Shown in pieces: positions 1-64,000 of a stretch of DNA of 64,000 nucleotides (positions are counted from its first letter, which is position 1; each line of letters begins with the position of its first letter). The stretch comes from Siphonodentalium dalli (lineage: Eukaryota > Mollusca > Scaphopoda > Gadilida > Siphonodentaliidae), in assembly GCA_032622095.1 (NCBI GenBank), contig CP136066.1, positions 167,286,664 to 167,350,663 of the forward strand. Direction: 5' to 3'. The position numbers and the translations under genes are program-made. The notes under the pieces were generated by a model. The model saw only the letters and a list, made by a program, of their open reading frames with translations. It was not told where the DNA came from and ran no database searches.

Positions 1-1519
1 TATAATTTACACCATCCTAGTGCTTCGTTGTTGATTATTTTGTTTTTAACTTGATAATAAATTATCCACATTCTATAAATGTCTCCAAATTACTCTATTT
101 TTGTCCTACGAATGACGAATTCCCGCCCTGGCTTGGCAATTTAGGGCCATACCATAGATATTATTACATTTACCGGTATACCAGGTAGATTTACTAGTGG
201 GTTGCTAATTATTTTTAATGGCAGTTGATGGTATCATATTTAAAGCTGAAATATCAAAAGCCTAGCCATACAGTTTGCTTAAATCCAGTCAGGACATTTT
301 CACCTCAGCAGAGAGCATCAAGCAATAATAAAATAACAACATTCTATAAATGTCTCCAAATTACTCTCATAAATGTTGCCCTATACGAATGACGAATTCC
401 CGACTTGACAATACTATCGATAGCATTACATTTATCGGTATATCAAAAATTGTGTTGGTAGATTTACCAGTGAGTCCCCCCTGTTGTTAGTCTCCCAAAC
501 AACACTAGCTTCGGTCAAATCTAACTCAGTGCTAATTATGTTGTTGGCAGTTGATGGTATCATATTTAAAGCTCAAATATCAAATATGTTGGATCCAAAA
601 ACATCTCTTAAAGATGCATAATCCGAATTGAGGCTCCAAAATAACTATTTCTTTGGCGTCGGGGGTAAATTTTTGAAGTTTGTTATTTGTCGAGATGCTC
701 AATTATTTGTGGCCCAGAAAAAAATCGTCAAACCGCATGTCTCGGAAAAAATTGCTGGCGAAGATGGATAACTCTAAAATCAATTGGTAATACGGACAAA
801 TTTCGTGATACTCAACTGATAATACGGTCATATTTCGTGGACTAAAATGTTGATGAGTAAGACGTTTTGTGAAATTTGATAACATAGTAGACAGTGGTTA
901 GCATTATTTTATTGCATTTATTCGATTCTGATAACTAAAGCATATTTTGAAGAAATGTTGTTGTATATTGAGGATATGGGGATCATCTGATTGGATTGAG
1001 TACATTTAAAGCCAATCCATACAGTTTGCTTAAAGGGGGACTCTAACCCTAAATCCGGCCATTTATGGGACCATTTCGTGTTATACTCAACAGAATATAT
1101 GCAATGAATGAATTTGAGCCATGTATGAGTGCAAAATACACTCATGTGTATTTATAGGGGGACTCTAACAAACAATATGGTAATTATAATGAAAATGAAT
1201 TTATGACTGCAGTCATTTACACATATTCATAATAATAACCATATTGTTTGCACCGTTCATAGAGCACATGAGTATATTTTTGCACTAATTTATGGCTCAA
1301 ATTAATTCATTTGTTGCATATATTCTGTTAAGTATAAAAGGAGATGGTCCCATAAATGGCCGGATTTAGTGTACAGTCCAGTCAAGACATTTCACTTCCG
1401 CTGGGAGCATCAAGATAAAGAATTTTAACAAAGGACCAACCAATTGAATTTAATACATTTGTGAGGTAAATATATTTGTGATTCGTTAGTTACTAAGAAT
1501 TCAATTTACGTGGGGGAGT
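1..1519. repeat. Array spacer, long type (partial unit at window start)
   Basis: Position 1 matches the base 63 nt after the stop codon of complete copies, so this is the 3' flank of a homeobox gene lying just outside the window. Its poly(A) signal AATAAA is at 56-61. Two diverged direct repeats of about 270 bp follow, then the long-type segment (about 600-1000) and the foldback element. The spacer breaks off near 1519, where other units continue, and runs into a LINE fragment. No gene is seen. Confidence 0.85.
1032..1378. mobile_element. TTAA-flanked foldback element, full length
   Basis: Two arms of about 170 bp are inverted copies of each other around the perfect palindrome TGACTGCAGTCA at 1204-1215. 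The left end reads TTAAAGGGGGACT. The right arm ends in CAGTCC and has lost its outermost bases compared with other copies. The left arm carries a short internal duplication of the GGGGGACTCTAA end near 1155. Confidence 0.75.
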
Positions 1520-1565
1520 AAACTGTAAATCTGGACAGCTGCCAAAAATTCAGAACGCAACGGAC

Positions 1566-2281
1566 ATGCTACGTAAATGCTTCTTTGCAGGTTGTCGTTC
1601 TCACGTTACGTCTACGTTTTCCCCGTTAACCAATCTTATGATGTTTAAACACATAGTTATCCCAAGGCACTGTACGGATGCGAAACGTGGTGGGATCTTT
1701 CTAGCACTCAATATATATCTCTCGAAAGAGCCTGGTGCTACTCTTCCCCCCAGATCTTTTGACACATGGAGACAAACTCTTTCTGAAATAAAATTAACCG
1801 CTGATGATCTGCGAGAGGCCCTCAAATCGGTCAACCCGACGAAAGCTTCAGGGCCAGACCAAGTACATCCCAAAATATTAAAACAGTGTGCTGACTCATT
1901 ATGTTATCCCCTCACCAATATATTCAACCGCTATATCAACGAATCCTATTTCCCTCTAGAATGTTGTGCCAATTCATAAAAAAGAAGACAGGAGTAAAAT
2001 GTCTAACTATAGGCCTGTATCACTGCTCAGCTGTATATCAAAAGTGTTTGAGAAATGTATATATAAATTTTTTTGGACTTTTTGACTAGTATCAAATTTA
2101 CAGTCAGGATTTGTCCGTGGTGATTCCACTGTCTTTCAACTCACCGATATCTCAGATTACATTGCAGACTCATTGGACCAAGGTAAAGAAATAAGATCTG
2201 TCTTCTGTGACGTTAGCAAAGTGTTTGATAAAGTATGGCACACAGGTTTATTGTACAAACTTGAACGTATAATTCAACAGC
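1566..2281 (+). mobile_element. LINE reverse-transcriptase fragment, degenerate
   Basis: Translation gives the N-terminal part of a non-LTR reverse transcriptase: an ASGPDQVHPKIL segment near 1845-1880, then in other frames NYRPVSLLSCISKVFEKCIYK (about 2000-2065), SGFVRGDSTVFQLTD (about 2105-2150) and FCDVSKVFDKVWHTGLL (about 2200-2255). These match the same regions of the long LINE at 12111-15284, but with clear divergence, so this is an older relative in the Jockey/CR1 group. The frame changes at least twice, one stop is inside, and the YADD/FADD catalytic segment is missing. It is a dead fragment, broken at both ends. Confidence 0.8.
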
Positions 2282-2675
2282 CGAATGTCTAACTACCCCC
2301 CCCCCCCACCCATTGACCATCCTATCTTTCTAACCTTTCTTAAATCTAACTATTCTCCTGTCATCCCATTGGTTACCTTTAATTCCCAAATATTACCCCA
2401 CTCCAGTTCTTATCTTATCACTTGCTATCTGTTGTTGAGTGTGATCTATATTAAAATCACCACTAAGTTATCTAAAGTACAAACCAGAAAAAAATTCCCG
2501 CCTGACTCGCCCGAACGGCCTTATGTAGTTCGGGAAATTTAAGCGATCTGGGAGAGGACTTACAAAAAAGCCACACAACTCACAAGCAATCCCGCTCAGC
2601 CGGCCGGAGCAGCGACAAGTCATAGAGCGCAGAGCATGTACAACCTGCCCGCTCAACGGCTAGCCGAGGGAATGC
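2282..2675. other. Unassigned sequence between LINE fragments
   Basis: A run of 13 C (near 2296-2308) is followed by AT-rich sequence and, from about 2485, a GC-richer segment. No ORF with recognisable similarity is seen. The right end holds a short TAG/CTA triplet run (about 2680-2692) that probably marks the 3' tail of the neighbouring reverse-strand element. Confidence 0.4.
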
Positions 2676-3866
2676 CAACTACTACTACTATGAGGGGTTT
2701 GGGATTTGACCCTGGAAGATTTGAAAGGGGCGGCACCCCTTTCCTACAACCCACTGTTGATTTTAATGAAATACATGTTATGGTAATACATAGGCATGAA
2801 TTGGTGAAGGTGAAATGGAAATGATCTAGACATTATTTCTTTTTCTTGGCTTTCTTTTTTTTCCGCTGTTGAGTTTCTGTTTGCTGTTGTTGGAGTTCTG
2901 TTTGCTGTTGTTGTTGTTGGAGCTCAGCTGCCTGTTCTTCTTCCCGTTGTTGATCGAGCGTAGCATCTCTAGCATAAACTGCCATTAAATCAGCATGTCT
3001 TTCTTGTTGTCTTTGTCTTTCTTCTGTCAAAAATTTTCTGGCTATTGAGATTAACTCCTCGTTTGAACCGCAAGCTTCTACAATCTCATCCATAGAACGG
3101 GTGGTGGCTGAGCTGGTGTTGTTGTTGGTGCTGGTGGAGCTGGGGGACACCGGAATGTTTTGGTAATCCGGTGTCCGAGGTGTAAAGCTGTCCAGTTCCA
3201 CGTCAAAGCTGGCGGCAGGAACATCTGGGGTGGTATCCACGTCCCTGTCTCCGCAAGCTTCGACGACGACAGCAGGGACCTCCGGCAGATCCACGGAGTC
3301 CCTGCTAGCTGGTTCAATGTCGTCAGTCTCCATGCAGGTCGAGTCGTCTGGGCGTCTCTCAGACAACTTCGACCCGCCGGCTATGACTTTGGACGGCTGA
3401 GCCACACGGGGAGGGGCGACTGGCCGATCTACAGTCACCCCCTTCTGCTTCTTCCATTTAGCCCGTCTGGTAGCGTCCCTTCTCTTCTGTGAGGGTGTCT
3501 TTCTTTTGGGATGCCCCTTCTTCATGTTACAGCGGGTCTTGGCGTCGTTCCTGTTCGCAGCAGAAGACTTCTGGGTACCAGCTTCTTCTGTCCGGAATTC
3601 TATACAGAGAACCAGAGAGCCCCTGTTAGCTTGGAGAGACCAACTAACAGCGTCAACTAACTGGCTTTTCTGTATAGCGGCCAACGCGGCTTCAGGGATT
3701 AGCTCCATAATCCGTCCTGAGCCTAATCCAAAACCATCTCAGTCTGGCGTCTCCACGAGGGCAGTTACAACCTGGGTCGCGACCGCACAACTCACTCGTG
3801 TAGACGCTCTAGCAAACGAGGAACTAATTAAGCCAAATGAAATCTGACTTGTTCGCTCCACCCGCA
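2676..3866 (-). repeat. Gln-rich repeat element, reverse-strand copy
   Basis: This is one of three copies in the window; the others are on the + strand at about 18690-19850 and 40164-40850. Shared parts are the leader around GGAGCGAACAAGTCA, the 291-codon ORF, and a 3' segment with GGGTTGTAGGA and CGCCCCTTTCAAATCTTCC. The 3' end runs into TAG triplets, as LINE tails often do. It abuts a LINE ORF1 fragment on the same strand, which suggests a retroelement origin, but no family is recognised. Confidence 0.6.
2833..3708 (-). CDS. Gln/Lys-rich repeat-element protein, unknown function
   Basis: This 291-aa ORF is the only uninterrupted one of three related copies. It begins MELIPEAALAAIQKSQLVDA, has a basic stretch rich in K and R (about residues 60-90), an acidic, Pro/Ser/Thr-rich middle (about 105-200), and a C-terminal part with long Gln runs that ends in a Lys-rich tail. 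The C-terminal part is likely coiled coil. No catalytic motif or zinc finger is visible. It is GC-richer than the array around it. Its presence in three repeat copies, next to LINE ORF1 sequence, makes a mobile-element protein (ORF1-like, nucleic-acid binding) more likely than a host gene. That is inference, and the function is unknown. Confidence 0.5.
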   Translation of the reverse strand: MELIPEAALAAIQKSQLVDAVSWSLQANRGSLVLCIEFRTEEAGTQKSSAANRNDAKTRCNMKKGHPKRKTPSQKRRDATRRAKWKKQKGVTVDRPVAPPRVAQPSKVIAGGSKLSERRPDDSTCMETDDIEPASRDSVDLPEVPAVVVEACGDRDVDTTPDVPAASFDVELDSFTPRTPDYQNIPVSPSSTSTNNNTSSATTRSMDEIVEACGSNEELISIARKFLTEERQRQQERHADLMAVYARDATLDQQREEEQAAELQQQQQQTELQQQQTETQQRKKKKAKKKK

Positions 3867-3867
3867 G

Positions 3868-4299
3868 CTAGAGAATGTCAACATTACAGTTATTCAGTGT
3901 TATATGTCTAATGCCGTTTTCAACTTCAGTTTCCGCATATTTCCCCCGCCTGACCGTGTCTCCGACTACAGTCCCATAATGAGTTAATTTGTCAATTAGC
4001 AATGAATCCGAAATCCAGTATGGGGCGTCTCTGATTGTTACATTTATTGTCTCACTTCCAACTTCATTGAGTCGTATAAATCTCCCGAAAAGGCGAAACC
4101 CATTGTCAATTAGATTATTCTTTGCGGATGAATTATTCAATGTTATTAGACAGTATTTCTGAGTTACCTGGATGGCAGCTATATCATCAACCTTCACAAC
4201 CTGACTCACTCTATTCAGAACTTCCCGTCCATTCAATCTGTCGAACTGCTCCCGGTCAAAAGAAACAGTTAATTCCTTCGAACTACTCATTGTATCCAC
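3868..4299 (-). mobile_element. LINE ORF1 N-terminal fragment
   Basis: A 143-aa ORF starts MDTMSSSKELTVSFDREQF and contains VTIRDAPYWISDSLL and a VENGIRHITLNNC segment. This pattern (a small RNA-binding-like fold ending in a conserved NGxRH strand) is seen in ORF1 proteins of invertebrate non-LTR elements, upstream of CCHC zinc knuckles. Here the sequence stops before any zinc knuckle and joins the Gln-rich element at about 3866, so it is truncated. It lies head-to-head with the orphan promoter at 4463; sequence 4300-4462 between them has no recognisable content. Confidence 0.6.
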
Positions 4300-4462
4300 A
4301 ATTTATTCACCGAATAACTGTCACACACTTTAGGTCACAATATAGCTCTACAACTTAGCCGATAAATAATCAGTTATGGCACATAATTAGACATTTGTTT
4401 ACAAAAAACAGCAGAGAAAATTTTCCGCGCGTCCATTGTCTATCGTACACCGGATATGCAGT

Positions 4463-4854
4463 GTTATTGATGTTCCCATTTTCACCGTCGAATATCCTAT
4501 ATAATGTCCGTTTCGATATAAAAAAAAATTTAGAGTCTGCACATTTTTCAAATTCTTCTTGCCGACCGAGAACTGTTCTTAAGACAGTGATACTGCTAAA
4601 CGAAATGTAAGTTGTTATCATAAGACTATTGGACACAATCGCGCATGTTTTATGAGACATTTCAAAACAAACACATAAAAACTGCTCACTTCTCGAGAGC
4701 GCAGCTCACGGAGCCCGATGTTTATTTAGCACAAAGTTTTCCACACTCACGCCGTGAGTAAAATCCGTGCGTCCTGATTGGATGAACATCATTATAAAAA
4801 AGGTCAGGACAACGAGAATGAAATCATACACAATCGACTATCATAGATAATAAA
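4463..4854 (+). promoter_or_regulatory. Orphan homeobox-gene promoter (gene deleted)
   Basis: The sequence matches the promoter of the intact copies. It has the inverted repeat ACTCACGCCGTGAGT at 4745-4759, an ATTGG (reverse CCAAT) box about 4778, and TATAAAAA at 4793-4800. The 5' UTR starts normally but at about 4853 jumps to sequence that normally lies about 220 bp after the stop codon. The whole CDS, its 3' UTR and poly(A) signal are missing. The upstream flank also differs from other units: there is no endonuclease fragment, so this may show an older arrangement. Confidence 0.85.
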
Positions 4855-6131
4855 TTTAGGGCCATACCATAGATATTATTACATTTACCGGTATTCCAGG
4901 TAGATTTACTAGTGAGATGCTAATTATTTTTAATGGCAGTTGATGGTATCATATTTAAAGCTGAAATATCAAAAGCCTAGCCATACAGTTTTCTTAAATC
5001 CAGTCAGGACATTTTCACCCCAGCAGAGAGCATCAAGCAATAATAAAATAAAAAAATACTATAAATGTCTCCAAATTACTCTCTTAAATGTTGCCCTATA
5101 CGAATGACGAATTCCCGACTTGACAATACTATCGATAGCATTACATTTATCGGTATATCAAAAATTGTGTTGGTAGATTTACCAGTGAGTCCCTCCTGTT
5201 GTTAGTCTCCCAAACAACACTAGCTTCGGTCAAATCTAACTCAGTGCTAATTGTGTTGTTGGCAGTTGATGGTATCATATTTAAAGCTCAAATATCAAAT
5301 ATGTTGGATCCAAAAATATCTACACGCATGTGCTCTATGAATGATGCAAACAATATGGTAATTATAATGAAAATGAATTTATGACTGCAGTCATTTACAC
5401 ATATTCATAATAATAACCATGTTTTTTTGCATCGTTCATAGAGCACATGAGTATATTTTTGCACTAATTTATGGCTCAAATTAAATCATTTGTTGCATAT
5501 TTTCTGTTGAGTATAAAAGGAGATGGTCCCATAATTGGCCGGATTTAGTGTACAGTCCCCTTTAAATCCAGTCAAGACATTTCACTTCCGCTGGGAGCAT
5601 CAAGATAAAGAATTTTATCAGAGGACCAACCAATTGAATTTAATACATTTGTGAGGTAAAAATATTTGTGATTCGTTAGCTACTAAGAATTCCATTTAAG
5701 TGGGGGAGTAATATGTTGGACGATATGCCCAAGTGTGAGCGCTTTTTTGTCAGAATAAGTAATCTGGGATTTGTTCTGGAAAAATAACTCAAATATGGCA
5801 TACAACACTGTGCATGTCAAGTCGTACATACAACTTGACATGAAAGTTCTCAATAACAGCAAATCTGCATGACAGATTTTACAATTTCCATCCATGTACC
5901 GGCCACCGCATTGGCAGCCATCTTGGGGTTAATATGTCACGTAGTAACCACCGACGGCATGAAATTATCGTACATACAAATTATATCCACCACGCTACAT
6001 TATTGTCTTTATGCATTTCGAGAAGACGACAAAAATAGGTTTTCGATTAGTTTTGGACAAAACTAATTAAATATTTAATACAAAATTGGGGCCAGGAGGT
6101 GCGAACATCTCTTCTCAAAAGGTGTGAATAT
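4855..6131. repeat. Array spacer, short type
   Basis: The spacer starts in the first 270-bp module (the part after the poly(A) signal), continues through the second, then a foldback element with truncated left arm. At 5875-6090 it carries the AT-rich module containing GGCCACCGCATTGGCAGCC, which ends in GGGGCCAGGAGGTGC. Small ORFs here recur only because the DNA recurs; no gene is seen. Confidence 0.85.
5313..5563. mobile_element. TTAA foldback element, left arm truncated
   Basis: The palindromic centre TGACTGCAGTCA is at 5382-5393. The right arm is complete to CAGTCCCCTTTAA, but the left arm begins only near the CATGTGCTCTATGAATG segment. The outer ~100 bp of the left arm, together with the long-type segment, is absent. 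This deletion defines the short spacer type. Confidence 0.75.
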
Positions 6132-6243
6132 TAGTGATGCGGACCGGACCGCTTTGGACCGGTCTGGTCCGCCCGGACCGGGTGTCACTGGACCGGACCG
6201 GACCGCTTTTTGCCGCCGGTCCGGTACTCTCCGGTCCGGTCCG
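6132..6243 (+). mobile_element. GGACC-rich block, hAT-like terminus
   Basis: The block starts TAGTGATGCGGACC, which fits the YAGTG-type start common in hAT transposons, followed by many GGACCG/CGGTCC subterminal repeats. No opposite end (CATCACTA) is found in the unit, so only one terminus remains. This copy is shorter than most, lacking one GGTCC subrepeat. Confidence 0.45.
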
Positions 6244-6567
6244 CTATTTTACTTCAGTTATAATAAACTATCGCGAATATTATTGCGTATTTGCCGTCAT
6301 ATCAATTAGCAACGATGTATTGACGCATTCAAGTGGTTAATATCTATTAAACGTTTGATGCCACGAAAACAATCTATATATGTAGTTTGTACATGTCACT
6401 TTCCTTATGAAAGTGCCAGTGTGGGCGGCCGCCTGCTTTGATGTCGCCGATTTCCGGTCGCCTGCTTTGATGTCGCAAAATGTTAAGCATTCTGAAAACA
6501 TTTTCAAAATATAAAAATTGCTTGTTTCGTTCTAAATTGTTTTTAATAACTACTATCCTACACCTGA
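6244..6567. other. Unit segment between GGACC block and LINE fragment
   Basis: AT-rich sequence contains a direct repeat of the 21-mer that begins GGCCGCCTGCTTTGATG (two copies, 29-bp period, about 6426-6476; the second copy differs by one base here). A small inverted repeat, CACTTTCCTTATGAAAGTG, is at about 6398-6416. No gene is seen. The same ~325-bp segment sits in this position in every complete unit. Confidence 0.7.
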
Positions 6568-7254
6568 CTATCCTAGTCTGCATGTTTTACGTTTGAGGTG
6601 AATTAAATCTAATGTTTCCCTTGATACCCTCCAAGTGTTTTGCTTAATTCTCTTTTTTGGACATGCTATGTCAATGGCATCCCTAACAATATCAGATATT
6701 GCTATGGCTGCAATCTCAATATCATTTGGAGATTTAATTTCAGTCTTGTCGATGTTTGCGTTGATTAATTCCCTAAATTTGTCCCAATTTGCATTTCTGA
6801 GGTTTCTTTTGAGAATAACTTTATTGTGTTGTGGTTTAGCATTTGTTATATAGAGTTCGACTGGGTAGTGGTCACTCCCTACATCAAATCCTATTTTGCA
6901 TTTATGTATAGATTTTGCAATTGATGGCGTGGCAAGAGCATAATCTAATATATCCCATGATCTGGTCGCTATGTGGTAGTGCGTTGCGATGCCCTTGTTA
7001 TTGAGTAACACTAGTTCTCGATCTTCGATTATGTCGAAAAGTGCGTCCCCGTAGGGATTAGTTTTGCAGCATTTGTAAACAATGTGTTTTGCGTTAAGGT
7101 CTCCCAAAAAGATGCAGTTTTTGAATTTATTGGTAAAAAATTTGAATGTTGAGAGTTGAGGGGGGGGGGGTTTACAAGGGGGTACGTATAGTGAAACTAT
7201 AGCCGTTTTCCTATTACTGACAGAAGTAAACGATCGCATAATTATGTTATACAT
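6568..7254 (-). mobile_element. LINE endonuclease fragment (EEP fold), 228-aa ORF
   Basis: The reverse-strand ORF matches the C-terminal two thirds of a LINE apurinic-like endonuclease: SLYVPP near the start, GDLNAKH (about residues 50-56), and SDHYPVEL (about 126-133). The N-terminal catalytic part (Asn and Glu motifs) is missing and the downstream reverse transcriptase is absent, so it cannot be an active endonuclease. A run of 11 G (coding strand: Pro codons) lies near its start. The ORF is intact in this unit because run length and a one-base change compensate. Confidence 0.8.
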
Positions 7255-7265
7255 GCAGTTGTAGT

Positions 7266-7351
7266 GTTATTGATGTTCCCATTTTCACCGTCGAATATCC
7301 TATATAATGTCTGTTTCGATATAAAAAAGTTTAGAGTCTGCACATTTTTCA
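7266..7351 (+). promoter_or_regulatory. Promoter 5' stub, gene and core promoter deleted
   Basis: Only the first ~85 bp of the promoter module are kept (to TCTGCACATTTTTCAAA). The sequence then jumps to the second 270-bp spacer module at TAAAATGTCTCC. TATA box, 5' UTR, CDS and 3' UTR are missing. This is the second gene-less unit. Confidence 0.8.
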
Positions 7352-8424
7352 AATAAAATGTCTCCAAATTACTCTCTTAAATGTTGCCCTATACGAATGA
7401 CGAATTCCCGACTTGACAATACTATCGATAGCATTACATTTATCGGTATATCAAAAATTGTGTTGGTAGATTTACCAGTGAGTCCCTCCTGTTGTTAGTC
7501 TCCCAATCAACACTAGCTTCGGTCAAATCTAACTCAGTGCTAATTGTGTTGTTGGCAGTTGATGGTATCATATTTAAAGCTCAAATATCAAATATGTTGG
7601 ATCCAAAAATATCTACACGCATGTGCTCTATGAATGATGCAAACAATATGGTAATTATAATGAAAATGAATTTATGACTGCAGTCATTTACACATATTCA
7701 TAATAATAACCATGTTTTTTTGCATCGTTCATAGAGCACATGAGTATATTTTTGCACTAATTTATGGCTCAAATTAAATCATTTGTTGCATATTTTCTGT
7801 TGAGTATAAAAGGAGATGGTCCCATAATTTGCCGCATTTAGTGTACAGTCCCCTTTAAATCCAGTCAAGACATTTCACTTCCGCTGGGAGCATCAAGATA
7901 AAGAATTTTATCAGAGGACCAACCAATTGAATTTAATACATTTGTGAGGTAAAAATATTTGTGATTCGTTAGCTACTAAGAATTCCATTTAAGTGGGGGA
8001 GTAATATGTTGGACGATATGCCCAAGTGTGAGCGCTTTTTTGTCAGAATAAGTAATCTGGGATTTGTTCTGGAAAAATAACTCAAATATGCCATACAACA
8101 CTGTGCATGTCAAGTCGTACATACAACTTGACATGAAAGTTCTCAATAACAGCAAATCTGCATGACAGATTTTACAATTTCCATCCATGTACCGGCCACC
8201 GCATTGGCAGCCATCTTGGGGTTAATATGTCACGTAGTAACCGCCGACGGCATGAAATTATCGTACATACAAATTATATCCACCACGCTACATTATTGTC
8301 TTTATGCTTTTCGAGAAGACGACAACAATAGGTTTTCGATTAGTTTTGGACAAAACTAATTAAATATTTAATACAAAATTGGGGCCAGGAGGTGCGAACA
8401 TCTCTTCTCAAAAGGTGTGAATAT
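7352..8424. repeat. Array spacer, short type, starting at module 2
   Basis: The spacer begins inside the second 270-bp module, with a foldback element and the AT-rich GGCAGCC module (about 8160-8390). It is otherwise close to 5080-6131, which it probably duplicates. No gene is seen. Confidence 0.85.
7606..7856. mobile_element. TTAA foldback element, left arm truncated
   Basis: The centre TGACTGCAGTCA is at 7675-7686. The right arm is complete and the left arm short, as in the previous unit. Confidence 0.75.
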
Positions 8425-8452
8425 TAGTGATGCGGACCGGACCGCTTTGGAC
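8425..8452 (+). mobile_element. GGACC block stub (hAT-like end), deleted
   Basis: Only the first ~28 bp remain, ending CTTTGGAC. The sequence then joins the 5' UTR of the next gene at about 8458, so the endonuclease fragment and the whole promoter with TATA box are gone. Confidence 0.6.
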
Positions 8453-8530
8453 TCGAGAAATTATACACAATCGACTATCCTAGATAATAAATTCTCACAG
8501 TTAATCGTCTAAAATTCTTTTAATTTCGAC

Positions 8531-9340
8531 ATGGCTGCTACGTGCTTTGGCTCCTTGATCGACGCCCTGACAGACGAAACTCTCCGAGATCTCAGTCAAG
8601 CTACATGTAGTAGTTCTGATAGGTTATCTTCTCTTGAGTCATCTCCAGTTAACACATGTGACCTCGAGCCGATGTCAGACAGCCGACTGAACGACTCTCT
8701 ATCAGCAGTGTTTGGTGCGTTTGAACCAGTCAGCTCTTCCGACTATATTGGTGATCTTAAAGATATTCTCGTTCAAGAGTGCAAAGGTGCCACCTTCACA
8801 TGAAGTCTTCTGCAAACAATATCCGACACGGTCGACATCTACAGCCGAGAAAAGGAACTGTTCGTCATATTCAGCCAGCTCGAGTCAGTGGCTCCAACAG
8901 AAATCAGAGACCTGCGCAGTTTCTACCGCTATCAGACAGCCATCGTTGACGCAGAACGACACGACGCCATTGTGAATCCATGTTACTCCAAGCACTACAT
9001 CGACTGCCTCAATCGACACTCCGACAACCAGATCCACTGCATCATGTCCAGAGTTGAACGCAGCCTACAACCACTTCTCGTCAAGACCAGAGAGCCACGT
9101 CGAGTTCTCAAGGTGCGCCCCGTTCTATCCAGATCAGCCGTCCGACTCATGCAGAATTGGTACGACAGCAACCTCCATCATCCATACCCAACGACTGATG
9201 TCATCGAGTCCCTAGCAACGACAACAGGTGTTTCTGTTGAACAGGTCAAGAAGTGGTTCGCCAATAAGAGAAACCGAGCAGGCAACACCCGTACCCTTTC
9301 AGAGATTGCCAACAGAAAGAGAACAGCCAGTATGCGATGA
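8531..9340 (+). pseudogene. SPILE-like TALE homeobox gene, broken copy
   Basis: All 810 nt align without gaps to the intact copies. Codon 91 (Gly, GGA) is TGA at 8801-8803, which would end the product before the helical domain and homeodomain. Other differences are F164S and A232T in conserved parts. The promoter is deleted: only about 70 bp of 5' UTR remain, joined to the GGACC stub, and no TATA box lies at -100. The homeobox region (about 9104-9292) still encodes HPYP and WFANKRNR. The poly(A) signal is at 9458-9463. Damage in both promoter and coding sequence marks it as dead. An ATG-initiated ORF restarting at 8888 could encode the C-terminal 150 aa, but nothing suggests it is expressed. 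Confidence 0.9.
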
Positions 9341-10803
9341 CCTCTCGCCATTATTACTGCCATGTAACATTGTTGTTTTAGTGCTGATGTCATACACATG
9401 TATATAATTTACACCATCCTAGTGCTTCGTTGTTGATTTTTTTGTTTTTAACTTGATAATAAATTATACACATTCTATAAATGTCTCCAAATTACTCTAT
9501 TTTTGTCCTACGAATGACGAATTCCCGCCCTGGCTTGACAATTTAGGGCCATACCATAGATATTATTACATTTACCGGTATACCAGATAGATTTACTAGT
9601 GGGTTGCTAATTATTTTTAATGGCAGTTGATGGTATCATATTTAAAGCTGAAATATCAAAAGCCTAGCCATACAGTTTGCTTAAATCCAGTCAGGACATT
9701 TTCACCTCAGCAGAGAGCATCAAGCAATAATAAAATAACAAAATTCTATAAATGTCTCCAAATTACTCTCTTAAATGTTGCCCTATACGAATGACGAATT
9801 CCCGACTTGACAATACTATCGATAGCATTACATTTATCGGTATATCAAAAATTGTGTTGGTAGATTTACCAGTGAGTCCCTCCTGTTGTTAGTCTCCCAA
9901 ACAACACTAGCTTCGGTCAAATCTAACTCAGTGCTAATTATGTTGTTGGCAGTTGATGGTATCATATTTAAAGCTCAAATATCAAATATGTTGGATCCAA
10001 AAATATCTACACGCATGTGCTCTATGAATGATGCAAACAATATGGTAATTATAATGAAAATGAATTTATGACTGCAGTCATTTACACATATTCATAATAA
10101 TAACCATGTTTTTTTGCATCGTTCATAGAGCACATGAGTATATTTTTGCACTAAATTATGGCTCAAATTAAATCATTTGTTGCATATTTTCTGTTGAGTA
10201 TAAAAGGAGATGGTCCCATAATTGGCCGGATTTAGTGTACAGTCCCCTTTAAATCCAGTCAAGACATTTCACTTCCGCTGGGAGCATCAAGATAAAGAAT
10301 TTTAACAGAGGACCAACCAATTGAATTTAATACATTTGTGAGGTAAAAATATTTGTGATTCGTTAGCTACTAAGAATTCCATTTAAGTGGGGGAGTAATA
10401 TGTTGGACGATATGCCCAAGTGTGAGCGCTTTTTTGTCAGAATAAGTAATCTGGGATTTGTTCTGGAAAAATAACTCATGAATCTCATCCCAATGTCATG
10501 ATCAACTTGACATGAAAGTTCTCAATAACAGCAAATCTGCATGACAGATTTTACAATTTCCATCCATGTACCGGCCACCGCATTGGCAGCCATCTTGGGG
10601 TTAATATGTCACGTAGTAACCGCCGACGGCATGAAATTATCGTACATACAAATTATATCCACCACGCTATATTATTGTCTTTATGCATTTCGAGAAGACG
10701 ACAAAAATAGGTTTTCGATTAGTTTTGGACAAAACTAATTAAATATTTACTAAAAAATTGGGGCCAGGAGGTGCGAACATCTCTTCTCAAAAGGTGTGAA
10801 TAT
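9341..10803. repeat. Array spacer, short type
   Basis: It holds the 3' UTR with AATAAA at 9458-9463, both 270-bp modules, the foldback, and the AT-rich GGCAGCC module (about 10540-10780). It carries the empty version of the foldback target site (GTTTGCTTAAATCCAGTC) at about 9676-9693. No gene is seen. Confidence 0.85.
10000..10250. mobile_element. TTAA foldback element, left arm truncated
   Basis: The centre is at 10069-10080. The right end, CAGTCCCCTTTAAATCCAGTC, rejoins the spacer exactly as the empty site predicts. Confidence 0.75.
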
Positions 10804-10934
10804 TAGTGATGCGGACCGGACCGCTTTGGACCGGTCTGGTCCGCGGTCCAGGGGTGGACCGCGTCCGTCCGGACCGGGTGTCACTGGACCGGACCGGACC
10901 GCTTTTTGCCGCCGGTCCGGTACTCTCCGGTCCA
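10804..10934 (+). mobile_element. GGACC-rich block, hAT-like terminus
   Basis: It starts TAGTGATGCGGACC with repeated GGACCG and CGGTCC. It is slightly shorter at the right end than the copy at 20043. The ~325 bp after it (to 11259) are the AT-rich unit segment with two GGCCGCCTGCTTTGATG repeats. Confidence 0.45.
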
Positions 10935-11259
10935 CTATTTTACTTCAGTTATAATAAACTATCGCGAATATTATTGCGTATTTGCCTTCATATCAATTAG
11001 CAACGATGTATTGACGCATTCAAGTGGTTTGATATCTATTAAACGTTTGATGCCACGAAAACAATCTATATATGTAGTTTGTACATGTCACTTTCCTTAT
11101 GAAAGTGCCAGTGTGGGCGGCCGCCTGCTTTGATGTCGCCGATTTCCGGCCGCCTGCTTTGATGTCGCAAAATGTTAAGCATTCTGAAAACATTTTCAAA
11201 ATATAAAAATTGCTTGTTTCGTTCTAAATTGTTTTTAATAACTACTATCCTACACCTGA

Positions 11260-11684
11260 CTATCCTAGTCTGCATGTTTTACGTTTGAGGTGAATTAAAT
11301 CTAATGTTTCCCTTGATACCCTCCAATTGTTTTGCATAATTCTCTTTTTTTGACATGCTATGTCAATGGCATCCCTAACAATATCAGATATTGCTATGGC
11401 TGCAATCTCAATATCATTTGGAGATTTAATTTCAGTCTTGTCGATGTTTGCGTTGATTAATTCCCTAAATTTGTCCCAATTTGCATTTCTGAGGTTTCTT
11501 TTGAGAATAACTTTATTGTGTTGTGGTTTAGCATTTGTTATATAGAGTTCGACTGGGTAGTGGTCACTCTCTACATCAAATCCTATTTTTGCATTTATGT
11601 ATAGATTTTGCAATTGATGGCATGGCAAGAGCATAATCTAATATATCCCATGATCTGGTCGCTATGTGGTAGTGCGTTGCGATG
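11260..11684 (-). mobile_element. LINE endonuclease fragment, cut by a second LINE
   Basis: This is the C-terminal part of the unit's endonuclease fragment (SDHYPVEL to KRKTCRLG). It breaks at about 11684 where the GA-rich tail of the next LINE starts, and one extra base also shifts its frame near 11588. The rest of the fragment and the promoter that follows in other units are missing. Confidence 0.8.
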
Positions 11685-11815
11685 GGGAGGGGGAGGGGGG
11701 AGGGGGGGAGGGGGGAGAGGGAGGGGGGGAGAGAGAGGGGGAGAGAGAGGGGGAGAGTGAGAGGGAGAGTGAGAGGGAGAGTGAGAGGGAGAGTGAGAAA
11801 GTAGAGGGGACAGAG
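11685..11815. repeat. GA-rich microsatellite at LINE 3' end
   Basis: GGGGA-type runs grade into a 12-bp repeat GAGAGGGAGAGT (about 11745-11800). On the reverse strand this is a C/T-rich tract placed directly after the LINE 3' UTR, so it is probably the element's tail, expanded after insertion. Confidence 0.7.
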
Positions 11816-14800
11816 TTTTCAATAATTTAGTTGCTGCGTGATGAAAATTATGCTCGTAGTAATATGCATGCGTCAGGCTCCATGGGAGGGGGTCAATCGC
11901 AATGGCCAATTCCTATTTCAATGGGGTTTACTGTGAATATCGCTGTATTCTTCACGTAGAATCATTTCACGTATATACAGGATAGTGACAAGTAAAGTAA
12001 CTTACAAAATAATCGTTATCGGAAGACATTTAGTACTACATATATAATGGAGAACATCGTGCTGCCGCATAACGCGGCCGGAATCAAAAGCAATTTGTTA
12101 CCCATACAGATCATGGAAATCTTTTTGTTCTCATAATATATGTCTGTACTGCATTAAATATTTGTTTGTTTTCGCGAAGACTAAGCTCTCTTGACCCCCG
12201 CATTAGTGTATTCTCAGATAGGGCAACATTTGGTAGGGAGTCATATAGTTCTCTTCTGGGCTCTTGATAAAATGTACATTCAAAGAGATAGTGGTAAGTT
12301 GTCTCAAATTCCCCACATAGACAGAAGGGGGAAAATTTTACATGGTTATCTGTCAGGTCACCACTTAGGTGGCTGCAGTTCAATCTTAACCGGGTATGGA
12401 GGATATGAGATTTACGACATTTACTATGATAAAAATAGGCAGGTGGACGTATATTGTCACTGTTCAGTTCCTTTTTGAAGTCTTCGATTGTACTGCTGCT
12501 CTTTGTATTTTCTGACAGTTTGTTCCATTCGGTAATTGCAGATGGTAAGAAAGAATCCATATAATAGTCATAATTAATATTCGAGGGTAGTCTTATATGT
12601 TCAAATCTTAAGTTATATCTGGAATTATTTGTCTGAATTGGTCGTACATAATTTCTTAAAATTGATGGAGCAGTTCCTCGTATCATTTTAAAAAATTGGC
12701 ATAGCTTGTGTTTTCTACGGCGTGAAGAGAGGAGTTCCCAGCCAGTCTCTGACAAAAGGCACGCGTTACTCGTACTGATGGTTGCACCTGTTACTATTCG
12801 GGCCATTTCATACTGAACCTTTTCAATGTCATCACTAAGATAATCAGGGCAGTTATCCCAAACAGGGGAGGCATATTCCAGTATTGGTCGGATAAATGTA
12901 TAATGTATTTTTTCAAGCGTTACTCTGCTTAGCTTGTATCTGTGTTTACGTACTAGATTTACTCGACTCCATGCTTTGTCAAGCATAGATCTGATGTGGA
13001 TACCCCAAGAGCCCATGTTGTCGAAAGTAAGTCCCAGATGTTTATGGCTGTCAACCTCAACAATTGTCGCGGTTCCCATGGTCAAATGTGGATGATATAC
13101 TGGTGTTTCTTTCCTTGAGATTAAGAGAGATTCCGTTTTCAGGGGATTGAATTTTACAAGCCATTCTGATGCCCAACACATGAGAGTTTCGAGGTCATCG
13201 TTGATTAGTTTTGCGGCCATGGTGGGGTCTTCGATAGTAAGAAATAGAGAAGTGTCATCAGCAAATAGACGAATGTTGCACCGTATATTTTCGGTTATAT
13301 CATCAATATAAATTAAAAACAGAAGTGGGCCTAATATTGAGCCTTGCGGCACACCTGCTGTTACATCTTGTAGTTCCGAACGTGTGCCGTCTATGACAAC
13401 CTGTTGTTGTCTACATTCTAGATACGATTTCATCAAGTTATACAAGTTTCCTCTTATACCAATTTTTGTCAGTTTGTTCAAGAGGCCACGGTGCCAGACT
13501 TTATCGAATGCTTTACTTATGTCACAGAATATACACCGGACCTCTTTTCCGTCGTCTAATGATCGACATATATTGTCATATATTTCGGTAAGTTGAAAAA
13601 CTGTTGAATCGTTGCGCATGAAACCAGCTTGATAAAATGATAGGAGTTTGTTTTCATCAAGAAATTCCCATAGATATTTATAAATACATTTTTCATAGAC
13701 CTTTGAGACGCAGCTTAGTAGAGAAATTGGTCGGTAATTTGATATAAGACCGGGATCACCACTCTTAAATATAGGTGTAACGTGTGAACGCTTCCACTGG
13801 TGTGGGTAGTAATTGTTTTCGGTAAATGTTCTAAAATAGAATTCAAGAGGTTCACAGAGCGAAGAGGCACAGCTTTTCAAAACTCTCGGACTTATTCCGT
13901 CGGGCCCACTTGACTTAGATATTTTAAGACTTTTTAACGCTTTGTAAATGTCAGGGGCTGTGATTTTTATATCGCTTAATGTGGATATGGAGTTATCCGG
14001 TTCAATGACTGGTAGGCGTTTCCCGATGTCATCAACTGATGAAATTTTACAAAAATACGAATTGAAAGCATTTGCTTTTTCAGTTGGTGAGATCAGGAAG
14101 TCGCCGTTGGTGTTCAAGGGGGGTATTGATCTATCACTGGTAGCAAATACTATTTTTTGGAGGGTTTTCCACCAGGAAGACTGGTCATGTGATGGGCTAT
14201 TCAATGTGTTCTCATTCTTGGTGTCATAATCACGTTTGCTTTTTCTAATAGCCGATGTAGTTTCATTACGTTTAGATCTGAAGTTTGCCCATGTTTGTGG
14301 TGTGTTTTTCCTTTTAGCTATCTTATGTAATCGATTTCGTTGCCTCATCAGTTTCCGTACATTACACGTAAGCCATTGGGGACTACCTTTCCGGATAAGA
14401 ACTATCTTATTGGGGATATTGTCACTGCATACCTTTTGAATTTTTGCTGTCAGGTTATCTGCATGAGCTGAAAGTTCAAATGGTATATTATCATCATAGT
14501 TCCAGCTCAAGAAGTCTTCGTTCGTGGTATCGAAATCAGCCAGATTATAATTCCAGATACGTCTATTGAGAGTTGTAGCCGATTTATTTTTCAAAAGTTT
14601 TATCTGAGCAACGACCGGACAGTGATACCTAATTGTGTTGTCGAATATGTTGCCAAGAACACAAGGGGAATCAACAAGGTCAGGGTTGCTAGTCATGAGC
14701 AAGTCGAGAATGGATGAGGAATTTTCAGTAAAATGCGTTTTATCAGTGACCAGTTGGGTCAGACCTCGTTCGCTACATATGCCGTTTATTTTACCATTAC

Positions 14801-15265
14801 CGTTGCGTACATAGTTTTCATTGAAATCTCCACCTATTATGACATCCATGTCGCTATCGCGCGCAAGAGAAATGTTATCATTAATTTTTGTCCACAGGCT
14901 TGCGGGGGAGTTGGGAGGGCGATAAAAACATCCTACAAGACAACGTTTTGTGTTAATTGTAACCTCTATCCAGATATTTTCTACTTCGTCACTGTCAAGT
15001 TCATCGCATATTTTGAATGGTATAGTGTCACGAACGTAAATACACACACCCCCTCCTGTTCTGCCATCTATCCTGTCTTTGCGGGCAGGATCATGGTAGC
15101 CAGGAAGATGGATTTCTGAATCCGGGATAGAATGATCGAGCCATGATTCGGTTAATAGACATATGTCGTATTCCCCACTTGATGTTTCGGCTGCAAGTAT
15201 ATCTACTTTATTTCTGATACTCTGTGTATTCAGTACAAGTACCGAGTGATTGTGTTGTTCGGTTG
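11816..15265 (-). mobile_element. Near-complete non-LTR retrotransposon (Jockey/CR1 group)
   Basis: The element runs on the reverse strand. Its 5' boundary is at 15265, where the array resumes with AATTTCGAC and the gene start. Its 3' UTR (about 11816-12110) is followed by the GA/TC tract. Compared with a standard unit, about 690 bp are missing between the two boundaries (the rest of the endonuclease fragment and all of the promoter), and no target-site duplication is visible, so insertion or later repair removed host sequence. It is probably young, because its long ORF is intact. Confidence 0.85.
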
Positions 15266-15284
15266 AATTTCGACATGGCTGCAA
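12111..15284 (-). CDS. LINE ORF2: endonuclease and reverse transcriptase
   Basis: The intact 1057-aa frame shows, in order: an EEP-type endonuclease (LNTQSIRNK near 18-26, TESWLDHS near 45-52, GGDFNEN at about 151-157, then a YHCPV end segment), and a reverse transcriptase with SGPDGISPRVLK, NYRPISLLSC, GVPQGSILGPLLFLIYI and the catalytic FADD at 674-677. A C-terminal Cys/His segment (CLCGE, then HYLFEC) follows. This order fits Jockey/CR1-type ORF2 proteins, which nick the target and prime reverse transcription there. The first six codons, including the ATG, lie in array sequence antisense to the homeobox gene start, so the true N-terminus is probably lost. No stop or frameshift is seen inside. 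Confidence 0.9.
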   Translation of the reverse strand: MQPCRNSTEQHNHSVLVLNTQSIRNKVDILAAETSSGEYDICLLTESWLDHSIPDSEIHLPGYHDPARKDRIDGRTGGGVCIYVRDTIPFKICDELDSDEVENIWIEVTINTKRCLVGCFYRPPNSPASLWTKINDNISLARDSDMDVIIGGDFNENYVRNGNGKINGICSERGLTQLVTDKTHFTENSSSILDLLMTSNPDLVDSPCVLGNIFDNTIRYHCPVVAQIKLLKNKSATTLNRRIWNYNLADFDTTNEDFLSWNYDDNIPFELSAHADNLTAKIQKVCSDNIPNKIVLIRKGSPQWLTCNVRKLMRQRNRLHKIAKRKNTPQTWANFRSKRNETTSAIRKSKRDYDTKNENTLNSPSHDQSSWWKTLQKIVFATSDRSIPPLNTNGDFLISPTEKANAFNSYFCKISSVDDIGKRLPVIEPDNSISTLSDIKITAPDIYKALKSLKISKSSGPDGISPRVLKSCASSLCEPLEFYFRTFTENNYYPHQWKRSHVTPIFKSGDPGLISNYRPISLLSCVSKVYEKCIYKYLWEFLDENKLLSFYQAGFMRNDSTVFQLTEIYDNICRSLDDGKEVRCIFCDISKAFDKVWHRGLLNKLTKIGIRGNLYNLMKSYLECRQQQVVIDGTRSELQDVTAGVPQGSILGPLLFLIYIDDITENIRCNIRLFADDTSLFLTIEDPTMAAKLINDDLETLMCWASEWLVKFNPLKTESLLISRKETPVYHPHLTMGTATIVEVDSHKHLGLTFDNMGSWGIHIRSMLDKAWSRVNLVRKHRYKLSRVTLEKIHYTFIRPILEYASPVWDNCPDYLSDDIEKVQYEMARIVTGATISTSNACLLSETGWELLSSRRRKHKLCQFFKMIRGTAPSILRNYVRPIQTNNSRYNLRFEHIRLPSNINYDYYMDSFLPSAITEWNKLSENTKSSSTIEDFKKELNSDNIRPPAYFYHSKCRKSHILHTRLRLNCSHLSGDLTDNHVKFSPFCLCGEFETTYHYLFECTFYQEPRRELYDSLPNVALSENTLMRGSRELSLRENKQIFNAVQTYIMRTKRFP

Positions 15285-16084
15285 CGTGCTTTGGCTCCTT
15301 GATCGACGCCCTGACAGACGAAACTCTCCGAGATCTCAGTCAAGCTACATGTAGTAGTTCTGATAGGTTATCTTCTCTTGAGTCATCTCCAGTTAACACA
15401 TGTGACCTCGAGCCGATGTCAGACAGCCGACTTAACGACTCTCTATCAGCAGTGTTTGGTGCGTTTGAACCAGTCAGCTCTTCCGACTATATTGGTGATC
15501 TTAAAGATATTCTCGTTCAAGAGTGCAAAGGTGCCACCTTCACAGGAAGTTTTCTGCAAACAATATCCGACACGGTCGACATCTACAGCCGAGAAAAGGA
15601 ACTGTTCGTCATATTCAGCCAGCTCGAGTCAGTGACTCCAACAGAAATCAGAGACCTGCGCAGTTTCTACCGCTATCAGACAGCCATCGTTGACGCAGAA
15701 CGACACGACGCCATTGTGAATCCATGTTACTCCAAGCACTACATCGACTGCCTCAATCGACACTTCGACAACCAGATCCACTGCATCATGTCCAGAGTTG
15801 AACGCAGCCTACAACCACTTCTCGTCAAGACCAGAGAGCCACGTCGAGTTCTCAAGGTGCGCCCCGTTCTATCCAGATCAGCCGTCCGACTCATGCAGAA
15901 TTGGTACGACAGCAACCTCCATCATCCATACCCAACGACTGATGTCATCGAGTCCCTAGCAACGACAGCAGGTGTTTCTGTTGAACAGGTCAAGAAGTGG
16001 TTCGCCAATAAGAGAAACCGAGCAGGCAACACCCGTACCCTTTCAGAGATTGCCAACAGAAAGAGAACAGCCAGTATGCGATGA
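15275..16084 (+). CDS. SPILE-like TALE homeodomain protein, promoter replaced
   Basis: The intact 269-aa ORF is identical to the 21629 copy except L93F. The homeodomain spans about residues 192-254, with HPYP at 217-220 and WFANKRNR at 242-249. Only 9 bp of the normal leader survive upstream; beyond that lies the antisense start of a LINE, so TATA box, CCAAT box and 5' UTR are gone. The frame stays open upstream to an ATG at 15224, adding 17 residues from LINE antisense sequence. I keep the ATG at 15275 because it matches all other copies and has G at -3 and +4. The 3' UTR and AATAAA (118 nt after the stop) are normal. Unless the LINE supplies an antisense promoter, this copy is probably silent despite its intact ORF. 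Confidence 0.9.
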   Translation: MAATCFGSLIDALTDETLRDLSQATCSSSDRLSSLESSPVNTCDLEPMSDSRLNDSLSAVFGAFEPVSSSDYIGDLKDILVQECKGATFTGSFLQTISDTVDIYSREKELFVIFSQLESVTPTEIRDLRSFYRYQTAIVDAERHDAIVNPCYSKHYIDCLNRHFDNQIHCIMSRVERSLQPLLVKTREPRRVLKVRPVLSRSAVRLMQNWYDSNLHHPYPTTDVIESLATTAGVSVEQVKKWFANKRNRAGNTRTLSEIANRKRTASMR

Positions 16085-17797
16085 CCTCTCGCCATTATTA
16101 CTGCCACGTAACATTGTTGTTTTAGTGCTGATGTCATACACATGTATATAATTTGCACCATCCTAGTGCTTCGTTGTTGATTATTTTGTTTTTAACTTGA
16201 TAATAAATTATACACATTCTATAAATGTCTCCAAATTACTCTATTTTTGTCCTACGAATGACGAATTCCCGCCCTGGCTTGACAATTTAGGGCCATACCA
16301 TAGATATTATAACATTTACCGGTATACCAGGTAGATTTACTAGTGGGTTGCTAATTATTTTTAATGGCAGTTGATGGTATCATATTTAAAGCTGAAATAT
16401 CAAAAGCCTAGCCATACAGTTTGCTTAAATCCAGTCAGGACATTTTCACCTCAGCAGAGAGCATCAAGCAATAATAAAATAACAAAATTCTATAAATGTC
16501 TCCAAATTACTCTCTTAAATGTTGCCCTATACGAATGACGAATTCCCGACTTGACAATACTATCGATAGCATTACATTTATCGGTATATCAAAAATTGTG
16601 TTGGTAGATTTACCAGTGAGTCCCTCCTGTTGTTAGTCTCCCAAACAACACTAGCTTCGTTCAAATCTAACTCAGTGCTAATTATGTTGTTGGCAGTTGA
16701 TGGTATCATATTTAAAGCTCAAATATCAAATATGTTGGATCCAAAAACATCTCTTAAAGATGCATAATCCGAATTGAGGCTCCAAAATAACTATTTCTTT
16801 GGCTTCGGGGGTAAATTTTTGAAGTTTGTTATTTGTCGAGATGTTCAATTATTTGTGGCCCAGAAAAAAATCATCAAACAGCATGTCTCGGACAAAATTG
16901 CGGACGAAGATGGATAACTCTAAAATCAATTGGTAATACGGACAAGTTTCGTGATACTCAAGTGATAATACGGCCATATTTCGTTGACCAAAATGTTGAT
17001 GAGTAACACATTTTGGGAAATTTGATAACATAGTAGACAGTGGTTAGCATTATTTTATTGCAATTATTCGATTCTGATAACTAAAGCATATTTTGAAGAA
17101 ATGTTGTTGTATATTGAAGATATGGGGACCGTCTGATCGGATTGGGTACATTTAAAGCCAATCCATACAGTTTGCGTAAAGGGGGACTCTAACCCTAAAT
17201 CCGGCCATTTATGGGACCATCTCGTTTTATACTCAACAGAATATATGCAATGAATGATATGTATGAGTGCAAACTACACGCATGTGCTCTATGAATGATG
17301 CAAACAATATGGTAATTATAATGAAAATGAATTTATGACTGCAGTCATTTACACATATTCATAATAATAACCATGTTTTTTTGCATCGTTCATAGAGCAC
17401 ATGAGTATATTTGTGCACTAATTTATGGCTCAAATTAAATCATTTGTTGCATATTTTCTGTTGAGTATAAAAGGAGATCGTCCCATAAATGGCCGGATTT
17501 AGTGTACAGTCCCCTTTAAATCCAGTCAAGACATTTCACTTCCGCTGGGAGCATCAAGATAAAGAATTTTAACAGAGGACCAACCAATTGAATTTAATAC
17601 ATTTGTGAGGTAAACATATTTGTGATTCGTTAGCTACTAAGAATTCCATTTAAGTGGGGGAGTAATATGTTGGACGATATGCCCAAGTGTGAGCGCTTTT
17701 TTGTCAGAATAAGTAATCTGGGGTTTGTTCTGGAAAAAGAACTCATGAATCTCATCCCAATGTCATGATCAACTTGACATGAAAGTTCTCAATAACA
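16085..17797. repeat. Array spacer, mixed long/short type
   Basis: It holds the 3' UTR with poly(A) signal, two 270-bp modules, then the long-type segment (16750-17090) and foldback. The second module has GCTTCGTTCAAATC where most units have CTTCGGTCAAATC; the spacer after 38829 shares this variant. No gene is seen. Confidence 0.85.
17178..17517. mobile_element. TTAA foldback element
   Basis: The left arm is almost complete from AAAGGGGGACT but has lost a few bases at GAATGATATGTATGAG and has the short-type CTACACGCATGTG inner part. The centre is at 17336-17347. It looks like a recombinant of the long and short versions. Confidence 0.75.
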
Positions 17798-18632
17798 GCA
17801 AATCTGCATGACAGATTTTACAATTTCCATCCATGTACCGGCCACCGCATTGGCAGCCATCTTGGGGTTAATATGTCACGTAGTAACCGCCGACGGCATG
17901 AAATTATCTACATACAATTTATATCCACCACGCTACATTATTGTCTTTATGCATTTCGAGAAGACGACAAAAATAGGTTTTCGATTAGTTTTGGACAAAA
18001 CTAATTAAATATTTAATAAAAAATTGGGGCCAGGAGGTGCTTTGTGAACCGGTTTCACTTAAATGTTCTAGTCGATGGATCGGGATATATATATTACATA
18101 AAACTGTAGCAGTTTATCAACGGCCGTTTTTGTTAAGCCATTTTGGCAAGTAATCGTGCGTTCTTACAAATTTCACAATTCCCACCTATATACCGGCCAC
18201 CATATTGGCAGCCATTTTGGGTTATTATGCCAGTTTTTATACCAAGGCGGAACGAAATTACCGTATACACTAATTATCTCCACCCTTAATACATTATTTT
18301 CATTTTTGCCTCCCGGAAGAAGACAAAATGCATTTTAGATTATCTTTTTGGGGAAAAAATCCTAATTTTATTTTTTAAATTGAGTCAGGAGGTACATTAT
18401 GTAATATTGTTACTGTAATGCTCGACTGTGTCGATCTACACATATCTATTAGACAATACCTTAGCAGTCCACCAATGGCCGTTGTGTTAATTTCACAATT
18501 TGGCACATAATCGGGCGTTCTGTGTGCCTTACACCACAGCCTGACGCCTCTCATCATTAGGGGGATGGTTGATTTTTCTGCCTTTGATAAAAAAATAATG
18601 CGACCAACAGCGATAAGTGATATATTAGAACG
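17798..18632. repeat. Diverged satellite-like repeats (about 340 bp)
   Basis: The AT-rich module of short spacers (17800-18040, with GGCCACCGCATTGGCAGCC and AGGAGGTGC) is followed by a diverged second copy (about 18041-18393, GGCCACCATATTGGCAGCC to AGGAGGTAC) and a partial third (about 18394-18560; its AATCGGGCGTTCT matches AATCGTGCGTTCT at 18151). The modules are thus monomers of an old tandem repeat, of which standard units keep one. 18560-18690 has no recognisable content. Confidence 0.65.
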
Positions 18633-18689
18633 TTGCTAACTGGCAATAGCTTCCCATGGTATAAAATAATTTGGCATAACTATCTTACT

Positions 18690-19850
18690 TCTGACTCTGG
18701 CAGCAAGTGGAGCGAACAAGTCAAATTATATTTGGCTCCATTAGTTCCTTGTTGCCAGAGCGTCTACACGAGTGAGTTGTGCGGTCGCGACCTCGGTTGT
18801 AACTGCCCTCGTGGGGACGCCAGACTGAGATGGTTTTGGATTAGGCTCAGGACGGATTATGGAGCTAATCCCTGACGCCGCGTTGGCCGCTATACAGAAA
18901 AGCCGGTTAGTGGACGCCGTTAGTTGGTCTCTCCAAGCTAACAGGGGCTCTCTGGTTCTCTGTGTAGAATTCCGGACAGAAGAAGCTGGCATCCAGAAGT
19001 CTTCTGCCGAGAACAAGAACGCCAAGACCCGCTGTACCATGAAGAAGGGGCCTCCCAAGAGAAAGACACCCTCATAGAAAAGAAGGGACGCTGTCAGACG
19101 GGCTAAATGGAAGAAGCAGAATGGGGTGACTGTAGATCGGCCAGTCGCCCCTCCCCGTGTGGCTCAGCCGTCCAGAGTCATAGCCGGCAGGCCGGAGTTG
19201 TCTGAGAGACGCCCAGACGCCCCGACTTGCATGGAGACTGACGACATTGAACCAGCTAGCAGGGACTCCGTGGATCTGCCGGAGGTCCCTGCTGTCGTCG
19301 TCGAGGCTATCGGAGACAAGGACGTGGATACCACCCCAGATGTTCCTGCCGCCAGCTTCGACGTGGAACTGGATAGTTTTACACCCCAGACACCGGATTA
19401 CCAACACATCCCGGTGTCCCCCAGCTCCACCAGCACCAACAACAACACCAGCACAGCCACCACCCGTTCTGAGGAAGAGATTGCAGAGTTTATCGCTGAT
19501 ACACACAGATTTAGGGAAGAACAGAGATTACTAAGAAAACAAGACAAGGAAGAATTTCAGAAATATTTAGATCAGCGACAGACAGAACGGGAAGAAGAAC
19601 AGGCAGCTGTGATGCAACAAACTCAACAACAACTACAGCAAACAGAAACTCAACAACGGAAAAAAAAAGAAAGCCAAGAAAAAATAATAATAATATGTCT
19701 AGATCATTTTCACTTTTTCATGTTCCATAGTTATGTTTACATAACTCCATCATATCACCTCCAAGTGGGTTGTAGGAGAGGGGTTCCGCCCCTTTCAAAT
19801 CTTCCCTGGGCTTATTCCCAAAACCCCAAATAAACATCTTACTTCTGATT
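18690..19850 (+). repeat. Gln-rich repeat element, forward copy
   Basis: This is a copy of the element at 2676-3866 on the other strand. The leader starts near GGAGCGAACAAGTCA and the coding part begins MELIPDAALAAIQKS at 18859. One in-frame stop (19075-19077) follows the PKRKTPS segment, after which the frame runs on to the Gln-rich, Lys-rich end. The C-terminal coiled part (EEIAEFIADTHRFREEQ and on) differs from the reverse copy, so the two belong to different subfamilies. A putative poly(A) signal, AATAAA, is near 19829. Confidence 0.6.
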
Positions 19851-19914
19851 TCATAAGAAACGAAAGACAACGCTTTGCGTGAATCGTCATATTCCTCTCA
19901 CCCTAAACATTATT

Positions 19915-19932
19915 TGACGTCACATGACGTCA
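19915..19932. promoter_or_regulatory. Paired CRE-like palindromes
   Basis: Two perfect TGACGTCA sites (19915-19922 and 19925-19932) are separated by 2 bp. This is the consensus for CREB/ATF dimers. They lie between the Gln-rich element and the GGACC block and recur at 40923-40940. Function is inferred from the motif alone; the site is about 1.7 kb from the gene start. Confidence 0.4.
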
Positions 19933-20042
19933 TGACTGCAATTCCGATATTCAATGGTTACATGTTTTACCCTACTCTGGTTATCGCCCCACTCTCAGGT
20001 ATCAAAATTGGACGAACATCTCTTCTCAAAAGGTGTGAATAT

Positions 20043-20178
20043 TAGTGATGCGGACCGGACCGCTTTGGACCGGTCTGGTCCGCGGCCCAGGGGTGGACCG
20101 CGTCCGTCCGGACCGGGTGTCACTGGACCGGACCGGACCGCTTTTTGCCGCCGGTCCGGTACTCTCCGGTCCGGTCCA
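20043..20178 (+). mobile_element. GGACC-rich block, hAT-like terminus
   Basis: It has a TAGTGATGCGGACC start and full-length array of GGACCG/CGGTCC repeats, ending before the CACTATTTTACTTCAG unit sequence. 20179-20502 is the usual AT-rich segment with two GGCCGCC-type repeats. Confidence 0.45.
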
Positions 20179-20502
20179 CTATTTTACTTCAGTTATAATA
20201 AACTATCACGAATATTATTGCGTATTTGCCGTCATATCAATTAGCAACGATGTATTGACGCATTCAAGTGGTTAATATCTATTAAACGTTTGATGCCACG
20301 AAAACAATCTATATATGTAGTTTGTACATGTCACTTTCCTTATGAAAGTGCCAGTGTGGGCGGCCGCCTGCTTTGATGTCGCCGATTTCCGACCGCCTGC
20401 TTTGATGTCGCAAAATGATAAGCATTCTGAAAACATTTTCAAAATATAAAAATTGCTTGTTTCGTTCTAAATTGTTTTTAATAACTACTATCCTACACCT
20501 GA

Positions 20503-21186
20503 CTATCCTAGTCTGCATGTTTTACGTTTGAGGTGAATTAAATCTAATGTTTCCCTTGATACCCTCCAATTGTTTTGCTTAATTCTCTTTTTTTGACATG
20601 CTATGTCAATGGCATCCCTAACAATATCAGATATTGCTATGGCTGCAATCTCAATATCATTTGGAGATTTAATTTCAGTCTTGTCGATGTTTGCGTTGAT
20701 TAATTCCCTAAATTTGTCCCAATTTGCATTTCTGAGGTTTCTTTTGAGAATAACTTTATTGTGTTGTGGTTTAGCATTTGTTATATAGAGTTCGACTGGG
20801 TAGTGGTCACTCTCTACATCAAATCCTATTTTGCATTTATGTATAGATTTTGCAATTGATGGCATGGCAAGAGCATAATCTAATATATCCCATGATCTGG
20901 TCGCTATGTGGTAGTGCGTTGCGATGCCCTTGTTATTGAGTAACACTAGTTCTCGATCTTCGATTATGTCGAAAAGTGCGTCCCCGTAGGGATTAGTTTT
21001 GCTGCATTTGTAAACAATGTGTTTTGCGTTAAGGTCTCCCAAAAAGATGCAGTTTTTTAATTTATTGGTAAAAAATTTGAATGTTGAGAGTTGAGGGGGG
21101 GTTTTGCAAGGGGGTACGTATAGTGAAACTATAGCCGTTTTCCTATTACCGACAGAAGTAAACGATCGCATAATTATGTTATACAT
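20503..21186 (-). mobile_element. LINE endonuclease fragment, 227-aa ORF intact
   Basis: This is the reference copy with a 7-G run. Motifs are SLYVPP, GDLNAKH, DILDYALA and SDHYPVEL. It ends KRKTCRLG before any reverse transcriptase. It lies in reverse orientation directly upstream of the homeobox promoter. Confidence 0.8.
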
Positions 21187-21197
21187 GCAGTTGTAGT

Positions 21198-21628
21198 GTT
21201 ATTGATGTTCCCATTTTCACCGTCGAATATCCTATATAATGTCTGTTTCGATATAAAAAAGTTTATTAGAGTCTGCACATTTTTCAAACTCTTCTTGCCG
21301 ACCGAGAACTGTTCATAATACAGTAATACTGCTAAACAAAATGTAAATTGTTATCATAAGACTATTGGACGCGATCGCGCATGTTTTATGAGACATTTCA
21401 AAACACACACATAAAAACTGCTCACTTCTCGAGAGCGCAGCTCACGGAGCCCGATGTTTATTTAGCACAAAGTTTTCCACACTCACGCCGTGAGTAAAAT
21501 CCGTGCGTCCTGATTGGATGAACATCATTATAAAAAGGTCAGGACAACGAGAATGAAATTATACACAATCGACTATCCTAGATAATAAATTCTCACAGTT
21601 AATCGTCTAAAACTCTTTTAATTTCGAC
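21198..21628 (+). promoter_or_regulatory. Homeobox gene promoter and 5' UTR (reference copy)
   Basis: Visible elements are an inverted repeat ACTCACGCCGTGAGT (7-bp arms, 1-bp spacer) at 21481-21495, ATTGG (reverse CCAAT) at 21513-21517, and TATAAAAA at 21529-21536, exactly 100 bp before the ATG. Transcription should start about 30 bp after the TATA box, giving a 5' UTR near 70 nt. Upstream are GCGATCGCGC and CTCGAGAGCGC, also palindromic in part. All these are kept in every complete unit. A focused TATA promoter suits strongly regulated expression; that is inference. Confidence 0.75.
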
Positions 21629-22438
21629 ATGGCTGCAACGTGCTTTGGCTCCTTGATCGACGCCCTGACAGACGAAACTCTCCGAGATCTCAGTCAAGCT
21701 ACATGTAGTAGTTCTGATAGGTTATCTTCTCTTGAGTCATCTCCAGTTAACACATGTGACCTCGAGCCGATGTCAGACAGCCGACTTAACGACTCTCTAT
21801 CAGCAGTGTTTGGTGCGTTTGAACCAGTCAGCTCTTCCGACTATATTGGTGATCTTAAAGATATTCTCGTTCAAGAGTGCAAAGGTGCCACCTTCACAGG
21901 AAGTCTTCTGCAAACAATATCCGACACGGTCGACATCTACAGCCGAGAAAAGGAACTGTTCGTCATATTCAGCCAGCTCGAGTCAGTGACTCCAACAGAA
22001 ATCAGAGACCTGCGCAGTTTCTACCGCTATCAGACAGCCATCGTTGACGCAGAACGACACGACGCCATTGTGAATCCATGTTACTCCAAGCACTACATCG
22101 ACTGCCTCAATCGACACTTCGACAACCAGATCCACTGCATCATGTCCAGAGTTGAACGCAGCCTACAACCACTTCTCGTCAAGACCAGAGAGCCACGTCG
22201 AGTTCTCAAGGTGCGCCCCGTTCTATCCAGATCAGCCGTCCGACTCATGCAGAATTGGTACGACAGCAACCTCCATCATCCATACCCAACGACTGATGTC
22301 ATCGAGTCCCTAGCAACGACAGCAGGTGTTTCTGTTGAACAGGTCAAGAAGTGGTTCGCCAATAAGAGAAACCGAGCAGGCAACACCCGTACCCTTTCAG
22401 AGATTGCCAACAGAAAGAGAACAGCCAGTATGCGATGA
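21629..22438 (+). CDS. SPILE-like TALE homeodomain protein (reference copy)
   Basis: This is a single-exon, 269-aa transcription factor. Residues 20-90 are Ser- and acid-rich and may activate transcription. Residues about 98-185 form a predicted helical domain of no family I can name. Residues 192-254 are a homeodomain of 63 rather than 60 positions; spacing from NWYDSNLHHPYP matches PBC/TALE proteins and is three residues longer than SIX proteins. HPYP (217-220) and WFANKRNR (242-249; Asn51 = N245, Arg53 = R247) are present, with Ala at the specificity position 50. A short basic tail, NRKRTASMR, follows. The TALE class is certain; assignment to the spiralian-specific SPILE group, which acts in early blastomere patterning, rests on sequence character and is inference. 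The start has G at -3 and +4. AATAAA is at 22556-22561. Confidence 0.92.
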   Translation: MAATCFGSLIDALTDETLRDLSQATCSSSDRLSSLESSPVNTCDLEPMSDSRLNDSLSAVFGAFEPVSSSDYIGDLKDILVQECKGATFTGSLLQTISDTVDIYSREKELFVIFSQLESVTPTEIRDLRSFYRYQTAIVDAERHDAIVNPCYSKHYIDCLNRHFDNQIHCIMSRVERSLQPLLVKTREPRRVLKVRPVLSRSAVRLMQNWYDSNLHHPYPTTDVIESLATTAGVSVEQVKKWFANKRNRAGNTRTLSEIANRKRTASMR

Positions 22439-24386
22439 CCTCTCGCCATTATTACTGCCATGTAACATTGTTGTTTTAGTGCTGATCTCATACACATGTA
22501 TATAATTTGCACCATCCTAGTGCTTCGTTGTTGATTATTTTGTTTTTAACTTGATAATAAATTATACACATTCTATAAATGTCTCCAAATTACTCTATTT
22601 TTGTCCTACGAATGACGAATTCCCGCCCTGGCTTGACAATTTAGGGCCATACCATAGATATTATAACATTTACCGGTATACCAGGTAGATTTACTAGTGG
22701 GTTGCTAATTATTTTTAATGGCAGTTGATGGTATCATATTTAAAGCTGAAATATCAAAAGCCTAGCCATACAGTTTGCTTAAATCCAGTCAGGACATTTT
22801 CACCTCAGCAGAGAGCATCAAGCAATAATAAAATAACAAAATTCTATAAATGTCTCCAAATTACTCTCTTAACTGTTGCCCTATACGAATGACGAATTCC
22901 CGACTTGACAATACTATCGATAGCATTACATTTATCGGTATATCAAAAATTGTGTTGGTAGATTTACCAGTGAGTCCCTCCTGTTGTTAGTCTCCCAAAC
23001 AACACTAGCTTCGGTCAAATCTAACTCAGTTCTAATTATGTTGTTGGCAGTTGATGGTATCATATTTAAAGCTCAAATATCAAATATGTTGGATCCAAAA
23101 ACATCTCTTAAAGATGCATAATCCGAATTGAGGCTCCAAAATAACTATTTCTTTGGCTTCGGGGGTAAATTTTTGAAGTTTGTTATTTGTCGAGATGTTC
23201 AATTATTTGTGGCCCAGAAAAAAATCGTCAAACAGCATGTCTCGGACAAAATTGCGGACGAAGATGGATAACTCTAAAATCAATTGGTAATACGGACAAG
23301 TTTCGTGATACTCAAGTGATAATACGGTCATATTTCGTTGACCAAAATGTTGATGAGTAACACGTTTTGGGAAATTTTATAACATAGTAGACAGTGGTTA
23401 GCATTATTTTATTGCAATTATTCGATTCTGATAACTAAAGCATATTTTGAAGAAATGTTGTTGTATATTGAAGATATGGCGATCGTCTGATCCGATTGAG
23501 TACATTTAAAGCCAATCCATACAGTTTGCTCAAAGGGGGACTCTAACCATAAATCCGGCCATTTATGGGAACATCTCGTTTTATACTCAACAGAATATAT
23601 GCAATGAATGAATTTGAGCCACGTATGAGTGCAAAATACACTAATGTGCTCTATGAATGATGCAAACAATATGGTAAATATAATGAAAATGAATTTATGA
23701 CTGCAGTCAATTACACATATTCATAATAATAATAACCATGTTGTTTGCACCGTTCATAGAGCACATGAGTATATTTTTTGCACTAATTTATGGCTCAAAT
23801 TAATTCATTTGTTGCATATATTCTGTTGAGTATAAAAGGAGATGATCCCATAAATGGCCGGATTTAGTGTACAGTCCCCTTTAAATCCAGTCAAGACATT
23901 TCACTTCCGCTGGGAGCTTCAAGGTAAAGAATTTTAACAGAGGACCAACCAATTTACGTGGGGGGAGTAATCGGTTGGACGATATGCCCAAGTGTGAGTG
24001 TTTTTTGTTAAGAATAAATTAATCCGGGATTTGTTCTGGAAAAATAACTCATGAATCTCATCCCAATGGCATGATCAACTTGGCATGAAAATTCTCAATA
24101 ACAGCAAATCTGTTGTTTTGAACTAAACATGTATCTGGTCCGTCTGACACCACACCTACAAAATCTCAGGAATTATTAAGTTATCATACATATCAAGAAG
24201 TGTTTCCAACAAATGCATACAACAAGTAGAGGAAATTATATCCACCACGCTACATTATTGTCTTTATGCATTTCGAGAAGACGACAAAAATAGGTTTTCG
24301 ATTAGTTTTGGACAAAACTAATTAAATATTTAATAAAAAATTGGGGCCAGGAGGTGCGAACATCTCTTCTCAAAAGGTGTGAATAT
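22439..24386. repeat. Array spacer, long type (reference)
   Basis: In order: 3' UTR with AATAAA; module 1 (about 22570-22835), which holds the empty foldback target GTTTGCTTAAATCCAGTC; module 2 (from about 22841, offset 271 bp); the long-type segment (about 23097-23530); the foldback; and a segment at 24110-24240 (GAACTAAACATGTATC and on) replacing the GGCAGCC module of short units. It ends GGGGCCAGGAGGTGC. No gene is seen. Confidence 0.85.
23532..23882. mobile_element. TTAA foldback element, full length (reference)
   Basis: The left arm (172 bp) and right arm (179 bp) are imperfect inverted copies meeting at TGACTGCAGTCA (23698-23709). The ends are AGGGGGACT and AGTCCCCT, flanked by TTAA (mutated to TCAA on the left here). 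Module 1 of the same unit shows the same flanks without the element, with a single TTAA. TTAA duplications are typical of piggyBac and some other DNA transposon groups. No transposase is inside. Confidence 0.8.
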
Positions 24387-24521
24387 TAGTGATGCGGACC
24401 GGACCGCTTTGGACCGGTCTGGTCCGCGGTCCAGGTGTGGACCGCGTCCGACCGGACCGGGTGTCACTGGACCGGACCGGACCGCTTTTTGCCGCCGGTC
24501 CGGTACTCTCCGATCCGGTCC
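24387..24521 (+). mobile_element. GGACC-rich block, hAT-like terminus
   Basis: It starts TAGTGATGCGGACC. Compared with the copy at 20043, it has CCAGGTGTGG and CTCCGATCCGG variants that recur in all later long units. 24522-24846 is the AT-rich segment; its two GGCCGCCTGCTTTGATGTCGC repeats are at 24706-24726 and 24735-24755. Confidence 0.45.
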
Positions 24522-24846
24522 ACTATTTTACTTCAGTTATAATAAACTATCGCGAATATTATTGCGTATTTGCCGTCATATCAATTAGCAACGATGTATT
24601 GACGCATTCAAGTGGTTAATATCTATTAAACGTTTGATGCCACGAAAACAATCTATATATGTAGTTTGTACATGTCACTTTCCTTATGAAAGTGCCAGTG
24701 TGGGCGGCCGCCTGCTTTGATGTCGCCGATTTCCGGCCGCCTGCTTTGATGTCGCAAAATGTTAAGCATTCTGAAAACATTTTCAAAATATAAAAATTGC
24801 TTGTTTCGTTCTAAATTGTTTTTAATAACTACTATCCTACACCTGA

Positions 24847-25530
24847 CTATCCTAGTCTGCATGTTTTACGTTTGAGGTGAATTAAATCTAATGTTTCCCT
24901 TGATACCCTCCAAGTGTTTTGCTTAATTCTCTTTTTTGGACATGCTATGTCAATGGCATCCCTAACAATATCAGATATTGCTATGGCTGCAATCTCAATA
25001 TCATTTGGAGATTTAATTTCAGTCTTGTCGATGTTTGCGTTGATTAATTCCCTAAATTTGTCCCAATTTGCATTTCTGAGGTTTCTTTTGAGAATAACTT
25101 TATTGTGTTGTGGTTTAGCATTTGTTATATAGAGTTCGACTGGGTAGTGGTCACTCTCTACATCAAATCCTATTTTGCATTTATGTATAGATTTTGCAAT
25201 TGATGGCGTGGCAAGAGCATAATCTAATATATCCCATGATCTGGTCGCTATGTGGTAGTGCGTTGCGATGCCCTTGTTATTGAGTAACACTAGTTCTCGA
25301 TCTTCGATTATGTCGAAAAGTGCGTCCCCGTAGGGATTAGTTTTGCTGCATTTGTAAACAATGTGTTTTGCGTTAAGGTCTCCCAAAAAGATGCAGTTTT
25401 TTAATTTATTGGTAAAAAATTTGAATGTTGAGAGTTGAGGGGGGGTTTTGCAAGGGGGTACGTATAGTGAAACTATAGCCGTTTTCCTATTACCGACAGA
25501 AGTAAACGATCGCATAATTATGTTATACAT
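24847..25530 (-). mobile_element. LINE endonuclease fragment, 227-aa ORF intact
   Basis: It has a 7-G run and full frame, with ACPKKRIKQNTWR at the C-terminal end where the 20503 copy has ACQKKRIKQNNWR. Confidence 0.8.
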
Positions 25531-25541
25531 GCAGTTGTAGT

Positions 25542-25972
25542 GTTATTGATGTTCCCATTTTCACCGTCGAATATCCTATATAATGTCTGTTTCGATATAA
25601 AAAAGTTTATTAGAGTCTGCACATTTTTCAAACTCTTCTTGCCGACCGAGAACTGTTCATAATACAGTAATACTGCTAAACAAAATGTAAATTGTTATCA
25701 TAAGACTATTGGACGCGATCGCGCATGTTTTATGAGACATTTCAAAACACACACATAAAAACTGCTCACTTCTCGAGAGCGCAGCTCACGGAGCCCGATG
25801 TTTATTTAGCACAAAGTTTTCCACACTCACGCCGTGAGTAAAATCCGTGCGTCCTGATTGGATGAACATCATTATAAAAAGGTCAGGACAACGAGAATGA
25901 AATTATACACAATCGACTATCCTAGATAATAAATTCTCACAGTTAATCGTCTAAAACTCTTTTAATTTCGAC
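25542..25972 (+). promoter_or_regulatory. Homeobox gene promoter and 5' UTR
   Basis: TATAAAAA is at 25873-25880, 100 bp before the ATG. ACTCACGCCGTGAGT is at 25825-25839 and ATTGG at about 25857. It looks the same as the reference promoter by eye. Confidence 0.75.
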
Positions 25973-26782
25973 ATGGCTGCAACGTGCTTTGGCTCCTTGA
26001 TCGACGCCCTGACAGACGAAACTCTCCGAGATCTCAGTCAAGCTACATGTAGTAGTTCTGATAGGTTATCTTCTCTTGAGTCATCTCCAGTTAACACATG
26101 TGACCTCGAGCCGATGTCAGACAGCCGACTTAACGACTCTCTATCAGCAGTGTTTGGTGCGTTTGAACCAGTCAGCTCTTCCGACTATATTGGTGATCTT
26201 AAAGATATTCTCGTTCAAGAGTGCAAAGGTGCCACCTTCACAGGAAGTCTTCTGCAAACAATATCCGACACGGTCGACATCTACAGCCGAGAAAAGGAAC
26301 TGTTCGTCATATTCAGCCAGCTCGAGTCAGTGACTCCAACAGAAATCAGAGACCTGCGCAGTTTCTACCGCTATCAGACAGCCATCGTTGACGCAGAACG
26401 ACACGACGCCATTGTGAATCCATGTTACTCCAAGCACTACATCGACTGCCTCAATCGACACTTCGACAACCAGATCCACTGCATCATGTCCAGAGTTGAA
26501 CGCAGCCTACAACCACTTCTCGTCAAGACCAGAGAGCCACGTCGAGTTCTCAAGGTGCGCCCCGTTCTATCCAGATCAGCCGTCCGACTCATGCAGAATT
26601 GGTACGACAGCAACCTCCATCATCCATACCCAACGACTGATGTCATCGAGTCCCTAGCAACGACAGCAGGTGTTTCTGTTGAACAGGTCAAGAAGTGGTT
26701 CGCCAATAAGAGAAACCGAGCAGGCAACACCCGTACCCTTTCAGAGATTGCCAACAGAAAGAGAACAGCCAGTATGCGATGA
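25973..26782 (+). CDS. SPILE-like TALE homeodomain protein
   Basis: The 269-aa product is identical to that of the 21629 copy, with T121. ATG-to-ATG distance from that copy is 4344 bp, and the flanking promoter and 3' UTR also match almost base for base. The unit is therefore a very recent duplicate, or was homogenised by gene conversion. Helical domain, homeodomain (192-254), HPYP and WFANKRNR are all present. TATA at -100 and AATAAA 118 nt after the stop are intact, so this copy should be expressible. Confidence 0.92.
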   Translation: MAATCFGSLIDALTDETLRDLSQATCSSSDRLSSLESSPVNTCDLEPMSDSRLNDSLSAVFGAFEPVSSSDYIGDLKDILVQECKGATFTGSLLQTISDTVDIYSREKELFVIFSQLESVTPTEIRDLRSFYRYQTAIVDAERHDAIVNPCYSKHYIDCLNRHFDNQIHCIMSRVERSLQPLLVKTREPRRVLKVRPVLSRSAVRLMQNWYDSNLHHPYPTTDVIESLATTAGVSVEQVKKWFANKRNRAGNTRTLSEIANRKRTASMR

Positions 26783-28730
26783 CCTCTCGCCATTATTACT
26801 GCCATGTAACATTGTTGTTTTAGTGCTGATCTCATACACATGTATATAATTTGCACCATCCTAGTGCTTCGTTGTTGATTATTTTGTTTTTAACTTGATA
26901 ATAAATTATACACATTCTATAAATGTCTCCAAATTACTCTATTTTTGTCCTACGAATGACGAATTCCCGCCCTGGCTTGACAATTTAGGGCCATACCATA
27001 GATATTATAACATTTACCGGTATACCAGGTAGATTTACTAGTGGGTTGCTAATTATTTTTAATGGCAGTTGATGGTATCATATTTAAAGCTGAAATATCA
27101 AAAGCCTAGCCATACAGTTTGCTTAAATCCAGTCAGGACATTTTCACCTCAGCAGAGAGCATCAAGCAATAATAAAATAAAAAAATTCTATAAATGTCTC
27201 CAAATTACTCTCTTAACTGTTGCCCTATACGAATGACGAATTCCCGACTTGACAATACTATCGATAGCATTACATTTATCGGTATATCAAAAATTGTGTT
27301 GGTAGATTTACCAGTGAGTCCCTCCTGTTGTTAGTCTCCCAAACAACACTAGCTTCGGTCAAATCTAACTCAGTGCTAATTATGTTGTTGGCAGTTGATG
27401 GTATCATATTTAAAGCTCAAATATCAAATATGTTGGATCCAAAAACATCTCTTAAAGATGCATAATCCGAATTGAGGCTCCAAAATAACTATTTCTTTGG
27501 CTTCGGGGGTAAATTTTTGAAGTTTGTTATTTGTCGAGATGTTCAATTATTTGTGGCCCAGAAAAAAATCGTCAAACAGCATGTCTCGGACAAAATTGCG
27601 GACGAAGATGGATAACTCTAAAATCAATTGGTAATACGGACAAGTTTCGTGATACTCAAGTGATAATACGGTCATATTTCGTTGACCAAAATGTTGATGA
27701 GTAACACGTTTTGGGAAATTTTATAACATAGTAGACAGTGGTTAGCATTATTTTATTGCAATTATTCGATTCTGATAACTAAAGCATATTTTGAAGAAAT
27801 GTTGTTGTATATTGAAGATATGGCGATCGTCTGATCCGATTGAGTACATTTAAAGCCAATCCATACAGTTTGCTCAAAGGGGGACTCTAACCATAAATCC
27901 GGCCATTTATGGGAACATCTCGTTTTATACTCAACAGAATATATGCAATGAATGAATTTGAGCCACGTATGAGTGCAAAATACACTAATGTGCTCTATGA
28001 ATGATGCAAACAATATGGTAAATATAATGAAAATGAATTTATGACTGCAGTCAATTACACATATTCATAATAATAATAACCATGTTGTTTGCACCGTTCA
28101 TAGAGCACATGAGTATATTTTTTGCACTAATTTATGGCTCAAATTAATTCATTTGTTGCATATATTCTGTTGAGTATAAAAGGAGATGATCCCATAAATG
28201 GCCGGATTTAGTGTACAGTCCCCTTTAAATCCAGTCAAGACATTTCACTTCCGCTGGGAGCTTCAAGGTAAAGAATTTTAACAGAGGACCAACCAATTTA
28301 CGTGGGGGGAGTAATCGGTTGGACGATATGCCCAAGTGTGAGTGTTTTTTGTTAAGAATAAATTAATCCGGGATTTGTTCTGGAAAAATAACTCATGAAT
28401 CTCATCCCAATGGCATGATCAACTTGGCATGAAAATTCTCAATAACAGCAAATCTGTTGTTTTGAACTAAACATGTATCTGGTCCGTCTGACACCACACC
28501 TACAAAATCTCAGGAATTATTAAGTTATCATACATATCAAGAAGTGTTTCCAACAAATGCATACAACAAGTAGAGGAAATTATATCCACCACGCTACATT
28601 ATTGTCTTTATGCATTTCGAGAAGACGACAAAAATAGGTTTTCGATTAGTTTTGGACAAAACTAATTAAATATTTAATAAAAAATTGGGGCCAGGAGGTG
28701 CGAACATCTCTTCTCAAAAGGTGTGAATAT
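26783..28730. repeat. Array spacer, long type
   Basis: Nearly identical to 22439-24386 with the same order of parts. A visible difference is AAATAAAAAAATTC for AAATAACAAAATTC near 27175. No gene is seen. Confidence 0.85.
27876..28226. mobile_element. TTAA foldback element, full length
   Basis: 351 bp, offset exactly 4344 bp from the reference foldback, with the same TCAA change at the left flank. Confidence 0.8.
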
Positions 28731-28865
28731 TAGTGATGCGGACCGGACCGCTTTGGACCGGTCTGGTCCGCGGTCCAGGTGTGGACCGCGTCCGACCGGA
28801 CCGGGTGTCACTGGACCGGACCGGACCGCTTTTTGCCGCCGGTCCGGTACTCTCCGATCCGGTCC
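28731..28865 (+). mobile_element. GGACC-rich block, hAT-like terminus
   Basis: Same sequence as at 24387 by eye. 28866-29190 is the AT-rich segment with the GGCCGCC repeats. Confidence 0.45.
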
Positions 28866-29190
28866 ACTATTTTACTTCAGTTATAATAAACTATCGCGAA
28901 TATTATTGCGTATTTGCCGTCATATCAATTAGCAACGATGTATTGACGCATTCAAGTGGTTAATATCTATTAAACGTTTGATGCCACGAAAACAATCTAT
29001 ATATGTAGTTTGTACATGTCACTTTCCTTATGAAAGTGCCAGTGTGGGCGGCCGCCTGCTTTGATGTCGCCGATTTCCGGCCGCCTGCTTTGATGTCGCA
29101 AAATGTTAAGCATTCTGAAAACATTTTCAAAATATAAAAATTGCTTGTTTCGTTCTAAATTGTTTTTAATAACTACTATCCTACACCTGA

Positions 29191-29874
29191 CTATCCTAGT
29201 CTGCATGTTTTACGTTTGAGGTGAATTAAATCTAATGTTTCCCTTGATACCCTCCAAGTGTTTTGCTTAATTCTCTTTTTTGGACATGCTATGTCAATGG
29301 CATCCCTAACAATATCAGATATTGCTATGGCTGCAATCTCAATATCATTTGGAGATTTAATTTCAGTCTTGTCGATGTTTGCGTTGATTAATTCCCTAAA
29401 TTTGTCCCAATTTGCATTTCTGAGGTTTCTTTTGAGAATAACTTTATTGTGTTGTGGTTTAGCATTTGTTATATAGAGTTCGACTGGGTAGTGGTCACTC
29501 TCTACATCAAATCCTATTTTGCATTTATGTATAGATTTTGCAATTGATGGCGTGGCAAGAGCATAATCTAATATATCCCATGATCTGGTCGCTATGTGGT
29601 AGTGCGTTGCGATGCCCTTGTTATTGAGTAACACTAGTTCTCGATCTTCGATTATGTCGAAAAGTGCGTCCCCGTAGGGATTAGTTTTGCTGCATTTGTA
29701 AACAATGTGTTTTGCGTTAAGGTCTCCCAAAAAGATGCAGTTTTTTAATTTATTGGTAAAAAATTTGAATGTTGAGAGTTGAGGGGGGGTTTTGCAAGGG
29801 GGTACGTATAGTGAAACTATAGCCGTTTTCCTATTACTGACAGAAGTAAACGATCGCATAATTATGTTATACAT
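29191..29874 (-). mobile_element. LINE endonuclease fragment, 227-aa ORF intact
   Basis: Differs from the 24847 copy by S for G in the N-terminal RSFTSVSNRK segment. The 7-G run keeps the frame. Confidence 0.8.
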
Positions 29875-29885
29875 GCAGTTGTAGT

Positions 29886-30316
29886 GTTATTGATGTTCCC
29901 ATTTTCACCGTCGAATATCCTATATAATGTCTGTTTCGATATAAAAAAGTTTATTAGAGTCTGCACATTTTTCAAACTCTTCTTGCCGACCGAGAACTGT
30001 TCATAATACAGTAATACTGCTAAACAAAATGTAAATTGTTATCATAAGACTATTGGACGCGATCGCGCATGTTTTATGAGACATTTCAAAACACACACAT
30101 AAAAACTGCTCACTTCTCGAGAGCGCAGCTCACGGAGCCCGATGTTTATTTAGCACAAAGTTTTCCACACTCACGCCGTGAGTAAAATCCGTGCGTCCTG
30201 ATTGGATGAACATCATTATAAAAAGGTCAGGACAACGAGAATGAAATTATACACAATCGACTATCCTAGATAATAAATTCTCACAGTTAATCGTCTAAAA
30301 CTCTTTTAATTTCGAC
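29886..30316 (+). promoter_or_regulatory. Homeobox gene promoter and 5' UTR
   Basis: TATAAAAA is at 30217-30224. The inverted repeat ACTCACGCCGTGAGT is at 30169-30183. Confidence 0.75.
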
Positions 30317-31126
30317 ATGGCTGCAACGTGCTTTGGCTCCTTGATCGACGCCCTGACAGACGAAACTCTCCGAGATCTCAGTCAAGCTACATGTAGTAGT
30401 TCTGATAGGTTATCTTCTCTTGAGTCATCTCCAGTTAACACATGTGACCTCGAGCCGATGTCAGACAGCCGACTTAACGACTCTCTATCAGCAGTGTTTG
30501 GTGCGTTTGAACCAGTCAGCTCTTCCGACTATATTGGTGATCTTAAAGATATTCTCGTTCAAGAGTGCAAAGGTGCCACCTTCACAGGAAGTCTTCTGCA
30601 AACAATATCCGACACGGTCGACATCTACAGCCGAGAAAAGGAACTGTTCGTCATATTCAGCCAGCTCGAGTCAGTGACTCCAACAGAAATCAGAGACCTG
30701 CGCAGTTTCTACCGCTATCAGACAGCCATCGTTGACGCAGAACGACACGACGCCATTGTGAATCCATGTTACTCCAAGCACTACATCGACTGCCTCAATC
30801 GACACTTCGACAACCAGATCCACTGCATCATGTCCAGAGTTGAACGCAGCCTACAACCACTTCTCGTCAAGACCAGAGAGCCACGTCGAGTTCTCAAGGT
30901 GCGCCCCGTTCTATCCAGATCAGCCGTCCGACTCATGCAGAATTGGTACGACAGCAACCTCCATCATCCATACCCAACGACTGATGTCATCGAGTCCCTA
31001 GCAACGACAGCAGGTGTTTCTGTTGAACAGGTCAAGAAGTGGTTCGCCAATAAGAGAAACCGAGCAGGCAACACCCGTACCCTTTCAGAGATTGCCAACA
31101 GAAAGAGAACAGCCAGTATGCGATGA
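30317..31126 (+). CDS. SPILE-like TALE homeodomain protein
   Basis: The 269-aa product is identical to those at 21629 and 25973 (T121). It lies 4344 bp after the previous copy. Promoter, start context, homeodomain and poly(A) signal are all intact. With its two upstream neighbours it forms a run of three intact copies with the same protein, the most uniform stretch of the array. Confidence 0.92.
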   Translation: MAATCFGSLIDALTDETLRDLSQATCSSSDRLSSLESSPVNTCDLEPMSDSRLNDSLSAVFGAFEPVSSSDYIGDLKDILVQECKGATFTGSLLQTISDTVDIYSREKELFVIFSQLESVTPTEIRDLRSFYRYQTAIVDAERHDAIVNPCYSKHYIDCLNRHFDNQIHCIMSRVERSLQPLLVKTREPRRVLKVRPVLSRSAVRLMQNWYDSNLHHPYPTTDVIESLATTAGVSVEQVKKWFANKRNRAGNTRTLSEIANRKRTASMR

Positions 31127-33074
31127 CCTCTCGCCATTATTACTGCCATGTAACATTGTTGTTTTAGTGCTGATCTCATACACATGTATATAATTTGCAC
31201 CATCCTAGTGCTTCGTTGTTGATTATTTTGTTTTTAACTTGATAATAAATTATACACATTCTATAAATGTCTCCAAATTACTCTATTTTTGTCCTACGAA
31301 TGACGAATTCCCGCCCTGGCTTGACAATTTAGGGCCATACCATAGATATTATAACATTTACCGGTATACCAGGTAGATTTACTAGTGGGTTGCTAATTAT
31401 TTTTAATGGCAGTTGATGGTATCATATTTAAAGCTGAAATATCAAAAGCCTAGCCATACAGTTTGCTTAAATCCAGTCAGGACATTTTCACCTCAGCAGA
31501 GAGCATCAAGCAATAATAAAATAACAAAATTCTATAAATGTCTCCAAATTACTCTCTTAACTATTGCCCTATACGAATGACGAATTCCCGACTTGACAAT
31601 ACTATCGATAGCATTACATTTATCGGTATATCAAAAATTGTGTTGGTAGATTTACCAGTGAGTCCCTCCTGTTGTTAGTCTCCCAAACAACACTAGCTTC
31701 GGTCAAATCTAACTCAGTGCTAATTATGTTGTTGGCAGTTGATGGTATCATATTTAAAGCTCAAATATCAAATATGTTGGATCCAAAAACATCTCTTAAA
31801 GATGCATAATCCGAATTGAGGCTCCAAAATAACTATTTCTTTGGCTTCGGGGGTAAATTTTTGAAGTTTGTTATTTGTCGAGATGTTCAATTATTTGTGG
31901 CCCAGAAAAAAATCGTCAAACAGCATGTCTCGGACAAAATTGCGGACGAAGATGGATAACTCTAAAATCAATTGGTAATACGGACAAGTTTCGTGATACT
32001 CAAGTGATAATACGGTCATATTTCGTTGACCAAAATGTTGATGAGTAACACGTTTTGGGAAATTTTATAACATAGTAGACAGTGGTTAGCATTATTTTAT
32101 TGCAATTATTCGATTCTGATAACTAAAGCATATTTTGAAGAAATGTTGTTGTATATTGAAGATATGGCGATCGTCTGATCCGATTGAGTACATTTAAAGC
32201 CAATCCATACAGTTTGCTCAAAGGGGGACTCTAACCATAAATCCGGCCATTTATGGGAACATCTCGTTTTATACTCAACAGAATATATGCAATGAATGAA
32301 TTTGAGCCACGTATGAGTGCAAAATACACTAATGTGCTCTATGAATGATGCAAACAATATGGTAAATATAATGAAAATGAATTTATGACTGCAGTCAATT
32401 ACACATATTCATAATAATAATAACCATGTTGTTTGCACCGTTCATAGAGCACATGAGTATATTTTTTGCACTAATTTATGGCTCAAATTAATTCATTTGT
32501 TGCATATATTCTGTTGAGTATAAAAGGAGATGATCCCATAAATGGCCGGATTTAGTGTACAGTCCCCTTTAAATCCAGTCAAGACATTTCACTTCCGCTG
32601 GGAGCTTCAAGGTAAAGAATTTTAACAGAGGACCAACCAATTTACGTGGGGGGAGTAATCGGTTGGACGATATGCCCAAGTGTGAGTGTTTTTTGTTAAG
32701 AATAAATTAATCCGGGATTTGTTCTGGAAAAATAACTCATGAATCTCATCCCAATGGCATGATCAACTTGGCATGAAAATTCTCAATAACAGCAAATCTG
32801 TTGTTTTGAACTAAACATGTATCTGGTCCGTCTGACACCACACCTACAAAATCTCAGGAATTATTAAGTTATCATACATATCAAGAAGTGTTTCCAACAA
32901 ATGCATACAACAAGTAGAGGAAATTATATCCACCACGCTACATTATTGTCTTTATGCATTTCGAGAAGACGACAAAAATAGGTTTTCGATTAGTTTTGGA
33001 CAAAACTAATTAAATATTTAATAAAAAATTGGGGCCAGGAGGTGCGAACATCTCTTCTCAAAAGGTGTGAATAT
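31127..33074. repeat. Array spacer, long type
   Basis: Same order of parts as the reference spacer. Module 2 has TTAACTATTGCCC where the two preceding units have TTAACTGTTGCCC (about 31558). No gene is seen. Confidence 0.85.
32220..32570. mobile_element. TTAA foldback element, full length
   Basis: 351 bp, same arms and centre as the two preceding units. Confidence 0.8.
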
Positions 33075-33209
33075 TAGTGATGCGGACCGGACCGCTTTGG
33101 ACCGGTCTGGTCCGCGGTCCAGGTGTGGACCGCGTCCGACCGGACCGGGTGTCACTGGACCGGACCGGACCGCTTTTTGCCGCCGGTCCGGTACTCTCCG
33201 ATCCGGTCC
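33075..33209 (+). mobile_element. GGACC-rich block, hAT-like terminus
   Basis: Same variant as 24387. 33210-33534 is the AT-rich segment with the GGCCGCC repeats. Confidence 0.45.
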
Positions 33210-33534
33210 ACTATTTTACTTCAGTTATAATAAACTATCGCGAATATTATTGCGTATTTGCCGTCATATCAATTAGCAACGATGTATTGACGCATTCAAG
33301 TGGTTAATATCTATTAAACGTTTGATGCCACGAAAACAATCTATATATGTAGTTTGTACATGTCACTTTCCTTATGAAAGTGCCAGTGTGGGCGGCCGCC
33401 TGCTTTGATGTCGCCGATTTCCGGCCGCCTGCTTTGATGTCGCAAAATGTTAAGCATTCTGAAAACATTTTCAAAATATAAAAATTGCTTGTTTCGTTCT
33501 AAATTGTTTTTAATAACTACTATCCTACACCTGA

Positions 33535-34219
33535 CTATCCTAGTCTGCATGTTTTACGTTTGAGGTGAATTAAATCTAATGTTTCCCTTGATACCCTCCA
33601 AGTGTTTTGCTTAATTCTCTTTTTTGGACATGCTATGTCAATGGCATCCCTAACAATATCAGATATTGCTATGGCTGCAATCTCAATATCATTTGGAGAT
33701 TTAATTTCAGTCTTGTCGATGTTTGCGTTGATTAATTCCCTAAATTTGTCCCAATTTGCATTTCTGAGGTTTCTTTTGAGAATAACTTTATTGTGTTGTG
33801 GTTTAGCATTTGTTATATAGAGTTCGACTGGGTAGTGGTCACTCCCTACATCAAATCCTATTTTGCATTTATGTATAGATTTTGCAATTGATGGCGTGGC
33901 AAGAGCATAATCTAATATATCCCATGATCTGGTCGCTATGTGGTAGTGCGTTGAGATGCCCTTGTTATTGAGTAACACTAGTTCTCGATCTTCGATTATG
34001 TCGAAAAGTGCGTCCCCGTAGGGATTAGTTTTGCAGCATTTGTAAACAATGTGTTTTGCGTTAAGGTCTCCCAAAAAGATGCAGTTTTTGAATTTATTGG
34101 TAAAAAATTTGAATGTTGAGAGTTGAGGGGGGGGGTTTGCAAGGGGGTACGTATAGTGAAACTATAGCCGTTTTCCTATTACTGACAGAAGTAAACGATC
34201 GCATAATTATGTTATACAT
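33535..34219 (-). mobile_element. LINE endonuclease fragment, frame-shifted at G run
   Basis: The G run here is 9 (with TTT instead of TTTT), which puts the N-terminal ~45 residues out of frame. The open part is 179 aa. It has KGISTHYH and GFDVGSDHYP variants that define a second sequence group, shared with the units at 45854, 50202 and 54545. Confidence 0.8.
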
Positions 34220-34230
34220 GCAGTTGTAGT

Positions 34231-34658
34231 GTTATTGATGTTCCCATTTTCACCGTCGAATATCCTATATAATGTCTGTTTCGATATAAAAAAGTTTAGA
34301 GTCTGCACATTTTTCAAACTCTTCTTGTCGACCGAGAACTGTTCATAATACAGTTATACTGCTAAACGAAATGTGAATTGTTATCATAAGACTATTGGAC
34401 GCGATCGCGCATGTTTTATGAGACATTTCAAAACACACACATAAAAACTGCTCACTTCTCGAGAGCGCAGCTCACGGAGCCCGATGTTTATTTAGCACAA
34501 AGTTTTCCACACTCACGCCGTGAGTAAAATCCGTGCGTCCTGATTGGATGAACATCATTATAAAAAGGTCAGGACACCGAGAATGAAATTATACACAATC
34601 GACTATCCTAGATAATAAATTCTCACAGTTAATCGTCTAAAACTCTTTTAATTTCGAC
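34231..34658 (+). promoter_or_regulatory. Homeobox gene promoter and 5' UTR
   Basis: TATAAAAA is at 34559-34566. It differs from the preceding group by TTGTCGACCGAG and GGACACCGAG, shared with later copies at 46984, 51327 and 55669. Confidence 0.75.
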
Positions 34659-35236
34659 ATGGCTGCAACGTGCTTTGGCTCCTTGATCGACGCCCTGACA
34701 GACGAAACTCTCCGAGATCTCAGTCAAGCTACATGTAGTAGTTCTGATAGGTTATCTTCTCTTGAGTCATCTCCAGTTAACACATGTGACCTCGAGCCGA
34801 TGTCAGACAGCCGACTGAACGACTCTCTATCAGCAGTGTTTGGTGCGTTTGAACCAGTCAGCTCTTCCGACTATATTGGTGATCTTAAAGATATTCTCGT
34901 TCAAGAGTGCAAAGGTGCCACCTTCACAGGAAGTCTTCTGCAAACAATATCCGACACGGTCGACATCTACAGCCGAGAAAAGGAACTGTTCGTCATATTC
35001 AGCCAGCTCGAGTCAGTGGCTCCAACAGAAATCAGAGACCTGCGCAGTTTCTACCGCTATCAGACAGCCATCGTTGACGCAGAACGACACGACGCCATTG
35101 TGAATCCATGTTACTCCAAGCACTACATCGACTGCCTCAATCGACACTTCGACAACCAGATCCACTGCATCATGTCCAGAGTTGAACGCAGCCTACAACC
35201 ACTTCTCGTCAAGACCAGAGAGCCACGTCGAGTTCT

Positions 35237-38200
35237 GATTGTTTATTGCAAAGTCGTCAATTAAGGCGAAACATGCTATAACATATATACAATATTTACA
35301 ATATTTACAATAGGTCACAAAAAAACAATTGTTACACAATCATACATATATTAATATATAATATGATAAATGTATAGATATATCGAAATATGTATTATAA
35401 TATCTTACATATATTATATTATAATTTAATCCTTTATAATATCATTATCATAATATTTGGCCTGAAATAATTATTCACGGATATAAATAATGCACTTAAT
35501 CACACGTTTTTCAATTTGGAATAATCGGCTCAGTCATATTTTAATTTTCTTGATGCCAATTTGATAAAAATACTAACTTTTTTCAGTAATAGTTGATTTT
35601 CCAAAGATAATAGTCTTTCGAATTTTTCTTTCGTGGGATTCTCCCAGTAATATTTCGGGATATAGTCTGCTCGAATTATCTGTAGTTCTTTGCAAATAAT
35701 AATAAAATGGTATTCATCACCCGTGCCATCACCGCAAATATCACAGGTTTTGTCACCATTATCCACAGATTTAGATTTCCATCTTGTATATTCGACAGGC
35801 AGTTTTATATTTGCGGTTCTAAATTTTAGCAAAATGTTTGCTAAGTGAGCCGGTAAGAAACTTAGATAGCGACCCATGCCCGGCCTCGTTTTAATACTCA
35901 TATAAAAACGTGCTCTAGATGAGTTTGCATTCTGCATTTCAGTAAATAGTTCTGTTGTGTGTCGCTCAATAAGCTCTGATTTTATATTTCTAATTTCAGC
36001 CTTTGTTAAACCTGACTGATTTGTCCATGCTCTTTCTATGTTAAGTTCTTTCAGTGTTTTAGAAATAAAAAATAGCCATGGGCTATTGAAGGAGCCATCA
36101 GAATTGTGATCCAATTCTTTAACAAGAATATATATATTTTTTGCAAGTTCTGAGCCATCGTGTGATAGTAGTTTGGACCAGTAAGATAGTGCTCTGCACT
36201 TTATCTCAATGGACAGAGGGTGTCTGCCAAATTCACCGTAAACCATATAATTTGGTGTACTTGTTTTCAGATATCCTATAATTTTGCAGTATTTAAGATG
36301 AAGCGATTCAATAATTTTAGTTCTTTCGTGACACCAAATTTCACTCCCATATAATAGGATGGGTACTATCATGCAGTCAAATAGTTTTAACATAATATCG
36401 ATTGGAAGCTTGAGAGATCTCACTTTGTTTAGTAATCCATACATTGCTCTTGTGCCAATTGTAACTATTTTTTTCAAATTTTGGCAAAATCTTCCATTGT
36501 AAAAAAAGGTTACTCCCAAATATACAAATTCTTTAACTGTCTCGAGTTCTTGACCTCGATATCTGAACGTTGGAATTGGTTTGGGTAACTTATTACTAAA
36601 TATTATGACTTTAGTTTTTTTTGTATTCACTTGTAACTTCCAAGCATCTGCATAATCTGCAAATGCTTGGAGAGAACGGTGCATATTTTCTTCTGTATCA
36701 GACATTAATACTGTGTCATCTGCATAAAGAATACAAAACAATTTTATGTAACATCCCACATTTTCAATATATAGTTCATCTAAATAACTCAAATTTTGTA
36801 TTGCACAATCATTCATAAAATCTTGGATGTCGTTAATGTACAAGGAAAATAAAAAAGGTGACATTATTTCCCCTTGAAAAAGTCCCACATTACTAACAAA
36901 AAAGTCTGAAATGTTGTGACTGTCTTTTACACATGTTTTTATCTTACCGTACATATTTCTAATGACATTAAGTATTTTTCCGTTGATATTGCATTGGGCT
37001 AATTTCAGCCATATTGCATCCCTCCATATGGTATCAAAAGCTTTTCTAAAATCAATAAATGTGCAATATAATTTTTTCCCACTTTTTAGGTATAGGTTGA
37101 TTACACTGTGTAAAACAAATATGTTATCTACGGTTGAGTGGGATTTTCTAAATCCCGTCTGATTTTTTAAAATTAGTTCATGATCATCTGAAAAAGAAAC
37201 CATTCTATTGTTTAGGATGGCTGTAAATACTTTAGAAAGACAGCTTAAAAGTGTAATTCCCCGATATGAATCCGGCATAGTTCGGTCACCAGACTTTTTA
37301 TATATAGGTTTTATCATCCCGACGGCCCATTCCCGGGGGTAGTTTCCAGATTCCAAGATTAAATTGAAAAGTAAGGAATAAATGGGCATCATTTTCTCAA
37401 CAGAAGCCTTCAGATATTCATTTAAAATCCCGTCGTGACCAGCGGCTTTACTGTTTTTCAAATTGAAAATTACAGATTTAATTTCTTCTTCGGTTATAGC
37501 GTTATTTAGATAACTGTCATGGAGCGACGACTCATTTAATTCATCTATATAATTACCTAGATTATCAGATTCGTCTGAGTCGTTTAAGCTTTTAAAATAA
37601 TCAGAAAATATATCCAGATCTAAGTTCGTGGTGTTATTTTGAAATTTATTATTATTGGATAATTTATTTAGTTTATCCCAGAATGCTTTGCTGGAACTAT
37701 TGCTGTAACTCTTCAGTTCAGAAATATCTGCATCTCGCTGATGTTTTATTTTCGAATCCATAGTTTTTCTATAAAGAGTTCCAGTGTTTTTCATATGTTG
37801 TTTGTTTGATAATGATTTTTCTCTATTATATAGTCGTTTTGCCTTGTGAAAAGCTTGTCTCTTTGACTTACATTCATCATCAAACCAAGTTTGATTTGGT
37901 GGTTTATGTATTGTTTTCCTGTGATTTGGATTGTAAGTTCCAAATGTGTTTTTTGCGGAATCCAATAAAATACACGTTACATCCTCGCATATTTCATCCA
38001 CTATGGATTGATTACACGCAGACCCAGTTTCAGGTCGCCATTGTTCTAATTTTTCAATTACTTGATTAATTTTATTGTGATCAAGATTCACAGCGAAATC
38101 ATTTCTCTTGTCAGGATCCCATTTTTTTATTTTACGATTTGTTTCGGGATCCACATTTGTAGTTATGAGAGGACCATGGGCTCCCACATCGTGACGAGCG

Positions 38201-38592
38201 TCAAATTTCAATTCTAAATGGAGTGCGTTGTGTATATCTGAATATAGGGGAGAAAACTCGTTCACCCGAAAATTCTCTATTGTTCGCAATAGATTAATAT
38301 TGCCCAAAGCGTAATCAATTACACTCTTATCGGATGACGTAAGTTTACCATGGCCATTATCTTCCCCAAATCGTCCGTTAACAATAAATATAGATGTCGA
38401 TTCACAGAACTTAATCAATTTATACCCGTAGCTGTTACTTTTCCCCTTATCCTCGGAGCAGCGTTTATTTATGGGAATACAATTTGATTGAGATTCGAGG
38501 TGTATATAGTCAAAAAGTGATTGAGTATTCGTGGCGTCCGTAATGTGTTGTAAATCAGTGAAATTAATTGAATTGTTAAGTTCGCACATGTT
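35237..38592 (-). mobile_element. 5'-truncated LINE with 5-bp target duplication
   Basis: A 3356-bp insertion on the reverse strand. Its 3' end (left side, 35237) shows AATAAA on the reverse strand just before the end, and the 5' end breaks inside the endonuclease domain. GTTCT flanks both sides. The long open frame and perfect site duplication suggest a recent insertion. An AT-rich 3' UTR covers 35237-35529. Confidence 0.92.
35530..38589 (-). CDS. LINE ORF2: partial endonuclease plus reverse transcriptase
   Basis: This 1019-aa frame is open throughout. It starts inside the endonuclease (SDKSVIDYALGNI, then SDIHNALHLEL). The reverse transcriptase has KAAGHDGILNEYLKAS, SYRGITLLSCLSKVF, CTFIDFRKAFDTIW, GLFQGEIMSPFLFSLYINDI and the catalytic YADD at 622-625. 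A C-terminal Cys/His knuckle reads CDICGDGTGDEYHFIIIC. It is a different family from the 12111 LINE; the exact clade is not recognised. Because the N-terminal half of the endonuclease is missing, this copy should not be able to mobilise itself. Confidence 0.9.
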   Translation of the reverse strand: MCELNNSINFTDLQHITDATNTQSLFDYIHLESQSNCIPINKRCSEDKGKSNSYGYKLIKFCESTSIFIVNGRFGEDNGHGKLTSSDKSVIDYALGNINLLRTIENFRVNEFSPLYSDIHNALHLELKFDARHDVGAHGPLITTNVDPETNRKIKKWDPDKRNDFAVNLDHNKINQVIEKLEQWRPETGSACNQSIVDEICEDVTCILLDSAKNTFGTYNPNHRKTIHKPPNQTWFDDECKSKRQAFHKAKRLYNREKSLSNKQHMKNTGTLYRKTMDSKIKHQRDADISELKSYSNSSSKAFWDKLNKLSNNNKFQNNTTNLDLDIFSDYFKSLNDSDESDNLGNYIDELNESSLHDSYLNNAITEEEIKSVIFNLKNSKAAGHDGILNEYLKASVEKMMPIYSLLFNLILESGNYPREWAVGMIKPIYKKSGDRTMPDSYRGITLLSCLSKVFTAILNNRMVSFSDDHELILKNQTGFRKSHSTVDNIFVLHSVINLYLKSGKKLYCTFIDFRKAFDTIWRDAIWLKLAQCNINGKILNVIRNMYGKIKTCVKDSHNISDFFVSNVGLFQGEIMSPFLFSLYINDIQDFMNDCAIQNLSYLDELYIENVGCYIKLFCILYADDTVLMSDTEENMHRSLQAFADYADAWKLQVNTKKTKVIIFSNKLPKPIPTFRYRGQELETVKEFVYLGVTFFYNGRFCQNLKKIVTIGTRAMYGLLNKVRSLKLPIDIMLKLFDCMIVPILLYGSEIWCHERTKIIESLHLKYCKIIGYLKTSTPNYMVYGEFGRHPLSIEIKCRALSYWSKLLSHDGSELAKNIYILVKELDHNSDGSFNSPWLFFISKTLKELNIERAWTNQSGLTKAEIRNIKSELIERHTTELFTEMQNANSSRARFYMSIKTRPGMGRYLSFLPAHLANILLKFRTANIKLPVEYTRWKSKSVDNGDKTCDICGDGTGDEYHFIIICKELQIIRADYIPKYYWENPTKEKFERLLSLENQLLLKKVSIFIKLASRKLKYD

Positions 38593-38829
38593 GTTCTCAA
38601 GGTGCGCCCCGTTCTATCCAGATCAGCCGTCCGACTCATGCAGAATTGGTACGACGGCAACCTCCATCATCCATACACAACGACTGATGTCATCGAGTCC
38701 CTAGCAACGACAGCAGGTGTTTCTGTTGAACAGGTCAAGAAGTGGTTCGCCAATAAGAGAAACCGAGCAGGCAACACCCGTACCCTTTCAGAGATTGCCA
38801 ACAGAAAGAGAACAGCCAGTATGCGATGA

Positions 38830-40163
38830 CCTCTCGCCATTATTACTGCCATGTAACATTGTTGTTTTAGTGCTGATGTCATACACATGTATATAATTTG
38901 CACCATCCTAGTGCTTCGTTGTTGATTATTTTGTTTATAACTTGATAATAAATTATACACATTCTATAAATGTCTCCAAATTACTCTATTTTTGTCCTAC
39001 GAATGACGAATTCCCGCCCTGGCTTGACAATTTAGGGCCATACCATAGATATTATAACATTTACCGGTATACCAGGTAGATTTACTAGTGGGTTGCTAAT
39101 TATTTTTAATGGCAGTTGATGGTATCATATTTAAAGCTGAAATATCAAAAGCCTAGCCATACAGTTTGCTTAAATCCAGTCAGGACATTTTCACCTCAGC
39201 AGAGAGCATCAAGCAATAATAAAATAACAAAATTCTATAAATGTCTCCAAATTACTCTCTTAAATGTTGCCCTATACGAATGACGAATTCCCGACTTGAC
39301 AATACTATCGATAGCATTACATTTATCGGTATATCAAAAATTGTGTTGGTAGATTTACCAGTGAGTCCCTCCTGTTGTTAGTCTCCCAAACAACACTAGC
39401 TTCGTTCAAATCTAACTCAGTGCTAATTATGTTGTTGGCAGTTGATGGTATCATATTTAAAGCTCAAATATCAAATATGTTGGATCCAAAAACATTTCTT
39501 AAAGATGCATAATCCGAATTGAGGCTCCAAAATAACTATTTCTTTGGCTTCGGGGGTAAATTTTTGAAGTTTGTTATTTGTCGAGATGTTCAATTATTTG
39601 TGGCCCAGAAAAAAATCGTCAAACAGCATGTCTCGGACAAAATTGCGGACGAAGATGGATAACTCTAAAATCAATTGGTAATACGGACAAGTTTCGTGAT
39701 ACTCAAGTGATAATACGGTCATATTTCGTTGACCAAAATGTTGATGAGTAACACGTTTTGGGAAATTTTATAACATAGTAGACAGTGGTTAGCTTTATTT
39801 TATTGCAATTATTCGATTCTGATAACTAAAGCATATTTTGAAGAAATGTTGTTGTATATTGAAGATATGGCGATCGTCTGATCGGATTGGGTACATTTAA
39901 AGCCAATCCATACTGTTTGCTTAAAGGGGGACTCTAACCCTAAATCCGGCCATTTATGGGAACATCTCGTTTTATACTCAACAGAATATATGCAATGAAT
40001 GATTATTTTGTTTTTAACTTGATAATAAATTATACACATTCTATAAATGTCTCCAAATTACTCTATTTTTGTCCTACGAATGACGAATTCCCGCCCTGGC
40101 TTGACAATTTAGGGCCATACCATAGATATTATTACATTTACCGGTATACCAGGTAGATTTACC
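38830..40163. repeat. Array spacer, rearranged
   Basis: Normal up to the left foldback arm (39922-40000). At about 40000 it jumps back to the 3'-UTR sequence (GATTATTTTGTTTTTAAC), giving a second copy of the poly(A) region and start of module 1 (40001-40160). At about 40163 it joins the middle of the Gln-rich element. It shares GCTTCGTTCAAATC with the spacer at 16085, pointing to common origin. No gene is seen. Confidence 0.8.
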
Positions 40164-40850
40164 CGTGTGGCTCAGCCGTCCAGAGTCATAGCCGGCAGGC
40201 CGGAGTTGTCTGAGAGACGCCCAGACGACCCGACTTGCATGGAGACTGACGACATTGAACCAGCTAGCAGGGACTCCGTGGATCTGCCGGAGGTCCCTGC
40301 TGTCGTCGTCGAGGCTAGCGGAGACAAGGACGTGGATACCACCCCAGATGTTCCTGCCGCCAGCTTCGACGTGGAACTGGATAGTTTTACACCCCAGACA
40401 CCGGATTACCAACACATCCCGGTGTCCCCCAGCTCCACCAGCACCAACAACAACACCAGCACAGCCACCACCCGTTCTGAGGAAGAGATTGCAGAGTTTA
40501 TCGCTGATACACACAGATTTAGGGAAGAACAGAGATTACTAAGAAAACAAGACAAGGAAGAATTTCAGAAATATTTAGATCAGCGACAGACAGAACGGGA
40601 AGAAGAACAGGCAGCTGTGATGCAACAAACTCAACAACAACTACAGCAAACAGAAACTCAACAACGGAAAAAAAAAGAAAGCCAAGAAAAAATAATAATA
40701 ATATGTCTAGATCATTTTCACTTTTTCATGTTCCATTGTTATGTTTACATAACTCCATCATATCACCTCCAAGTGGGTTGTAGGAGAGGGGTTCCGCCCC
40801 TTTCAAATCTTCCCTGAGCTTATTCCCAAAACCCCAAATAAACATCTTAC
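40164..40850 (+). repeat. Gln-rich repeat element, 5'-truncated forward copy
   Basis: It begins inside the coding part (PRVAQPSRVIAG) and then follows the 18690 copy closely, including the EEIAEFIADTHRFREEQ coiled region, Gln runs and 3' GGGTTGTAGGAGAGG. An ORF of 216 aa remains open from 40167, but its start codon is only an accident of the junction. A putative AATAAA is near 40837. Confidence 0.6.
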
Positions 40851-40922
40851 TTCTGATTTCATAAGAAACGAAAGACAACGCTTTGCGTGAATCGTCATAT
40901 TCCTCTCACCCTAAACATTATT

Positions 40923-40940
40923 TGACGTCACATGACGTCA
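40923..40940. promoter_or_regulatory. Paired CRE-like palindromes
   Basis: Two TGACGTCA sites with 2-bp spacing, same context as 19915-19932. Confidence 0.4.
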
Positions 40941-41050
40941 TGACTGCAATTCCGATATTCAATGGTTACATGTTTTACCCTACTCTGGTTATCGCCCCAC
41001 TCTCAGGTATCAAAATTGGACGAACATCTCTTCTCAAAAGGTGTGAATAT

Positions 41051-41186
41051 TAGTGATGCGGACCGGACCGCTTTGGACCGGTCTGGTCCGCGGTCCAAGG
41101 GTGGACCGCGTCCGTCCGGACCGGGTGTCACTGGACCGGACCGGATCGCTTTTTGCCGCCGGTCCGGTACTCTCCGGTCCGGTCCA
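41051..41186 (+). mobile_element. GGACC-rich block, hAT-like terminus
   Basis: Full-length, close to the 20043 copy (CCAAGGGTGG and CGGATCGC variants). 41187-41510 is the AT-rich segment with the GGCCGCC-type repeats. Confidence 0.45.
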
Positions 41187-41510
41187 CTATTTTACTTCAG
41201 TTATAATAAACTATCGCGAATATTATTGCGTATTTGCCGTCATATCAATTAGCAACGATGTATTGACGCATTCAAGTGGTTAATATCTATTAAACGTTTG
41301 ATGCCACGAAAACAATCAATATATGTAGTTTGTACATGTCACTTTCCTTATGAAAGTGCCAGTGTGGGCGGCCGCCTGCTTTGATGTCGCCGATTTCCGA
41401 CCGCCTGCTTTGATGTCGCAAAATGATAAGCATTCTGAAAACATTTTCAAAATATAAAAATTGCTTGTTTCGTTCTAAATTGTTTTTAATAACTACTATC
41501 CTACACCTGA

Positions 41511-42194
41511 CTATCCTAGTCTGCATGTTTTACGTTTGAGGTGAATTAAATCTAATGTTTCCCTTGATACCCTCCAATTGTTTTGCTTAATTCTCTTTTT
41601 TTGACATGCTATGTCAATGGCATCCCTAACAATATCAGATATTGCTATGGCTGCAATCTCAATATCATTTGGAGATTTAATTTCAGTCTTGTCGATGTTT
41701 GCGTTGATTAATTCCCTAAATTTGTCCCAATTTGCATTTCTGAGGTTTCTTTTGAGAATAACTTTATTGTGTTGTGGTTTAGCATTTGTTATATAGAGTT
41801 CGACTGGGTAGTGGTCACTCTCTACATCAAATCCTATTTTGCATTTATGTATAGATTTTGCAATTGATGGCATGGCAAGAGCATAATCTAATATATCCCA
41901 TGATCTGGTCGCTATGTGGTAGTGCGTTGCGATGCCCTTGTTATTGAGTAACACTAGTTCTCGATCTTCGATTATGTCGAAAAGTGCGTCCCCGTAGGGA
42001 TTAGTTTTGCTGCATTTGTAAACAATGTGTTTTGCGTTAAGGTCTCCCAAAAAGATGCAGTTTTTTAATTTATTGGTAAAAAATTTGAATGTTGAGAGTT
42101 GAGGGGGGGTTTTGCAAGGGGGTACGTATAGTGAAACTATAGCCGTTTTCCTATTACCGACAGAAGTAAACGATCGCATAATTATGTTATACAT
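41511..42194 (-). mobile_element. LINE endonuclease fragment, 227-aa ORF intact
   Basis: Its protein is identical to that of the 20503 copy, including ACQKKRIKQNNWR and LAMPSIAKS, which ties this unit to the one at 20503. Confidence 0.8.
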
Positions 42195-42205
42195 GCAGTT
42201 GTAGT

Positions 42206-42636
42206 GTTATTGATGTTCCCATTTTCACCGTCGAATATCCTATATAATGTCTGTTTCGATATAAAAAAGTTTATTAGAGTCTGCACATTTTTCAAACTCT
42301 TCTTGCCGACCGAGAACTGTTCATAATACAGTAATACTGCTAAACGAAATGTAAATTGTTATCATAAGACTATTGGACGCGATCGCGCATGTTTTATGAG
42401 ACATTTCAAAACACACACATAAAAACTGCTCACTTCTCGAGAGCGCAGCTCACGGAGCCCGATGTTTATTTAGCACAAAGTTTTCCACACTCACGCCGTG
42501 AGTAAAATCCGTGCGTCCTGATTGGATGAACATCATTATAAAAAGGTCAGGACAACGAGAATGAAATTATACACAATCGACTATCCTAGATAATAAATTC
42601 TCACAGTTAATCGTCTAAAACTCTTTTAATTTCGAC
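42206..42636 (+). promoter_or_regulatory. Homeobox gene promoter and 5' UTR
   Basis: TATAAAAA is at 42537-42544 and ACTCACGCCGTGAGT at 42489-42503. It follows the 21198 version (GGACAACGAG). Confidence 0.75.
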
Positions 42637-43446
42637 ATGGCTGCAACGTGCTTTGGCTCCTTGATCGACGCCCTGACAGACGAAACTCTCCGAGATCTCA
42701 GTCAAGCTACATGTAGTAGTTCTGATAGGTTATCTTCTCTTGAGTCATCTCCAGTTAACACATGTGACCTCGAGCCGATGTCAGACAGCCGACTTAACGA
42801 CTCTCTATCAGCAGTGTTTGGTGCGTTTGAACCAGTCAGCTCTTCCGACTATATTGGTGATCTTAAAGATATTCTCGTTCAAGAGTGCAAAGGTGCCACC
42901 TTCACAGGAAGTCTTCTGCAAACAATATCCGACACGGTCGACATCTACAGCCGAGAAAAGGAACTGTTCGTCATATTCAGCCAGCTCGAGTCAGTGACTC
43001 CAACAGAAATCAGAGACCTGCGCAGTTTCTACCGCTATCAGACAGCCATCGTTGACGCAGAACGACACGACGCCATTGTGAATCCATGTTACTCCAAGCA
43101 CTACATCGACTGCCTCAATCGACACTTCGACAACCAGATCCACTGCATCATGTCCAGAGTTGAACGCAGCCTACAACCACTTCTCGTCAAGACCAGAGAG
43201 CCACGTCGAGTTCTCAAGGTGCGCCCCGTTCTATCCAGATCAGCCGTCCGACTCATGCAGAATTGGTACGACAGCAACCTCCATCATCCATACCCAACGA
43301 CTGATGTCATCGAGTCCCTAGCAACGACAGCAGGTGTTTCTGTTGAACAGGTCAAGAAGTGGTTCGCCAATAAGAGAAACCGAGCAGGCAACACCCGTAC
43401 CCTTTCAGAGATTGCCAACAGAAAGAGAACAGCCAGTATGCGATGA
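42637..43446 (+). CDS. SPILE-like TALE homeodomain protein
   Basis: The 269-aa product is identical to the 21629 copy (T121). Both units also share the Gln-rich element, paired CRE sites and endonuclease variants upstream, and lie 21,008 bp apart, so they descend from one duplicated block. Promoter, homeodomain and poly(A) signal are complete. The 3' flank (TTTACACCATCC) already matches the group of later units rather than the 21629 group, so an exchange point may lie near the gene's 3' end. Confidence 0.92.
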   Translation: MAATCFGSLIDALTDETLRDLSQATCSSSDRLSSLESSPVNTCDLEPMSDSRLNDSLSAVFGAFEPVSSSDYIGDLKDILVQECKGATFTGSLLQTISDTVDIYSREKELFVIFSQLESVTPTEIRDLRSFYRYQTAIVDAERHDAIVNPCYSKHYIDCLNRHFDNQIHCIMSRVERSLQPLLVKTREPRRVLKVRPVLSRSAVRLMQNWYDSNLHHPYPTTDVIESLATTAGVSVEQVKKWFANKRNRAGNTRTLSEIANRKRTASMR

Positions 43447-45393
43447 CCTCTCGCCATTATTACTGCCATGTAACATTGTTGTTTTAGTGCTGATGTCATA
43501 CACATGTATATAATTTACACCATCCTAGTGCTTCGTTGTTGATTTTTTTGTTTTTAACTTGATAATAAATTATACACATTCTATAAATGTCTCCAAATTA
43601 CTCTATTTTTGTCCTACGAATGACGAATTCCCGCCCTGGCTTACAATTTAGGGCCATACCATAGATATTATTACATTTACCGGTATACCAGGTAGATTTA
43701 CTAGTGGGTTGCTAATTATTTTTAATGGCAGTTGATGGTATCATATTTAAAGCTGAAATATCAAAAGCCTAGCCATACAGTTTGCTTAAATCCAGTCAGG
43801 ACATTTTCACCTCAGCAGAGAGCATCAAGCAATAATAAAATAACAAAATTCTATAAATGTCTCCAAATTACTCTCTTAAATGTTGCCCTATACGAATGAC
43901 GAATTCCCGACTTGACAATACTATCGATAGCATTACATTTATCGGTATATCAAAAATTGTGTTGGTAGATTTACCAGTGAGTCCCTCCTGTTGTTAGTCT
44001 CCCAAACAACACTAGCTTCGGTCAAATCTAACTCAGTGCTAATTATGTTGTTGGCAGTTGATGGTATCATATTTAAAGCTAAAATATCAAATATGTTGGA
44101 TCCAAAAACATCTCTTAAAGATGCATAATCCGAATTGAGGCTTCAAAATAACTATTTCTTTGGCTTCGGGGGTAAATTTTTGAAGTTTGTTATTTGTCGA
44201 GATGTTCAATTATTTGTGGCCCAGAAAAAAATCGTCAAACAGCATGTCTCGGACAAAATTGCGGACGAAGATGGATAACTCTAAAATCAATTGGTAATAC
44301 GGACAAGTTTCGTGATACTCAAGTGATAATACGGTCATATTTCGTTGACCAAAATGTTGATGAGTAACACGTTTTGGGAAATTTTATAACATAGTAGACA
44401 GTGGTTAGCATTATTTTATTGCAATTATTCGATTCTGATAACTAAAGCATATTTTGAAGAAATGTTGTTGTATATTGAAGATATGGCGATCGTCTGATCC
44501 GATTGAGTACATTTAAAGCCAATCCATACAGTTTGCTCAAAGGGGGACTCTAACCATAAATCCGGCCATTTATGGGACCATCTCGTTTTATACTCAACAG
44601 AATATATGCAATGAATGAATTTGAGCCACGTATGAGTGCAAAATACACTAATGTGCTCTATGAATGATGCAAACAATATGGTAAATATAATGAAAATGAA
44701 TTTATGACTGCAGTCAATTACACATATTCATAATAATAATAACCATGTTGTTTGCACCGTTCATAGAGCACATGAGTATATTTTTTGCACTAATTTATGG
44801 CTCAAATTAATTCATTTGTTGCATATATTCTGTTGAGTATAAAAGGAGATGATCCCATAAATGGCCGGATTTAGTGTACAGTCCCCTTTAAATCCAGTCA
44901 AGACATTTCACTTCCGCTGGGAGCTTCAAGGTAAAGAATTTTAACAGAGGACCAACCAATTTACGTGGGGGGAGTAATCGGTTGGACGATATGCCCAAGT
45001 GTGAGTGTTTTTTGTTAAGAATAAATTAATCCGGGATTTGTTCTGGAAAAATAACTCATGAATCTCATCCCAATGGCATGATCAACTTGGCATGAAAATT
45101 CTCAATAACAGCAAATCTGTTGTTTTGAACTAAACATGTATCTGGTCCGTCTGACACCACACCTACAAAATCTCAGGAATTATTAAGTTATCATACATAT
45201 CAAGAAGTGTTTCCAACAAATGCATACAACAAGTAGAGGAAATTATATCCACCACGCTACATTATTGTCTTTATGCATTTCGAGAAGACGACAAAAATAG
45301 GTTTTCGATTAGTTTTGGACAAAACTAATTAAATATTTAATAAAAAATTGGGGCCAGGAGGTGCGAACATCTCTTCTCAAAAGGTGTGAATAT
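43447..45393. repeat. Array spacer, long type
   Basis: Same order as the reference long spacer, with GAGGCTTCAAAATAAC (not GAGGCTCC) and TTATGGGACCATC variants shared by the next two units. No gene is seen. Confidence 0.85.
44539..44889. mobile_element. TTAA foldback element, full length
   Basis: 351 bp with both arms. The left arm reads TTATGGGACCATCTCG where the 22439 group has GGGAACATC. Confidence 0.8.
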
Positions 45394-45528
45394 TAGTGAT
45401 GCGGACCGGACCGCTTTGGACCGGTCTGGTCCGCGGTCCAGGTGTGGACCGCGTCCGACCGGACCGGGTGTCACTGGACCGGACCGGACCGCTTTTTGCC
45501 GCCGGTCCGGTACTCTCCGATCCGGTCC
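45394..45528 (+). mobile_element. GGACC-rich block, hAT-like terminus
   Basis: Long-unit variant (CCAGGTGTGG, CTCCGATCCGG). 45529-45853 is the AT-rich segment. Confidence 0.45.
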
Positions 45529-45853
45529 ACTATTTTACTTCAGTTATAATAAACTATCGCGAATATTATTGCGTATTTGCCGTCATATCAATTAGCAACG
45601 ATGTATTGACGCATTCAAGTGGTTAATATCTATTAAACGTTTGATGCCACGAAAACAATCTATATATGTAGTTTGTACATGTCACTTTCCTTATGAAAGT
45701 GCCAGTGTGGGCGGCCGCCTGCTTTGATGTCGCCGATTTCCGGCCGCCTGCTTTGATGTCGCAAAATGTTAAGCATTCTGAAAACATTTTCAAAATATAA
45801 AAATTGCTTGTTTCGTTCTAAATTGTTTTTAATAACTACTATCCTACACCTGA

Positions 45854-46544
45854 CTATCCTAGTCTGCATGTTTTACGTTTGAGGTGAATTAAATCTAATG
45901 TTTCCCTTGATACCCTCCAAGTGTTTTGCTTAATTCTCTTTTTTGGACATGCTATGTCAATGGCATCCCTAACAATATCAGATATTGCTATGGCTGCAAT
46001 CTCAATATCATTTGGAGATTTAATTTCAGTCTTGTCGATGTTTGCGTTGATTAATTCCCTAAATTTGTCCCAATTTGCATTTCTGAGGTTTCTTTTGAGA
46101 ATAACTTTATTGTGTTGTGGTTTAGCATTTGTTATATAGAGTTCGACTGGGTAGTGGTCACTCCCTACATCAAATCCTATTTTGCATTTATGTATAGATT
46201 TTGCAATTGATGGCGTGGCAAGAGCATAATCTAATATATCCCATGATCTGGTCGCTATGTGGTAGTGCGTTGAGATGCCCTTGTTATTGAGTAACACTAG
46301 TTCTCGATCTTCGATTATGTCGAAAAGTGCGTCCCCGTAGGGATTAGTTTTGCAGCATTTGTAAACAATGTGTTTTGCGTTAAGGTCTCCCAAAAAGATG
46401 CAGTTTTTGAATTTATTGGTAAAAAATTTGAATGTTGAGAGTTGAGGGGGGGGGGGGGGGTTTGCAAGGGGGTACGTATAGTGAAACTATAGCCGTTTTC
46501 CTATTACTGACAGAAGTAAACGATCGCATAATTATGTTATACAT
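45854..46544 (-). mobile_element. LINE endonuclease fragment, frame-shifted at G run
   Basis: The G run reaches 15 here, the longest of this tract in the window, and shifts the N-terminal part out of frame. 179 aa remain open. Second sequence group (ISTHYH, DVGSDHYP). Confidence 0.8.
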
Positions 46545-46555
46545 GCAGTTGTAGT

Positions 46556-46983
46556 GTTATTGATGTTCCCATTTTCACCGTCGAATATCCTATATAATGT
46601 CTGTTTCGATATAAAAAAGTTTAGAGTCTGCACATTTTTCAAACTCTTCTTGTCGACCGAGAACTGTTCATAATACAGTTATACTGCTAAACGAAATGTG
46701 AATTGTTATCATAAGACTATTGGACGCGATCGCGCATGTTTTATGAGACATTTCAAAACACACACATAAAAACTGCTCACTTCTCGAGAGCGCAGCTCAC
46801 GGAGCCCGATGTTTATTTAGCACAAAGTTTTCCACACTCACGCCGTGAGTAAAATCCGTGCGTCCTGATTGGATGAACATCATTATAAAAAGGTCAGGAC
46901 ACCGAGAATGAAATTATACACAATCGACTATCCTAGATAATAAATTCTCACAGTTAATCGTCTAAAACTCTTTTAATTTCGAC
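46556..46983 (+). promoter_or_regulatory. Homeobox gene promoter and 5' UTR
   Basis: TATAAAAA is at 46884-46891 and ACTCACGCCGTGAGT at 46836-46850. Second-group version (GGACACCGAG). Confidence 0.75.
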
Positions 46984-47793
46984 ATGGCTGCAACGTGCTT
47001 TGGCTCCTTGATCGACGCCCTGACAGACGAAACTCTCCGAGATCTCAGTCAAGCTACATGTAGTAGTTCTGATAGGTTATCTTCTCTTGAGTCATCTCCA
47101 GTTAACACATGTGACCTCGAGCCGATGTCAGACAGCCGACTGAACGACTCTCTATCAGCAGTGTTTGGTGCGTTTGAACCAATCAGCTCTTCCGACTATA
47201 TTGGTGATCTTAAAGATATTTTCGTTCAAGAGTGCAAAGGTGCCACCTTCACAGGAAGTCTTCTGCAAACAATATCCGACACGGTCGACATCTACAGCCG
47301 AGAAAAGGAACTGTTCGTCATATTCAGCCAGCTCGAGTCAGTGGCTCCAACAGAAATCAGAGACCTGCGCAGTTTCTACCGCTATCAGACAGCCATCGTT
47401 GACGCAGAACGACACGACGCCATTGTGAATCCATGTTACTCCAAGCACTACATCGACTGCCTCAATCGACACTTCGACAACCAGATCCACTGCATCATGT
47501 CCAGAGTTGAACGCAGCCTACAACCACTTCTCGTCAAGACCAGAGAGCCACGTCGAGTTCTCAAGGTGCGCCCCGTTCTATCCAGATCAGCCGTCCGACT
47601 CATGCAGAATTGGTACGACAGCAACCTCCATCATCCATACCCAACGACTGATGTCATCGAGTCCCTAGCAACGACAGCAGGTGTTTCTGTTGAACAGGTC
47701 AAGAAGTGGTTCGCCAATAAGAGAAACCGAGCAGGCAACACCCGTACCCTTTCAGAGATTGCCAACAGAAAGAGAACAGCCAGTATGCGATGA
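46984..47793 (+). CDS. SPILE-like TALE homeodomain protein, variant copy
   Basis: Intact 269 aa with three differences from the reference: V67I, L80F and T121A. All lie outside the homeodomain, which is unchanged (HPYP, WFANKRNR, Ala at position 50). V67I is shared only with the 51327 copy, and L80F is private. It lies 4347 bp after the previous ATG. Promoter and AATAAA are intact. Confidence 0.92.
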   Translation: MAATCFGSLIDALTDETLRDLSQATCSSSDRLSSLESSPVNTCDLEPMSDSRLNDSLSAVFGAFEPISSSDYIGDLKDIFVQECKGATFTGSLLQTISDTVDIYSREKELFVIFSQLESVAPTEIRDLRSFYRYQTAIVDAERHDAIVNPCYSKHYIDCLNRHFDNQIHCIMSRVERSLQPLLVKTREPRRVLKVRPVLSRSAVRLMQNWYDSNLHHPYPTTDVIESLATTAGVSVEQVKKWFANKRNRAGNTRTLSEIANRKRTASMR

Positions 47794-49741
47794 CCTCTCG
47801 CCATTATTACTGCCATGTAACATTGTTGTTTTAGTGCTGATGTCATACACATGTATATAATTTACACCATCCTAGTGCTTCGTTGTTGATTTTTTTGTTT
47901 TTAACTTGATAATAAATTATACACATTCTATAAATGTCTCCAAATTACTCTATTTTTGTCCTACGAATGACGAATTCCCGCCCTGGCTTGACAATTTAGG
48001 GCCATACCATAGATATTATTACATTTACCGGTATAACAGGTAGATTTACTAGTGGGTTGCTAATTATTTTTAATGGCAGTTGATGGTATCATATTTAAAG
48101 CTGAAATATCAAAAGCCTAGCCATACAGTTTGCTTAAATCCAGTCAGGACATTTTCACCTCAGCAGAGAGCATCAAGCAATAATAAAATAACAAAATTCT
48201 ATAAATGTCTCCAAATTACTCTCTTAAATGTTGCCCTATACGAATGACGAATTCCCGACTTGACAATACTATCGATAGCATTACATTTATCGGTATATCA
48301 AAAATTGTGTTGGTAGATTTACCAGTGAGTCCCTCCTGTTGTTAGTCTCCCAAACAACACTAGCTTCGGTCAAATCTAACTCAGTGCTAATTATGTTGTT
48401 GGCAGTTGATGGTATCATATTTAAAGCTCAAATATCAAATATGTTGGATCCAAAAACATCTCTTAAAGATGCATAATCCGAATTGAGGCTTCAAAATAAC
48501 TATTTCTTTGGCTTCGGGGGTAAATTTTTGAAGTTTGTTATTTGTCGAGATGTTCAATTATTTGTGGCCCAGAAAAAAATCGTCAAACAGCATGTCTCGG
48601 ACAAAATTGCGGACGAAGATGGATAACTCTAAAATCAATTGGTAATACGGACAAGTTTCGTGATACTCAAGTGATAATACGGTCATATTTCGTTGACCAA
48701 AATGTTGATGAGTAACACGTTTTGGGAAATTTTATAACATAGTAGACAGTGGTTAGCATTATTTTATTGCAATTATTCGATTCTGATAACTAAAGCATAT
48801 TTTGAAGAAATGTTGTTGTATATTGAAGATATGGCGATCGTCTGATCCGATTGAGTACATTTAAAGCCAATCCATACAGTTTGCTCAAAGGGGGACTCTA
48901 ACCATAAATCCGGCCATTTATGGGACCATCTCGTTTTATACTCAACAGAATATATGCAATGAATGAATTTGAGCCACGTATGAGTGCAAAATACACTAAT
49001 GTGCTCTATGAATGATGCAAACAATATGGTAAATATAATGAAAATGAATTTATGACTGCAGTCAATTACACATATTCATAATAATAATAACCATGTTGTT
49101 TGCACCGTTCATAGAGCACATGAGTATATTTTTTGCACTAATTTATGGCTCAAATTAATTCATTTGTTGCATATATTCTGTTGAGTATAAAAGGAGATGA
49201 TCCCATAAATGGCCGGATTTAGTGTACAGTCCCCTTTAAATCCAGTCAAGACATTTCACTTCCGCTGGGAGCTTCAAGGTAAAGAATTTTAACAGAGGAC
49301 CAACCAATTTACGTGGGGGGAGTAATCGGTTGGACGATATGCCCAAGTGTGAGTGTTTTTTGTTAAGAATAAATTAATCCGGGATTTGTTCTGGAAAAAT
49401 AACTCATGAATCTCATCCCAATGGCATGATCAACTTGGCATGAAAATTCTCAATAACAGCAAATCTGTTGTTTTGAACTAAACATGTATCTGGTCCGTCT
49501 GACACCACACCTACAAAATCTCAGGAATTATTAAGTTATCATACATATCAAGAAGTGTTTCCAACAAATGCATACAACAAGTAGAGGAAATTATATCCAC
49601 CACGCTACATTATTGTCTTTATGCATTTCGAGAAGACGACAAAAATAGGTTTTCGATTAGTTTTGGACAAAACTAATTAAATATTTAATAAAAAATTGGG
49701 GCCAGGAGGTGCGAACATCTCTTCTCAAAAGGTGTGAATAT
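47794..49741. repeat. Array spacer, long type
   Basis: Close to 43447-45393; the GGTATAACAGGTAG variant in module 1 is shared with the next unit. No gene is seen. Confidence 0.85.
48887..49237. mobile_element. TTAA foldback element, full length
   Basis: 351 bp with complete arms and the TGACTGCAGTCA centre. Confidence 0.8.
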
Positions 49742-49876
49742 TAGTGATGCGGACCGGACCGCTTTGGACCGGTCTGGTCCGCGGTCCAGGTGTGGACCGC
49801 GTCCGACCGGACCGGGTGTCACTGGACCGGACCGGACCGCTTTTTGCCGCCGGTCCGGTACTCTCCGATCCGGTCC
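49742..49876 (+). mobile_element. GGACC-rich block, hAT-like terminus
   Basis: Long-unit variant. 49877-50201 is the AT-rich segment with the GGCCGCC repeats. Confidence 0.45.
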
Positions 49877-50201
49877 ACTATTTTACTTCAGTTATAATAA
49901 ACTATCGCGAATATTATTGCGTATTTGCCGTCATATCAATTAGCAACGATGTATTGACGCATTCAAGTGGTTAATATCTATTAAACGTTTGATGCCACGA
50001 AAACAATCTATATATGTAGTTTGTACATGTCACTTTCCTTATGAAAGTGCCAGTGTGGGCGGCCGCCTGCTTTGATGTCGCCGATTTCCGGCCGCCTGCT
50101 TTGATGTCGCAAAATGTTAAGCATTCTGAAAACATTTTCAAAATATAAAAATTGCTTGTTTCGTTCTAAATTGTTTTTAATAACTACTATCCTACACCTG
50201 A

Positions 50202-50887
50202 CTATCCTAGTCTGCATGTTTTACGTTTGAGGTGAATTAAATCTAATGTTTCCCTTGATACCCTCCAAGTGTTTTGCTTAATTCTCTTTTTTGGACATGC
50301 TATGTCAATGGCATCCCTAACAATATCAGATATTGCTATGGCTGCAATCTCAATATCATTTGGAGATTTAATTTCAGTCTTGTCGATGTTTGCGTTGATT
50401 AATTCCCTAAATTTGTCCCAATTTGCATTTCTGAGGTTTCTTTTGAGAATAACTTTATTGTGTTGTGGTTTAGCATTTGTTATATAGAGTTCGACTGGGT
50501 AGTGGTCACTCCCTACATCAAATCCTATTTTGCATTTATGTATAGATTTTGCAATTGATGGCGTGGCAAGAGCATAATCTAATATATCCCATGATCTGGT
50601 CGCTATGTGGTAGTGCGTTGAGATGCCCTTGTTATTGAGTAACACTAGTTCTCGATCTTCGATTATGTCGAAAAGTGCGTCCCCGTAGGGATTAGTTTTG
50701 CAGCATTTGTAAACAATGTGTTTTGCGTTAAGGTCTCCCAAAAAGATGCAGTTTTTGAATTTATTGGTAAAAAATTTGAATGTTGAGAGTTGAGGGGGGG
50801 GGGTTTGCAAGGGGGTACGTATAGTGAAACTATAGCCGTTTTCCTATTACTGACAGAAGTAAACGATCGCATAATTATGTTATACAT
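50202..50887 (-). mobile_element. LINE endonuclease fragment, frame-shifted at G run
   Basis: With a 10-G run the frame splits into a 202-aa part and an overlapping 74-aa N-terminal part. Second sequence group. Confidence 0.8.
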
Positions 50888-50898
50888 GCAGTTGTAGT

Positions 50899-51326
50899 GT
50901 TATTGATGTTCCCATTTTCACCGTCGAATATCCTATATAATGTCTGTTTCGATATAAAAAAGTTTAGAGTCTGCACATTTTTCAAACTCTTCTTGTCGAC
51001 CGAGAACTGTTCATAATACAGTTATACTGCTAAACGAAATGTGAATTGTTATCATAAGACTATTGGACGCGATCGCGCATGTTTTATGAGACATTTCAAA
51101 ACACACACATAAAAACTGCTCACTTCTCGAGAGCGCAGCTCACGGAGCCCGATGTTTATTTAGCACAAAGTTTTCCACACTCACGCCGTGAGTAAAATCC
51201 GTGCGTCCTGATTGGATGAACATCATTATAAAAAGGTCAGGACACCGAGAATGAAATTATACACAATCGACTATCCTAGATAATAAATTCTCACAGTTAA
51301 TCGTCTAAAACTCTTTTAATTTCGAC
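50899..51326 (+). promoter_or_regulatory. Homeobox gene promoter and 5' UTR
   Basis: TATAAAAA is at 51227-51234 and ACTCACGCCGTGAGT at 51179-51193. Confidence 0.75.
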
Positions 51327-52136
51327 ATGGCTGCAACGTGCTTTGGCTCCTTGATCGACGCCCTGACAGACGAAACTCTCCGAGATCTCAGTCAAGCTAC
51401 ATGTAGTAGTTCTGATAGGTTATCTTCTCTTGAGTCATCTCCAGTTAACACATGTGACCTCGAGCCGATGTCAGACAGCCGACTGAACGACTCTCTATCA
51501 GCAGTGTTTGGTGCGTTTGAACCAATCAGCTCTTCCGACTATATTGGTGATCTTAAAGATATTCTCGTTCAAGAGTGCAAAGGTGCCACCTTCACAGGAA
51601 GTCTTCTGCAAACAATATCCGACACGGTCGACATCTACAGCCGAGAAAAGGAACTGTTCGTCATATTCAGCCAGCTCGAGTCAGTGGCTCCAACAGAAAT
51701 CAGAGACCTGCGCAGTTTCTACCGCTATCAGACAGCCATCGTTGACGCAGAACGACACGACGCCATTGTGAATCCATGTTACTCCAAGCACTACATCGAC
51801 TGCCTCAATCGACACTTCGACAACCAGATCCACTGCATCATGTCCAGAGTTGAACGCAGCCTACAACCACTTCTCGTCAAGACCAGAGAGCCACGTCGAG
51901 TTCTCAAGGTGCGCCCCGTTCTATCCAGATCAGCCGTCCGACTCATGCAGAATTGGTACGACAGCAACCTCCATCATCCATACCCAACGACTGATGTCAT
52001 CGAGTCCCTAGCAACGACAGCAGGTGTTTCTGTTGAACAGGTCAAGAAGTGGTTCGCCAATAAGAGAAACCGAGCAGGCAACACCCGTACCCTTTCAGAG
52101 ATTGCCAACAGAAAGAGAACAGCCAGTATGCGATGA
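51327..52136 (+). CDS. SPILE-like TALE homeodomain protein, variant copy
   Basis: Intact 269 aa, with V67I and T121A relative to the reference; the homeodomain is unchanged. It lies 4343 bp after the previous copy, with which it shares V67I. Promoter and poly(A) signal are intact, so it should be expressible. Confidence 0.92.
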   Translation: MAATCFGSLIDALTDETLRDLSQATCSSSDRLSSLESSPVNTCDLEPMSDSRLNDSLSAVFGAFEPISSSDYIGDLKDILVQECKGATFTGSLLQTISDTVDIYSREKELFVIFSQLESVAPTEIRDLRSFYRYQTAIVDAERHDAIVNPCYSKHYIDCLNRHFDNQIHCIMSRVERSLQPLLVKTREPRRVLKVRPVLSRSAVRLMQNWYDSNLHHPYPTTDVIESLATTAGVSVEQVKKWFANKRNRAGNTRTLSEIANRKRTASMR

Positions 52137-54084
52137 CCTCTCGCCATTATTACTGCCATGTAACATTGTTGTTTTAGTGCTGATGTCATACACATGTATA
52201 TAATTTACACCATCCTAGTGCTTCGTTGTTGATTTTTTTGTTTTTAACTTGATAATAAATTATACACATTCTATAAATGTCTCCAAATTACTCTATTTTT
52301 GTCCTACGAATGACGAATTCCCGCCCTGGCTTGACAATTTAGGGCCATACCATAGATATTATTACATTTACCGGTATAACAGGTAGATTTACTAGTGGGT
52401 TGCTAATTATTTTTAATGGCAGTTGATGGTATCATATTTAAAGCTGAAATATCAAAAGCCTAGCCATACAGTTTGCTTAAATCCAGTCAGGACATTTTCA
52501 CCTCAGCAGAGAGCATCAAGCAATAATAAAATAACAAAATTCTATAAATGTCTCCAAATTACTCTCTTAAATGTTGCCCTATACGAATGACGAATTCCCG
52601 ACTTGACAATACTATCGATAGCATTACATTTATCGGTATATCAAAAATTGTGTTGGTAGATTTACCAGTGAGTCCCTCCTGTTGTTAGTCTCCCAAACAA
52701 CACTAGCTTCGGTCAAATCTAACTCAGTGCTAATTATGTTGTTGGCAGTTGATGGTATCATATTTAAAGCTCAAATATCAAATATGTTGGATCCAAAAAC
52801 ATCTCTTAAAGATGCATAATCCGAATTGAGGCTTCAAAATAACTATTTCTTTGGCTTCGGGGGTAAATTTTTGAAGTTTGTTATTTGTCGAGATGTTCAA
52901 TTATTTGTGGCCCAGAAAAAAATCGTCAAACAGCATGTCTCGGACAAAATTGCGGACGAAGATGGATAACTCTAAAATCAATTGGTAATACGGACAAGTT
53001 TCGTGATACTCAAGTGATAATACGGTCATATTTCGTTGACCAAAATGTTGATGAGTAACACGTTTTGGGAAATTTTATAACATAGTAGACAGTGGTTAGC
53101 ATTATTTTATTGCAATTATTCGATTCTGATAACTAAAGCATATTTTGAAGAAATGTTGTTGTATATTGAAGATATGGCGATCGTCTGATCCGATTGAGTA
53201 CATTTAAAGCCAATCCATACAGTTTGCTCAAAGGGGGACTCTAACCATAAATCCGGCCATTTATGGGACCATCTCGTTTTATACTCAACAGAATATATGC
53301 AATGAATGAATTTGAGCCACGTATGAGTGCAAAATACACTAATGTGCTCTATGAATGATGCAAACAATATGGTAAATATAATGAAAATGAATTTATGACT
53401 GCAGTCAATTACACATATTCATAATAATAATAACCATGTTGTTTGCACCGTTCATAGAGCACATGAGTATATTTTTTGCACTAATTTATGGCTCAAATTA
53501 ATTCATTTGTTGCATATATTCTGTTGAGTATAAAAGGAGATGATCCCATAAATGGCCGGATTTAGTGTACAGTCCCCTTTAAATCCAGTCAAGACATTTC
53601 ACTTCCGCTGGGAGCTTCAAGGTAAAGAATTTTAACAGAGGACCAACCAATTTACGTGGGGGGAGTAATCGGTTGGACGATATGCCCAAGTGTGAGTGTT
53701 TTTTGTTAAGAATAAATTAATCCGGGATTTGTTCTGGAAAAATAACTCATGAATCTCATCCCAATGGCATGATCAACTTGGCATGAAAATTCTCAATAAC
53801 AGCAAATCTGTTGTTTTGAACTAAACATGTATCTGGTCCGTCTGACACCACACCTACAAAATCTCAGGAATTATTAAGTTATCATACATATCAAGAAGTG
53901 TTTCCAACAAATGCATACAACAAGTAGAGGAAATTATATCCACCACGCTACATTATTGTCTTTATGCATTTCGAGAAGACGACAAAAATAGGTTTTCGAT
54001 TAGTTTTGGACAAAACTAATTAAATATTTAATAAAAAATTGGGGGCAGGAGGTGCGAACATCTCTTCTCAAAAGGTGTGAATAT
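52137..54084. repeat. Array spacer, long type
   Basis: Almost identical to 47794-49741; it ends TTGGGGGCAGGAGG where others have TTGGGGCCAGGAGG. No gene is seen. Confidence 0.85.
53230..53580. mobile_element. TTAA foldback element, full length
   Basis: 351 bp, as in the two preceding units. Confidence 0.8.
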
Positions 54085-54219
54085 TAGTGATGCGGACCGG
54101 ACCGCTTTGGACCGGTATGGTCCGCGGTCCAGGTGTGGACCGCGTCCGACCGGACCGGGTGTCACTGGACCGGACCGGACCGCTTTTTGCCGCCGGTCCG
54201 GTACTCTCCGGTCCGGTCC
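54085..54219 (+). mobile_element. GGACC-rich block, hAT-like terminus
   Basis: Carries GGTATGGTCC for GGTCTGGTCC and the CTCCGGTCCGG ending otherwise seen in short units. 54220-54544 is the AT-rich segment. Confidence 0.45.
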
Positions 54220-54544
54220 ACTATTTTACTTCAGTTATAATAAACTATCGCGAATATTATTGCGTATTTGCCGTCATATCAATTAGCAACGATGTATTGA
54301 CGCATTCAAGTGGTTAATATCTATTAAACGTTTGATGCCACGAAAACAATCTATATATGTAGTTTGTACATGTCACTTTCCTTATGAAAGTGCCAGTGTG
54401 GGCGGCCGCCTGCTTTGATGTCGCCGATTTCCGGCCGCCTGCTTTGATGTCGCAAAATGTTAAGCATTCTGAAAACATTTTCAAAATATAAAAATTGCTT
54501 GTTTCGTTCTAAATTGTTTTTAATAACTACTATCCTACACCTGA

Positions 54545-55229
54545 CTATCCTAGTCTGCATGTTTTACGTTTGAGGTGAATTAAATCTAATGTTTCCCTTG
54601 ATACCCTCCAAGTGTTTTGCTTAATTCTCTTTTTTGGACATGCTATGTCAATGGCATCCCTAACAATATCAGATATTGCTATGGCTGCAATCTCAATATC
54701 ATTTGGAGATTTAATTTCAGTCTTGTCGATGTTTGCGTTGATTAATTCCCTAAATTTGTCCCAATTTGCATTTCTGAGGTTTCTTTTGAGAATAACTTTA
54801 TTGTGTTGTGGTTTAGCATTTGTTATATAGAGTTCGACTGGGTAGTGGTCACTCCCTACATCAAATCCTATTTTGCATTTATGTATAGATTTTGCAATTG
54901 ATGGCGTGGCAAGAGCATAATCTAATATATCCCATGATCTGGTCGCTATGTGGTAGTGCGTTGAGATGCCCTTGTTATTGAGTAACACTAGTTCTCGATC
55001 TTCGATTATGTCGAAAAGTGCGTCCCCGTAGGGATTAGTTTTGCAGCATTTGTAAACAATGTGTTTTGCGTTAAGGTCTCCCAAAAAGATGCAGTTTTTG
55101 AATTTATTGGTAAAAAATTTGAATGTTGAGAGTTGAGGGGGGGGTTTTGCAAGGGGGTACGTATAGTGAAACTATAGCCGTTTTCCTATTACTGACAGAA
55201 GTAAACGATCGCATAATTATGTTATACAT
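54545..55229 (-). mobile_element. LINE endonuclease fragment, frame-shifted at G run
   Basis: An 8-G run puts the N-terminal part one base out of frame. 179 aa remain open. Second sequence group. Confidence 0.8.
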
Positions 55230-55240
55230 GCAGTTGTAGT

Positions 55241-55668
55241 GTTATTGATGTTCCCATTTTCACCGTCGAATATCCTATATAATGTCTGTTTCGATATAAA
55301 AAAGTTTAGAGTCTGCACATTTTTCAAACTCTTCTTGTCGACCGAGAACTGTTCATAATACAGTTATACTGCTGAACGAAATGTGAATTGTTATCATAAG
55401 ACTATTGGACGCGATCGCGCATGTTTTATGAGACATTTCAAAACACACACATAAAAACTGCTCACTTCTCGAGAGCGCAGCTCACGGAGCCCGATGTTTA
55501 TTTAGCACAAAGTTTTCCACACTCACGCCGTGAGTAAAATCCGTGCGTCCTGATTGGATGAACATCATTATAAAAAGGTCAGGACACCGAGAATGAAATT
55601 ATACACAATCGACTATCCTAGATAATAAATTCTCACAGTTAATCGTCTAAAACTCTTTTAATTTCGAC
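55241..55668 (+). promoter_or_regulatory. Homeobox gene promoter and 5' UTR
   Basis: TATAAAAA is at 55569-55576. It is complete and drives only a split gene. Confidence 0.75.
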
Positions 55669-57468
55669 ATGGCTGCAACGTGCTTTGGCTCCTTGATCGA
55701 CGCCCTGACAGACGAAACTCTCCGAGATCTCAGTCAAGCTACATGTAGTAGTTCTGATTACGGGGAACTTGTAGCAAAAACATATTGAAATATATACCTT
55801 ATATACTACCACAGGGGGAGTCACTAATTCGGTACGGAATAGCGCCGAACGACGTCAACGTTGATTTTCTGACACACTGCACCGATTTTGGTCGGATAAA
55901 CGGTATTGTCGCGTATATTGCTATTTCCAAAAGTGATATAAATCCTCCTTACCATGTAATGTGCTGTAGAATGCCGATATAAACCTGTTTTGTACTTTCA
56001 AGTGGAAGAAATCTTTCTAATCGAACCATAAACATGGCCTGATTCGCCATTAATCATGGCAAAATATGCCCTCTTTCTGATTGGTCGATATTCACGTGGC
56101 TTTGTTTACGAAACAACGGTCAGAAAAAAAACATTATGTATATTAAATATCGACCAATGAGAAAGAGTCACATTTGCTAATACGATATGGGAACACCGTG
56201 TGCGTAACGTAACTATCACAAGTATAACGTACTCTGATAACAACTTATCACCAATTTCATGCTTAAGACATTTTAAACATATCATCTTCGGCTTGTTTTA
56301 TTTTATTTTTATGAAAAGGAATAACAAATGGGGTAATAAATATATATAACGACAAATAGAATCAAATTGGTCATTTTCTTGGTACAGACAAGCAAGGTAC
56401 GAAAATTGGTGAAATCTGAGTACGAACGTGGGAGTGTTCCCCTATCGTATTCCGTTAACCACCAACCGTGGAGTGCATGTTCACGGTCTGGTTTGAAGCA
56501 ATTTTCTCACTTCAAAGTATACAAAAGTTGTTGTTAGACATTCCACTGCTATTGACAGTGTAAGGAGGTTTTTATTCACTTTTGAAAGAAGAAAAACAAG
56601 CGACAATGCCGTTTACGCGGCCATAATCGGTTCGGTGAGTCAGAAATGCAACAAATTTCGGGAATGGGAAACCGAACATTGTCTGACCTTGTCATATATA
56701 TATATATTATGTAAACACTGTTTTCTACAAAGTGCCTGTGGTTCTGATAGGTTATCTTCTCTTGAGTCATCTCCAGTTAACACATGTGACCTCGAGCCGA
56801 TGTCAGACAGCCGACTGAACGACTCTCTATCAGCAGTGTTTGGTGCGTTTGAACCAGTCAGCTCTTCCGACTATATTGGTGATCTTAAAGATATTCTCGT
56901 TCAAGAGTGCAAAGGTGCCACCTTCACAGGAAGTCTTCTGCAAACAATATCCGACACGGTCGACATCTACAGCCGAGAAAAGGAACTGTTCGTCATATTC
57001 AGCCAGCTCGAGTCAGTGGCTCCAACAGAAATCAGAGACCTGCGCAGTTTCTACCGATATCAGACAGCCATCGTTGACGCAGAACGACACGACGCCATTG
57101 TGAATCCATGTTACTCCAAGCACTACATCGACTGCCTCAATCGACACTTCGACAACCAGATCCACTGCATCATGTCCAGAGTTGAACGCAGCCTACAACC
57201 ACTTCTCGTCAAGACCAGAGAGCCACGTCGAGTTCTCAAGGTGCGCCCCGTTCTATCCAGATCAGCCGTCCGACTCATGCAGAATTGGTACGACAGCAAC
57301 CTCCATCATCCATACCCAACGACTGATGTCATCGAGTCCCTAGCAACGACAGCAGGTGTTTCTGTTGAACAGGTCAAGAAGTGGTTCGCCAATAAGAGAA
57401 ACCGAGCAGGCAACACCCGTACCCTTTCAGAGATTGCCAACAGAAAGAGAACAGCCAGTATGCGATGA
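55669..57468 (+). pseudogene. SPILE-like TALE homeobox gene, split by a DNA transposon
   Basis: The CDS lies in two parts, 55669-55758 (codons 1-30) and 56749-57468 (codons 31-269), together exactly 810 nt. GTTCTGAT is duplicated at the junctions (55751-55758 and 56741-56748). Residue 121 is Ala. The downstream part is open from an ATG inside the transposon at 56635, so a 277-aa chimeric ORF exists in which about 38 transposon-derived residues replace the first 30 native ones, with helical domain and homeodomain intact. Whether anything transcribes it is unknown. The poly(A) region is normal. Confidence 0.92.
55759..56740. mobile_element. 982-bp non-autonomous DNA transposon, hAT-type
   Basis: The insertion has an 8-bp target duplication (GTTCTGAT). 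Its ends are imperfect inverted repeats: TACGGGGAACTTGTAGCAAAA on the left against CACAGGCACTTTGTAGAAAA read inward from the right, sharing TTGTAG. The 8-bp duplication and short inverted ends fit the hAT superfamily. No transposase ORF is present. An internal hairpin has 22-bp arms at 56071-56092 and 56146-56167 with one mismatch. Confidence 0.8.
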
Positions 57469-58932
57469 CCTCTCGCCATTATTACTGCCATGTAACATTG
57501 TTGTTTTAGTGCTGATGTCATACACATGTATATAATTTACACCATCCTAGTGCTTCGTTGTTGATTATTTTGTTTTTAACTTGATAATAAATTATCCACA
57601 TTCTATAAATGTCTCCAAATTACTCTATTTTTGTCCTACGAATGACGAATTCCCGCCCTGGCTTGACAATTTAGGGCCATACCATAGATATTATTACATT
57701 TACCGGTATACCAGGTAGATTTACTAGTGGGTTGCTAATTATTTTTAATGGCAGTTGATGGTATCATATTTAAAGCTGAAATATCAAAAGCCTAGCCATA
57801 CAGTTTGCTTAAATCCAGTCAGGACATTATCACCTCAGCAGAGAGCATCAAGCAATAATAAAATAACAAAATTCGATACATGTCTCCAAATTACTCTCTT
57901 AAATGTTGCCCTATACGAATGACGAATTCCCGACTTGACAATACTATCGATGGCATTACATTTATCGGTATATCAAAAATTGTGTCGGTAGATTTACCAG
58001 TGAGTCCCTCCTGTTGTTAGTCTCCCAAACAACACTAGCTTCGGTCAAATCTAACTCGGCGCTAATTATGTTGTTGGCAGTTGATGGTATCATATTTAAA
58101 GCTCAAATATCAAATATGTTGGATCCAAAAATATCTACACGCATGTGCTCTATGAATGATGCAAACAATATGGTAATTATAATGAAAATGAATTTATGAC
58201 TGCAGTCATTTACACATATTCATAATAATAACCATGTTTTTTTGCATCGTTCATAGAGCACATGAGTATATTTTTGCACTAATTTATGGCTCAAATTAAA
58301 TCATTTGTTGCATATTTTCTGTTGAGTATAAAAGGAGATGGTCACATAATTGGCCGGATTTAGTGTACAGTCCCCTTTAAATCCAGTCAAGACATTTCAC
58401 TTCCGCTGGGAGCATCAAGATAAAGAAGTTTAACAGAGGACCAACCAATTGAATTTAATACATTTGTGAGGTAAAAATATTTGTGATTCGTTAGCTACTA
58501 AGAATTCCATTTAAGTGGGGGGGGGGGGGGGGGTAATATGTTGGACGATATGCCCAAGTGTGAGCGCTTTTTTGTCAGAATAAGTAATCTGGGATTTGTT
58601 CTGGAAAAATAACTCATGAATCTTATCCCAATGTCATGATCAACTTGACATGAAAGTTCTCAATAACAGCAAATCTGCATGACAGATTTTACAATTTCCA
58701 TCCATGTACCGGCCACCGCATTGGCAGCCATCTTGGGGTTAATATGTCACGTAGTAACCGCCGACGGCATGAAATTATCGTACATACAAATTATATCCAC
58801 CACGCTACATTATGCATTTCGAGAAAACGACAAAAATAGGTTTTCGATTAGGTTTGGACAAAACTAATTAAATATTTAATACAAAATTGGGGCCAGGAGG
58901 TGCGAACATCTCTTCTCAAAAGGTGTGAATAT
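57469..58932. repeat. Array spacer, short type
   Basis: Short arrangement with truncated foldback and the GGCAGCC module (58680-58900). A 17-G run at 58517-58533 replaces the GTGGGGGAG of other units. Variants CTCGGCGCTAATT and CTATCGATGGC are shared with the next unit. No gene is seen. Confidence 0.85.
58128..58378. mobile_element. TTAA foldback element, left arm truncated
   Basis: The centre is at 58197-58208; right arm complete. Confidence 0.75.
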
Positions 58933-59068
58933 TAGTGATGCGGACCGGACCGCTTTGGACCGGTCTGGTCCGCGGTCCAGGGGTGGACCGCGTCCGACCG
59001 GACCGGGTGTCACTGGACCGGACCGGACCGCTTTTTGCCGCCGGTCCGGTACTCTCCGGTCCGGTCCA
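58933..59068 (+). mobile_element. GGACC-rich block, hAT-like terminus
   Basis: Full-length block. 59069-59355 is the AT-rich segment with two GGCCGCC-type repeats; it is cut by the following insertion. Confidence 0.45.
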
Positions 59069-59364
59069 CTATTTTACTTCAGTTATAATAAACTATCGCG
59101 AATATTATTGCGTATTTGCCGTCATATCAATTAGCAACGATGTATTGACGCATTCAAGTGGTTAATATCTATTAAACGTTTGATGCCACGAAAACAATCT
59201 ATATATGTAGTTTGTACATGTCACTTTCCTTATGAAAGTGCCAGTGTGGGCGGCCGCCTTCTTTGATGTCGCCGATTTCCGGCCGCCTGCTTTGATGTCG
59301 CAAAATGTTAAGCATTCTGAAAACATTTTCAAAATATAAAAATTGCTTGTTTCGTTCTAAATTG

Positions 59365-60698
59365 GGCGGCAATATACGCTTGTCGTGCCGTAGTATAAGC
59401 CGTCGAACAATTATCTCCTCCAAAATCAACTAACACTACTAAATTGACAACACTTCCTTTACAGAAATTGTGTATATATATTCAATATTTTTACAAAATA
59501 TATTAAAAACAACCCAAAAAAAAAATCACAAAAACCAAAAACAAATATGCACTGTATATATATACATCCACATATACCATTGTCTACCCTCGTACATATT
59601 TTTTTCAACCAATAAAGTACAACAAGAACATGAAGATGATTTCACTTACGCCCGCGCCCTGGGAACCCATTCAAACCGGGGGAAGATGCAATCATTCTAT
59701 AACAGGCACTGCCCGCCACCAATATAATTACAAATTCACTTTCAGAAGCTAGCGCTCATGTCATACATATTCCACTCACCTAACAACACCAACCAAGCGG
59801 GATCCGGCTTGAAAACCGACCCAGCACTAGCTTGGGGTGGGGTGCAGGAACTACAGACCCATAAGTGGTCATAGCTCTAAACGAGTTAGGAGCGGCACAT
59901 ACCAAAATATGCTAGCCCCGCTTGCCACTCTGTCTTTTCTTCGGGAGTAGGACGGCTCACGGCTCAAGAACCGAACACACTGAATGTACTAAATGTATAT
60001 AAATGTTTTTAAAAAAAATAAAGAAATTACCAAAAACCAAAAATATAAAACCAAAATCTATTGAATGTAATCATATATATCTCTGTACAAAACCATTTGC
60101 ATATATCGTCAACAATTAAAGTATATCTCGTACAAAATCTTCGGATTTACTTCACCTATCGGAACCCAAATAACTCTGCACATAAAATTTGTCAGAGTCT
60201 TCACTTACGCCCGTGCTATGGGATGCAGGGCGGTCCATACAGACACAACGAAATAAACAAAACATACTGTCTCTGCGCTTTGGCCATAGCAGAATAGCGG
60301 TATGATGGCGCAACGAATCACATTGAATCACACGCTCTGCCTTGCGATTGTTTTTTAAACAACTAACAAACTAACACCATTTTAAAATTATAACACGGGG
60401 CCCCGCTCCTTTTCAGCGCACCAGATGACACGCTCAGCTCAACCATATATCAAATTAAAAGGACCCACCGGGACACCCCTCACACCCCATATTAAAGCTC
60501 GTGGGCTCTTCCCCAAATAATCCATCCAATCAATTCAATCAACGAAATAACATTAATTCATTATGTCCGCTTTTGCCGTGTTCAGACATGATTATTTTCT
60601 GTGTGCTATATCTCCAACAACAACAAACCGTGGGGTGAAGGAGAAGATCACTCGATCTTTTCGACCTTCCCGGGCGCTTCGCGCCCATCTACTCACTC
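59365..60698. mobile_element. 1.33-kb unclassified insertion, 9-bp target duplication
   Basis: TCTAAATTG flanks both sides (59356-59364 and 60699-60707), and removing the insert restores the standard unit. The ends (GGCGGCAATATACG and CATCTACTCAC) are not inverted repeats. Inside are two diverged repeats about 560 bp apart, each with an A/C-rich tract followed by TTCACTTACGCCCG (about 59640 and 60199). Near the right end a GGGCGCTTCGCGCCC hairpin (60672-60686) precedes the last 12 bp. No significant ORF is seen. A 9-bp duplication is typical of Mutator-like elements but also possible for retroelements. Confidence 0.7.
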
Positions 60699-60735
60699 TC
60701 TAAATTGTTTTTAATAACTACTATCCTACACCTGA

Positions 60736-61324
60736 CTATCCTAGTCTGCATGTTTTACGTTTGAGGTGAATTAAATCTAATGTTTCCCTTGATACCCTCC
60801 AAGTGTTTTGCTTAATTCTCTTTTTTGGACATGCTATGTCAATGGCATCCCTAACAATATCAGATATTGCTATGGCTGCAATCTCAATATCATTTGGAGA
60901 TTTAATTTCAGTCTTGTCGATGTTTGCGTTGATTAATTCCCTAAATTTGTCCCAATTTGCATTTCTGAGGTTTCTTTTGAGAATAACTTTATTGTGTTGT
61001 GGTTTAGCATTTGTTATATAGAGTTCGACTGGGTAGTGGTCACTCCCTACATCAAATCCTATTTTGCATTTATGTATAGATTTTGCAATTGATGGCGTGG
61101 CAAGAGCATAATCTAATATATCCCATGATCTGGTCGCTATGTGGTAGTGCGTTGCGATGCCCTTGTTATTGAGTAACACTAGTTCTCGATCTTCGATTAT
61201 GTCGAAAAGTGCGTCCCCGTAGGGATTGAGGGGGGGGGGGGTTGCAAGGGGGTACGTATAGTGAAACTATAGCCGTTTTACTATTACTGACAGAAGTAAA
61301 CGATCGCATAATTATGTTATACAT
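60736..61324 (-). mobile_element. LINE endonuclease fragment, internally deleted
   Basis: About 120 bp are missing between GTAGGGATT and GAGGGGGG (61223-61230), removing the GDLNAKH part. 147 aa remain open. The G run is 11. Confidence 0.8.
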
Positions 61325-61335
61325 GCAGTTGTAGT

Positions 61336-61763
61336 GTTATTGATGTTCCCATTTTCACCGTCGAATATCCTATATAATGTCTGTTTCGATATAAAAACGT
61401 TTAGAGTCTGCACATTTTTCAAACTCTTCTTGCCGACCGAGAACTGTTCATAATACAGTAATACTGCTAAACGAAATGTGAATTGTTATCATAAGACTAT
61501 TGGACGCGATCTCGCATGTTTTATGAGACATTTCAAAACACACACATAAAAACTGCTCACTTCTCGAGAGCGCAGCTCACGGAGCCCGATGTTTATTTAG
61601 CACAAAGTTTTCCACACTCACGCCGTGAGTAAAATCCGTGCGTCCTGATTGGATGAACATCATTATAAAAAGGTCAGGACAACGAGAATGAAATTATACA
61701 CAATCGACTATCCTAGATAATAAATTCTCACAGTTAATCGTCTAAAACTCTTTTAATTTCGAC
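61336..61763 (+). promoter_or_regulatory. Homeobox gene promoter and 5' UTR
   Basis: TATAAAAA is at 61664-61671 and ACTCACGCCGTGAGT at 61616-61630. GCGATCTCGC replaces the GCGATCGCGC palindrome seen in other copies, so that site is probably not essential. Confidence 0.75.
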
Positions 61764-62573
61764 ATGGCTGCAACGTGCTTTGGCTCCTTGATCGACGCCC
61801 TGACAGACGAAACTCTCCGAGATCTCAGTCAAGCTACATGTAGTAGTTCTGATAGGTTATCTTCTCTTGAGTCATCTCCAGTTAACACATGTGACCTCGA
61901 GCCGATGTCAGACAGCCGACTGAACGACTCTCTATCAGCAGTGTTTGGTGCGTTTGAACCAGTCAGCTCTTCCGACTATATTGGTGATCTTAAAGATATT
62001 CTCGTTCAAGAGTGCAAAGGTGCCACCTTCACAGGAAGTCTTCTGCAAACAATATCCGACACGGTCGACATCTACAGCCGAGAAAAGGAACTGTTCGTCA
62101 TATTCAGCCAGCTCGAGTCAGTGGCTCCAACAGAAATCAGAGACCTGCGCAGTTTCTACCGATATCAGACAGCCATCGTTGACGCAGAACGACACGACGC
62201 CATTGTGAATCCATGTTACTCCAAGCACTACATCGACTGCCTCAATCGACACTTCGACAACCAGATCCACTGCATCATGTCCAGAGTTGAACGCAGCCTA
62301 CAACCACTTCTCGTCAAGACCAGAGAGCCACGTCGAGTTCTCAAGGTGCGCCCCGTTCTATCCAGATCAGCCGTCCGACTCATGCAGAATTGGTACGACA
62401 GCAACCTCCATCATCCATACCCAACGACTGATGTCATCGAGTCCCTAGCAACGACAGCAGGTGTTTCTGTTGAACAGGTCAAGAAGTGGTTCGCCAATAA
62501 GAGAAACCGAGCAGGCAACACCCGTACCCTTTCAGAGATTGCCAACAGAAAGAGAACAGCCAGTATGCGATGA
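61764..62573 (+). CDS. SPILE-like TALE homeodomain protein
   Basis: Intact 269 aa with T121A as the only difference from the reference. Codon 133 is CGA as in the 55669 copy, where other copies have CGC, linking these two neighbours. Homeodomain, HPYP and WFANKRNR are intact. Promoter and AATAAA 118 nt after the stop are present. This is the last complete copy in the window. Confidence 0.92.
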   Translation: MAATCFGSLIDALTDETLRDLSQATCSSSDRLSSLESSPVNTCDLEPMSDSRLNDSLSAVFGAFEPVSSSDYIGDLKDILVQECKGATFTGSLLQTISDTVDIYSREKELFVIFSQLESVAPTEIRDLRSFYRYQTAIVDAERHDAIVNPCYSKHYIDCLNRHFDNQIHCIMSRVERSLQPLLVKTREPRRVLKVRPVLSRSAVRLMQNWYDSNLHHPYPTTDVIESLATTAGVSVEQVKKWFANKRNRAGNTRTLSEIANRKRTASMR

Positions 62574-64000
62574 CCTCTCGCCATTATTACTGCCATGTAA
62601 CATTGTTGTTTTAGTGCTGATGTCATACACATGTATATAATTTACACCATCCTAGTGCTTCGTTGTTGATTATTTTGTTTTTAACTTGATAATAAATTAT
62701 CCACATTCTATAAATGTCTCCAAATTACTCTATTTTTGTCCTACGAATGACGAATTCCCGCCCTGGCTTGACAATTTAGGGCCATACCATAGATATTATT
62801 ACATTTACCGGTATACCAGGTAGATTTACTAGTGGGTTGCTAATTATTTTTAATGGCAGTTGATGGTATCATATTTAAAGCTGAAATATCAAAAGCCTGG
62901 CCATACAGTTTGCTTAAATCCAGTCAGGACATTATCACCTCAGCAGAGAGCATCAAGCAATAATAAAATAACAAAATTCGATAAATGTCTCCAAATTACT
63001 CTCTTAAATGTTGCCCTATACGAATGACGAATTCCCGACTTGACAATACTATCGATGGCATTACATTTATCGGTATATCAAAAATTGTGTCGGTAGATTT
63101 ACCAGTGAGTCCCTCCTGTTGTTAGTCTCCCAAACAACACTAGCTTCGGTCAAATCTAACTCGGCGCTAATTATGTTGTTGGCAGTTGATGGTATCATAT
63201 TTAAAGCTCAAATATCAAATATGTTGGATCCAAAAATATCTACACGCATGTGCTCTATGAATGATGCAAACAATATGGTAATTATAATGAAAATGAATTT
63301 ATGACTGCAGTCATTTACACATATTCATAATAATAACCATGTTTTTTTGCATCGTTCATAGAGCACATGAGTATATTTTTGCACTAATTTATGGCTCAAA
63401 TTAAATCATTTGTTGCATATTTTCTGTTGAGTATAAAAGGAGATAGTCACATAATTGGCCGGATTTAGTGTACAGTCCCCTTTAAATCCAGTCAAGACAT
63501 TTCACTTCCGCTGGGAGCATCAAGATAAAGAAGTTTAACAGAGGACCAACCAATTGAATTTAATACATTTGTGAGGTAAAAATATTTGTGATTCGTTAGC
63601 TACTAAGAATTCCATTTAAGTGGGGGGGGGTAATATGTTGGACGATATGCCCAAGTGTGAGCGCTTTTTTGTCAGAATAAGTAATCTGGGATTTGTTCTG
63701 GAAAAATAACTCATGAATCTTATCCCAATGTCATGATCAACTTGACATGAAAGTTCTCAATAACAGCAAATCTGCATGACAGATTTTACAATTTCCATCC
63801 ATGTACCGGCCACCGCATTGGCAGCCATCTTGGGGTTAATATGTCACGTAGTAACCGCCGACGGCATGAAATTATCGTACATACAAATTATATCCACCAC
63901 GCTACATTATGCATTTCGAGAAAACGACAAAAATAGGTTTTCGATTAGGTTTGGACAAAACTAATTAAATATTTAATACAAAATTGGGGCCAGGAGGTGC
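62574..64000. repeat. Array spacer, short type (window ends inside)
   Basis: Same arrangement as 57469-58932, with a 9-G run at about 63622-63630. The window ends at GGGGCCAGGAGGTGC, just before the expected GGACC block, so the array goes on. No gene is seen. Confidence 0.85.
63233..63483. mobile_element. TTAA foldback element, left arm truncated
   Basis: The centre is at 63302-63313; the right end CAGTCCCCTTTAAATCCAGTC is complete. Confidence 0.75.

Follow-up and report, generated by a model that had tools for sequence, protein, structure and literature searches.

A 22-copy tandem array of single-exon TALE homeobox genes, probably of SPILE A/C type, in the scaphopod Siphonodentalium dalli

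Near-identical SPILE A/C homeobox genes in tandem are reported from two molluscs, with eight in the limpet Lottia gigantea and seven in the chiton Acanthopleura granulata (PMC8524836). The molluscan SPILE A/C genes show a characteristic organization, namely a single TALE homeodomain with a QVKK motif and a conserved region upstream of it at the PADRE position, and their tandem sets comprise near-identical copies sharing a scaffold or chromosome, described as products of lineage-specific duplication; in mussel and limpet their zygotic expression is given as beginning at the 4-16-cell stages (PMC8524836). By clade names, SPILE A/C corresponds to TALE clades VI, XV and XVII (PMC6118893), and QVKK is the motif published for TALE clade VI (PMC5322547). 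Since the limpet and chiton sets are already published, the kind of array described below is a known one, to which the S. dalli locus adds its size, its single-exon unit and its per-copy promoters. Outside the molluscs, human DUX4/D4Z4 and mouse Dux likewise combine arrayed copies of an intronless homeobox gene with a relative elsewhere that has introns. The D4Z4 unit of 3.3 kb is present in 11-150 copies in unaffected people, and the 4.9-kb mouse Dux unit in more than 28 (PMC8877164, PMC2737622). The mammalian ETCHbox genes (e.g. 27 copies of rabbit LEUTX and 66 mouse Obox loci) are comparable to the present locus as tandem, fast-evolving homeobox genes with pseudogenes among them, the embryonic expression reported being that of the mammals (PMC8208926).

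The window, i.e. the entire 64,000-nucleotide stretch of S. dalli DNA analysed here, contains 11 copies of an 810-nt TALE homeobox CDS, arranged head-to-tail as the original prediction had it, and all on the + strand. The array was also said to run off both ends of the window: it does continue past both, yet it is bounded, and with both ends found it comprises 22 copies in one orientation over 142.7 kb (C6:167,237,683-167,380,407), as against the eight and seven of limpet and chiton. Over their aligned parts the window copies share 99.1-100% identity with the one at 15275, and, as this identity extends over hundreds of bases, their likeness lies far past chance. The claim of 11 coding sequences holds for their presence and for the integrity of eight, which are intact 269-aa ORFs: copies 10 (15275..16084), 11 (21629..22438), 12 (25973..26782), 13 (30317..31126), 15 (42637..43446), 16 (46984..47793), 17 (51327..52136) and 19 (61764..62573), all on the + strand like the remaining three. 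Copy 9 (8531..9340) has a nonsense codon at position 91, and two copies are split by insertions. Copy 14 is divided into a 5' part with codons 1-192 (34659..35236) and a 3' part (38593..38829) by a 3,356-bp insert (35237-38592), which has a reverse-transcriptase ORF inside and a 5-bp host repeat, while in copy 18 a 979-bp insert (55759-56737) with an imperfect 11-bp host repeat separates 55669..55758 from 56738..57468. Array-wide, 18 of the 22 copies have an intact ORF, 17 copies are complete and four are broken; in the PRD-class ETCHbox arrays, by contrast, pseudogenes are reported to make up 45% of rabbit LEUTX and 79% of Peromyscus TPRX2 (PMC8208926). When the genome was searched in six frames and each of the 74 initial candidates was scored, one decayed copy was recovered outside the array, on C4, the remaining matches being more distant paralogues. 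This decayed copy includes upstream sequence from about -325, which rules it out as a retrocopy of the message alone.

The homeodomain (about 22202-22390 in copy 11) matches the Pfam Homeobox_KN model (PF05920) with an E-value of 2.8e-12 and 46.7 bits (cut-off 24), possesses the PYP loop, i.e. the three-residue loop extension, and aligns without gaps with PBX1/EXD, all of which bears out the predicted TALE class. There is one such domain per array protein, in contrast to the double homeodomain of the DUX family, to which DUX4 belongs and with which the array gene is not homologous. Its identity is 39% to EXD, 35% to PBX1, 33% to PKNOX1, 32% to MEIS2, 24% to TGIF1 and 27% to an IRX-like gene of the same genome (the IRX and MKX labels on this genome's own genes being ones we presume), and 65-68% to the genome's own C2 genes and mostly 51-65%, in some cases lower, to molluscan A/C-type relatives. 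The original prediction had proposed placing the homeodomain by phylogeny among canonical and molluscan SPILE sequences. In a tree of this domain the array gene groups with molluscan-specific TALEs, apart from the PBX/EXD, MEIS/PKNOX, TGIF and IRX-like rows (93/90, on a short alignment of 63 columns with a bootstrap that had not settled), and is joined to the chromosome-2 paralogues (96/86); of 104 rows, 28 that were unnamed relatives of one own gene had first been dropped. In a core tree of 36 hand-chosen rows, with relatives from mussel, scallop, clam and abalone, the array, C2 and C7 genes form one lineage-specific clade (100/99) beside the bivalve relatives. The program flagged long branches meeting in both trees, and both were built with molluscan TALE relatives of which none is a published SPILE sequence, such that the proposed separation from PBC, MEIS, TGIF and IRX was obtained, with the SPILE side of the comparison represented indirectly. 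No PBC domain was listed at E 1 in any of 38 members, and NCBIfam gave nothing above a cut-off. A canonical TALE identity (PBC, MEIS/PKNOX, TGIF or IRX) was thus rejected on the identities, the separation in the tree and the absent PBC domain. Among the best 7,998 candidates by shared words in a profile search, with two named relatives falling outside these, no relative with a species name exceeds 46% identity.

The homeodomain further contains the QVKK motif (VEQVKKWFANKRNR), and directly upstream of it we found a conserved block, common to the bivalve and abalone relatives, at the position of PADRE (a region some 87-90 residues long that precedes the homeodomain), the likeness being one of position rather than to the published PADRE alignment. 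With the homeodomain removed, this block detects within the same genome a two-homeodomain gene on C9 (E 2.6e-7) and a gene at C2:122 Mb (E 2.9e-12), the best E-value in 16 shuffled controls being 0.0037. The tree, the QVKK motif and the block at the PADRE position together support the array gene being of SPILE A/C type (TALE clade VI). The SPILE resemblance noted earlier is accordingly upheld in these three respects, and as to membership proper it is indirect.

Nine of the 11 window copies have TATAAA at -100 together with ATTGG at -116, and copies 9 and 10 lack both. Upstream homology reaches only to -73 in copy 9, and in copy 10 the unit homology stops at about -12, with a retroelement on the - strand upstream (RT ORF at 12111-14849). 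AATAAA lies at the expected place in nine copies (in copy 11, 120 nt beyond the start of the stop codon), the exceptions being the two split ones. A TATA box, a full ORF and a poly(A) signal are thus combined in seven of the 11 (copies 11-13, 15-17 and 19), and the notion that every copy comes with a TATA promoter and a poly(A) signal does not hold for four, two being without a TATA box and two having the signal severed by an insert. Array-wide, TATA and the ATTGG box are retained in 20 of 22 copies. The unit upstream region (-480 to -1; 21149..21628, + strand, in copy 11) has a CpG observed/expected ratio of 1.53 in copy 12, compared with 0.93 for the array, whose flanks have 0.91 and 0.89, with no special CpG depletion seen. 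In a comparison of copies 12 and 21, 91.5% identity was measured for the proximal promoter (-120 to -1), which is no better conserved than other non-coding parts.

The start-to-start spacing of the copies ranges from 3,591 to 14,113 bp, with dense transposons between them, and is regular only in three runs, comprising copies 2-6 (3,591/3,595 bp), 11-14 (4,342-4,344 bp) and 15-18 (4,342-4,347 bp). One full repeat unit of 4,344 bp spans 21629..25972 (+), and the 3.6-4.3 kb of the regular parts compares with 3.3 kb in D4Z4 and 4.9 kb in mouse. A 15.6-kb block (19154..34748, +) recurs at 40162-55758 with 99.45% identity, whereby copies 11-13 and the start of 14 correspond to copies 15-17 and the start of 18; in a tree of the copies, neighbours cluster together. 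Five unit remnants devoid of the CDS are interspersed in the whole array, two of them in the window, both on the + strand: an upstream-region fragment only (4457..4856) and a distal upstream fragment fused to downstream unit sequence (7219..7353). Searches of the window with Rfam at gathering scores and with a tRNA scan returned no match. A homogeneous macrosatellite was rejected on the irregular spacing; given spacing of 3.6-14.1 kb and the interspersed transposons, the term applies only in part, i.e. to a head-to-tail array of one gene with three regular runs.

Each regular unit also includes an Exo_endo_phos_2 endonuclease fragment of a non-LTR retroelement (20503..21186, - strand; the same ORF recurs at 24847-25530, 29191-29874 and 41511-42194). 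Together with the decayed C4 copy and its upstream sequence, this might point to a mobile element that captured a homeobox gene, the copies being its insertions. However, all copies but one lie at one locus in one orientation, and copies 21 and 22, whose homology to the rest is confined to -477 to +1032 plus 118 bp at 1372-1485, are without the endonuclease fragment in a colinear comparison. A captured transposon is disfavoured by this distribution and structure, and we consider it highly improbable.

Between the subfamilies of copies, 18 of 36 changes are synonymous, against 28% expected (p 0.008; pN/pS 0.31), which indicates constraint. Among the 18 young uninterrupted copies, synonymous changes number five of 24, compared with 6.8 expected (p 0.50; pN/pS 0.91, with low power), and change at this level looks neutral, as would be expected if the copies are individually redundant. 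The neutral expectation gives transitions a weight of 2 and each transversion 0.5. The sums omit the split copies, which differ from the consensus at no position in the 5' part and two in the 3' part of copy 14, and at one in the 3' part of copy 18; as the alignment of copy 5 stops at 804, its three apparent changes at 805-807 were removed, leaving 24 of 27. Promoter and poly(A) signals of each copy, the single exon, the transposons and the neutral drift are measured for this array and are not known to be described for limpet or chiton, the main text of PMC8524836 being without the word 'intron'.

The neutral pattern of the young copies would also fit a mostly neutral expansion, in which the work is done by a single copy or a handful of them, or by the further A/C-type genes present elsewhere in the same genome (C2, C7), and the rest result from unequal crossing-over with no dose effect. 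The four broken copies, the five remnants and the dense transposons are consistent with this, but 18 of 22 copies are still intact, 20 retain TATA and the ATTGG box, and the subfamilies are under constraint; a further point, the upstream bin at -240 to -181 in which copies 12 and 21 are identical at 60/60 positions, counts weakly, as the other upstream bins are 86-95% identical. While possible, such an expansion is in our view doubtful. We rather favor, as the probable reading, a young, locally amplified SPILE A/C-type array that is kept for a needed protein and gives a high-dose burst in early cleavage. In this reading the ancestral unit combined a TATA promoter, one coding exon and a poly(A) signal of its own. 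The array has grown by local and block duplication, and transposon insertions have broken some copies. The need for its protein might be what maintains the array, with each single copy dispensable and with unequal crossing-over and conversion keeping good copies common. Jointly, the copies are predicted, by analogy, to yield a fast, high-dose pulse of one transcription factor, the early-cleavage timing being taken from the stage at which the limpet and mussel SPILE A/C genes are on. Deployment outside cleavage, e.g. in gonad or late larva, has a parallel in the oyster orphans TALE5 and TALE6, which peak late, but the other 12 novel oyster TALEs are placed in egg-to-blastula stages (PMC5322547) and in mussel the A/C genes are expressed in embryos of 4-16 cells, rendering it quite unlikely. 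The suggested mode of SPILE turnover, with copies drifting and the whole array constrained, may partly explain the hard-to-resolve SPILE orthology across mollusc classes.

The likeness to D4Z4/DUX4 drawn in the original prediction holds for the anatomy, in the single exon, the TATA box of most copies, the head-to-tail order and the intron-bearing paralogue, and is weak at the level of a macrosatellite, given the irregular spacing and the many transposons. D4Z4 is also very GC-rich, at 39% GC for the array. The comparison is one of DNA anatomy. A D4Z4-like device that evolved independently in a spiralian, with the copies producing a joint short cleavage pulse, otherwise repeat-silenced, and array length setting the dose, is by this analogy conceivable, though we think it rather unlikely. 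Expression of the copies would mean that intronless tandem arrays had arisen in two animal lineages from early-embryo homeobox genes unrelated to each other, and it would become testable whether the array form is selected (for dose, the speed of a short intronless gene in fast cleavage, or repeat silencing).

The intronless nature of the gene, as predicted, is confirmed by the single-exon ORFs of the 18 intact copies and by the absence of the 305-nt intron found at codon 111 of the nearest intact paralogue, on C2. The start codon is supported by FGSLIDALTDETLRD near the array start, which matches FAALIDALAEETLRE near the ATG of this paralogue. We also considered whether the array gene began as a retrocopy; the C7 paralogues, placed by the core tree outside the grouping of array and C2 genes (95/78), are likewise without an intron at the codon-111 site, and hence the intron may equally have been gained in C2 or lost in the array. 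One of the C7 paralogues has a splice-acceptor-like site further upstream.

The window corresponds to C6:167,286,664-167,350,663. Matching the predicted CDS to it and to 156 kb of adjoining sequence recovered the 11 head-to-tail copies described in the original prediction, all on the + strand by CDS comparison. The claim that the array runs off both window ends also holds: 8 more copies lie left of it and 3 right of it, in the same orientation, giving 22 copies over a span of 142.7 kb. The whole genome (2.23 Gb in 9 contigs) was searched in six frames, which, with all 74 first-look candidates scored, returned these 22 copies, one decayed copy on contig C4 (85% over residues 100-269), four genes on C7 at 51-52%, four tandem genes on C2 at 63-65% in their second exon, and a set of weaker TALEs. 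The C7 genes form two A/C-type pairs in opposed orientation (C7:31.23-31.24 and 31.67-31.68 Mb; loci L037-L039 and L041), about 440 kb apart and with broken homeodomain fragments inside the pairs. The C2 paralogues (C2:76.11-76.14 Mb; L031-L034 and L046) have split coding sequences, and two of the four carry PYL instead of PYP in the TALE loop.

The assignment to the TALE class was confirmed by Pfam matches to Homeobox_KN and Homeodomain, and the solved structures nearest by sequence are PBX1 and extradenticle (about 35 bits). A protein search recovered 13 relatives at E <= 0.01: the top match, at 43%, is an uncharacterised protein of Mytilus trossulus, and one comes from abalone. A profile search recovered at least 40 relatives at E 1e-5 among the 7,998 candidates with the most shared words, those bearing a species name within this scored set being bivalves only. 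In a homeodomain phylogeny of the kind proposed with the original prediction (63 columns, drawn from rows other than published SPILE sequences, with a long-branch warning and an unsettled bootstrap), canonical and molluscan TALEs separate with 93/90 support, and the array groups with the C2 genes and the C4 copy at 96/86. A tree of the longer core, also with a long-branch warning, unites the array, C2 and C7 genes in a single clade at 100/99, a lineage-specific expansion. The array homeodomain contains the QVKK motif published for TALE clade VI, and a conserved region lies upstream of it at the place reported for PADRE (PMC5322547). Two further TALE genes of the genome still match this upstream block once the homeodomain is removed (E 2.6e-7 and 2.9e-12, against a best E of 0.0037 among 16 shuffles). 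On these sequence features we file the array gene as SPILE A/C-type, with published SPILE sequences lying outside the alignment. A separate TALE cluster at C9:143.49-143.51 Mb (L005-L008 and L026) is SPILE-B-like: most of its genes have two homeodomains, a published SPILE-B feature (PMC8524836), and some copies are nearly identical.

Near-identical tandem SPILE A/C genes have been reported in Lottia gigantea (8) and, on one scaffold, in the chiton Acanthopleura granulata (7) (PMC8524836); the present array, with 22 copies, is larger than either. Within the accessible portions of the open-access literature, which leave subscription journals mostly outside, no spiralian homeobox macrosatellite or bigger TALE array was found. 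Given these precedents, the array belongs to an already known kind, of which it is a larger example described in more structural detail. Big tandem homeobox arrays are otherwise reported from mammals, e.g. D4Z4/DUX4 and mouse Dux (PMC8877164, PMC2737622), rabbit LEUTX (27) and mouse Obox (66) (PMC8208926). The parallel with the DUX arrays is anatomical, and expression data could turn it into something more. It extends to an intronless array gene with an intron-bearing relative, as reported for the mammalian case (PMC8877164). One C2 paralogue is predicted to comprise two exons separated by a 305-nt intron (gtatgt...ttttcag) at codon 111, with sequence matching the N-terminus of the array protein soon after its ATG, and the remaining three C2 copies likewise align in two pieces. 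The array gene runs uninterrupted across this site in the 20 uninterrupted copies. The codon-111 intron is absent from the C7 genes as well, so a retro-origin of the array gene does not follow from its presence in C2.

Intact ORFs are found in 18 of the 22 copies (8 of 11 in the window), encoding 269 aa (267 aa for copies 21 and 22). Premature stops interrupt copy 5 at codon 124 and copy 9 at codon 91, and copies 14 and 18 are each split by an insert. The prediction that every copy in the window carries a TATA promoter and a poly(A) signal is too broad: each of the two features is present in 9 of the 11 copies there, and in 20 of the 22 overall. TATAAA at -100 and ATTGG at -116 (-98 and -114 in copies 21 and 22) are missing from copies 9 and 10, where upstream homology stops at -73 and about -12, respectively. 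AATAAA lies 120-124 nt beyond the start of the stop codon except in the split copies 14 and 18, where the inserts cut it off. TATA, full ORF and poly(A) signal occur together in 17 of 22 copies (7 of 11 in the window), and five CDS-less remnants of the unit were also found. Two reverse-transcriptase ORFs, one of 912 aa upstream of the TATA-less copy at 15275 (window 12111-14849, - strand) and one of 1,019 aa within copy 14 (35530-38589, - strand), are open over a long length, suggesting recent insertion.

In regular runs the unit measures 3,591 or about 4,344 bp; other spacing reaches 14.1 kb, and a 15.6-kb block is present twice at 99.45% identity. When the 20 uninterrupted copies are placed in a tree together with the C4 copy, neighbours cluster (3, 4 and 6; 7 and 8; 16 and 17; 10-13 with 15), several forks staying open, and the outer branch is that of copies 21 and 22. 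These two share with copy 12 only the stretch from -477 to +1032 and 118 bp further down, and hence the ancestral core was probably a 1.5-kb gene, to which the spacer, including a non-LTR endonuclease fragment, would have been added later. Copy 21 is identical to copy 12 at 95.3% in the CDS, 92.0% in the 3' part, 93.7% from -477 to -121 and 91.5% from -120 to -1. At the right end and flank of the array (L020 to L022) the same ORFs repeat at distances of about 11.5 and 10 kb, starting between copies 21 and 22 and continuing past the last CDS copy; the tandem duplication thus seems to extend beyond the genes. An ORF between array copies (L017:883-1875) matches Phage_integrase, a tyrosine recombinase family (E 1.1e-7). 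Three related ORFs with a Gln-rich end (window 2833-3708, - strand; 19231-19833 and 40239-40817, + strand) are perhaps retroelement parts; Pfam gave nothing over cut-off for the two that were scanned. The spacer of the 4,344-bp units holds a 351-bp self-complementary stretch (window 23532-23882 and equivalents), which matches its reverse complement at 81%.

Among the 18 uninterrupted young copies, pN/pS is 0.91, and the 24 point changes (5 synonymous, 17 missense, 2 nonsense) lie close to the neutral expectation of 6.8, 16.4 and 0.8 (p 0.50 for synonymous). Of the 36 changes separating copy 21 from the young-group majority sequence, 18 are synonymous, above expectation (p 0.008), with pN/pS 0.31. 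The two ratios are measured; as to their cause, the simplest reading would be that the copies are individually redundant and are drifting, and that lineages with defects do not take over the array.

In mussel and limpet, SPILE A/C genes are reported to be expressed at the 4-16-cell stages, and SPILE genes are said to act in quartet fate in the limpet (PMC8524836); 12 of 14 novel oyster TALEs are egg-to-blastula genes (PMC5322547). A gene this short, intronless and TATA-driven would, in many copies, be well suited to rapid cleavage cycles. CpG o/e is 0.93 in the array and 0.91 and 0.89 in the flanks, giving no sign of a special array history, and the upstream region is CpG-rich (1.53, measured in copy 12).
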